A DNA stretch of 64,000 nucleotides from Odiellus spinosus (lineage: Eukaryota; Arthropoda; Arachnida; Opiliones; Phalangiidae): the NCBI GenBank assembly GCA_963920705.1, contig OY987240.1, forward strand, positions 3,416,501 to 3,480,500, given 5' to 3'. Each line of letters starts with the position of its first letter. Position 1 is the first letter of the stretch. The notes under the pieces were generated by a model. It saw only the letters and a list, made by a program, of their open reading frames with translations, made no database searches and had not been told where the DNA came from. This document shows, piece by piece, positions 1 to 64,000 of the stretch. The position numbers and the translations under genes were made by a program.

Positions 1-1957
1 AATCGAAAAACATCAATCGAAAAACATCAATCGAAAAACATCATTCGAAAAACTTGATTCGAAAAACATCATTCGAAAAACATCATTCGAAAACCATCAT
101 TCGAAAAACATCATTCGAAAAACATCATTCGAAAAATGTCATTCGAAAAACATCATTCGAAAAACATGATTCGAAAAACATCATTCGAAAAACATCATTT
201 GAAAAACATCATTCAAAAAACATCATTCGAAAAACATCATTCGAAAAACATCAATCGAAAAACTTGATTCGAAAAACATCATTCGAAAAACATCATTCGA
301 AAAACATCATTCGAAAAACTTCATTCGAAAAACATCATTCGAAAAACATCATTCGAAAAACATGATTCGAAAAACATCATTCGAAAAACATCATTCGAAA
401 AACATCAATCGAAAAACATCAATCGAAAAACTCGATTCGAAAAACTTGATTCGAAAAACATGATTCGAAAAACATCATTCGAAAAACATCATTCGAAAAA
501 CATCATTCGAAAAACATCATTCGAAAAACATCATTCGAAAAACATCATTCGAAAAACATCATTCGAAAAACATTATTAGAAAAACATCATTCGAAAAACA
601 TCATTCAAAATACATCATTCGAAAAACATCATTCGAAAAACATCATTCAAAAAACATCAATCGAAAAACTTGATTCGAAAAACATCATTCGAAAAACATC
701 ATTCGAAAAACATCATTCGAAAAACCTCATTCGAAAAACATCATTCGAAAAACATCATTCGAAAAACATCATTCGAAAAACATCATTCGAAAAACATGAT
801 TCGAAAAACATCATTCGAAAAACATCAATCGAAAAACCTCATTCGAAAAACATCATTCGAAAAACATCATTCGAAAAACATCATTCGAAAAACATCATTC
901 GAAAAACATCATTCGAAAAACATCATTCGAAAAACATCATTCGAAAATCATCATTCGAAAAACATCATTCGAAAAACATCATTCGAAAAACATCATTCGA
1001 AAAACATCATTCGAAAAACATCATTCGAAAATCATCATTCGAAAAACATCATTCGAAAAACATCATTCGAAAAACATCATTCGAAAAACATCATTCGAAA
1101 AACATCACTCGAAAAACATCATTCGAAAAAAATCAATCGAAAAACTTGATTCGAAAAACTTGATTCGAAAAACATCATTCGAAAAACATGATTCGAAAAA
1201 CATCATTCGAAAAACATCATTCGAAAAACATCAATCGAAAAACATCAATCGAAAAACATCAATCGAAAAACATCATTCGAAAAACATCATTCGAAAATCA
1301 TAATTCGAAAAACATCATTCGAAAAACATCATTCGAAAAACATCATTCGAAAAACATTATTCGAAAAACATCACTCGAAAAACATCATTCCAAAAACATG
1401 ATTCGAAAAACATGATTCGAAAAACATCTTTCGAAAAACATCAATCGAAAAACTTGATTCGAAAAACATCATTCGAAAAACATGATTCGAAAAACATCAT
1501 TCGAAAAACATCATTCGAAAAACATCAATCGAAAAACATCAATCGAAAAACATCAATCGAAAAACATCATTCGAAAAACTTGATTCGAAAAACATCATTC
1601 GAAAAACATCATTCGAAAAACATGATTCGAAAAACATGATTCGAAAAACATCATTCGAAAACCATCATTCGAAAAACCTCATTCGAAAAACATCATTCGA
1701 AAAAATTCATTCTAAAAACATCATTCGAAAAACATCATTCGAAATACATCATTCGAAAAACATTATTCGAAAAACATCATTCGAAATACATCATTCGAAA
1801 AACATTATTCGAAAAACATCATTCGAAAAACACCATTCGAAATACATCATTCGAAAAACATCATTCGAAAAGCATCATTCGAAAAACATCATTCGAAAAA
1901 CATCATTCGAAAAACATCATTCGAAAAACATCATTCGAAAAACATCAATCGAAAAAT
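1..1957 (+). repeat. HOR copy, left-truncated by window edge (C1 lead-in at its end)
   Basis: This segment starts inside a higher-order copy. Near 91-225 it carries the middle-module landmarks AAACCATC, AAATGTC and ATTCAAAA. From about 1188 it has the block D-HH-QQQ-HH-AATCATAATTC, then the block starting at 1412, then the C1 lead-in from 1636 with two AAATAC plus CATTATT pairs. It ends at an altered V landmark, TTTGATTCG, at 1958. All landmark spacings are multiples of 14, so no off-length monomer is present. Confidence 0.8.
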
Positions 1958-3721
1958 TTGATTCGAAAAACATCATTCGAAAAACATCATTCGAAAAACA
2001 TCATTCGAAAAACATCATTCGAAAAACATCATTCGAAAAACATCATTCGAAAAACATCATTCGAAAAACATCATTCGAAAAACATCATTCGAAAAACATC
2101 ATTCGAAAAACATCATTCGAAAAACATCATTCGAAAAACATCATTCGAAAAACATCATTCGAAAAACATCAATCGAAAAACATCAATCGAAAAACTTGAT
2201 TCGAAAAACTTGATTCGAAAAACATCATTCGAAAAACATCATTCGAAAAACATCATTCGAAAAACATCATTCGAAAAACATCATTCGAAAAACATCATTC
2301 GAAAAACATCATTCGAAAAACATCATTCGAAAAACATCATTCGAAAATCATCATTCGAAAAACATCATTCGAAAAACATCATTCGAAAAACATGATTCGA
2401 AAAACATCACTCGAAAAACATCATTCGAAAAACATCATTCGAAAAACATGATTCGAAAAACATCATTCGAAAAACATCAATCGAAAAACTTGATTGGAAA
2501 AACTTGATTCGAAAAACATCATTCGAAAAACATGATTCGAAAAACATCATTCGAAAAACATCATTCGAAAAACATCAATCGAAAAACATCAATCGAAAAA
2601 CATCAATCGAAAAACATCATTCGAAAAACTTGATTCGAAAAACATCATTCGAAAAACATCATTCGAAAAACATCATTCGAAAACCATCATTCGAAAAACA
2701 TCATTCGAAAAACATCATTCGAAAATCATCATTCGAAAAACATCATTCGAAAAACATCATTCGAAAAACATCATTCGAAAAACATCATTCGAAAAACATC
2801 ATTCGAAAATCATCATTCGAAAAACATCATTCGAAAAACATCATTCGAAAAACATGATTCGAAAAACATGATTCGAAAAACATCACTCGAAAAACATCAT
2901 TCGAAAAAAATCAATCGAAAAACTTGATTCGAAAAACTTGATTCGAAAAACATCATTCGAAAAACATGATTCGAAAAACATCATTCGAAAAACATCATTC
3001 GAAAAACATCAATCGAAAAACATCAATCGAAAAACATCAATCGAAAAACATCATTCGAAAAACATCATTCGAAAATCATAATTCGAAAAACATCATTCGA
3101 AAAACATCATTCGAAAAACATCATTCGAAAAACATTATTCGAAAAACATCACTCGAAAAACATCATTCCAAAAACATGATTCGAAAAACATGATTCGAAA
3201 AACATCTTTCGAAAAACATCAATCGAAAAACTTGATTCGAAAAACATCATTCGAAAAACATGATTCGAAAAACATCATTCGAAAAACATCATTCGAAAAA
3301 CATCAATCGAAAAACATCAATCGAAAAACATCAATCGAAAAACATCATTCGAAAAACTTGATTCGAAAAACATCATTCGAAAAACATCATTCGAAAAACA
3401 TGATTCGAAAAACATGATTCGAAAAACATCATTCGAAAACCATCATTCGAAAAACCTCATTCGAAAAACATCATTCGAAAAAATTCATTCTAAAAACATC
3501 ATTCGAAAAACATCATTCGAAATACATCATTCGAAAAACATTATTCGAAAAACATCATTCGAAATACATCATTCGAAAAACATTATTCGAAAAACATCAT
3601 TCGAAAAACACCATTCGAAATACATCATTCGAAAAACATCATTCGAAAAGCATCATTCGAAAAACATCATTCGAAAAACATCATTCGAAAAACATCATTC
3701 GAAAAACATCAATCGAAAAAT
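1958..3721 (+). repeat. HOR copy, 1,764 bp, C1 type
   Basis: Bounded by the altered V landmark at 1958 and the first exact TTTGGTTCG (TTG at 3722). The length is 126 x 14, in perfect phase. It contains the landmark block from 2504 (AAACCATC, AAATCATC), the 2966 and 3190 blocks, and a C1 lead-in from 3414. The part from about 2165 onward is repeated 4,841 bp downstream. Confidence 0.8.
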
Positions 3722-6098
3722 TTGGTTCGAAAAACATCATTCGAAAAACATCATTCGAAAAACATCATTCGAAAAACATCATTCGAAAAACATCATTCGA
3801 AAAACATCATTCGAAAAACATCATTCGAAAAACATCATTCGAAAAACATCATTCGAAAAACATCATTCGAAAAACATCATTCGAAAAACATCATTCGAAA
3901 AACATCATTCGAAAAACATCAATCGAAAAACATCAATCGAAAAACTTGATTCGAAAAACTTGATTCGAAAAACATCATTCGAAAAACATCATTCGAAAAA
4001 CATCATTCGAAAAACATCATTCGAAAAACATCATTCGAAAAACATCATTCGAAAAACATCATTCGAAAAACATCATTCGAAAAACATCATTCGAAAAACA
4101 TCATTCGAAAATCATCATTCGAAAAACATCATTCGAAAAACATCATTCGAAAAACATCATTCGAAAAACATCATTCGAAAAACATCAATCGAAAAACATC
4201 AATCGAAAAACATCAATCGAAAAACATCATTCGAAAAACTTGATTCGAAAAACATCATTCGAAAAACATCATTCGAAAAACATCATTCGAAAACCATCAT
4301 TCGAAAAACATCATTCGAAAAACATCATTCGAAAAATGTCATTCGAAAAACATCATTCGAAAAACATGATTCGAAAAACATCATTCGAAAAACATCATTC
4401 GAAAAACATCATTCAAAAAACATCATTCGAAAAACATCATTCGAAAAACATCATTCGAAAAACATCAATCGAAAAACTTGATTCGAAAAACATCATTCGA
4501 AAAACATCATTCGAAAAACATCATTCGAAAAACATCATTCGAAAAACTTCATTCGAAAAACATCATTCGAAAAACATCATTCGAAAAACATGATTCGAAA
4601 AACATCATTCGAAAAACATCATTCGAAAAACATCAATCGAAAAACATCAATCGAAAAACTTGATTCAAAAAAATTGATTCGAAAACCATGATTCGAAAAA
4701 CATCATTCGAAAAACATCATTCGAAAAACATGATTCGAAAAACATGATTCGAAAAACATCATTCGAAAAACATCAATCGAAAAACATCAATCGAAAAACA
4801 TCATTCGAAAAACATCAATCGAAAAACTTGATTGGAAAAACTTGATTCGAAAAACATCATTCGAAAAACATGATTCGAAAAACATGATTCGAAAAACTTG
4901 ATTCGAAAAACATGATTCGAAAAACATCATTCGAAAAACATGATTCGAAAAACATCATTCGAAAAACATCATTCGAAAAACATCATTCAAAAAAGATCAT
5001 TCGAAAAACATCATTCGAAAAACATCATTCGAAAATCATCATTCGAAAAACATCATTCGAAAAACATCTTTCGAAAAACATCATTCGAAAAACATGATTC
5101 GAAAAACATCATTCGAAAAACATCATTCGAAAAACATGATTCGAAAAACATGATTCGAAAAACATCATTCGAAAAACATCAATCGAAAAACATCAATCGA
5201 AAAACATCATTCGAAAAACATTTTTCGAAAAACATCATTCGAAAAACATCATTCGAAAAACATCATTCGAAAAACATTATAAGAAAAACATAATTCGAAA
5301 AACATCATTCGAAAAACATCATTCGAAAAACATCATTCGAAAAACATCAATCGAAAAACTTGATTCGAAAAACATCATTCGAAAAACATGATTCGAAAAA
5401 CATCATTCGAAAAACATCATTCGAAAAACATCATTCGAAAAACATCATTCGAAAAACATTATAAGAAAAAAATAATTCGAAAAACATCATTCGAAAAACA
5501 TCATTCGAAAAACATCTTTCGAAAAACATCAATCGAAAAACTTGATTCGAAAAACATCATTCGAAAAACATGATTCGAAAAACATCATTCGAAAAACATC
5601 ATTCGAAAAACATCAATCGAAAAACATCAATCGAAAAACATCAATCGAAAAACATCATTCGAAAAACTTGATTCGAAAAACATCATTCGAAAAACATCAT
5701 TCGAAAAACATGATTCGAAAAACATGATTCGAAAAACATCATTCGAAAACCATCATTCGAAAAACCTCATTCGAAAAACATCATTCGAAAAAATTCATTC
5801 TAAAAACATCATTCGAAAAACATCATTCGAAATACATCATTCGAAAAACATTATTCGAAAAACATGATTCGAAAAACATCATTCGAAAAACATCATTCGA
5901 AAAACATTCGAAAAACATCATTCGAAAAACATCATTCGAAAAACATCATTCTAAAAATATCATTCGAAAAACATCATTCGAAAAACACCATTCGAAATAC
6001 ATCATTCGAAAAACATCATTCGAAAAGCATCATTCGAAAAACATTATTCGAAAAACATCATTCGAAAAACATCATTCGAAAAACATCAATCGAAAAAT
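3722..6098 (+). repeat. HOR copy, 2,377 bp, C2 type
   Basis: The V landmark is followed by 13 consensus monomers and QQLL, then the AAATGTC module, the AGATC module (GATC at 4995), the CATTATAAG modules near 5280 and 5460, and a C2 lead-in with the 11-bp monomer at 5906. The length equals 169 x 14 + 11. It is the left member of the 4.8-kb duplication, matching 8563-10911 with two one-monomer losses in the other copy. Confidence 0.8.
5906..5916 (+). repeat. 11-bp monomer (first of 20 in the C2 lead-in)
   Basis: ATTCGAAAAAC without the usual ATC, so the array phase shifts by 3 bp. The same shortened monomer in the same context begins at 10719, 16610, 18665, 22484, 25152, 27906, 30969, 33066, 33777, 36756, 39371, 41146, 43537, 46767, 49353, 50778, 53673, 55378 and 57852. 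Confidence 0.85.
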
Positions 6099-8562
6099 TT
6101 GGTTCGAAAAACATCATTCGAAAAACATCATTCGAAAAACATCATTCGAAAAACATCATTCGAAAAACATCATTCGAAAAACATCATTCGAAAAACATCA
6201 TTCGAAAAACATCATTCGAAAAACATCATTCGAAAAACATCATTCGAAAAACATCATTCGAAAAACATCATTCGAAAAACATCAATCGAAAAACATCAAT
6301 CGAAAAACTTGATTCGAAAAACTTGATTCGAAAAACATCATTCGAAAAACATCATTCGAAAAACATGATTCGAAAAACATCATTCGAAAAACATCATTCG
6401 AAAAACATCATTCGAAAAACATCATTCGAAAAACATCATTCGAAAAACATCATTCAAAAAACATCATTCGAAAAACATCATTCGAAAAACATCATTCGAA
6501 AAACATCAATCGAAAAACATCATTCGAAAAACATGATTCGAAAAACATCATTCGAAAAACATCAATCGAAAAACCTCATTCGAAAAACATCATTCGAAAA
6601 ACATCATTCGAAAAACATCATTCGAAAAACATCATTCGAAAAACATCATTCGAAAAACATCATTCGAAAATCATCATTCGAAAAACATCATTCGAAAAAC
6701 ATCATTCGAAAAACATCATTCGAAAAACATCATTCGAAAAACATCATTCGAAAATCATCATTCGAAAAACATCATTCGAAAAACATCATTCGAAAAACAT
6801 CATTCGAAAAACATGATTCGAAAAACATCACTCGAAAAACATCATTCGAAAAAAATCAATCGAAAAACTTGATTCGAAAAACTTGATTCGAAAAACATCA
6901 TTCGAAAAACATGATTCGAAAAACATCATTCGAAAAACATCATTCGAAAAACATCAATCGAAAAACATCAATCGAAAAGCATCAATCGAAAAACATCATT
7001 CGAAAAACATCAATCGAAAAACATCAATCGAAAAACTTGATTCGAAAAACTTGATTCGAAAAACATCATTCGAAAAACATCATTCGAAAAACATCATTCG
7101 AAAAACATCATTCGAAAAACATCATTCGAAAAACATCATTCGAAAAACATCATTCGAAAAACATCATTCGAAAAACATCATTCGAAAATCATCATTCGAA
7201 AAACATCATTCGAAAAACATCATTCGAAAAACATGATTCGAAAAACATCACTCGAAAAACATCATTCGAAAAACATCATTCGAAAAACATGATTCGAAAA
7301 ACATCATTCGAAAAACATCAATCGAAAAACTTGATTGGAAAAACTTGATTCGAAAAACATCATTCGAAAAACATGATTCGAAAAACATCATTCGAAAAAC
7401 ATCATTCGAAAAACATCAATCGAAAAACATCAATCGAAAAACATCAATCGAAAAACATCATTCGAAAAACTTGATTCGAAAAACATCATTCGAAAAACAT
7501 CATTCGAAAAACATCATTCGAAAACCATCATTCGAAAAACATCATTCGAAAAACATCATTCGAAAATCATCATTCGAAAAACATCATTCGAAAAACATCA
7601 TTCGAAAAACATCATTCGAAAAACATCATTCGAAAAACATCATTCGAAAATCATCATTCGAAAAACATCATTCGAAAAACATCATTCGAAAAACATGATT
7701 CGAAAAACATGATTCGAAAAACATCACTCGAAAAACATCATTCGAAAAAAATCAATCGAAAAACTTGATTCGAAAAACTTGATTCGAAAAACATCATTCG
7801 AAAAACATGATTCGAAAAACATCATTCGAAAAACATCATTCGAAAAACATCAATCGAAAAACATCAATCGAAAAACATCAATCGAAAAACATCATTCGAA
7901 AAACATCATTCGAAAATCATAATTCGAAAAACATCATTCGAAAAACATCATTCGAAAAACATCATTCGAAAAACATTATTCGAAAAACATCACTCGAAAA
8001 ACATCATTCCAAAAACATGATTCGAAAAACATGATTCGAAAAACATCTTTCGAAAAACATCAATCGAAAAACTTGATTCGAAAAACATCATTCGAAAAAC
8101 ATGATTCGAAAAACATCATTCGAAAAACATCATTCGAAAAACATCAATCGAAAAACATCAATCGAAAAACATCAATCGAAAAACATCATTCGAAAAACTT
8201 GATTCGAAAAACATCATTCGAAAAACATCATTCGAAAAACATGATTCGAAAAACATGATTCGAAAAACATCATTCGAAAACCATCATTCGAAAAACCTCA
8301 TTCGAAAAACATCATTCGAAAAAATTCATTCTAAAAACATCATTCGAAAAACATCATTCGAAATACATCATTCGAAAAACATTATTCGAAAAACATCATT
8401 CGAAATACATCATTCGAAAAACATTATTCGAAAAACATCATTCGAAAAACACCATTCGAAATACATCATTCGAAAAACATCATTCGAAAAGCATCATTCG
8501 AAAAACATCATTCGAAAAACATCATTCGAAAAACATCATTCGAAAAACATCAATCGAAAAAT
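6099..8562 (+). repeat. HOR copy, 2,464 bp, C1 type
   Basis: The run after V is 12 consensus monomers. The copy includes a Q monomer preceded by AAAAGC at about 6979, shared only with the position 4,827 bp downstream. At about 7005 the order jumps back to QQLL, which I read as the junction of the 4.84-kb tandem duplication. The lead-in from 8255 is C1, with no 11-bp monomer. The length is 176 x 14. Confidence 0.8.
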
Positions 8563-10911
8563 TTGGTTCGAAAAACATCATTCGAAAAACATCATTCGAA
8601 AAACATCATTCGAAAAACATCATTCGAAAAACATCATTCGAAAAACATCATTCGAAAAACATCATTCGAAAAACATCATTCGAAAAACATCATTCGAAAA
8701 ACATCATTCGAAAAACATCATTCGAAAAACATCATTCGAAAAACATCAATCGAAAAACATCAATCGAAAAACTTGATTCGAAAAACTTGATTCGAAAAAC
8801 ATCATTCGAAAAACATCATTCGAAAAACATCATTCGAAAAACATCATTCGAAAAACATCATTCGAAAAACATCATTCGAAAAACATCATTCGAAAAACAT
8901 CATTCGAAAAACATCATTCGAAAAACATCATTCGAAAATCATCATTCGAAAAACATCATTCGAAAAACATCATTCGAAAAACATCATTCGAAAAACATCA
9001 TTCGAAAAACATCAATCGAAAAACATCAATCGAAAAACATCAATCGAAAAACATCATTCGAAAAACTTGATTCGAAAAACATCATTCGAAAAACATCATT
9101 CGAAAAACATCATTCGAAAACCATCATTCGAAAAACATCATTCGAAAAACATCATTCGAAAAATGTCATTCGAAAAACATCATTCGAAAAACATGATTCG
9201 AAAAACATCATTCGAAAAACATCATTCGAAAAACATCATTCAAAAAACATCATTCGAAAAACATCATTCGAAAAACATCATTCGAAAAACATCAATCGAA
9301 AAACTTGATTCGAAAAACATCATTCGAAAAACATCATTCGAAAAACATCATTCGAAAAACATCATTCGAAAAACTTCATTCGAAAAACATCATTCGAAAA
9401 ACATCATTCGAAAAACATGATTCGAAAAACATCATTCGAAAAACATCATTCGAAAAACATCAATCGAAAAACATCAATCGAAAAACTTGATTCAAAAAAA
9501 TTGATTCGAAAACCATGATTCGAAAAACATCATTCGAAAAACATCATTCGAAAAACATGATTCGAAAAACATGATTCGAAAAACATCATTCGAAAAACAT
9601 CAATCGAAAAACATCAATCGAAAAACATCATTCGAAAAACATCAATCGAAAAACTTGATTGGAAAAACTTGATTCGAAAAACATCATTCGAAAAACATGA
9701 TTCGAAAAACATGATTCGAAAAACTTGATTCGAAAAACATGATTCGAAAAACATCATTCGAAAAACATGATTCGAAAAACATCATTCGAAAAACATCATT
9801 CGAAAAACATCATTCAAAAAAGATCATTCGAAAAACATCATTCGAAAAACATCATTCGAAAATCATCATTCGAAAAACATCATTCGAAAAACATCATTCG
9901 AAAAACATCATTCGAAAAACATGATTCGAAAAACATCATTCGAAAAACATGATTCGAAAAACATGATTCGAAAAACATCATTCGAAAAACATCAATCGAA
10001 AAACATCAATCGAAAAACATCATTCGAAAAACATTTTTCGAAAAACATCATTCGAAAAACATCATTCGAAAAACATCATTCGAAAAACATTATAAGAAAA
10101 ACATAATTCGAAAAACATCATTCGAAAAACATCATTCGAAAAACATCATTCGAAAAACATCAATCGAAAAACTTGATTCGAAAAACATCATTCGAAAAAC
10201 ATGATTCGAAAAACATCATTCGAAAAACATCATTCGAAAAACATCATTCGAAAAACATCATTCGAAAAACATTATAAGAAAAAAATAATTCGAAAAACAT
10301 CATTCGAAAAACATCATTCGAAAAACATCTTTCGAAAAACATCAATCGAAAAACTTGATTCGAAAAACATCATTCGAAAAACATGATTCGAAAAACATCA
10401 TTCGAAAAACATCATTCGAAAAACATCAATCGAAAAACATCAATCGAAAAACATCAATCGAAAAACATCATTCGAAAAACTTGATTCGAAAAACATCATT
10501 CGAAAAACATCATTCGAAAAACATGATTCGAAAAACATGATTCGAAAAACATCATTCGAAAACCATCATTCGAAAAACCTCATTCGAAAAACATCATTCG
10601 AAAAAATTCATTCTAAAAACATCATTCGAAAAACATCATTCGAAATACATCATTCGAAAAACATTATTCGAAAAACATGATTCGAAAAACATCATTCGAA
10701 AAACATCATTCGAAAAACATTCGAAAAACATCATTCGAAAAACATCATTCGAAAAACATCATTCTAAAAATATCATTCGAAAAACATCATTCGAAAAACA
10801 CCATTCGAAATACATCATTCGAAAAACATCATTCGAAAAGCATCATTCGAAAAACATTATTCGAAAAACATCATTCGAAAAACATCATTCGAAAAACATC
10901 AATCGAAAAAT
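8563..10911 (+). repeat. HOR copy, 2,349 bp, C2 type
   Basis: This has the same module order as 3722-6098: 12 consensus monomers after V, the AGATC site at 9822, CATTATAAG units near 10090 and 10270, and the 11-bp monomer at 10719. The length is 167 x 14 + 11. It differs from its partner by two missing monomers and a few substitutions, for example consensus instead of CATCTTTCG near 9890. Confidence 0.8.
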
Positions 10912-12493
10912 TTGGTTCGAAAAACATCATTCGAAAAACATCATTCGAAAAACATCATTCGAAAAACATCATTCGAAAAACATCATTCGAAAAACATCAT
11001 TCGAAAAACATCATTCGAAAAACATCATTCGAAAAACATCATTCGAAAAACATCATTCGAAAAACATCATTCGAAAAACATCATTCGAAAAACATCAATC
11101 GAAAAACATCAATCGAAAAACTTGATTCGAAAAACTTGATTCGAAAAACATCATTCGAAAAACATCATTCGAAAAACATGATTCGAAAAACATCATTCGA
11201 AAAACATCATTCGAAAAACATCATTCGAAAAACATCATTCGAAAAACATCATTCGAAAAACATCATTCGAAAAACATCATTCAAAAAACATCATTCGAAA
11301 AACATCATTCGAAAAACATCATTCGAAAAACATCAATCGAAAAACATCATTCGAAAAACATGATTCGAAAAACATCATTCGAAAAACATCAATCGAAAAA
11401 CCTCATTCGAAAAACATCATTCGAAAAACATCATTCGAAAAACATCATTCGAAAAACATCATTCGAAAAACATCATTCGAAAAACATCATTCGAAAATCA
11501 TCATTCGAAAAACATCATTCGAAAAACATCATTCGAAAAACATCATTCGAAAAACATCATTCGAAAAACATCATTCGAAAATCATCATTCGAAAAACATC
11601 ATTCGAAAAACATCATTCGAAAAACATCATTCGAAAAACATGATTCGAAAAACATCACTCGAAAAACATCATTCGAAAAAAATCAATCGAAAAACTTGAT
11701 TCGAAAAACTTGATTCGAAAAACATCATTCGAAAAACATGATTCGAAAAACATCATTCGAAAAACATCATTCGAAAAACATCAATCGAAAAACATCAATC
11801 GAAAAGCATCAATCGAAAAACATCATTCGAAAAACATCATTCGAAAATCATAATTCGAAAAACATCATTCGAAAAACATCATTCGAAAAACATCATTCGA
11901 AAAACATTATTCGAAAAACATCACTCGAAAAACATCATTCCAAAAACATGATTCGAAAAACATGATTCGAAAAACATCTTTCGAAAAACATCAATCGAAA
12001 AACTTGATTCGAAAAACATCATTCGAAAAACATGATTCGAAAAACATCATTCGAAAAACATCATTCGAAAAACATCAATCGAAAAACATCAATCGAAAAA
12101 CATCAATCGAAAAACATCATTCGAAAAACTTGATTCGAAAAACATCATTCGAAAAACATCATTCGAAAAACATGATTCGAAAAACATGATTCGAAAAACA
12201 TCATTCGAAAACCATCATTCGAAAAACCTCATTCGAAAAACATCATTCGAAAAAATTCATTCTAAAAACATCATTCGAAAAACATCATTCGAAATACATC
12301 ATTCGAAAAACATTATTCGAAAAACATCATTCGAAATACATCATTCGAAAAACATTATTCGAAAAACATCATTCGAAAAACACCATTCGAAATACATCAT
12401 TCGAAAAACATCATTCGAAAAGCATCATTCGAAAAACATCATTCGAAAAACATCATTCGAAAAACATCATTCGAAAAACATCAATCGAAAAAT
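10912..12493 (+). repeat. HOR copy, 1,582 bp, C1 type
   Basis: A shortened copy, 113 x 14 bp. The 12-monomer V run is followed by QQLL, the ATTCAAAA unit near 11280, two AAATCATC units, the AAAAGC-marked Q block near 11800, the 11962 block and a C1 lead-in from 12186. The AGATC and CATTATAAG modules are missing. Confidence 0.8.
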
Positions 12494-14243
12494 TTGGTTC
12501 GAAAAACATCATTCGAAAAACATCATTCGAAAAACATCATTCGAAAAACATCATTCGAAAAACATCATTCGAAAAACATCATTCGAAAAACATCATTCGA
12601 AAAACATCATTCGAAAAACATCATTCGAAAAACATCATTCGAAAAACATCATTCGAAAAACATCATTCGAAAAACATCATTCGAAAAACATCAATCGAAA
12701 AACATCAATCGAAAAACTTGATTCGAAAAACTTGATTCGAAAAACATCATTCGAAAAACATCATTCGAAAAACATCATTCGAAAAACATCATTCGAAAAA
12801 CATCATTCGAAAAACATCATTCGAAAAACATCATTCGAAAAACATCATTCGAAAAACATCATTCGAAAATCATCATTCGAAAAACATCATTCGAAAAACT
12901 TCATTCGAAAAACATGATTCGAAAAACATCACTCGAAAAACATCATTCGAAAAACATCATTCGAAAAACATGATTCGAAAAACATCATTCGAAAAACATC
13001 AATCGAAAAACTTGATTGGAAAAACTTGATTCGAAAAACATCATTCGAAAAACATGATTCGAAAAACATAATTCGAAAAACATCATTCGAAAAACATCAA
13101 TCGAAAAACATCAATCGAAAAACATCAATCGAAAAACATCATTCGAAAAACTTGATTCGAAAAACATCATTCGAAAAACATCATTCGAAAAACATCATTC
13201 GAAAACCATCATTCGAAAAACATCATTCGAAAAACATCATTCGAAAATCATCATTCGAAAAACATCATTCGAAAAACATCATTCGAAAAACATCATTCGA
13301 AAAACATCATTCGAAAAACATCATTCGAAAATCATCATTCGAAAAACATCATTCGAAAAACATCATTCGAAAAACATCATTCGAAAAACATGATTCGAAA
13401 AACATCACTCGAAAAACATCATTCGAAAAAAATCAATCGAAAAACTTGATTCGAAAAACTTGATTCGAAAAACATCATTCGAAAAACATGATTCGAAAAA
13501 CATCATTCGAAAAACATCATTCGAAAAACATCAATCGAAAAACATCAATCGAAAAACATCAATCGAAAAACATCATTCGAAAAACATCATTCGAAAATCA
13601 TAATTCGAAAAACATCATTCGAAAAACATCATTCGAAAAACATCATTCGAAAAACATTATTCGAAAAACATCACTCGAAAAACATCATTCCAAAAACATG
13701 ATTCGAAAAACATGATTCGAAAAACATCTTTCGAAAAACATCAATCGAAAAACTTGATTCGAAAAACATCATTCGAAAAACATGATTCGAAAAACATCAT
13801 TCGAAAAACATCATTCGAAAAACATCAATCGAAAAACATCAATCGAAAAACATCAATCGAAAAACATCATTCGAAAAACTTGATTCGAAAAACATCATTC
13901 GAAAAACATCATTCGAAAAACATGATTCGAAAAACATGATTCGAAAAACATCATTCGAAAACCATCATTCGAAAAACCTCATTCGAAAAACATCATTCGA
14001 AAAAATTCATTCTAAAAACATCATTCGAAAAACATCATTCGAAATACATCATTCGAAAAACATTATTCGAAAAACATCATTCGAAATACATCATTCGAAA
14101 AACATTATTCGAAAAACATCATTCGAAAAACACCATTCGAAATACATCATTCGAAAAACATCATTCGAAAAGCATCATTCGAAAAACATCATTCGAAAAA
14201 CATCATTCGAAAAACATCATTCGAAAAACATCAATCGAAAAAT
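12494..14243 (+). repeat. HOR copy, 1,750 bp, C1 type
   Basis: Length 125 x 14. The V run is 13 monomers, and the downstream order is nearly the same as 1958-3721, with the 13488, 13712 and 13936 blocks. This is the last copy with a C1 lead-in; all later long lead-ins are C2. Confidence 0.8.
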
Positions 14244-16816
14244 TTGGTTCGAAAAACATCATTCGAAAAACATCATTCGAAAAACATCATTCGAAAAACA
14301 TCATTCGAAAAACATCATTCGAAAAACATCATTCGAAAAACATCATTCGAAAAACATCATTCGAAAAACATCATTCGAAAAACATCATTCGAAAAACATC
14401 ATTCGAAAAACATCAATCGAAAAACATCAATCGAAAAACTTGATTCGAAAAACTTGATTCGAAAAACATCATTCGAAAAACATCATTCGAAAAACATCAT
14501 TCGAAAAACATCATTCGAAAAACATCATTCGAAAAACATCATTCGAAAAACATCATTCGAAAAACATCATTCGAAAAACATCATTCGAAAATCATCATTC
14601 GAAAAACATCATTCGAAAAACATCATTCGAAAAACATGATTCGAAAAACATCACTCGAAAAACATCATTCGAAAAACATCATTCGAAAAACATGATTCGA
14701 AAAACATCATTCGAAAAACATCAATCGAAAAACTTGATTGGAAAAACTTGATTCGAAAAACATCATTCGAAAAACATGATTCGAAAAACATCATTCGAAA
14801 AACATCATTCGAAAAACATCAATCGAAAAACATCAATCGAAAAACATCAATCGAAAAACATCATTCGAAAAACTTGATTCGAAAAACATCATTCGAAAAA
14901 CATCATTCGAAAAACATCATTCGAAAAACATCATTCGAAAAACATCATTCGAAAAACATCATTCGAAAAATGTCATTCGAAAAACATCATTCGAAAAACA
15001 TGATTCGAAAAACATCATTCGAAAAACATCATTCGAAAAACATCATTCAAAAAACATCATTCGAAAAACATCATTCGAAAAACATCATTCGAAAAACATC
15101 AATCGAAAAACTTGATTCGAAAAACATCATTCGAAAAACATCATTCGAAAAACATCATTCGAAAAACATCATTCGAAAAACTTCATTCGAAAAACATCAT
15201 TCGAAAAACATCATTCGAAAAACATGATTCGAAAAACATCATTCGAAAAACATCATTCGAAAAACATCAATCGAAAAACATCAATCGAAAAACTTGATTC
15301 AAAAAAATTGATTCGAAAACCATGATTCGAAAAACATCATTCGAAAAACATCATTCGAAAAACATGATTCGAAAAACATGATTCGAAAAACATCATTCGA
15401 AAAACATCAATCGAAAAACATCAATCGAAAAACATCATTCGAAAAACATCAATCGAAAAACTTGATTGGAAAAACTTGATTCGAAAAACATCATTCGAAA
15501 AACATGATTCGAAAAACATCATTCGAAAAACATCATTCGAAAAACATCATTCGAAAAACATCAATCGAAAAACATCAATCGAAAAACTTGATTCGAAAAA
15601 CTTGATTCGAAAAACATGATTCGAAAAAAATCATTCGAAAAACATGATTCGAAAAACATCATTCGAAAAACATCATTCGAAAAACATCATTCAAAAAAGA
15701 TCATTCGAAAAACATCATTCGAAAAACATCATTCGAAAATCATCATTCGAAAAACATCATTCGAAAAACATCATTCGAAAAACATCATTCGAAAAACATG
15801 ATTCGAAAAACATCATTCGAAAAACATCATTCGAAAAACATGATTCGAAAAACATGATTCGAAAAACATCATTCGAAAAACATCAATCGAAAAACATTAA
15901 TCGAAAAACATCATTCGAAAAACATTTTTCGAAAAACATCATTCGAAAAACATCATTCGAAAAACATCATTCGAAAAACATTATAAGAAAAACATAATTC
16001 GAAAAACATCATTCGAAAAACATCATTCGAAAAACATCATTCGAAAAACATCAATCGAAAAACTTGATTCGAAAAACATCATTCGAAAAACATGATTCGA
16101 AAAACATCATTCGAAAAACATCATTCGAAAAACATCATTCGAAAAACATCATTCGAAAAACATTATAAGAAAAAAATAATTCGAAAAACATCATTCGAAA
16201 AACATCATTCGAAAAACATCTTTCGAAAAACATCAATCGAAAAACTTGATTCGAAAAACATCATTCGAAAAACATGATTCGAAAAACATCATTCGAAAAA
16301 CATCATTCGAAAAACATCAATCGAAAAACATCAATCGAAAAACATCAATCGAAAAACATCATTCGAAAAACTTGATTCGAAAAACATCATTCGAAAAACA
16401 TCATTCGAAAAACATGATTCGAAAAACATGATTCGAAAAACATCATTCGAAAACCATCATTCGAAAAACCTCATTCGAAAAACGTCATTCGAAAAAATTC
16501 ATTCTAAAAACATCATTCGAAAAACATCATTCGAAATACATCATTCGAAAAACATTATTCGAAAAACATGATTCGAAAAACATCATTCGAAAAACATCAT
16601 TCGAAAAACATTCGAAAAACATCATTCGAAAAACATCATTCGAAAAACATCATTCGAAAAACATCATTCTAAAAATATCATTCGAAAAACATCATTCGAA
16701 AAACACCATTCGAAATACATCATTCGAAAAACATCATTCGAAAAGCATCATTCGAAAAACATCATTCGAAAAACATCATTCGAAAAACATCATTCGAAAA
16801 ACATCAATCGAAAAAT
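14244..16816 (+). repeat. HOR copy, 2,573 bp, C2 type
   Basis: Length 183 x 14 + 11. The V run is 11 monomers. It holds the AAATGTC module near 14967, the AGATC unit (GATC at 15699), CATTATAAG units near 15980 and 16160, and the 11-bp monomer at 16610. Private changes include CATTAATCG near 15897 and AACGTC near 16482. Confidence 0.8.
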
Positions 16817-18885
16817 TTGGTTCGAAAAACATCATTCGAAAAACATCATTCGAAAAACATCATTCGAAAAACATCATTCGAAAAACATCATTCGAAAAAC
16901 ATCATTCGAAAAACATCAATCGAAAAACATCAATCGAAAAACTTGATTCGAAAAACTTGATTCGAAAAACATCATTCGAAAAACATCATTCGAAAAACAT
17001 GATTCGAAAAACATCATTCGAAAAACATCATTCGAAAAACATCATTCGAAAAACATCATTCGAAAAACATCATTCGAAAAACATCATTCAAAAAACATCA
17101 TTCGAAAAACATCATTCGAAAAACATCATTCGAAAAACATCAATCGAAAAACTTGATTCGAAAAACATCATTCGAAAAACATCATTCGAAAAACATCATT
17201 CGAAAAACATCATTCGAAAAACTTCATTCGAAAAACATCATTCGAAAAACATCATTCGAAAAACATGATTCGAAAAACATCATTCGAAAAACATCATTCG
17301 AAAAACATCAATCGAAAAACATCAATCGAAAAACTTGATTCAAAAAACTTGATTCGAAAAACATGATTCGAAAAACATCATTCGAAAAACATCATTCGAA
17401 AAACATCATTCGAAAAACATCATTCGAAAAACATCATTCGAAAATCATCATTCGAAAAACATCATTCGAAAAACATCATTCGAAAAACATCATTCGAAAA
17501 ACATGATTCGAAAAACATCACTCGAAAAACATCATTCGAAAAACATCATTCGAAAAACATGATTCGAAAAACATCATTCGAAAAACATCAATCGAAAAAC
17601 TTGATTGGAAAAACTTGATTCGAAAAACATCATTCGAAAAACATGATTCGAAAAACATCATTCGAAAAACATCATTCGAAAAACATCATTCGAAAAACAT
17701 CAATCGAAAAACATCAATCGAAAAACTTGATTCGAAAAACTTGATTCGAAAAACATGATTCGAAAAACATCATTCGAAAAACATGATTCGAAAAACATCA
17801 TTCGAAAAACATCATTCGAAAAACATGATTCGAAAAACATCATTCGAAAAACATCATTCGAAAAACATGATTCGAAAAACATCATTCGAAAAACATCATT
17901 CGAAAAACATGATTCGAAAAACATGATTCGAAAAACATCATTCGAAAAACATCAATCGAAAAACATCAATCGAAAAACATCATTCGAAAAACATTTTTCG
18001 AAAAACATCATTCGAAAAACATCATTCGAAAAACATCATTCGAAAAACATTATAAGAAAAACATAATTCGAAAAACATCATTCGAAAAACATCATTCGAA
18101 AAACATCATTCGAAAAACATCAATCGAAAAACTTGATTCGAAAAACATCATTCGAAAAACATGATTCGAAAAACATCATTCGAAAAACATCATTCGAAAA
18201 ACATCATTCGAAAAACATTATAAGAAAAAAATAATTCGAAAAACATCATTCGAAAAACATCATTCGAAAAACATCTTTCGAAAAACATCAATCGAAAAAC
18301 TTGATTCGAAAAACATCATTCGAAAAACATGATTCGAAAAACATCATTCGAAAAACATCATTCGAAAAACATCAATCGAAAAACATCAATCGAAAAACAT
18401 CAATCGAAAAACATCATTCGAAAAACTTGATTCGAAAAACATCATTCGAAAAACATCATTCGAAAAACATGATTCGAAAAACATGATTCGAAAAACATCA
18501 TTCGAAAACCATCATTCGAAAAACCTCATTCGAAAAACATCATTCGAAAAAATTCATTCTAAAAACATCATTCGAAAAACATCATTCGAAATACATCATT
18601 CGAAAAACATTATTCGAAAAACATGATTCGAAAAACATCATTCGAAAAACATCATTCGAAAAACATTCGAAAAACATCATTCGAAAAACATCATTCGAAA
18701 AACATCATTCGAAAAACATCATTCTAAAAATATCATTCGAAAAACATCATTCGAAAAACACCATTCGAAATACATCATTCGAAAAACATCATTCGAAAAG
18801 CATCATTCGAAAAACATCATTCGAAAAACATCATTCGAAAAACATCATTCGAAAAACATCATTCGAAAAACATCAATCGAAAAAT
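16817..18885 (+). repeat. HOR copy, 2,069 bp, C2 type, shortest V run
   Basis: Only 6 consensus monomers follow V, the shortest run seen. From about 16918 the sequence is repeated 3,735-3,819 bp downstream. At 17755-17924 the usual AGATC segment is replaced by D monomers at every third position. The 11-bp monomer is at 18665. The length is 147 x 14 + 11. Confidence 0.8.
17755..17924 (+). repeat. 42-bp sub-repeat (D-H-H) inside the satellite
   Basis: CATGATTCG monomers recur at every third position (about 17779, 17825, 17867, 17909), each followed by two consensus monomers, replacing the AGATC-bearing segment found here in related copies. The three-monomer spacing also removes minus-strand stops in one frame, which is why a reverse open frame appears over this stretch. 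Confidence 0.75.
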
Positions 18886-21800
18886 TTGGTTCGAAAAACA
18901 TCATTCGAAAAACATCATTCGAAAAACATCATTCGAAAAACATCATTCGAAAAACATCATTCGAAAAACATCATTCGAAAAACATCATTCGAAAAACATC
19001 ATTCGAAAAACATCATTCGAAAAACATCATTCGAAAAACATCATTCGAAAAACATCAATCGAAAAACATCAATCGAAAAACTTGATTCGAAAAACTTGAT
19101 TCGAAAAACATCATTCGAAAAACATCATTCGAAAAACATGATTCGAAAAACATCATTCGAAAAACATCATTCGAAAAACATCATTCGAAAAACATCATTC
19201 GAAAAACATCATTCGAAAAACATCATTCGAAAATCATCATTCGAAAAACATCATTCGAAAAACATCATTCGAAAAACATCATTCGAAAAACATGATTCGA
19301 AAAACATCACTCGAAAAACATCATTCGAAAGACATCATTCGAAAAACATGATTCGAAAAACATCATTCGAAAAATATCAATCGAAAAACTTGATTGGAAA
19401 AACTTGATTCGAAAAACATCATTCGAAAAACATGATTCGAAAATCATCATTCGAAAAACATCATTCGAAAAACATCAATCGAAAAACATCAATCGAAAAA
19501 CATCAATCGAAAAACATCATTCGAAAAACTTGATTCGAAAAACATCATTCAAAAAACATCATTCGAAAAACATCATTCGAAAACCATCATTCGAAAAACA
19601 TCATTCGAAAAACATCATTCGAAAAATGTCATTCGAAAAACATCATTCGAAAAACATGATTCGAAAAACATCATTCGAAAAACATCATTCGAAAAACATC
19701 ATTCAAAAAACATCATTCGAAAAACATCATTCGAAAAACATCATTCGAAAAACATCAATCGAAAAACTTGATTCGAAAAACATCATTCGAAAAACATCAT
19801 TCGAAAAACATCATTCGAAAAACATCATTCGAAAAACATCATTCGAAAAACATCATTCGAAAAATGTCATTCGAAAAACATCATTCGAAAAACATGATTC
19901 GAAAAACATCATTCGAAAAACATCATTCGAAAAACATCATTCAAAAAACATCATTCGAAAAACATCATTCGAAAAACATCATTCGAAAAACATCAATCGA
20001 AAAACTTGATTCGAAAAACATCATTCGAAAAACATCATTCGAAAAACATCATTCGAAAAACATCATTCGAAAAACTTCATTCGAAAAACATCATTCGAAA
20101 AACATCATTCGAAAAACATGATTCGAAAAACATCATTCGAAAAACATCATTCGAAAAACATCAATCGAAAAACATCAATCGAAAAACTTGATTCAAAAAA
20201 CTTGATTCGAAAAACATGATTCGAAAAACATCAATCGAAAAACTTGATTCGAAAAACATCATTCGAAAAACATCATTCGAAAAATATCATTCGAAAAACC
20301 TCATTCGAAAAACATCATTCGAAAAACATCATTCGAAAAACATCATTCGAAAAACATCATTCGAAAAACATGATTCGAAAAACATCATTCGAAAAACATC
20401 ATTCGAAAAACATCATTCGAAAAACATCATTCGAAAAACATCATTCGAAAAACATCATTCGAAAAACATCATTCGAAAAACATCATTCGAAAAACATCAT
20501 TCGAAAATCATCATTCGAAAAACATCATTCGAAAAATATCATTCGAAAAACATCATTCGAAAAACATCATTCGAAAAACATCATTCGAAAAACATCATTC
20601 GAAAAACATCATTCGAAAAACATCATTCGAAAAACATCATTCGAAAAACATCAATCGAAAAACATCAATCGAAAAACTTGATTCGAAAAACTTGATTCGA
20701 AAAACATCATTCGAAAAACATCATTCGAAAAACATGATTCGAAAAACATCATTCGAAAAACATCATTCGAAAAACATCATTCGAAAAACATCATTCGAAA
20801 AACATCATTCGAAAAACATCATTCAAAAAACATCATTCGAAAAACATCATTCGAAAAACATCATTCGAAAAACATCAATCGAAAAACTTGATTCGAAAAA
20901 CATCATTCGAAAAACATCATTCGAAAAACATCATTCGAAAAACATCATTCGAAAAACTTCATTCGAAAAACATCATTCGAAAAACATCATTCGAAAAACA
21001 TGATTCGAAAAACATCATTCGAAAAACATCATTCGAAAAACATCAATCGAAAAACATCAATCGAAAAACTTGATTCAAAAAACTTGATTCGAAAAACATG
21101 ATTCGAAAAACATCATTCGAAAAACATCATTCGAAAAACATCATTCGAAAAACATCATTCGAAAAACATCATTCGAAAATCATCATTCGAAAAACATCAT
21201 TCGAAAAACATCATTCGAAAAACATCATTCGAAAAACATGATTCGAAAAACATCACTCGAAAAACATCATTCGAAAAACATCATTCGAAAAACATGATTC
21301 GAAAAACATCATTCGAAAAACATCAATCGAAAAACTTGATTGGAAAAACTTGATTCGAAAAACATCATTCGAAAAACATGATTCGAAAAACATCATTCGA
21401 AAAACATCATTCGAAAAACATCATTCGAAAAACATCAATCGAAAAACATCAATCGAAAAACTTGATTCGAAAAACTTGAATCGAAAAACATGATTCGAAA
21501 AACATCATTCGAAAAACATGATTCGAAAAACATCATTCGAAAAACATCATTCGAAAAACATCATTCAAAAAAGATCATTCGAAAAACATCATTCGAAAAA
21601 CATCATTCGAAAATCATCATTCGAAAAACATCATTCGAAAAACATCATTCGAAAAACATCATTTGAAAAACATGATTCGAAAAACATCATTCGAAAAACA
21701 TCATTCGAAAAACATGATTCGAAAAACATGATTCGAAAAACATCATTCGAAAAACATCAATCGAAAAACATCAATCGAAAAACATCATTCGAAAAACATT

Positions 21801-22690
21801 TTTCGAAAAACATCATTCGAAAAACATCATTCGAAAAACATCATTCGAAAAACATCATTCGAAAAACATTATAAGAAAAACATAATTCGAAAAACATCAT
21901 TCGAAAAACATCATTCGAAAAACATCATTCGAAAAACATCAATCGAAAAACTTGATTCGAAAAACATCATTCGAAAAACATGATTCGAAAAACATCATTC
22001 GAAAAACATCATTCGAAAAACATCATTCGAAAAACATTATAAGAAAAAAATAATTCGAAAAACATCATTCGAAAAACATCATTCGAAAAACATCTTTCGA
22101 AAAACATCAATCGAAAAACTTGATTCGAAAAACATCATTCGAAAAACATGATTCGAAAAACATCATTCGAAAAACATCATTCGAAAAACATCAATCGAAA
22201 AACATCAATCGAAAAACATCAATCGAAAAACATCATTCGAAAAACTTGATTCGAAAAACATCATTCGAAAAACATCATTCGAAAAACATGATTCGAAAAA
22301 CATGATTCGAAAAACATCATTCGAAAACCATCATTCGAAAAACCTCATTCGAAAAACATCATTCGAAAAAATTCATTCTAAAAACATCATTCGAAAAACA
22401 TCATTCGAAATACATCATTCGAAAAACATTATTCGAAAAACATGATTCGAAAAACATCATTCGAAAAACATCATTCGAAAAACATTCGAAAAACATCATT
22501 CGAAAAACATCATTCGAAAAACATCATTCGAAAAACATCATTCTAAAAATATCATTCGAAAAACATCATTCGAAAAACACCATTCGAAATACATCATTCG
22601 AAAAACATCATTCGAAAAGCATCATTCGAAAAACATCATTCGAAAAACATCATTCGAAAAACATCATTCGAAAAACATCAATCGAAAAAT
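18886..22690 (+). repeat. HOR copy, 3,805 bp, lengthened, C2 type
   Basis: The longest V-to-V interval with both ends exact (271 x 14 + 11) that does not span a lost landmark. The extra length comes from repeated middle modules: AAATGTC appears near 19625 and 19863, and the CTTCATTCG block recurs near 20074 and 20957. The 11-bp monomer is at 22484 and the GATC site at 21573. Confidence 0.8.
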
Positions 22691-25358
22691 TTGGTTCGAA
22701 AAACATCATTCGAAAAACATCATTCGAAAAACATCATTCGAAAAACATCATTCGAAAAACATCATTCGAAAAACATCATTCGAAAAACATCATTCGAAAA
22801 ACATCATTCGAAAAACATCATTCGAAAAACATCATTCGAAAAACATCATTCGAAAAACATCATTCGAAAAACATCAATCGAAAAACATCAATCGAAAAAC
22901 TTGATTCGAAAAACTTGATTCGAAAAACATCATTCGAAAAACATCATTCGAAAAACATGATTCGAAAAACATCATTCGAAAAACATCATTCGAAAAACAT
23001 CATTCGAAAAACATCATTCGAAAAACATCATTCGAAAAACATCATTCGAAAATCATCATTCGAAAAACATCATTCGAAAAACATCATTCGAAAAACATCA
23101 TTCGAAAAACATGATTCGAAAAACATCACTCGAAAAACATCATTCGAAAAACATCATTCGAAAAACATGATTCGAAAAACATCATTCGAAAAATATCAAT
23201 CGAAAAACTTGATTGGAAAAACTTGATTCGAAAAACATCATTCGAAAAACATGATTCGAAAAACATCATTCGAAAAACATCATTCGAAAAACATCAATCG
23301 AAAAACATCAATCGAAAAACATCAATCGAAAAACATCATTCGAAAAACTTGATTCGAAAAACATCATTCAAAAAACATCATTCGAAAAACATCATTCGAA
23401 AACCATCATTCGAAAAACATCATTCGAAAAACATCATTCGAAAAATGTCATTCGAAAAACATCATTCGAAAAACATGATTCGAAAAACATCATTCGAAAA
23501 ACATCATTCGAAAAACATCATTCAAAAAACATCATTCGAAAAACATCATTCGAAAAACATCATTCGAAAAACATCAATCGAAAAACTTGATTCGAAAAAC
23601 ATCATTCGAAAAACATCATTCGAAAAACATCATTCGAAAAACATCATTCGAAAAACATCATTCGAAAAACATCATTCGAAAAATGTCATTCGAAAAACAT
23701 CATTCGAAAAACATGATTCGAAAAACATCATTCGAAAAACATCATTCGAAAAACATCATTCAAAAAACATCATTCGAAAAACATCATTCGAAAAACATCA
23801 TTCGAAAAACATCAATCGAAAAACTTGATTCGAAAAACATCATTCGAAAAACATCATTCGAAAAACATCATTCGAAAAACATCATTCGAAAAACTTCATT
23901 CGAAAAACATCATTCGAAAAACATCATTCGAAAAACATGATTCGAAAAACATCATTCGAAAAACATCATTCGAAAAACATCAATCGAAAAACATCAATCG
24001 AAAAACTTGATTCAAAAAACTTGATTCGAAAAACATGATTCGAAAAACATCAATCGAAAAACTTGATTCGAAAAACATCATTCGAAAAACATCATTCGAA
24101 AAACATCATTCGAAAAACCTCATTCGAAAAACATCATTCGAAAAACATCATTCGAAAAACATCATTCGAAAAACATCATTCGAAAAACATCATTCGAAAA
24201 ACATCATTCGAAAAACATCATTCGAAAAACATCATTCGAAAAACATCATTCGAAAAACATCATTCGAAAAACATCATTCGAAAATCATCATTCGAAAAAC
24301 ATCATTCGAAAAATATCATTCGAAAAACATCATTCGAAAAACATCATTCGAAAAACATCATTCGAAAATCATCATTCGAAAAACATCATTCGAAAAACAT
24401 CATTCGAAAAACATCATTCGAAAAACATGATTCGAAAAACATCACTCGAAAAACATCATTCGAAAAAAATCAATCGAAAAACTTGATTCGAAAAACTTGA
24501 TTCGAAAAACATCATTCGAAAAACATGATTCGAAAAACATCATTCGAAAAACATTCGAAAAACATCAATCGAAAAACATCAATCGAAAAACATCAATCGA
24601 AAAACATCATTCGAAAAACATCATTCGAAAATCATAATTCTAAAAACATCATTCGAAAAACATCATTCGAAAAACATCATTCGAAAAACATTATTCGAAA
24701 AACATCACTCGAAAAACATCATTCGAAAAACATGATTCGAAAAACATGATTCGAAAAACATCTTTCGAAAAACATCAATCGAAAAACTTGATTCGAAAAA
24801 CATCATTCGAAAAACATGATTCGAATAACATCATTCGAAAAACATCATTCGAAAAACATCAATCGAAAAACATCAATCGAAAAACATCAATCGAAAAACA
24901 TCATTCGAAAAACTTGATTCGAAAAACATCATTCGAAAAACATCATTCGAAAAACATGATTCGAAAAACATGATTCGAAAAACATCATTCGAAAACCATC
25001 ATTCGAAAAACCTCATTCGAAAAACATCATTCGAAAAAATTCATTCTAAAAACATCATTCGAAAAACATCATTCGAAATACATCATTCGAAAAACATTAT
25101 TCGAAAAACATGATTCGAAAAACATCATTCGAAAAACATCATTCGAAAAACATTCGAAAAACATCATTCGAAAAACATCATTCGAAAAACATCATTCGAA
25201 AAACATCATTCTAAAAATATCATTCGAAAAACATCATTCAAAAAACACCATTCGAAATACATCATTCGAAAAACATCATTCGAAAAGCATCATTCGAAAA
25301 ACATCATTCGAAAAACATCATTCGAAAAACATCATTCGAAAAACATCAATCGAAAAAT
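22691..25358 (+). repeat. HOR copy, 2,668 bp, C2 type with two 11-bp monomers
   Basis: Length 189 x 14 + 22. It follows 18886-22690 at a shift of about 3,819 bp up to roughly 24345, then enters the block at 24525. It carries the usual lead-in 11-mer at 25152 and a second one at 24553 in a different context. Private changes include ATTCTAAA near 24638 and CGAATAAC near 24824. Confidence 0.8.
24553..24563 (+). repeat. 11-bp monomer in a different context
   Basis: The same three-base shortening as the lead-in 11-mers, but located just before QQQ in the 24525 block. The other copies of this block have a normal 14-bp monomer here, so this is an independent event. Confidence 0.8.
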
Positions 25359-28112
25359 TTGGTTCGAAAAACATCATTCGAAAAACATCATTCGAAAAAC
25401 ATCATTCGAAAAACATCATTCGAAAAACATCATTCGAAAAACATCATTCGAAAAACATCATTCGAAAAACATCATTCGAAAAACATCATTCGAAAAACAT
25501 CATTCGAAAAACATCATTCGAAAAACATCATTCGAAAAACATCATTCGAAAAACATCATTCGAAAAACATCATTCGAAAAACATCATTCGAAAAACATCA
25601 ATCGAAAAACTTGATTCGAAAAACTTGATTCGAAAAACATCATTCGAAAAACATCATTCGAAAAACATGATTCGAAAAACATCATTCGAAAAACATCATT
25701 CGAAAAACATCATTCGAAAAACATCAACGAAAAACATCATTCGAAAAACATCATTCGAAAATCATCATTCGAAAAACATCATTCGAAAAACATCATTCGA
25801 AAAACATGATTCGAAAAACATCACTCGAAAAACATCATTCGAAAAACATCATTCGAAAAACATGATTCGAAAAACATCATTCGAAAAACATCAATCGAAA
25901 AACTTGATTGGAAAAACTTGATTCGAAAAACATCATTCGAAAAACATGATTCGAAAAACATCATTCGAAAAACATCATTCGAAAAACATCAATCGAAAAA
26001 CATCAATCGAAAAACATCAATCGAAAAACATCATTCGAAAAACTTGATTCGAAAAACATCATTCGAAAAACATCAATCGAAAAACATCAATCGAAAAACA
26101 TCAATCGAAAAACATCATTCGAAAAACTTGATTCGAAAAACATCATTCGAAAAACATCATTCGAAAAACATCATTCGAAAACCATCATTCGAAAAACATC
26201 ATTCGAAAAACATCCTTCGAAAAATGTCATTCGAAAAACATCATTCGAAAAACATGATTCGAAAAACATCATTCGAAAAACATCATTCGAAAAACATCAT
26301 TCAAAAAACATCATTCGAAAAACATCATTCGAAAAACATCATTCGAAAAACATCAATCGAAAAACTTGATTCGAAAAACATCATTCGAAAAACATCATTC
26401 GAAAAACATCATTCGAAAAACATCATTCGAAAAACTTCATTCGAAAAACATCATTCGAAAAACATCATTCGAAAAACATGATTCGAAAAACATCATTCGA
26501 AAAACATCATTCGAAAAACATCAATCGAAAAACATCAATCGAAAAACTTGATTCAAAAAACTTGATTCGAAAAACATGATTCGAAAAACATCATTCGAAA
26601 AACATCATTCGAAAAACATCATTCGAAAAACATCATTCGAAAAACATCATTCGAAAATCATCATTCGAAAAACATCATTCGAAAAACATCATTCGAAAAA
26701 CATCATTCGAAAAACATGATTCGAAAAACATCACTCGAAAAACATCATTCGAAAAACATCATTCGAAAAACATGATTCGAAAAACATCATTCGAAAAACA
26801 TCAATCGAAAAACTTGATTGGAAAAACTTGATTCGAAAAACATCATTCGAAAAACATGATTCGAAAAACATCATTCGAAAAACATCATTCGAAAAACATC
26901 ATTCGAAAAACATCAATCGAAAAACATCAATCGAAAAACTTGATTCGAAAAACTTGATTCGAAAAACATGATTCGAAAAACATCATTCGAAAAACATGAT
27001 TCGAAAAACATCATTCGAAAAACATCATTCGAAAAACATCATTCGAAAAAGATCATTCGAAAAACATCATTCGAAAAACATCATTCGAAAATCATCATTC
27101 GAAAAACATCATTCGAAAAACATCATTCGAAAAACATGATTCGAAAAACATGATTCGAAAAACATCATTCGAAAAACATCAATCGAAAAACATCAATCGA
27201 AAAACATCATTCGAAAAACATTTTTCGAAAAACATCATTCGAAAAACATCATTCGAAAAACATCATTCGAAAAACATTATAAGAAAAACATAATTCGAAA
27301 AACATCATTCGAAAAACATCATTCGAAAAACATCATTCGAAAAACATCAATCGAAAAACTTGATTCGAAAAACATCATTCGAAAAACATGATTCGAAAAA
27401 CATCATTCGAAAAACATCATTCGAAAAACATCATTCGAAAAACATCATTCGAAAAACATTATAAGAAAAACATAATTCGAAAAACATCATTCGAAAAACA
27501 TCATTCGAAAAACATCTTTCGAAAAACATCAATCGAAAAACTTGATTCGAAAAACATCATTCGAAAAACATGATTCGAAAAACCTCATTCGAAAAACATC
27601 ATTCGAAAAACATCAATCGAAAAACATCAATCGAAAAACATCAATCGAAAAACATCATTCGAAAAACTTGATTCGAAAAACATCATTCGAAAAACATCAT
27701 TCGAAAAACATGATTCGAAAAACATGATTCGAAAAACATCATTCGAAAACCATCATTCGAAAAACCTCATTCGAAAAACATCATTCGAAAAAATTCATTC
27801 TAAAAACATCATTCGAAAAACATCATTCGAAATACATCATTCGAAAAACATTATTCGAAAAACATGATTCGAAAAACATCATTCGAAAAACATCATTCGA
27901 AAAACATTCGAAAAACATCATTCGAAAAACATCATTCGAAAAACATCATTCGAAAAACATCATTCTAAAAATATCATTCGAAAAACATCATTCGAAAAAC
28001 ACCATTCGAAATACATCATTCGAAAAACATCATTCGAAAAGCATCATTCGAAAAACATCATTCGAAAAACATCATTCGAAAAACATCATTCGAAAAACAT
28101 CAATCGAAAAAT
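25359..28112 (+). repeat. HOR copy, 2,754 bp, C2 type
   Basis: A near full-length copy: 195 x 14 + 11 + 13. Sixteen consensus monomers follow V, then a single Q instead of two. A 13-bp monomer lies at 25726 and the 11-bp monomer at 27906. The QQQ-H-L block is doubled near 25990-26120. The GATC site is at 27051. Confidence 0.8.
25726..25738 (+). repeat. 13-bp monomer
   Basis: AACGAAAAACATC: one T is missing before the CG. It is private to this copy. Confidence 0.85.
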
Positions 28113-28924
28113 TTGGTTCGAAAAACATCATTCGAAAAACATCATTCGAAAAACATCATTCGAAAAACATCATTCGAAAAACATCATTCGAAAAACATCA
28201 TTCGAAAAACATCATTCGAAAAACATCATTCGAAAAACATCATTCGAAAAACATCATTCGAAAAACATCATTCGAAAAACATCATTCGAAAAACATCATT
28301 CGAAAAACATCATTCGAAAAACATCAATCGAAAAACATCAATCGAAAAACTTGATTCGAAAAACTTGATTCGAAAAACATCATTCGAAAAACATCATTCG
28401 AAAAACATGATTAAAAAAACATCATTCGAAAAACATCATTCGAAAAACATCATTCGAAAAACATCATTCGAAAAACATCATTCGAAAAACATCATTTGAA
28501 AATCATCATTCGAAAAACATCATTCGAAAAACATCATTCGAAAAACATCATTCGAAAAACATGATTCGAAAAACATCACTCGAAAAACATCATTCGAAAA
28601 ACATCATTCGAAAAACATGATTCGAAAAACATCATTCGAAAAACATCAATCGAAAAACTTGATTGGAAAAACTTGATTCGAAAAACATCATTCGAAAAAC
28701 ATGATTCGAAAAACATCATTCGAAAAACATCATTCGAAAATCATCATTCGAAAAACATCATTCGAAAAACATCATTCGAAAAACATCATTCGAAAAACAT
28801 GATTCGAAAAACACCATTCGAAATACATCATTCGAAAAACATCATTCGAAAAGCATCATTCGAAAAACATCATTCGAAAAACATCATTCGAAAAACATCA
28901 TTCGAAAAACATCAATCGAAAAAT
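28113..28924 (+). repeat. Short HOR copy, 812 bp, C3 type
   Basis: Only 58 monomers. After 14 consensus monomers and QQLL it passes the ATTTGAAA unit at 28494, then a D monomer joined directly to CACCATTCG near 28800. All of the middle modules and the front of the lead-in are missing, so this looks like a deletion derivative. Confidence 0.8.
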
Positions 28925-31175
28925 TTGGTTCGAAAAACATCATTCGAAAAACATCATTCGAAAAACATCATTCGAAAAACATTATTCGAAAAACATCATT
29001 CGAAAACCATCATTCGAAAAACATCATTCGAAAAACATCATTCGAAAAACATCATTCGAAAAACATCATTCGAAAAACATCATTCGAAAAACATCATTCG
29101 AAAAACATCATTCGAAAAACATCATTCGAAAAACATCAATCGAAAAACATCAATCGAAAAACTTGATTCGAAAAACTTGATTCGAAAAACATCATTCGAA
29201 AAACATCATTCGAAAAACATGATTCGAAAAACATCATTCGAAAAACATCATTCGAAAAACATCATTCGAAAAACATCATTCGAAAAACATCATTCGAAAA
29301 TCATCATTCGAAAAACATCATTCGAAAAACATCATTCGAAAAACATCATTCGAAAAACATGATTCGAAAAACATCACTCGAAAAACATCATTCGAAAAAC
29401 ATCATTCGAAAAACATGATTCGAAAAACATCATTCGAAAAACATCAATCGAAAAACTTGATTGGAAAAACTTGATTCGAAAAACATCATTCGAAAAACAT
29501 GATTCGAAAAACATCATTCGAAAAACATCATTCGAAAAACATCATTCGAAAAACATTATTAGAAAAACATCAATCGAAAAACTTGATTCGAAAAACATCA
29601 TTCGAAAAACATCATTCGAAAAACATCATTCGAAAAACCTCATTCGAAAAACATCATTCGAAAAACATCATTCGAAAAACATCATTCGAAAAACATCATT
29701 CGAAAAACATGATTCGAAAAACATCATTCGAAAAACATCAATCGAAAAACCTCATTCGAAAAACATCATTCGAAAAACATCATTCGAAAAACATCATTCG
29801 AAAAACATCATTCGAAAAACATCATTCGAAAAACATCATTCGAAAAACATCATTCGAAAAACATGATTCGAAAAACATCATTCGAAAAACATCATTCGAA
29901 AAACATCATTCGAAAAACATCAATCGAAAAACATCAATCGAAAAACTTGATTCGAAAAACTTGATTCGAAAAACATGATTCGAAAAACATCATTCGAAAA
30001 ACATGATTCGAAAAACATCATTCGAAAAACATCATTCAAAAAACATCATTCGAAAAAGATCATTCGAAAAACATCATTCGAAAAACATCATTCGAAAATC
30101 ATCATTCGAAAAACATCATTCGAAAAACATCATTCGAAAAACATCATTCGAAAAACATGATTCGAAAAACATCATTCGAAAAACATCATTCGAAAAACAT
30201 GATTCGAAAAACATGATTCGAAAAACATCATTCGAAAAACATCAATCGAAAAACATCAATCGAAAAACATCATTCGAAAAACATTTTTCGAAAAACATCA
30301 TTCGAAAAACATCATTCGAAAAACATCATTCGAAAAACATTATAAGAAAAACATAATTCGAAAAACATCATTCGAAAAACATCATTCGAAAAACATCATT
30401 CGAAAAACATCAATCGAAAAACTTGATTCGAAAAACATCATTCGAAAAACATGATTCGAAAAACATCATTCGAAAAACATCATTCGAAAAACATCATTCG
30501 AAAAACATCATTCGAAAAACATTATAAGAAAAACATAATTCGAAAAACATCATTCGAAAAACATCATTCGAAAAACATCTTTCGAAAAACATCAATCGAA
30601 AAACTTGATTCGAAAAACATCATTCGAAAAACATGATTCGAAAAACCTCATTCGAAAAACATCATTCGAAAAACATCAATCGAAAAACATCAATCGAAAA
30701 ACATCAATCGAAAAACATCATTCGAAAAACTTGATTCGAAAAACATCATTCGAAAAACATCATTCGAAAAACATGATTCGAAAAACATGATTCGAAAAAC
30801 ATCATTCGAAAATCATCATTCGAAAAACCTCATTCGAAAAACATCATTCGAAAAAATTCATTCTAAAAACATCATTCGAAAAACATCATTCGAAATACAT
30901 CATTCGAAAAACATTATTCGAAAAACATGATTCGAAAAACATCATTCGAAAAACATCATTCGAAAAACATTCGAAAAACATCATTCGAAAAACATCATTC
31001 GAAAAACATCATTCGAAAAACATCATTCTAAAAATATCATTCGAAAAACATCATTCGAAAAACACCATTCGAAATACATCATTCGAAAAACATCATTCGA
31101 AAAGCATCATTCGAAAAACATCATTCGAAAAACATCATTCGAAAAACATCATTCGAAAAACATCAATCGAAAAAT
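28925..31175 (+). repeat. HOR copy, 2,251 bp, C2 type
   Basis: Length 160 x 14 + 11. The V run is interrupted by CATTATT and AAACCATC near 28980-29005. The CATTATTAG unit lies near 29556, the GATC at 30058 and the 11-bp monomer at 30969. From about 29219 it is the left member of a 2,097-bp tandem duplication. Confidence 0.8.
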
Positions 31176-33400
31176 TTGGTTCGAAAAACATCATTCGAAA
31201 AACATCATTCGAAAAACATCATTCGAAAAACATCATTCGAAAAACATCATTCGAAAAACATCATTCGAAAAACATCATTCGAAAAACATCATTCGAAAAA
31301 CATCATTCGAAAAACATGATTCGAAAAACATCATTCGAAAAACATCATTCGAAAAACATCATTCGAAAAACATCATTCGAAAAACATCATTCGAAAATCA
31401 TCATTCGAAAAACATCATTCGAAAAACATCATTCGAAAAACATCATTCGAAAAACATGATTCGAAAAACATCACTCGAAAAACATCATTCGAAAAACATC
31501 ATTCGAAAAACATGATTCGAAAAACATCATTCGAAAAACATCAATCGAAAAACTTGATTGGAAAAACTTGATTCGAAAAACATCATTCGAAAAACATGAT
31601 TCGAAAAACATCATTCGAAAAACATCATTCGAAAAACATCATTCGAAAAACATTATTAGAAAAACATCAATCGAAAAACTTGATTCGAAAAACATCATTC
31701 GAAAAACATCATTCGAAAAACATCATTCGAAAAACCTCATTCGAAAAACATCATTCGAAAAACATCATTCGAAAAACATCATTCGAAAAACATCATTCGA
31801 AAAACATGATTCGAAAAACATCATTCGAAAAACATCAATCGAAAAACCTCATTCGAAAAACATGATTCGAAAAACATCATTCGAAAAACATCATTCGAAA
31901 AACATCATTCGAAAAACATCATTCGAAAAACATCATTCGAAAAACATCATTCGAAAAACATGATTCGAAAAACATCATTCGAAAAACATCATTCGAAAAA
32001 CATCATTCGAAAAACATCAATCGAAAAACATCAATCGAAAAACTTGATTCGAAAAACTTGATTCGAAAAACATGATTCGAAAAACATCATTCGAAAAACA
32101 TGATTCGAAAAACATCATTCGAAAAACATCATTCAAAAAACATCATTCGAAAAAGATCATTCGAAAAACATCATTCGAAAAACATCATTCGAAAATCATC
32201 ATTCGAAAAACATCATTCGAAAAACATCATTCGAAAAACATCATTCGAAAAACATGATTCGAAAAACATCATTCGAAAAACATCATTCGAAAAACATGAT
32301 TCGAAAAACATGATTCGAAAAACATGATTCGAAAAACATCAATCGAAAAACATCAATCGAAAAACATCATTCGAAAAACATTTTTCGAAAAACATCATTC
32401 GAAAAACATCATTCGAAAAACATCATTCGAAAAACATTATAAGAAAAACATAATTCGAAAAACATCATTCGAAAAACATCATTCGAAAAACATCATTCGA
32501 AAAACATCAATCGAAAAACTTGATTCGAAAAACATCATTCGAAAAACATGATTCGAAAAACATCATTCGAAAAACATCATTCGAAAAACATCATTCGAAA
32601 AACATCATTCGAAAAACATTATAAGAAAAACATAATTCGAAAAACATCATTCGAAAAACATCATTCGAAAAACATCTTTCGAAAAACATCAATCGAAAAA
32701 CTTGATTCGAAAAACATCATTCGAAAAACATGATTCGAAAAACCTCATTCGAAAAACATCATTCGAAAAACATCAATCGAAAAACATCAATCGAAAAACA
32801 TCAATCGAAAAACATCATTAGAAAAACTTGATTCGAAAAACATCATTCGAAAAACATCATTCGAAAAACATGATTCGAAAAACATGATTCGAAAAACATC
32901 ATTCGAAAACCATCATTCGAAAAACCTCATTCGAAAAACATCATTCGAAAAAATTCATTCTAAAAACATCATTCGAAAAACATCATTCGAAATACATCAT
33001 TCGAAAAACATTATTCGAAAAACATGATTCGAAAAACATCATTCGAAAAACATCATTCGAAAAACATTCGAAAAACATCATTCGAAAAACATCATTCGAA
33101 AAACATCATTCGAAAAACATCATTCTAAAAATATCATTCGAAAAACATCATTCGAAAAACACCATTCGAAATACATCATTCGAAAAACATCATTCGAAAA
33201 GCATCATTCGAAAAACATCATTCGAAAAACATCATTCGAAAAACATCATTCGAAAAACATCAATCGAAAAATTTGGTTCGAAAAACATCATTCGAAAAAC
33301 ATCATTCGAAAAACATCATTCGAAAAACATCATTCGAAAAACATCATTCGAAAAACATCATTCGAAAAACATCATTCGAAAAACATCATTCGAAAAACAT
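29219..33400 (+). repeat. Tandem duplication, period 2,097 bp
   Basis: D monomers at 29219/31316, blocks at 29471/31568, 29975/32072 and 30451/32548, GATC at 30058/32155, 11-mers at 30969/33066 and V at 31176/33273 all pair at 2,097 bp. The constant shift means no net monomer change over the whole copy. Confidence 0.8.
31176..33272 (+). repeat. HOR copy, 2,097 bp, C2 type
   Basis: The V run leads straight into a D monomer at 31316 without QQLL, which marks the duplication junction. Order then matches 29219 onward at a 2,097-bp shift. Differences include a third D near 32324 and a D at about 31862. GATC at 32155, 11-bp monomer at 33066. Confidence 0.8.
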
Positions 33401-34365
33401 CATTCGAAAAACATCATTCGAAAAACATCATTCGAAAAACATCATTCGAAAAACATCATTCGAAAAACATCATTCGAAAAACATCATTCGAAAAACATCA
33501 TTCGAAAAACATCATTCGAAAAACATCAATCGAAAAACATCAATCGAAAAACTTGATTCGAAAAACTTGATTCGAAAAACATCATTCGAAAAACATCATT
33601 CGAAAAACATGATTCGAAAAACATCATTCGAAAAACATCATTCGAAAAACATCATTCGAAAAAATTCATTCTAAAAACATCATTCGAAAAACATCATTCG
33701 AAATACATCATTCGAAAAACATTATTCGAAAAACATGATTCGAAAAACATCATTCGAAAAACATCATTCGAAAAACATTCGAAAAACATCATTCGAAAAA
33801 CATCATTCGAAAAACATCATTCGAAAAACATCATTCTAAAAATATCATTCGAAAAACATCATTCGAAAAACACCATTCGAAATACATCATTCGAAAAACA
33901 TCATTCGAAAAGCATCATTCGAAAAACATCATTCGAAAAACATCATTCGAAAAACATCATTCGAAAAACATCAATCGAAAAATTTGGTTCGAAAAACATC
34001 ATTCGAAAAACATCATTCGAAAAACATCATTCGAAAAACATCATTCGAAAAACATCATTCGAAAAACATCATTCGAAAAACATCATTCGAAAAACATCAT
34101 TCGGAAAACATCATTCGAAAAACATCATTCGAAAAACATCATTCGAAAAACATCATTCGAAAAACATCATTCGAAAAACATCATTCGAAAAACATCATTC
34201 GAAAAACATCATTCGAAAAACATCATTCGAAAAACATCATTCGAAAAACATCAATCGAAAAACATCAATCGAAAAACTTGATTCGAAAAACTTGATTCGA
34301 AAAACATCATTCGAAAAACATCATTCGAAAAACATGATTCGAAAAACATCATTCGAAAAACATCA
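32945..34365 (+). repeat. Tandem duplication, period 711 bp
   Basis: The AAAATTC lead-in near 32951/33662, the 11-mers at 33066/33777 and V at 33273/33984 all pair at 711 bp. The V run differs by one monomer between the copies. Confidence 0.8.
33273..33983 (+). repeat. Short HOR copy, 711 bp, C2 type
   Basis: A 17-monomer V run with QQLL and HHD, then a jump at about 33655 into the AAAATTC plus ATTCTAAA lead-in, with the 11-bp monomer at 33777. The length is 50 x 14 + 11 and equals the period of the tandem duplication it belongs to. Confidence 0.8.
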
Positions 34366-34851
34366 TTCGAAAAACATCATTCGAAAAACATCATTCGAAA
34401 AACATCATTCGAAAAACATCATTTGAAAATCATCATTCGAAAAACATCATTCGAAAAACATCATTCGAAAAACATCATTCGAAAAACATGATTCGAAAAA
34501 CATCACTCGAAAAACATCATTCGAAAAACATCATTCGAAAAACATGATTCGAAAAACATCATTCGAAAAACATCAATCGAAAAACTTGATTGGAAAAACT
34601 TGATTCGAAAAACATCATTCGAAAAACATGATTCGAAAAACATCATTCGAAAAACATCATTCGAAAATCATCATTCGAAAAACATCATTCGAAAAACATC
34701 ATTCGAAAAACATCATTCGAAAAACATGATTCGAAAAACACCATTCGAAATACATCATTCGAAAAACATCATTCGAAAAGCATCATTCGAAAAACATCAT
34801 TCGAAAAACATCATTCGAAAAACATCATTCGAAAAACATCAATCGAAAAAT
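33984..34851 (+). repeat. Short HOR copy, 868 bp, C3 type
   Basis: Eighteen near-consensus monomers follow V, the longest run seen; one carries a private TTCGGAAA near 34102. The ATTTGAAA unit at 34421 and the D-CACC junction near 34735 match 28494 and 28800 at a shift of 5,927 bp. Confidence 0.8.
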
Positions 34852-37800
34852 TTGGTTCGAAAAACATCATTCGAAAAACATCATTCGAAAAACATCATTC
34901 GAAAAACATCATTCGAAAAACATCATTCGAAAACCATCATTCGAAAAACATCATTCGAAAAACATCATTCGAAAAACATCATTCGAAAAACATCATTCGA
35001 AAAACATCATTCGAAAAACATCATTCGAAAAACATCATTCGAAAAACATCATTCGAAAAACATCAATCGAAAAACATCAATCGAAAAACTTGATTCGAAA
35101 AACTTGATTCGAAAAACATCATTCGAAAAACATCATTCGAAAAACATGATTCGAAAAACATCATTCGAAAAACATCATTCGAAAAACATCATTCGAAAAA
35201 CATCATTCGAAAAACATCATTCGAAAATCATCATTCGAAAAACATCATTCGAAAAACATCATTCGAAAAACATCATTCGAAAAACATGATTCGAAAAACA
35301 TCACTCGAAAAACATCATTCGAAAAACATCATTCGAAAAACATGATTCGAAAAACATCATTCGAAAAACATCAATCGAAAAACTTGATTGGAAAAACTTG
35401 ATTCGAAAAACATCATTCGAAAAACATGATTCGAAAAACATCATTCGAAAAACATCATTCGAAAAACATCATTCGAAAAACATTATTAGAAAAACATCAT
35501 TCGAAAAACATCATTCGAAAAACATCATTCAAAAAACATCATTCGAAAAACATCATTCGAAAAACATCATTCAAAAAACATCAATCGAAAAACTTGATTC
35601 GAAAAACATCATTCGAAAAACATCATTCGAAAAACATCATTCGAAAAACCTCATTCGAAAAACATCATTCGAAAAACATCATTCGAAAAACATCATTCGA
35701 AAAACATCATTCGAAAAACATGATTCGAAAAACATCATTCGAAAAACATCAATCGAAAAACCTCATTCGAAAAACATGATTCGAAAAACATCATTCGAAA
35801 AACATCATTCGAAAAACATCATTCGAAAAACATCATTCGAAAAACATCATTCGAAAAACATCATTCGAAAAACATCATTCGAAAATCATCATTCGAAAAA
35901 CATCATTCGAAAAACATCATTCGAAAAACATCATTCGAAAAACATCATTCGAAAAACATCATTCGAAAATCATCATTCGAAAAACATAATTCGAAAAACA
36001 TCATTCGAAAAACATCATTCGAAAAACATGATTCGAAAAACATCACTCGAAAAACATCATTCGAAAAAAATCAATCGAAAAACTTGATTCGAAAAACTTG
36101 ATTCGAAAAACATCATTCGAAAAACATGATTCGAAAAACATCATTCGAAAAACATCATTCGAAAAACATCAATCGAAAAACATCAATCGAAAAACATCAA
36201 TCGAAAAACATCATTCGAAAAACATCATTCGAAAATCATAATTCGAAAAACATCATTCGAAAAACATCATTCGAAAAACATCATTCGAAAAACATTATTC
36301 GAAAAACATCACTCGAAAAACATCATTCGAAAAACATGATTCGAAAAACATGATTCGAAAAACATCTTTCGAAAAACATCAATCGAAAAACTTGATTCGA
36401 AAAACATCATTCGAAAAACATGATTCGAAAAACATCATTCGAAAAACATCATTCGAAAAACATCAATCGAAAAACATCAATCGAAAAACATCAATCGAAA
36501 AACATCATTCGAAAAACTTGATTCGAAAAACATCATTCGAAAAACTTCATTCGAAAAACATGATTCGAAAAACATGATTCGAAAAACATCATTCGAAAAC
36601 CATCATTCGAAAAACCTCATTCGAAAAACATCATTCGAAAAAATTCATTCTAAAAACATCATTCGAAAAACATCATTCGAAATACATCATTCGAAAAACA
36701 TTATTCGAAAAACATGATTCGAAAAACATCATTCGAAAAACATCATTCGAAAAACATTCGAAAAACATCATTCGAAAAACATCATTCGAAAAACATCATT
36801 CGAAAAACATCATTCTAAAAATATCATTCGAAAAACATCATTCGAAAAACACCATTCGAAATACATCATTCGAAAAACATCATTCGAAAAGCATCATTCG
36901 AAAAACATCATTCGAAAAACATCATTCGAAAAACATCATTCGAAAAACATCATTCGAAAAACATCAATCGAAAAACATCATTCGAAAAACATCATTCGAA
37001 AAACATCATTCGAAAAACATCATTCGAAAAACATCATTCGAAAAACATCATTCGAAAAACATCATTCGAAAAACATCATTCGAAAAACATCATTCGAAAA
37101 ACATCATTCGAAAAACATCATTCGAAAAACATCATTCGAAAAACATCATTCGAAAAACATCATTCGAAAAACATCATTCGAAAAACATCATTCGAAAAAC
37201 ATCAATCGAAAAACATCAATCGAAAAACTTGATTCGAAAAACTTGATTCGAAAAACATCATTCGAAAAACATCATTCGAAAAACATGATTCGAAAAACAT
37301 CATTCGAAAAACATCATTCGAACAACATCATTCGAAAAACATCATTCGAAAAACATCATTCGAAAAACATCATTCGAAAATCATCATTCGAAAAACATCA
37401 TTCGAAAAACATCATTCGAAAAACATGATTCGAAAAACATCACTCGAAAAACATCATTCGAAAAACATCATTCGAAAAACATGATTCGAAAAACATCATT
37501 CGAAAAACATCAATCGAAAAACTTGATTGGAAAAACTTGATTCGAAAAACATCATTCGAAAAACATCATTCGAAAAACATCATTCGAAAACCATCATTCG
37601 AAAAACATCATTCGAAAAACATCATTCGAATAATGTCATTCGAAAAACATCATTCGAAAAACATGATTCGAAAAACATCATTCGAAAAACATCATTCGAA
37701 AAACATCATTCAAAAAACATCATTCGAAAAACATCATTCGAAAAACATCATTCGAAAAACATCAATCGAAAAACTTGATTCGAAAAACATCATTCGAAAA

Positions 37801-39577
37801 ACATCATTCGAAAAACATCATTCGAAAAACATCATTCGAAAAACTTCATTCGAAAAATATCATTCGAAAAACATCATTCGAAAAACATGATTCGAAAAAC
37901 ATCATTCGAAAAACATCATTCGAAAAACATCAATCGAAAAACATCAATCGAAAAACTTGATTCAAAAAACTTGATTCGAAAAACATGATTCGAAAAACAT
38001 CATTCGAAAAACATCATTCGAAAAACATCATTCGAAAAACATCATTCGAAAAACATCATTCGAAAATCATCATTCGAAAAACATCATTCGAAAAACATCA
38101 TTCGAAAAACATCATTCGAAAAACATGATTCGAAAAACATCACTCGAAAAACATCATTCGAAAAACATCATTCGAAAAACATGATTCGAAAAACATCATT
38201 CGAAAAACATCAATCGAAAAACTTGATTGGAAAAACTTGATTCGAAAAACATCATTCGAAAAACATGATTCGAAAAACATCATTCGAAAAACATCATTCG
38301 AAAAACATCATTCGAAAAACATCAATCGAAAAACATCAATCGAAAAACTTGATTCGAAAAACTTGATTCGAAAAACATGATTCGAAAAACATCATTCGAA
38401 AAACATGATTCGAAAAACATCATTCGAAAAACATCATTCGAAAAACATCATTCGAAAAAGATCATTCGAAAAACATCACTCGAAAAACATCATTCGAAAA
38501 TCATCATTCGAAAAACATCATTCGAAAAACATCATTCGAAAAACATCATTCGAAAAACATGATTCGAAAAACATCATTCGAAAAACATCATTCGAAAAAC
38601 ATGATTCGAAAAACATGATTCGAAAAACATCATTCGAAAAACATCAATCGAAAAACATCAATCGAAAAACATCATTCGAAAAACATTTTTCGAAAAACAT
38701 CATTCGAAAAACATCATTCGAAAAACATCATTCGAAAAACATTTTAAGAAAAACATAATTCGAAAAACATCATTCGAAAAACATCATTCGAAAAACATCA
38801 TTCGAAAAACATCAATCGAAAAACTTGATTCGAAAAACATCATTCGAAAAACATGATTCGAAAAACATCATTCGAAAAACATCATTCGAAAAACATCATT
38901 CGAAAAACATCATTCGAAAAACATTATAAGAAAAACATAATTCGAAAAACATCATTCGAAAAACATCATTCGAAAAACATCTTTCGAAAAACATCAATCG
39001 AACAACTTGATTCGAAAAACATCATTCGAAAAACATGATTCGAAAAACATCATTCGAAAAACATCATTCGAAAAACATCAATCGAAAAACATCAATCGAA
39101 AAACATCAATCGAAAAACATCATTCGAAAAACTTGATTCGAAAAACATCATTCGAAAAACATCATTCGAAAAACATGATTCGAAAAACATGATTCGAAAA
39201 ACATCATTCGAAAACCATCATTCGAAAAACCTCATTCGAAAAACATCATTCGAAAAAATTCATTCTAAAAACATCATTCGAAAAACATCATTCGAAATAC
39301 ATCATTCGAAAAACATTATTCGAAAAACATGATTCGAAAAACATCATTCGAAAAACATCATTCGAAAAACATTCGAAAAACATCATTCGAAAAACATCAT
39401 TCAAAAAACATCATTCGAAAAACATCATTCTAAAAATATCATTCGAAAAACATCATTCGAAAAACACCATTCGAAATACATCATTCGAAAAACATCATTC
39501 GAAAAGCATCATTCGAAAAACATCATTCGAAAAAGATCATTCGAAAAACATCATTCGAAAAACATCAATCGAAAAAT
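34852..39577 (+). repeat. Double HOR copy, 4,726 bp, with a lost V landmark
   Basis: Two C2 lead-ins lie here, with 11-bp monomers at 36756 and 39371, so two copies are present. At about 36970, where V is expected after the AAAAGC and Q landmarks, the sequence reads consensus instead. The length is 336 x 14 + 22. A private CGAACAAC lies near 37320 and CGAATAAT near 37629. Confidence 0.8.
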
Positions 39578-42200
39578 TTGGTTCGAAAAACATCATTCGA
39601 AAAACATCATTCGAAAAACATCATTCGAAAAACATCATTCGAAAAACATCATTCGAAAAACATCATTCGAAAAACATCATTCGAAAAACATCATTCGAAA
39701 AACATCATTCGAAAAACATCATTCGAAAAACATCATTCGAAAAACATCAATCGAAAAACATCAATCGAAAAACTTGATTCGAAAAACTTGATTCGAAAAA
39801 CATCATTCGAAAAACATCATTCGAAAAACATCATTCGAAAAACATCATTCGAAAAACATCATTCGAAAAACATCATTCGAAAAACATCATTCGAAAAACA
39901 TCATTCGAAAAACATCATTCGAAAATCATCATTCGAAAAACATCATTCGAAAAACATCATTCGAAAAACATCATTCGAAAAACATGATTCGAAAAACATC
40001 ACTCGAAAAACATCATTCGAAAAACATGATTCGAAAAACATCATTCGAAAAACATCAATCGAAAAACTTGATTGGAAAAACTTGATTCGAAAAACATCAT
40101 TCGAAAAACATCATTCGAAAAACATCATTCGAAAAACATCATTCGAAAAACATCAATCGAAAAACATCAATCGAAAAACATCAATCGAAAAACATCATTC
40201 GAAAAACTTGATTCGAAAAACATCATTCAAAAAACATCATTCGAAAAACATCATTCGAAAACCATCATTCGAAAAACATCATTCGAAAAACATCATTCGA
40301 AAAATGTCATTCGAAAAACATCATTCGAAAAACATCATTCGAAAAACATCATTCGAAAAACATCATTCGAAAAACATCATTCAAAAAACATCATTCGAAA
40401 AACATCATTCGAAAAACATCAATCGAAAAACATCAATCGAAAAACATCATTCGAAAAACATTTTTCGAAAAACATCATTCGAAAAACATCATTCGAAAAA
40501 CATCATTCGAAAAACATTTTAAGAAAAACATAATTCGAAAAACATCATTCGAAAAACATCATTCGAAAAACATCATTCGAAAAACATCAATCGAAAAACT
40601 TGATTCGAAAAACATCATTCGAAAAACATGATTCGAAAAACATCATTCGAAAAACATCATTCGAAAAACATCATTCGAAAAACATCATTCGAAAAACATT
40701 ATAAGAAAAACATAATTCGAAAAACATCATTCGAAAAACATCATTCGAAAAACATCTTTCGAAAAACATCAATCGAACAACTTGATTCGAAAAACATCAT
40801 TCGAAAAACATGATTCGAAAAACATCATTCGAAAAACATCATTCGAAAAACATCAATCGAAAAACATCAATCGAAAAACATCAATCGAAAAACATCATTC
40901 GAAAAACTTGATTCGAAAAACATCATTCGAAAAACATCATTCGAAAAACATGATTCGAAAAACATGATTCGAAAAACATCATTCGAAAACCATCATTCGA
41001 AAAACCTCATTCGAAAAACATCATTCGAAAAAATTCATTCTAAAAACATCATTCGAAAAACATCATTCGAAATACATCATTCGAAAAACATTATTCGAAA
41101 AACATGATTCGAAAAACATCATTCGAAAAGCATCATTCGAAAAACATTCGAAAAACATCATTCGAAAAACATCATTCGAAAAACATCATTCGAAAAACAT
41201 CATTCTAAAAATATCATTCGAAAAACATCATTCGAAAAACACCATTCGAAATACATCATTCGAAAAACATCATTCGAAAAGCATCATTCGAAAAACATCA
41301 TTCGAAAAAGATCATTCGAAAAACATCATTCGAAAAACATCAATCGAAAAATTTGGTTCGAAAAACATCATTCGAAAAACATCATTCGAAAAACATCATT
41401 CGAAAAACATCATTCGAAAAACATCATTCGAAAAACATCATTCGAAAAACATCATTCGAAAAACATCATTCGAAAAACATCATTCGAAAAACATCATTCG
41501 AAAAACATCATTCGAAAAACATCATTCGAAAAACATCAATCGAAAAACATCAATCGAAAAACTTGATTCGAAAAACTTGATTCGAAAAACATCATTCGAA
41601 AAACATCATTCGAAAAACATCATTCGAAAAACATCATTCGAAAAACATCATTCGAAAAACATCATTCGAAAAACATCATTCGAAAAACATCATTCGAAAA
41701 ACATCATTCGAAAATCATCATTCGAAAAACATCATTCGAAAAACATCATTCGAAAAACATCATTCGAAAAACATGATTCGAAAAACATCACTCGAAAAAC
41801 ATCATTCGAAAAACATGATTCGAAAAACATCATTCGAAAAACATCAATCGAAAAACTTGATTGGAAAAACTTGATTCGAAAAACATCATTCGAAAAACAT
41901 CATTCGAAAAACATCATTCGAAAAACATCATTCGAAAAACATCAATCGAAAAACATCAATCGAAAAACATCAATCGAAAAACATCATTCGAAAAACTTGA
42001 TTCGAAAAACATCATTCAAAAAACATCATTCGAAATACATCATTCGAAAACCATCATTCGAAAAACATCATTCGAAAAACATCATTCGAAAAATGTCATT
42101 CGAAAAACATCATTCGAAAAACATCATTCGAAAAACATCATTCGAAAAACATCATTCGAAAAACATCATTCAAAAAACATCATTCGAAAAACATCATTCG
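38650..42200 (+). repeat. Tandem duplication, period 1,775 bp
   Basis: Pairs at 1,775 bp: 38853/40628, AATCGAACAAC 38996/40771, 11-mer 39371/41146, GATC 39535/41310, V 39578/41353. Downstream the shift grows to 1,789 bp (40072/41861), one extra monomer in the V run of the second copy. The junction lies near 40420. Confidence 0.8.
39578..41352 (+). repeat. HOR copy, 1,775 bp, C2 type
   Basis: Length 126 x 14 + 11. At about 40420 the order jumps from the AAATGTC module to the CATTTTTCG module. The AATCGAACAAC monomer near 40771 and the displaced GATC at 41310 match those at 38996 and 39535, exactly 1,775 bp upstream. Confidence 0.8.
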
Positions 42201-43715
42201 AAAAACATCATTCGAAAAACATCAATCGAAAAACTTGATTCGAAAAACATCATTCGAAAAACATCATTCGAAAAACATCATTCGAAAAACATCATTCGAA
42301 AAACTTCATTCGAAAAACATCATTCGAAAAACATCATTCGAAAAACATGATTCGAAAAACATCATTCGAAAAACATCATTCGAAAAACATCAATCGAAAA
42401 ACATCAATCGAAAAACTTGATTCAAAAAACTTGATTCGAAAAACATGATTCGAAAAACATCAATCGAAAAACTTGATTCGAAAAACATCATTCGAAAAAC
42501 ATCATTCGAAAATCATCATTCGAAAAACATCATTCGAAAAACATCAATCGAAAAACCTCATTCGAAAAACATGATTCGAAAAACATCATTCGAAAAACAT
42601 CATTCGAAAAACATCATTCGAAAAACATCATTCGAAAAACATCATTCGAAAAACATCATTCGAAAATCATCATTCGAAAAACATCATTCGAAAAACATCA
42701 TTCGAAAAACATCATTCGAAAAACATCATTCGAAAAACATCATTCGAAAATAATCATTCGAAAAACATCATTCGAAAAACATCATTCGAAAAACATCATT
42801 CGAAAAACATGATTCGAAAAACATCACTCGAAAAACATCATTCGAAAAAAATCAATCGAAAAACTTGATTCGAAAAACTTGATTCGAAAAACATCATTCG
42901 AAAAACATGATTCGAAAAACATCATTCGAAAAACATCATTCGAAAAACATCAATCGAAAAACATCAATCGAAAAACATCAATCGAAAAACATCATTCGAA
43001 AAACATCATTCGAAAATCATAATTCGAAAAACATCATTCGAAAAACATCATTCGAAAAACATCATTCGAAAAACATTATTCGAAAAACATCACTCGAAAA
43101 ACATCATTCGAAAAACATGATTCGAAAAACATGATTCGAAAAACATCTTTCGAAAAACTTCAATCGAAAAACTTGATTCGAAAAACATCATTCGAAAAAC
43201 ATGATTCGAAAAACATCATTCGAAAAACATCATTCGAAAAACATCAATCGAAAAACATCAATCGAAAAACATCAATCGAAAAACATCATTCGAAAAACTT
43301 GATTCGAAAAACATCATTCGAAAAACATCATTCGAAAAACATGATTCGAAAAACATGATTCGAAAAACATCATTCGAAAACCATCATTCGAAAAACCTCA
43401 TTCGAAAAACATCATTCGAAAAAATTCATTCTAAAAACATCATTCGAAAAACATCATTCGAAATACATCATTCGAAAAACATTATTCGAAAAACATGATT
43501 CGAAAAACATCATTCGAAAAACATCATTCGAAAAACATTCGAAAAACATCATTCGAAAAACATCATTCGAAAAACATCATTCTAAAAATATCATTCGAAA
43601 AACATCATTCGAAAAACACCATTCGAAATACATCATTCGAAAAACATCATTCGAAAAGCATCATTCGAAAAACATCATTCGAAAAACATCATTCGAAAAA
43701 CATCAATCGAAAAAT
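41353..43715 (+). repeat. HOR copy, 2,363 bp, C2 type
   Basis: Length 168 x 14 + 11. The V run has 12 monomers. The AAATGTC, CTTCATTCG, 42907 and 43131 blocks follow, then the lead-in with the 11-bp monomer at 43537. The AGATC and CATTATAAG modules are absent, which opens an 11-kb gap without GATC. Confidence 0.8.
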
Positions 43716-45059
43716 TTGGTTCGAAAAACATCATTCGAAAAACATCATTCGAAAAACATCATTCGAAAAACATCATTCGAAAAACATCATTCGAAAAACA
43801 TCATTCGAAAAACATCATTCGAAAAACATCATTCGAAAAACATCATTCGAAAAACATCATTCGAAAAACATCATTCGAAAAACATCATTCGAAAAACATC
43901 ATTCGAAAAACATCATTCGAAAAACATCATTCGAAAAACATCAATCGAAAAACATCAATCGAAAAACTTGATTCGAAAAACTTGATTCGAAAAACATCAT
44001 TCGAAAAACATCATTCGAAAAACATGATTCGAAAAACATCATTCGAAAAACATCATTCGAAAAACATCATTCGAAAAACATCATTCGAAAAACATCATTC
44101 GAAAAACATCATTCGAAAATCATCATTCGAAAAACATCATTCGAAAAACATCATTCGAAAAACATGATTCGAAAAACATCACTCGAAAAACATCATTCGA
44201 AAAACATCATTCGAAAAACATGATTCGAAAAACATCATTCGAAAAACATCAATCGAAAAACTTGATTGGAAAAACTTGATTCGAAAAACATCATTCGAAA
44301 AACATGATTCGAAAAACATCATTCGAAAAACATCATTCGAAAAACATCAATCGAAAAACATCAATCGAAAAACATCAATCGAAAAACATCATTCGAAAAA
44401 CTTGATTCGAAAAACATCATTCGAAAAACATCATTCGAAAAACATCATTCGAAAACCATCATTCGAAAAACATCATTCGAAAAACATCATTCGAAAAATG
44501 TCATTCGAAAAACATCATTCGAAAAACATGATTCGAAAAACATCATTCGAAAAACATCATTCGAAAAACATCATTCAAAAAACATCATTCGAAAAACATC
44601 ATTCGAAAAACATCATTCGAAAAACATCAATCGAAAAACTTGATTCGAAAAACATCATTCGAAAAACATCATTCGAAAAACATCATTCGAAAAACATGAT
44701 TCGAAAAACATCACTCGAAAAACATCATTCGAAAAACATCATTCGAAAAACATGATTCGAAAAACATCATTCGAAAAACATCAATCGAAAAACTTGATTG
44801 GAAAAACTTGATTCGAAAAACATCATTCGAAAAACATGATTCGAAAAACATCATTCGAAAAACATCATTCGAAAATCATCATTCGAAAAACATCATTCGA
44901 AAAACATCATTCGAAAAACATCATTCGAAAAACATGATTCGAAAAACACCATTCGAAATACATCATTCGAAAAACATCATTCGAAAAGCATCATTCGAAA
45001 AACATCATTCGAAAAACATCATTCGAAAAACATCATTCGAAAAACATCAATCGAAAAAT
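43716..45059 (+). repeat. HOR copy, 1,344 bp, C3 type
   Basis: Length 96 x 14. Fifteen consensus monomers follow V, then QQLL, the AAACCATC and AAATGTC module, and a D monomer joined directly to CACCATTCG near 44940. No off-length monomer. Confidence 0.8.
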
Positions 45060-46973
45060 TTGGTTCGAAAAACATCATTCGAAAAACATCATTCGAAAAA
45101 CATCATTCGAAAAACATCATTCGAAAAACATCATTCGAAAAACATCATTCGAAAAACATCATTCGAAAAACATCATTCGAAAAACATCATTCGAAAAACA
45201 TCATTCGAAAAACATCAATCGAAAAACATCAATCGAAAAACTTGATTCGAAAAACTTGATTCGAAAAACATCATTCGAAAAACATCATTCGAAAAACATG
45301 ATTCGAAAAACATCATTCGAAAAACATCATTCGAAAAACATCATTCGAAAAACATCATTCGAAAATCATCATTCGAAAAACATCATTCGAAAAACATCAT
45401 TCGAAAAACATCATTCGAAAAACATGATTCGAAAAACATCACTCGAAAAACATCATTCGAAAAACATCATTCGAAAAACATGATTCGAAAAACATCATTC
45501 GAAAAACATCAATCGAAAAACTTGATTGGAAAAACTTTATTCGAAAAACATCATTCGAAAAACATGATTCGAAAACATCATTCGAAAAACATCATTCGAA
45601 AAACATCAATCGAAAAACATCAATCGAAAAACATCAATCGAAAAACATCATTCGAAAAACTTGATTCGAAAAACATCATTCGAAAAACATCATTCGAAAA
45701 CCATCATTCGAAAAACATCATTCGAAAAACATCATTCGAAAAATGTCATTTGAAAAACATCATTCGAAAAACATGATTCGAAAAACATCATTCGAAAAAC
45801 ATCATTCGAAAAACATCATTCAAAAAACATCATTCGAAAAACATCATTCGAAAAACATCATTCGAAAAACATCAATCGAAAAACTTGATTCGAAAAACAT
45901 CATTCGAAAAACATCATTCGAAAAACATCATTCGAAAAACATCATTCGAAAAACTTCATTCGAAAAACATCATTCGAAAAACATCATTCGAAAAACATGA
46001 TTCGAAAAACATCATTCGAAAAACATCATTCGAAAAACATCAATCGAAAAACATCAATCGAAAAACTTGATTCGAAAAACTTGATTCGAAAAACATGATT
46101 CGAAAAACATCATTCGAAAAACATCATTCGAAAAACATGATTCGAAAAACATCATTCGAAAAACATCATTCGAAAAACATCAATCGAAAAACATCAATCG
46201 AAAAACATCAATCGAAAAACATCATTCGAAAAACATCATTCGAAAATCATAATTCGAAAAACATCATTCGAAAAACATCATTCGAAAAACATCATTCGAA
46301 AAACATTATTCGAAAAACATCACTCGAAAAACATCATTCGAAAAACATGATTCGAAAAACATGATTCGAAAAACATCTTTCGAAAAACATCAATCGAAAA
46401 ACTTGATTCGAAAAACATCATTCGAAAAACATGATTCGAAAAACATCATTCGAAAAACATCATTCGAAAAACATCAATCGAAAAACATCAATCGAAAAAC
46501 ATCAATCGAAAAACATCATTCGAAAAACTTGATTCGAAAAACATCATTCGAAAAACATCATTCGAAAAACATGATTCGAAAAACATGATTCGAAAAACAT
46601 CATTCGAAAACCATCATTCGAAAAACCTCATTCGAAAAACATCATTCGAAAAAATTCATTCTAAAAACATCATTCGAAAAACATCATTCGAAATACATCA
46701 TTCGAAAAACATTATTCGAAAAACATGATTCGAAAAACATCATTCGAAAAACATCATTCGAAAAACATTCGAAAAACATCATTCGAAAAACATCATTCGA
46801 AAAACATCATTCGAAAAACATCATTCTAAAAATATCATTCGAAAAACATCATTCGAAAAACACCATTCGAAATACATCATTCGAAAAACATCATTCGAAA
46901 AGCATCATTCGAAAAACATCATTCGAAAAACATCATTCGAAAAACATCATTCGAAAAACATCAATCGAAAAAT
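45060..46973 (+). repeat. HOR copy, 1,914 bp, C2 type
   Basis: Length 135 x 14 + 11 + 13. It contains ACTTTATTCG near 45535, the 13-bp monomer at 45567, ATTTGAAA near 45749 and the 11-bp monomer at 46767. All of these recur 2,586-2,614 bp downstream. Confidence 0.8.
45567..45579 (+). repeat. 13-bp monomer
   Basis: Four A residues instead of five after ATTCG. Shared with 48181 through the 2,614-bp duplication. Confidence 0.85.
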
Positions 46974-47673
46974 TTGGTTCGAAAAACATCATTCGAAAAA
47001 CATCATTCGAAAAACATCATTCGAAAAACATCATTCGAAAAACATCATTCGAAAAACATCATTCGAAAAACATCATTCGAAAAACATCATTCGAAAAACA
47101 TCATTCGAAAAACATCATTCGAAAAACATCATTCGAAAAACATCATTCGAAAAACATCATTCGAAAAACATCAATCGAAAAACATCAATCGAAAAACTTG
47201 ATTCGAAAAACTTGATTCGAAAAACATCATTCGAAAAACATCATTCGAAAAACATGATTCGAAAAACATCATTCGAAAAACATCATTCGAAAAACATCAT
47301 TCGAAAAACATCATTCGAAAAACATCATTCGAAAAACATCATTCGAAAATCATCATTCGAAAAACATCATTCGAAAAACATCATTCGAAAAACATGATTC
47401 GAAAAACATCACTCGAAAAACATCATTCGAAAAACATCATTCGAAAAACATGATTCGAAAAACATCATTCGAAAAACATCAATCGAAAAACATCATTCGA
47501 AAAACATCAATCGAAAAACATCATTCGAAAAACATCATTCGAAAAACATGATTCGAAAAACACCATTCGAAATACATCATTCGAAAAACATCATTCGAAA
47601 AGCATCATTCGAAAAACATCATTCGAAAAACATCATTCGAAAAACATCATTCGAAAAACATCAATCGAAAAAT
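46974..47673 (+). repeat. Short HOR copy, 700 bp, C3 type
   Basis: Exactly 50 x 14. After the V run, QQLL and one AAATCATC unit, an unusual H-Q-H-Q alternation near 47467-47510 leads into the D-CACC junction at 47548. That point is the junction of the 2,614-bp duplication. Confidence 0.8.
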
Positions 47674-49559
47674 TTGGTTCGAAAAACATCATTCGAAAAA
47701 CATCATTCGAAAAACATCATTCGAAAAACATCATTCGAAAAACATCATTCGAAAAACATCATTCGAAAAACATCATTCGAAAAACATCATTCGAAAAACA
47801 TCATTCGAAAAACATCATTCGAAAAACATCAATCGAAAAACATCAATCGAAAAACTTGATTCGAAAAACTTGATTCGAAAAACATCATTCGAAAAACATC
47901 ATTCGAAAAACATGATTCGAAAAACATCATTCGAAAAACATCATTCGAAAAACATCATTCGAAAAACATCATTCGAAAATCATCATTCGAAAAACATCAT
48001 TCGAAAAACATCATTCGAAAAACATCATTCGAAAAACATGATTCGAAAAACATCACTCGAAAAACATCATTCGAAAAACATCATTCGAAAAACATGATTC
48101 GAAAAACATCATTCGAAAAACATCAATCGAAAAACTTGATTGGAAAAACTTTATTCGAAAAACATCATTCGAAAAACATGATTCGAAAACATCATTCGAA
48201 AAACATCATTCGAAAAACATCAATCGAAAAACATCAATCGAAAAACATCAATCGAAAAACATCATTCGAAAAACTTGATTCGAAAAACATCATTCGAAAA
48301 ACATCATTCGAAAACCATCATTCGAAAAACATCATTCGAAAAACATCATTCGAAAAATGTCATTTGAAAAACATCATTCGAAAAACATGATTCGAAAAAC
48401 ATCATTCGAAAAACATCATTCGAAAAACATCATTCAAAAAACATCATTCGAAAAACATCATTCGAAAAACATCATTCGAAAAACATCAATCGAAAAACTT
48501 GATTCGAAAAACATCATTCGAAAAACATCATTCGAAAAACATCATTCGAAAAACATCATTCGAAAAACTTCATTCGAAAAACATCATTCGAAAAACATCA
48601 TTCGAAAAACATGATTCGAAAAACATCATTCGAAAAACATCATTCGAAAAACATCAATCGAAAAACATCAATCGAAAAACTTGATTCGAAAAACTTGATT
48701 CGAAAAACATGATTCGAAAAACATCATTCGAAAAACATCATTCGAAAAACATGATTCGAAAAACATCATTCGAAAAACATCATTCGAAAAACATCAATCG
48801 AAAAACATCAATCGAAAAACATCAATCGAAAAACATCATTCGAAAAACATCATTCGAAAATCATAATTCGAAAAACATCATTCGAAAAACATCATTCGAA
48901 AAACATCATTCGAAAAACATTATTCGAAAAACATCACTCGAAAAACATCATTCGAAAAACATGATTCGAAAAACATGATTCGAAAAACATCTTTCGAAAA
49001 ACATCAATCGAAAAACTTGATTCGAAAAACATCATTCGAAAAACATGATTCGAAAAACATCATTCGAAAAACATCATTCGAAAAACATCAATCGAAAAAC
49101 ATCAATCGAAAAACATCAATCGAAAAACATCATTCGAAAAACTTGATTCGAAAAACATCATTCGAAAAACATCATTCGAAAAACATGATTCGAAAAACAT
49201 GATTCGAAAAACATCATTCGAAAACCATCATTCGAAAAACCTCATTCGAAAAACATCATTCGAAAAAATTCATTCTAAAAACATCATTCGAAAAACATCA
49301 TTCGAAATACATCATTCGAAAAACATTATTCGAAAAACATCATTCGAAAAACATTCGAAAAACATCATTCGAAAAACATCATTCGAAAAACATCATTCGA
49401 AAAACATCATTCTAAAAATATCATTCGAAAAACATCATTCGAAAAACACCATTCGAAATACATCATTCGAAAAACATCATTCGAAAAGCATCATTCGAAA
49501 AACATCATTCGAAAAACATCATTCGAAAAACATCATTCGAAAAACATCAATCGAAAAAT
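47674..49559 (+). repeat. HOR copy, 1,886 bp, C2 type
   Basis: The second member of the 2,614-bp duplication: 133 x 14 + 11 + 13. It differs from the 45060 copy by two missing monomers near 49335, just before the 11-bp monomer at 49353. The 13-bp monomer is at 48181. Confidence 0.8.
48181..48193 (+). repeat. 13-bp monomer
   Basis: Duplicate of the shortened monomer at 45567. Confidence 0.85.
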
Positions 49560-50984
49560 TTGGTTCGAAAAACATCATTCGAAAAACATCATTCGAAAAA
49601 CATCATTCGAAAAACATCATTCGAAAAACATCATTCGAAAAACATCATTCGAAAAACATCATTCGAAAAACATCATTCGAAAAACATCATTCGAAAAACA
49701 TCATTCGAAAAACATCATTCGAAAAACATCATTCGAAAAACATCATTCGAAAAACATCAATCGAAAAACATCAATCGAAAAACTTGATTCGAAAAACTTG
49801 ATTCGAAAAACATCATTCGAAAAACATCATTCGAAAAACATGATTCGAAAAACATCATTCGAAAAACATCATTCGAAAAACATCATTCGAAAAACATCAT
49901 TCGAAAAACATCATTCGAAAAACATCATTCGAAAATCATCATTCGAAAAACATCATTCGAAAAACATCATTCGAAAAACATGATTCGAAAAACATCACTC
50001 GAAAAACATCATTCGAAAAACATCATTCGAAAAACATGATTCGAAAAACATCATTCGAAAAACATCAATCGAAAAACATCATTCGAAAAACATCAATCGA
50101 AAAACTTGATTGGAAAAACTTGATTCGAAAAACATCATTCGAAAAACATGATTCGAAAAACATCATTCGAAAAACATCATTCGAAAAACATCAATCGAAA
50201 AACATCAATCGAAAAACATCAATCGAAAAACATCATTCGAAAAACTTGATTCAAAAAACATCATTCGAAAAACATCATTCGAAAAACATCATTCGAAAAA
50301 CATCATTCGAAAAACATTATTCGAAAAACATCACTCGAAAAACATCATTCGAAAAACATGATTCGAAAAACATGATTCGAAAAACATCTTTCGAAAAACA
50401 TCAATCGAAAAACTTGATTCGAAAAACATCATTCGAAAAACATGATTCGAAAAACATCATTCGAAAAACATCATTCGAAAAACATCAATCGAAAAACATC
50501 AATCGAAAAACATCAATCGAAAAACATCATTCGAAAAACTTGATTCGAAAAACATCATTCGAAAAACATCATTCGAAAAACATGATTCGAAAAACATGAT
50601 TCGAAAAACATCATTCGAAAACCATCATTCGAAAAACCTCATTCGAAAAACATCATTCGAAAAAATTCATTCTAAAAACAGCATTCGAAAAACATCATTC
50701 GAAATACATCATTCGAAAAACATTATTCGAAAAACATGATTCGAAAAACATCATTCGAAAAACATCATTCGAAAAACATTCGAAAAACATCATTCGAAAA
50801 ACATCATTCGAAAAACATCATTCGAAAAACATCATTCTAAAAATATCATTCGAAAAACATCATTCGAAAAACACCATTCGAAATACATCATTCGAAAAAC
50901 ATCATTCGAAAAGCATCATTCGAAAAACATCATTCGAAAAACATCATTCGAAAAACATCATTCGAAAAACATCAATCGAAAAAT
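49560..50984 (+). repeat. HOR copy, 1,425 bp, C2 type
   Basis: Length 101 x 14 + 11. The first part, to about 50100, repeats 46974-47515 including the H-Q-H-Q alternation. It then continues into TTGATTGG, the QQQ block, CATTATT plus CACTCG, CATCTTTCG and a lead-in with the 11-bp monomer at 50778. A private CAGCATTCG lies near 50679. Confidence 0.8.
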
Positions 50985-51239
50985 TTGGTTCGAAAAACAT
51001 CATTCGAAAAACATCATTCGAAAAACATCATTCGAAAAACATCATTCGAAAAACATCATTCGAAAAACATCATTCGAAAAACATCATTCGAAAAACATCA
51101 TTCGAAAAACATCATTCGAAAAACATCATTCGAAAAACATCATTCGAAAAACATCATTCGAAAAACATCATTCGAAAAACATCATTCGAAAAACATCAAT
51201 CGAAAAACATCAATCGAAAAACTTGATTCGAAAAACTTG
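50985..51239 (+). repeat. HOR module 1: V landmark, consensus run, QQLL
   Basis: TTTGGTTCG is followed by 14 consensus monomers, then two CATCAATCG and two CTTGATTCG monomers. Run length is the most variable property among copies (6 to 18). Confidence 0.75.
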
Positions 51240-51530
51240 ATTCGAAAAACATCATTCGAAAAACATCATTCGAAAAACATGATTCGAAAAACATCATTCG
51301 AAAAACATCATTCGAAAAACATCATTCGAAAAACATCATTCGAAAAACATCATTCGAAAAACATCATTCGAAAATCATCATTCGAAAAACATCATTCGAA
51401 AAACATCATTCGAAAAACATGATTCGAAAAACATCACTCGAAAAACATCATTCGAAAAACATCATTCGAAAAACATGATTCGAAAAACATCATTCGAAAA
51501 ACATCAATCGAAAAACTTGATTGGAAAAAC
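51240..51530 (+). repeat. HOR module 2: AAATCATC and CACTCG block
   Basis: Order: HHD, six H, AAATCATC near 51374, D, CACTCG near 51434, HH, D, H, Q, then TTGATTGG near 51518. The same tail (CACTCG to TTGATTGG) occurs again in module 4, so modules 2 and 4 look like an old duplication. Confidence 0.7.
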
Positions 51531-52104
51531 TTGATTCGAAAAACATCATTCGAAAAACATGATTCGAAAAACATCATTCGAAAAACATCATTCGAAAAAC
51601 ATCAATCGAAAAACATCAATCGAAAAACATCAATCGAAAAACATCATTCGAAAAACTTGATTCGAAAAACATCATTCGAAAAACATCATTCGAAAAACAT
51701 CATTCGAAAACCATCATTCGAAAAACATCATTCGAAAAACATCATTCGAAAAATGTCATTCGAAAAACATCATTCGAAAAACATGATTCGAAAAACATCA
51801 TTCGAAAAACATCATTCGAAAAACATCATTCAAAAAACATCATTCGAAAAACATCATTCGAAAAACATCATTCGAAAAACATCAATCGAAAAACTTGATT
51901 CGAAAAACATCATTCGAAAAACATCATTCGAAAAACATCATTCGAAAAACATCATTCGAAAAACTTCATTCGAAAAACATCATTCGAAAAACATCATTCG
52001 AAAAACATCATTCGAAAAACATCATTCGAAAAACATCATTCGAAAAACATCAATCGAAAAACATCAATCGAAAAACTTGATTCAAAAAACTTGATTCGAA
52101 AAAC
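51531..52104 (+). repeat. HOR module 3: AAACCATC, AAATGTC, ATTCAAAA, CTTCATTCG block
   Basis: Order: L-H-D-HH-QQQ-H-L, AAACCATC near 51710, AAATGTC near 51754, D, ATTCAAAA near 51830, Q-L, CTTCATTCG near 51964, QQ, then L with ATTCAAAA near 52081. It is one of the most frequently re-used modules in the window, seen in at least 14 places. Confidence 0.7.
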
Positions 52105-52356
52105 ATGATTCGAAAAACATCATTCGAAAAACATCATTCGAAAAACATCATTCGAAAAACATCATTCGAAAAACATCATTCGAAAATCATCATTCGAAAA
52201 ACATCATTCGAAAAACATCATTCGAAAAACATCATTCGAAAAACATGATTCGAAAAACATCACTCGAAAAACATCATTCGAAAAACATCATTCGAAAAAC
52301 ATGATTCGAAAAACATCATTCGAAAAACATCAATCGAAAAACTTGATTGGAAAAAC
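52105..52356 (+). repeat. HOR module 4: second AAATCATC and CACTCG block
   Basis: Begins at a D monomer, then five H, AAATCATC near 52186, four H, D, CACTCG near 52260, HH, D, H, Q and TTGATTGG near 52346. It mirrors module 2 apart from H counts and the missing QQLL. Confidence 0.7.
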
Positions 52357-53060
52357 TTGATTCGAAAAACATCATTCGAAAAACATCATTCGAAAAACAT
52401 GATTCGAAAAACATCATTCGAAAAACATCATTCGAAAAACATCATTCGAAAAACATCAATCGAAAAACATCATTCGAAAAACATCAATCGAAAAACATCA
52501 ATCGAAAAACTTGATTCGAAAAACTTGATTCGAAAAACATCATTCGAAAAACATCATTCGAAAAACATGATTCGAAAAACATCATTCGAAAAACATCATT
52601 CGAAAAACATCATTCGAAAAACATCAATCGAAAAACATCAATCGAAAAACTTGATTCGAAAAACTTGATTCGAAAAACATGATTCGAAAAACATCATTCG
52701 AAAAACATGATTCGAAAAACATCATTCGAAAAACATCATTCGAAAAACATCATTCGAAAAAGATCATTCGAAAAACATCATTCGAAAAACATCATTCGAA
52801 AATCATCATTCGAAAAACATCATTCGAAAAACATCATTCGAAAAACATCATTCGAAAAACATGATTCGAAAAACATCATTCGAAAAACATCATTCGAAAA
52901 ACATGATTCGAAAAACATGATTCGAAAAACATCATTCGAAAAACATCAATCGAAAAACATCAATCGAAAAACATCATTCGAAAAACATTTTTCGAAAAAC
53001 ATCATTCGAAAAACATCATTCGAAAAACATCATTCGAAAAACATTATAAGAAAAACATAA
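52357..53060 (+). repeat. HOR module 5: AGATC, CATTTTTCG, first CATTATAAG block
   Basis: In this copy the front is enlarged by extra QQLL groups (52500-52670). From 52679 comes D-H-D, the AGATC monomer (GATC at 52762), AAATCATC near 52802, D, D-D, QQ, CATTTTTCG near 52985 and CATTATAAG near 53041 followed by CATAATTCG. Confidence 0.7.
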
Positions 53061-53315
53061 TTCGAAAAACATCATTCGAAAAACATCATTCGAAAAACAT
53101 CATTCGAAAAACATCAATCGAAAAACTTGATTCGAAAAACATCATTCGAAAAACATGATTCGAAAAACATCATTCGAAAAACATCATTCGAAAAACATCA
53201 TTCGAAAAACATCATTCGAAAAACATTATAAGAAAAACATAATTCGAAAAACATCATTCGAAAAACATCATTCGAAAAACATCTTTCGAAAAACATCAAT
53301 CGAAAAACTTGATTC
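53061..53315 (+). repeat. HOR module 6: second CATTATAAG and CATCTTTCG block
   Basis: Order: HHH, Q, L, H, D at 53155, four H, CATTATAAG near 53223, CATAATTCG, HH, CATCTTTCG near 53280, Q, L. In copies before about 24 kb the monomer after CATTATAAG reads AAATAATTCG rather than ACATAATTCG, a substitution that separates early from late copies. Confidence 0.7.
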
Positions 53316-53496
53316 GAAAAACATCATTCGAAAAACATGATTCGAAAAACATCATTCGAAAAACATAATTCGAAAAACATCAATCGAAAAACATCAATCG
53401 AAAAACATCAATCGAAAAACATCATTCGAAAAACTTGATTCGAAAAACATCATTCGAAAAACATCATTCGAAAAACATGATTCGAAAAACATGATT
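53316..53496 (+). repeat. HOR module 7: QQQ-H-L-HH-DD block
   Basis: Order: H, D, H, CATAATTCG (consensus in most copies), three Q, H, L, HH, then two D monomers. The CATAATTCG here is shared only with the copy 1,705 bp downstream. Confidence 0.7.
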
Positions 53497-53879
53497 CGAA
53501 AAACATCATTCGAAAACCATCATTCGAAAAACCTCATTCGAAAAACATCATTCGAAAAAATTCATTCTAAAAACATCATTCGAAAAACATCATTCGAAAT
53601 ACATCATTCGAAAAACATTATTCGAAAAACATGATTCGAAAAACATCATTCGAAAAACATCATTCGAAAAACATTCGAAAAACATCATTCGAAAAACATC
53701 ATTCGAAAAACATCATTCGAAAAACATCATTCTAAAAATATCATTCGAAAAACATCATTCGAAAAACACCATTCGAAATACATCATTCGAAAAACATCAT
53801 TCGAAAAGCATCATTCGAAAAACATCATTCGAAAAACATCATTCGAAAAACATCATTCGAAAAACATCAATCGAAAAAT
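53497..53879 (+). repeat. HOR module 8: C2 lead-in with 11-bp monomer
   Basis: Order: H, AAACCATC, CCTCATTCG, H, AAAATTC plus ATTCTAAA, HH, AAATAC, CATTATT, D, HH, the 11-bp monomer at 53673, four H, ATTCTAAA plus ATATC, HH, CACCATTCG with AAATAC, HH, AAAAGC, four H, Q, ending at V. It occurs 20 times with only small changes. Confidence 0.75.
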
Positions 53880-55584
53880 TTGGTTCGAAAAACATCATTC
53901 GAAAAACATCATTCGAAAAACATCATTCGAAAAACATCATTCGAAAAACATAATTCGAAAAACATAATTCGAAAAACATCATTCGAAAAACATCATTCGA
54001 AAAACATCATTCGAAAAACATCATTCGAAAAACATCATTCGAAAAACATCATTCGAAAAACATCATTCGAAAAACATCATTCGAAAAACATCAATCGAAA
54101 AACATCAATCGAAAAACTTGATTCGAAAAACTTGATTCGAAAAACATCATTCGAAAAACATCATTCGAAAAACATGATTCGAAAAACATCATTCGAAAAA
54201 CATCATTCGAAAAACATCAATCGAAAAACATCAATCGAAAAACATCATTCGAAAAACATCATTCGAAAAACATTATAAGAAAAACATAATTCGAAAAACA
54301 TCATTCGAAAAACATCATTCGAAAAACATCTTTCGAAAAACATCAATCGAAAAACTTGATTCGAAAAACATCATTCGAAAAACATGATTCGAAAAACATC
54401 ATTCGAAAAACATGATTCGAAAAACATCATTCGAAAAACATCATTCGAAAAACATCATTCGAAAAAGATCATTCGAAAAACATCATTCGAAAAACATCAT
54501 TCGAAAATCATCATTCGAAAAACATCATTCGAAAAACATCATTCGAAAAACATCATTCGAAAAACATGATTCGAAAAACATCATTCGAAAAACATCATTC
54601 GAAAAACATGATTCGAAAAACATGATTCGAAAAACATCATTCGAAAAACATCAATCGAAAAACATCAATCGAAAAACATCATTCGAAAAACATTTTTCGA
54701 AAAACATCATTCGAAAAACATCATTCGAAAAACATCATTCGAAAAACATTATAAGAAAAACATAATTCGAAAAACATCATTCGAAAAACATCATTCGAAA
54801 AACATCATTCGAAAAACATCAATCGAAAAACTTGATTCGAAAAACATCATTCGAAAAACATGATTCGAAAAACATCATTCGAAAAACATCATTCGAAAAA
54901 CATCATTCGAAAAACATCATTCGAAAAACATTATAAGAAAAACATAATTCGAAAAACATCATTCGAAAAACATCATTCGAAAAACATCTTTCGAAAAACA
55001 TCAATCGAAAAACTTGATTCGAAAAACATCATTCGAAAAACATGATTCGAAAAACATCATTCGAAAAACATAATTCGAAAAACATCAATCGAAAAACATC
55101 AATCGAAAAACATCAATCGAAAAACATCATTCGAAAAACTTGATTCGAAAAACATCATTCGAAAAACATCATTCGAAAAACATGATTCGAAAAACATGAT
55201 TCGAAAAACATCATTCGAAAACCATCATTCGAAAAACCTCATTCGAAAAACATCATTCGAAAAAATTCATTCTAAAAACATCATTCGAAAAACATCATTC
55301 GAAATACATCATTCGAAAAACATTATTCGAAAAACATGATTCGAAAAACATCATTCGAAAAACATCATTCGAAAAACATTCGAAAAACATCATTCGAAAA
55401 ACATCATTCGAAAAACATCATTCGAAAAACATCATTCTAAAAATATCATTCGAAAAACATCATTCGAAAAACACCATTCGAAATACATCATTCGAAAAAC
55501 ATCATTCGAAAAGCATCATTCGAAAAACATCATTCGAAAAACATCATTCGAAAAACATCATTCGAAAAACATCAATCGAAAAAT
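53880..55584 (+). repeat. HOR copy, 1,705 bp, C2 type
   Basis: Length 121 x 14 + 11. The V run contains two adjacent CATAATTCG monomers at 53949. At about 54238 the order jumps to a CATTATAAG segment and then at 54384 to module 5. The copy is the period of the 1,705-bp duplication; 11-bp monomer at 55378, GATC at 54467. Confidence 0.8.
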
Positions 55585-58030
55585 TTAGTTCGAAAAACAT
55601 CATTCGAAAAACATCATTCGAAAAACATCATTCGAAAAACATCATTCGAAAAACATAATTCGAAAAACATAATTCGAAAAACATCATTCGAAAAACATCA
55701 TTCGAAAAACATCATTCGAAAAACATCATTCGAAAAACATCATTCGAAAAACATCATTCGAAAAACATCATTCGAAAAACATCATTCGAAAAACATCAAT
55801 CGAAAAACATCAATCGAAAAACTTGATTCGAAAAACTTGATTCGAAAAACATCATTCGAAAAACATCATTCGAAAAACATGATTCGAAAAACATCATTCG
55901 AAAAACATCATTCGAAAAACATCAATCGAAAAACATCAATCGAAAAACATCAATCGAAAAACATCATTCGAAAAACTTGATTCGAAAAACATCATTCGAA
56001 AAACATCATTCGAAAAACATCATTCGAAAACCATCATTCGAAAAACATCATTCGAAAAACATCATTCGAAAAACATGATTCGAAAAACATCATTCGAAAA
56101 ACATCAATCGAAAAACTTGATTGGAAAAACTTGATTCGAAAAACATCATTCGAAAAACATGATTCGAAAAACATCATTCGAAAAACATTATTCGAAAAAC
56201 ATGAATCGAAAAACATCAATCGAAAAACATCAATCGAAAAACATCATTCGAAAAACTTGATTCGAAAAACATCATTCAAAAACATCATTCGAAAAACATC
56301 ATTCGAAAACCATCATTCGAAAAACATCATTCGAAAAACATCATTCGAAAAATGTCATTCGAAAAACATCATTCGAAAAACATGATTCGAAAAACATCAT
56401 TCGAAAAACATCATTCGAAAAACATCATTCAAAAAACATCATTCGAAAAACATCATTCGAAAAACATCATTCGAAAAACATCAATCGAAAAACTTGATTC
56501 GAAAAACATCATTCGAAAAACATCATTCGAAAAACATCATTCGAAAAACATCATTCGAAAAACTTCATTCGAAAAACATCATTCGAAAAACATCATTCGA
56601 AAAACATGATTCGAAAAACATCATTCGAAAAACATCATTCGAAAAACATCAATCGAAAAACATCAATCGAAAAACTTGATTCAAAAAACTTGATTCGAAA
56701 AACATGATTCGAAAAACATCAATCGAAAAACTTGATTCGAAAAACATCATTCGAAAAACATCATTCGAAAAACATCATTCGAAAAACCTCATTCGAAAAA
56801 CATCATTCGAAAAACATCATTCGAAAAACATCATTCGAAAAACATGATTCGAAAAACATCATTCGAAAAACATCAATCGAAAAACCTCATTCGAAAAACA
56901 TGATTCGAAAAACATCATTCGAAAAACATCATTCGAAAAACATCATTCGAAAAACATCATTCGAAAAACATCATTCGAAAAACATCATTCGAAAATCATC
57001 ATTCGAAAAACATCATTCGAAAAACATCATTCGAAAAACATCATTCGAAAAACATCATTCGAAAAACATCATTCGAAAATCATCATTCGAAAAACATCAT
57101 TCGAAAAACATCATTCGAAAAACATCATTCGAAAAACATGATTCGAAAAACATCACTCGAAAAACATCATTCGAAAAAAATCAATCGAAAAACTTGATTC
57201 GAAAAACTTGATTCGAAAAACATGATTCGAAAAACATCATTCGAAAAACATCATTCGAAAAACTTCAATCGAAAAACATCAATCGAAAAACATCAATCGA
57301 AAAACATCATTCGAAAAACATCATTCGAAAATCATAATTCGAAAAACATCATTCGAAAAACATCATTCGAAAAACATCATTCGAAAAACATTATTCGAAA
57401 AACATCACTCGAAAAACATCATTCGAAAAACATGATTCGAAAAACATGATTCGAAAAACATCTTTCGAAAAACATCAATCGAAAAACTTGATTCGAAAAA
57501 CATCATTCGAAAAACATGATTCGAAAAACATCATTCGAAAAACATCATTCGAAAAACATCAATCGAAAAACATCAATCGAAAAACATCAATCGAAAAACA
57601 TCATTCGAAAAACTTGATTCGAAAAACATCATTCGAAAAACATCATTCGAAAAACATGATTCGAAAAACATGATTCGAAAAACATCATTCGAAAACCATC
57701 ATTCGAAAAACCTCATTCGAAAAACATCATTCGAAAAAATTCATTCTAAAAACATCATTCGAAAAACATCATTCGAAATACATCATTCGAAAAACATTAT
57801 TCGAAAAACATGATTCGAAAAACATCATTCGAAAAACATCATTCGAAAAACATTCGAAAAACATCATTCGAAAAACATCATTCGAAAAACATCATTCGAA
57901 AAATATCATTCGAAAAACATCATTCGAAAAACACCATTCGAAATACATCATTCGAAAAACATCATTCGAAAAGCATCATTCGAAAAACATCATTCGAAAA
58001 ACATCATTCGAAAAACATCAATCGAAAAAT
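55585..58030 (+). repeat. HOR copy, 2,446 bp, altered V landmark
   Basis: The V landmark here reads TTTAGTTCG, a private change. The CATAATTCG pair recurs at 55654, exactly 1,705 bp after its partner. A 13-bp monomer lies at 56274 and the 11-bp monomer at 57852. The length is 173 x 14 + 11 + 13. It includes the block at 57222 and module 3. Confidence 0.8.
56274..56286 (+). repeat. 13-bp monomer
   Basis: ATTCAAAAACATC. Related copies have ATTCAAAAAACATC at this place, so one A was lost from the A run. Confidence 0.8.
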
Positions 58031-59251
58031 TTGGTTCGAAAAACATCATTCGAAAAACATCATTCGAAGAACATCATTCGAAAAACATCATTCGAAAAAC
58101 ATCATTCGAAAAACATCATTCGAAAAACATCATTCGAAAAACATCATTCGAAAAACATCATTCGAAAAACATCATTCGAAAAACATCATTCGAAAAACAT
58201 CATTCGAAAAACATCATTCGAAAAACATCATTCGAAAAACATCATTCGAAAAACATCAATCGAAAAACATCTATCGAAAAACTTGATTCGAAAAACTTGA
58301 TTCGAAAAACATCATTCGAAAAACATCATTCGAAAAACATCATTCGAAAAACATCATTCGAAAAACATCATTCGAAAAACATCATTCGAAAAACATCATT
58401 CGAAAATCATCATTCGAAAAACATCATTCGAAAAACATCATTCGAAAAACATGATTCGAAAAACATCACTCGAAAAACATCATTCGAAAAACATCATTCG
58501 AAAAACATGATTCGAAAAACATCATTCGAAAAACATCAATCGAAAAACTTGATTGGAAAAACTTGATTCGAAAAACATCATTCGAAAAACATGATTCGAA
58601 AAACATCATTCGAAAAACATCATTCGAAAAACATCAATCGAAAAACATCAATCGAAAAACATCAATCGAAAAACATCATTCGAAAAACTTGATTCGAAAA
58701 ACATCATTCGTAAAACATCATTCGAAAAACATCATTCGAAAACCATCATTCGAAAAACATCATTCGAAAAACATCATTCGAAAAATGTCATTCGAAAAAC
58801 ATCATTCGAAAAACATGATTCGAAAAACATCATTCGAAAAACATCATTCGAAAAACATCATTCAAAAAACATCATTCGAAAAACATCATTCGAAAAACAT
58901 CATTCGAAAAACATCAATCGAAAAACTTGATTCGAAAAACATCATTCGAAAAACATCATTCGAAAAACATCATTCGAAAAACATCATTCGAAAAACTTCA
59001 TTCGAAAAACATCATTCGAAAAACATCATTCGAAAAACATGATTCGAAAAACATCATTCGAAAAACATCATTCGAAAAACATCAATCGAAAAACATCAAT
59101 CGAAAAACTTGATTCAAAAAACTTGATTCGAAAAACATGATTCGAAAAACATCATTCGAAAAACATCATTCGAAAAACATCATTCGAAAAACATCATTCG
59201 AAAAACATCATTCGAAAATCATCATTCGAAAAACATCATTCGAAAAACATC

Positions 59252-59264
59252 ATTCGAAAACATC
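59252..59264 (+). repeat. 13-bp monomer
   Basis: Four A residues instead of five. Shared with 61589 through the 2,337-bp duplication. Confidence 0.85.
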
Positions 59265-59699
59265 ATTCGAAAAACATGATTCGAAAAACATCACTCGAAA
59301 AACATCATTCGAAAAACATCATTCGAAAAACATGATTCGAAAAACATCATTCGAAAAACATCAATCGAAAAACTTGATTGGAAAAACTTGATTCGAAAAA
59401 CATCATTCGAAAAACATGATTCGAAAAACATCATTCGAAAAACATCATTCGAAAAACATCATTCGAAAAACATCAATCGAAAAACATCAATCGAAAAACT
59501 TGATTCGAAAAACTTGATTCGAAAAACATGATTCGAAAAACATCATTCGAAAAACATGATTCGAAAAACATCATTCGAAAAACATCATTCGAAAAACATC
59601 ATTCGAAAAACATGATTCGAAAAACATCACTCGAAAAACATCATTCGAAAAACATCATTCGAAAAACATGATTCGAAAAACATCATTCGAAAAACATCA

Positions 59700-62600
59700 A
59701 TCGAAAAACTTGATTGGAAAAACTTGATTCGAAAAACATCATTCGAAAAACATGATTCGAAAAACATCATTCGAAAAACATCATTCGAAAAACATCAATC
59801 GAAAAACATCAATCGAAAAACATCAATCGAAAAACATCATTCGAAAAACTTGATTCGAAAAACATCATTCGAAAAACATCATTCGAAAAACATCATTCGA
59901 AAACCATCATTCGAAAAACATCATTCGAAAAACATCATTCGAAAAATGTCATTCGAAAAACATCATTCGAAAAACATGATTCGAAAAACATCATTCGAAA
60001 AACATCATTCGAAAAACATCATTCAAAAAACATCATTCGAAAAACATCATTCGAAAAACATCATTCGAAAAACATCAATCGAAAAACTTGATTCGAAAAA
60101 CATCATTCGAAAAACATCATTCGAAAAACATCATTCGAAAAACATCATTCGAAAAACATCATTCGAAAAACATCATTCGAAAAACTTCATTCGAAAAACA
60201 TCATTCGAAAAACATCATTCGAAAAACATCATTCGAAAAACATCATTCGAAAAACATCATTCGAAAAACATCAATCGAAAAACATCAATCGAAAAACTTG
60301 ATTCAAAAAACTTGATTCGAAAAACATGATTCGAAAAACATCATACGAAAAACATCATTCGAAAAACATCATTCGAAAAACATCATTCGAAAAACATCAT
60401 TCGAAAATCATCATTCGAAAAACATCATTCGAAAAACATCATTCGAAAAACATCATTCGAAAAACATGATTCGAAAAACATCACTCGAAAAACATCATTC
60501 GAAAAACATCATTCGAAAAACATGATTCCAAAAACATCATTCGAAAAACATCAATCGAAAAACTTGATTGGAAAAACTTGATTCGAAAAACATCATTCGA
60601 AAAACATGATTCGAAAAACATCATTCGAAAAACATCATTCGAAAAACATCATTCGAAAAACATCAATCGAAAAACATCAATCGAAAAACTTGATTCGAAA
60701 AACTTGATTCGAAAAACATGATTCGAAAAACATCATTCGAAAAACATGATTCGAAAAACATCATTCGAAAAACATCATTCGAAAAACATCATTCGAAAAA
60801 GATCATTCGAAAAACATCATTCGAAAAACATCATTCGAAAATCATCATTCGAAAAACATCATTCGAAAAACATCATTCGAAAAACATCATTCGAAAAACA
60901 TGATTCGAAAAACATCATTCGAAAAACATCATTCGAAAAACATGATTCGAAAAACATGATTCGAAAAACATCATTCGAAAAACATCAATCGAAAAACATC
61001 AATCGAAAAACATCATTCGAAAAACATTTTTCGAAAAACATCATTCGAAAAACATCATTCGAAAAACATCATTCGAAAAACATTATAAGAAAAACATAAT
61101 TCGAAAAACATCATTCGAAAAACATCATTCGAAAAACATCATTCGAAAAACATCAATCGAAAAACTTGATTCGAAAAACATCATTCGAAAAACATGATTC
61201 GAAAAACATCATTCGAAAAACATCATTCGAAAAACATCATTCGAAAAACATCATTCGAAAAACATTATAAGAAAAACATAATTCGAAAAACATCATTCGA
61301 AAAACATCATTCGAAAAACATCTTTCGAAAAACATCAATCGAAAAACTTGATTCGAAAAACATCATTCGAAAAACATGATTCGAAAAACATCATTCGAAA
61401 AACATCATTCGAAAAACATCAATCGAAAAACATCAATCGAAAAACTTGATTCAAAAAACTTGATTCGAAAAACATGATTCGAAAAACATCATTCGAAAAA
61501 CATCATTCGAAAAACATCATTCGAAAAACATCATTCGAAAAACATCATTCGAAAATCATCATTCGAAAAACATCATTCGAAAAACATCATTCGAAAACAT
61601 CATTCGAAAAACATGATTCGAAAAACATCACTCGAAAAACATCATTCGAAAAACATCAATCGAAAAACATCAATCGAAAAACTTGATTCAAAAAACTTGA
61701 TTCGAAAAACATGATTCGAAAAACATCATTCGAAAAACATCATTCGAAAAACATCATTCGAAAAACATCATTCGAAAAACATCATTCGAAAAACATCATT
61801 CAAAAAACATCATTCGAAAAACATCATTCGAAAAACATTATAAGAAAAACATAATTCGAAAAACATCATTCGAAAAACATCATTCGAAAAACATCTTTCG
61901 AAAAACATCAATCGAAAAACATCATTCGAAAAACATCATTCGAAAAACATGATTCGAAAAACATCACTCGAAAAACATCATTCGAAAAACATCATTCGAA
62001 AAACATGATTCGAAAAACATCATTCGAAAAACATCAATCGAAAAACTTGATTGGAAAAACTTGATTCGAAAAACATCATTCGAAAAACATGATTCGAAAA
62101 ACATCATTCGAAAAACATCATTCGAAAAACATCAATCGAAAAACATCAATCGAAAAACATCAATCGAAAAACATCATTCGAAAAACTTGATTCGAAAAAC
62201 ATCATTCGAAAAACATCATTCGAAAAACATCATTCGAAAACCATCATTCGAAAAACATCATTCGAAAAACATCATTCGAAAAATGTCATTCGAAAAACAT
62301 CATTCGAAAAACATGATTCGAAAAACATCATTCGAAAAACATCATTCGAAAAACATCATTCAAAAAACATCATTCGAAAAACATCATTCGAAAAACATCA
62401 TTCGAAAAACATCAATCGAAAAACTTGATTCGAAAAACATCATTCGAAAAACATCATTCGAAAAACATCATTCGAAAAACATCATTCGAAAAACATCATT
62501 CGAAAAACATCATTCGAAAAACTTCATTCGAAAAACATCATTCGAAAAACATCATTCGAAAAACATGATTCGAAAAACATCATTCGAAAAACATCATTCG

Positions 62601-64000
62601 AAAAACATCAATCGAAAAACATCAATCGAAAAACTTGATTCAAAAAACTTGATTCGAAAAACATGATTCGAAAAAAATCATACGAAAAACATCATTCGAA
62701 AAACATCATTCGAAAAACATCATTCGAAAAACATCATTCGAAAATCATCATTCGAAAAACATCATTCGAAAAACATCATTCGAAAAACATCATTCGAAAA
62801 ACATGATTCGAAAAACATCACTCGAAAAACATCATTCGAAAAACATCATTCGAAAAACATGATTCGAAAAACATCATTCGAAAAACATCAATCGAAAAAC
62901 TTGATTGGAAAAACTTGATTCGAAAAACATCATTCGAAAAACATGATTCGAAAAACATCATTCGAAAAACATCATTCGAAAAACATCATTCGAAAAACAT
63001 CAATCGAAAAACATCAATCGAAAAACTTGATTCGAAAAACTTGATTCGAAAAACATGATTCGAAAAACATCATTCGAAAAACATGATTCGAAAAACATCA
63101 TTCGAAAAACATCATTCGAAAAACATCATTCGAAAAAGATCATTCGAAAAACATCATTCGAAAAACATCATTCGAAAATCATCATTCGAAAAACATCATT
63201 CGAAAAACATCAATCGAAAAACATCAATCGAAAAACATCAATCGAAAAACATCATTCGAAAAACTTGATTCGAAAAACATCATTCGAAAAACATCATTCG
63301 AAAAACATCATTCGAAAACCATCATTCGAAAAACATCATTCGAAAAACATCATTCGAAAAATGTCATTCGAAAAACATCATTCGAAAAACATGATTCGAA
63401 AAACATCATTCGAAAAACATCATTCGAAAAACATCATTCAAAAAACATCATTCGAAAAACATCATTCGAAAAACATCATTCGAAAAACATCAATCGAAAA
63501 ACTTGATTCGAAAAACATCATTCGAAAAACATCATTCGAAAAACATCATTCGAAAAACATCATTCGAAAAACATCATTCGAAAAACATCATTCGAAAAAC
63601 TTCATTCGAAAAACATCATTCGAAAAACATCATTCGAAAAACATGATTCGAAAAACATCATTCGAAAAACATCATTCGAAAAACATCAATCGAAAAACAT
63701 CAATCGAAAAACTTGATTCAAAAAACTTGATTCGAAAAACATGATTCGAAAAAAATCATACGAAAAACATCATTCGAAAAACATCATTCGAAAAACATCA
63801 TTCGAAAAACATCATTCGAAAATCATCATTCGAAAAACATCATTCGAAAAACATCATTCGAAAAACATCATTCGAAAAACATGATTCGAAAAACATCACT
63901 CGAAAAACATCATTCGAAAAACATCATTCGAAAAACATGATTCGAAAAACATCATTCGAAAAACATCAATCGAAAAACTTGATTGGAAAAACTTGATTCG
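59700..64000 (+). repeat. Nested duplications, periods 2,337 and 1,078 bp
   Basis: 13-bp monomers at 59252/61589, blocks at 59724/62061 and 60718/63055 and GATC at 60801/63138 pair at 2,337 bp. In addition about 62140-62670 recurs at 63218-63748 (1,078 bp). The CATACG change is shared by all three positions (about 60340, 62676, 63754), while the preceding AAAAAAATC is shared only by the last two. Confidence 0.8.
61589..61601 (+). repeat. 13-bp monomer
   Basis: Duplicate of the shortened monomer at 59252. Confidence 0.85.

Follow-up and report, generated by a model that had tools for sequence, protein, structure and literature searches.

Introduction

The closest described relatives of the satellite reported here are found in the human genome. 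Arrays of the 5-bp monomer GAATG carry higher-order repeats (HORs) of 3360 and 3600 bp on Yq11.1 and Yq12, as described in the excerpted text of PMC2588610, which by our own arithmetic corresponds to ~700 monomers per HOR unit. A 3.6-kb DYZ1 unit and a 1.77-kb HSat2 unit are described in the excerpt of PMC4022460. In alpha satellite, ordered variants of a 171-bp monomer are repeated blockwise, and the same excerpt of PMC2588610 says that HOR structure correlates with centromere function; the array described below is known from its sequence alone. Among the papers listed in literature searches for a 14-bp satellite or a 14-bp HOR, there was no relevant case, as judged from titles and the opening of abstracts.

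The locus analyzed here (the window) is a stretch of 64 kb, C18:3416501-3480500, in a genome of 443 Mb and 286 contigs. With human satellite III (DYZ1, 3.6 kb; Yq11.1, 3.36-kb HOR), it shares a very short monomer, kilobase-sized units of hundreds of monomers, and an HOR that covers only part of the array (PMC2588610, excerpt). It differs in its 14-bp monomer, its irregular unit length, and the presence of two alternative middles; sequence and organism are unrelated, and the monomer is TCGAAAAACATCAT and not the GAATG/CATTC of satellite III/DYZ1. The likeness to the 1.77-kb HSat2 unit of chromosome 1 is a multimeric kilobase unit within a simple satellite (PMC4022460, excerpt), but HSat2 has a highly diverged GAATG basis (PMC2588610, excerpt), whereas random pairs of monomers are 92.4% alike in the higher-order domain described here. 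The likeness to alpha satellite is the blockwise repetition of ordered variants; the difference is the length of the monomer. HORs of short monomers are therefore of a kind already known, contrary to an earlier note on this DNA that had called them unusual, and the array is a further, irregular member of that kind. General knowledge of HORs is unchanged by it, since human 5-bp satellites already show kilobase HORs. What the locus appears to offer is a contiguous case of higher-order structure arising and decaying in a satellite with a very short monomer, with distinct domains side by side, one of which holds two unit types in near-equal numbers.

Results

The window lies within one large non-coding satellite array. 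Tandem Repeats Finder reported a single array over bases 3-64000, with a period of 14, 4576 copies, and 93% matches. The window is thus one long head-to-tail array of a single short monomer, as is characteristic of satellite DNA (Table 1). Non-consensus monomers make up 44% of the window and rare monomers 18%. We discarded the possibility that the satellite is coding, as each of the three forward frames of the window contains 298-304 stops.

Table 1. Features of the 14-bp satellite in the window (positions counted from the first letter of the window)
Feature	Position	Strand	Remarks
14-bp satellite array	1..64000	+	consensus TCGAAAAACATCAT, with the monomer given here as GAAAAACATCATTC; 4576 copies
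26 exact V landmarks	3721..58038	+	monomer GAAAAATTTGGTTC
V-like monomer, one mismatch	1951..1964	+	GAAAAATTTGATTC
V-like monomer, one mismatch	55578..55591	+	GAAAAATTTAGTTC
A, B, A, B interval run	3721..12493	+	many matches at a lag of 345-346 monomers (~4.8 kb)
Alternative middle (type B), 64-monomer model copy	35461..36356	+	replaces reference positions ~82-163
Reference higher-order unit, V to V	50978..53872	+	207 monomers (2895 bp)

Exact copies of the consensus dimer number 14,548 in the whole genome, all on the same strand, and 5339 of them lie within 278 kb at C18:3262501-3540500. At the dimer density of six samples taken farther to the right, the remaining matches would need ~539 kb, which places the end of the array near 4.08 Mb. 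Samples at 3.6, 3.7, 3.8, 3.9, 4.0, and 4.04 Mb are satellite, and samples at 4.08, 4.12, 4.16, 4.2, 4.5, and 5.0 Mb are not. With a start at about C18:3277801 and an end between 4040600 and 4080001, the array measures roughly 0.76-0.80 Mb and can hold every dimer copy in the genome. Judging by the dimer counts, the satellite is probably absent from all other loci. An exact search with a 28-mer gave no match in GTDB genomes and IMG/VR contigs, and megablast, which filters simple repeats, gave none for the first 8 kb against phages.

At its start, the 14-bp array borders on a second satellite, which has spacings of ~367 and 384 bp (L010:1-5299; C18:2913444 onward). Exact copies of a 27-mer from this neighbor number 2777 forward and 817 reverse genome-wide, and the 100 matches listed are all on C18. 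Lying beside this neighbor, the array may have a heterochromatic, perhaps pericentromeric, setting. The array is interrupted by a 21.4-kb insert at C18:3289212-3310596 (L020-L022), which we take to resemble a Polinton/Maverick element; three of five scanned frames match Pfam (rve integrase, viral/organellar type B DNA polymerase, and, weakly, Pox_A32) and two match nothing. A perfect 694-nt inverted repeat lies in the insert region, at L022:4381-6030.

The earlier note had reported 26 exact copies of the landmark TTTGGTTCG (V) and 28 recurrences in all. All 26 exact copies were found in the window; 100 dinucleotide shuffles gave a mean of 0.70 copies and a largest count of 4. Together with two in-register V-like monomers of one mismatch each, they would give the 28. 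The coordinates in the note were off by one (first match, 3721; last, 58030-58038). Genome-wide, the 40 exact matches to a 30-base V pattern, all of them listed, lie at C18:3414907-3513754, so that every exact V pattern is confined to one domain of 99 kb. The spacing between V landmarks in the window (n = 25) ranges from 700 to 4726 bp, with 2 of 25 within 2.7-2.9 kb. Over the whole domain (n = 39), the median is 2335 bp and the range is 196-7234 bp; 3 spacings fall within 2.7-2.9 kb and 14 within 2.0-2.9 kb. Still, the landmarks are placed more regularly than at random, with a coefficient of variation (CV) of 0.62 versus 0.98 for random placement (P = 0.0006). For 8 of 27 further variants (8-110 copies each in the domain), the median spacing is 2.28-2.64 kb; for the rest it lies between 0.6 and 3.9 kb. 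The higher-order unit has a second marker in GAAAAACATTC, a monomer shortened by a 3-base deletion. It occurs 21 times in the window (at 5904, 10717, and elsewhere); 13 of these copies sit 208 bp before an exact V and 5 more sit 180-222 bp before one.

Because global autocorrelation of the monomers of the window was without a clear period, we used local diagonals, a circular Viterbi model, and landmark statistics. The reference unit of the model (Table 1) follows the earlier note, which had named it the fullest copy. The circular model built from it accounts for 85.3% of the window outside the unit itself and for 0.0% in every one of five Markov shuffles. In 20-kb stretches along C18, it covers 0.0% in all four at 3312000-3392000, 9.1% at 3392000, 65.7% at 3412000, 77.6-91.6% between 3432000 and 3512000, and, from 3512000 on, 24.2% and then 10.0% in the two final right-hand stretches. 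Permutation of the window in blocks of 10 monomers left 59-63% explained in three of three permutations, and therefore short shared words carry much of the fit; the score fell from 0.70 to 0.16 nats per monomer. Seven alternative reference stretches explain 47-84%, and therefore the chosen unit, although the best of the eight, is not unique.

Near-identical stretches (at least 36 identical monomers out of 40) number 7865 in the window, whereas one Markov shuffle gave 0. The lags between them vary widely; the most frequent are 273, 150, 187, 127, and 346 monomers, and none is dominant. Phase coherence falls to 0.16 at a distance of 150 monomers and to 0.06 at one of 207 monomers, with 0.14-0.16 at 2.1-2.3 kb and 0.06-0.08 at 2.8-2.9 kb, to be compared with a random-shift baseline of 0.09 on average and 0.19 at most. 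Coherence is lost within about one unit and no long-range periodicity survives; the order of the monomers is local and not a running period. The model yields 194 segments with a median of 25 monomers. Of the phase jumps between them, 147 are forward (deletion-like) and 46 backward (duplication-like), and many comprise one or a few monomers; junctions from reference to reference alone gave 102 forward and 53 backward jumps.

These results bear on the earlier proposal of an HOR with a period of 2.7-2.9 kb in different ways. With the V-to-V unit taken as reference, the ordered variants do recur cyclically around V, but without a fixed unit length. The period itself is not borne out, given the 3 of 39 spacings in that range and a coherence there at baseline. 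The diagonals that a comparison of the letter string was expected to give are abundant, but their lags are diverse and none at 2.7-2.9 kb dominates. The absence of any preferred long period, which had been named as evidence against an HOR, is nearly what we observed for a fixed period and not what we observed for recurring ordered blocks. Overall, the observation was largely right and its interpretation partly right. Conditional on the model, there is an ordered block whose copies are more alike than random pairs of monomers; head-to-tail blocks of constant length were not found, as spacing and loss of coherence show. This part of the array is built on a higher-order unit of ~190-207 monomers, and "higher-order repeat" is a fair name for it.

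Extending the model to the reference plus one alternative module, applied to C18:3405000-3520000, explained 88.6% of the sequence, to which the reference contributed 75.8% and the module 12.8%. Copy number, given as means of 10 positions, is 30-41 at reference positions 0-79 and 31-41 from 160 on, and these two arms are shared. It is 24 and 15 at positions 80-99 and 2 at positions 100-109. Middle A (positions 110-159) is present in 16-23 copies and middle B in 15-21, with 6 in its first eight monomers, and the two therefore sum to about the level of the arms. Positions ~100-109 are nearly private to the reference unit, and thirteen junctions skip positions 99-111, which suggests that the common A-type unit has ~194 monomers (2.7 kb). 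Of the 39 landmark intervals, 11 contain A, 13 contain B, 8 contain both, and 7 contain neither. In the A, B, A, B run, the pair of A plus B was duplicated jointly. The copies of the HOR are thus trimmed, rearranged, and of two types, and do not form a regular HOR of 2.7-2.9 kb.

At homologous positions, identity is 99.4%, versus 92.4% for random monomer pairs, the former value being biased upward by its restriction to model-matched positions. Identity is 99.55% within 1.5 kb and 99.37-99.43% beyond 6 kb; with so flat a relation to distance, a burst fits better than slow local exchange. At positions with at least 15 copies, 117 of 174 minority variants are singletons, which is compatible with recent expansion. 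Of 18 variants found in at least three and at most half of the copies, 6 are spatially clustered (P ≤ 0.05).

Neighboring domains use different monomer vocabularies. We compared informative 12-monomer words in 10-kb bins, with overlap taken over the smaller set. Within the V domain (bins 3410500 to 3520500), 14-51% of the words are common, whereas the domain and the nine bins spanning 3310500-3400500 have 0-1% in common. A transitional bin, at 3400500, overlaps with the V domain at 3-17%. On the right, two bins overlap with the domain at 0-2%, or at 4-6% in the case of its last bin. The bins on the left side fall into separate groups, whose common recurrence distances are mostly 0.8-3.75 kb, with some greater ones.

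Discussion

Our data point to an ancestral block that was amplified by homology-guided exchange and subsequently trimmed and reshuffled, an account of the locus that we regard as likely. In our model, a block of ~190-207 variant monomers (2.7-2.9 kb) would have been amplified about 40-fold across ~100 kb, with local sequence homology guiding the unequal exchange or tandem segmental duplication involved, and an alternative version of its middle third may have spread as well. Ongoing deletions and duplications, nearly always of whole 14-bp monomers, would have trimmed and reshuffled the copies, so that local cyclic order was kept and a fixed long period is absent. Other stretches of the array may have been amplified from other founder blocks, giving rise to separate higher-order domains.

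Alternatively, there may never have been an ancestral unit, and overlapping duplications of random length at random places may have left shared words that resemble one. The many junctions between short segments, the diversity of lags, the success of other references, and the fit that survives block permutation all agree with this idea. However, copy number is fairly even along the unit and the two middles are complementary. Furthermore, phase jumps at the junctions average 24 monomers, far below the 52 of permuted segments (0 of 5000 permutations as low), and the spacing is too regular. In a small, unfitted simulation with 4 runs per setting, the median landmark-spacing CV was 0.90-0.97 for random-length exchange and 0.50-0.60 for homology-guided exchange, compared with 0.62 observed; a CV of ≤0.62 was reached by 7-9% and 52-64% of simulated variants, respectively. 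The simulated arrays ended with 70-75% non-founder monomers versus 44% non-consensus monomers in the window, and therefore the simulation is illustrative only and shows that homology-guided exchange is workable. On this evidence, we consider an array without any founding unit unlikely.

Since near-identical satellite is difficult to assemble, mis-joined, collapsed, or expanded copies could also have shaped what we see, and such errors would be compatible with the other readings. Yet the 278 kb contain zero N, the domains are distinct, and the copies carry many differing private junctions and variants, whereas collapse would tend toward exact copies; an artefact of assembly is accordingly very unlikely. 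To a regular 2.7-2.9 kb HOR comparable to those of alpha satellite, as first proposed, we give hardly any credence, because the 2895-bp reference unit and the 3 (or, within 2.0-2.9 kb, 14) of 39 conforming spacings stand against the median and range of the spacing, the missing dominant lag, and a baseline coherence at 2.8-2.9 kb.

Within the account of an amplified and reshuffled block, it is imaginable, if rather doubtful, that the two unit types compete in one 100-kb domain in a fluid higher-order state, with copies ~99.4% identical. If so, one unit type would be in the course of being replaced by another through homology-guided exchange, and the replacement would have been caught in a satellite present at just one genomic locus.

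Two further observations concern other parts of the genome. Nine of 13 COX1 matches lie on C17, where those examined contain stops in the mitochondrial code, and the full gene is on C286; the C17 matches are probably nuclear copies of mitochondrial DNA. COX1 reads as an open frame in the invertebrate mitochondrial code, which, along with the abundance of TTAGG, suggests an arthropod genome. Exact TTAGG 20-mers number 8096 forward and 3600 reverse in the whole genome, and the 100 matches listed are scattered across the first 15.4 Mb of C1, where they are thus largely interstitial.
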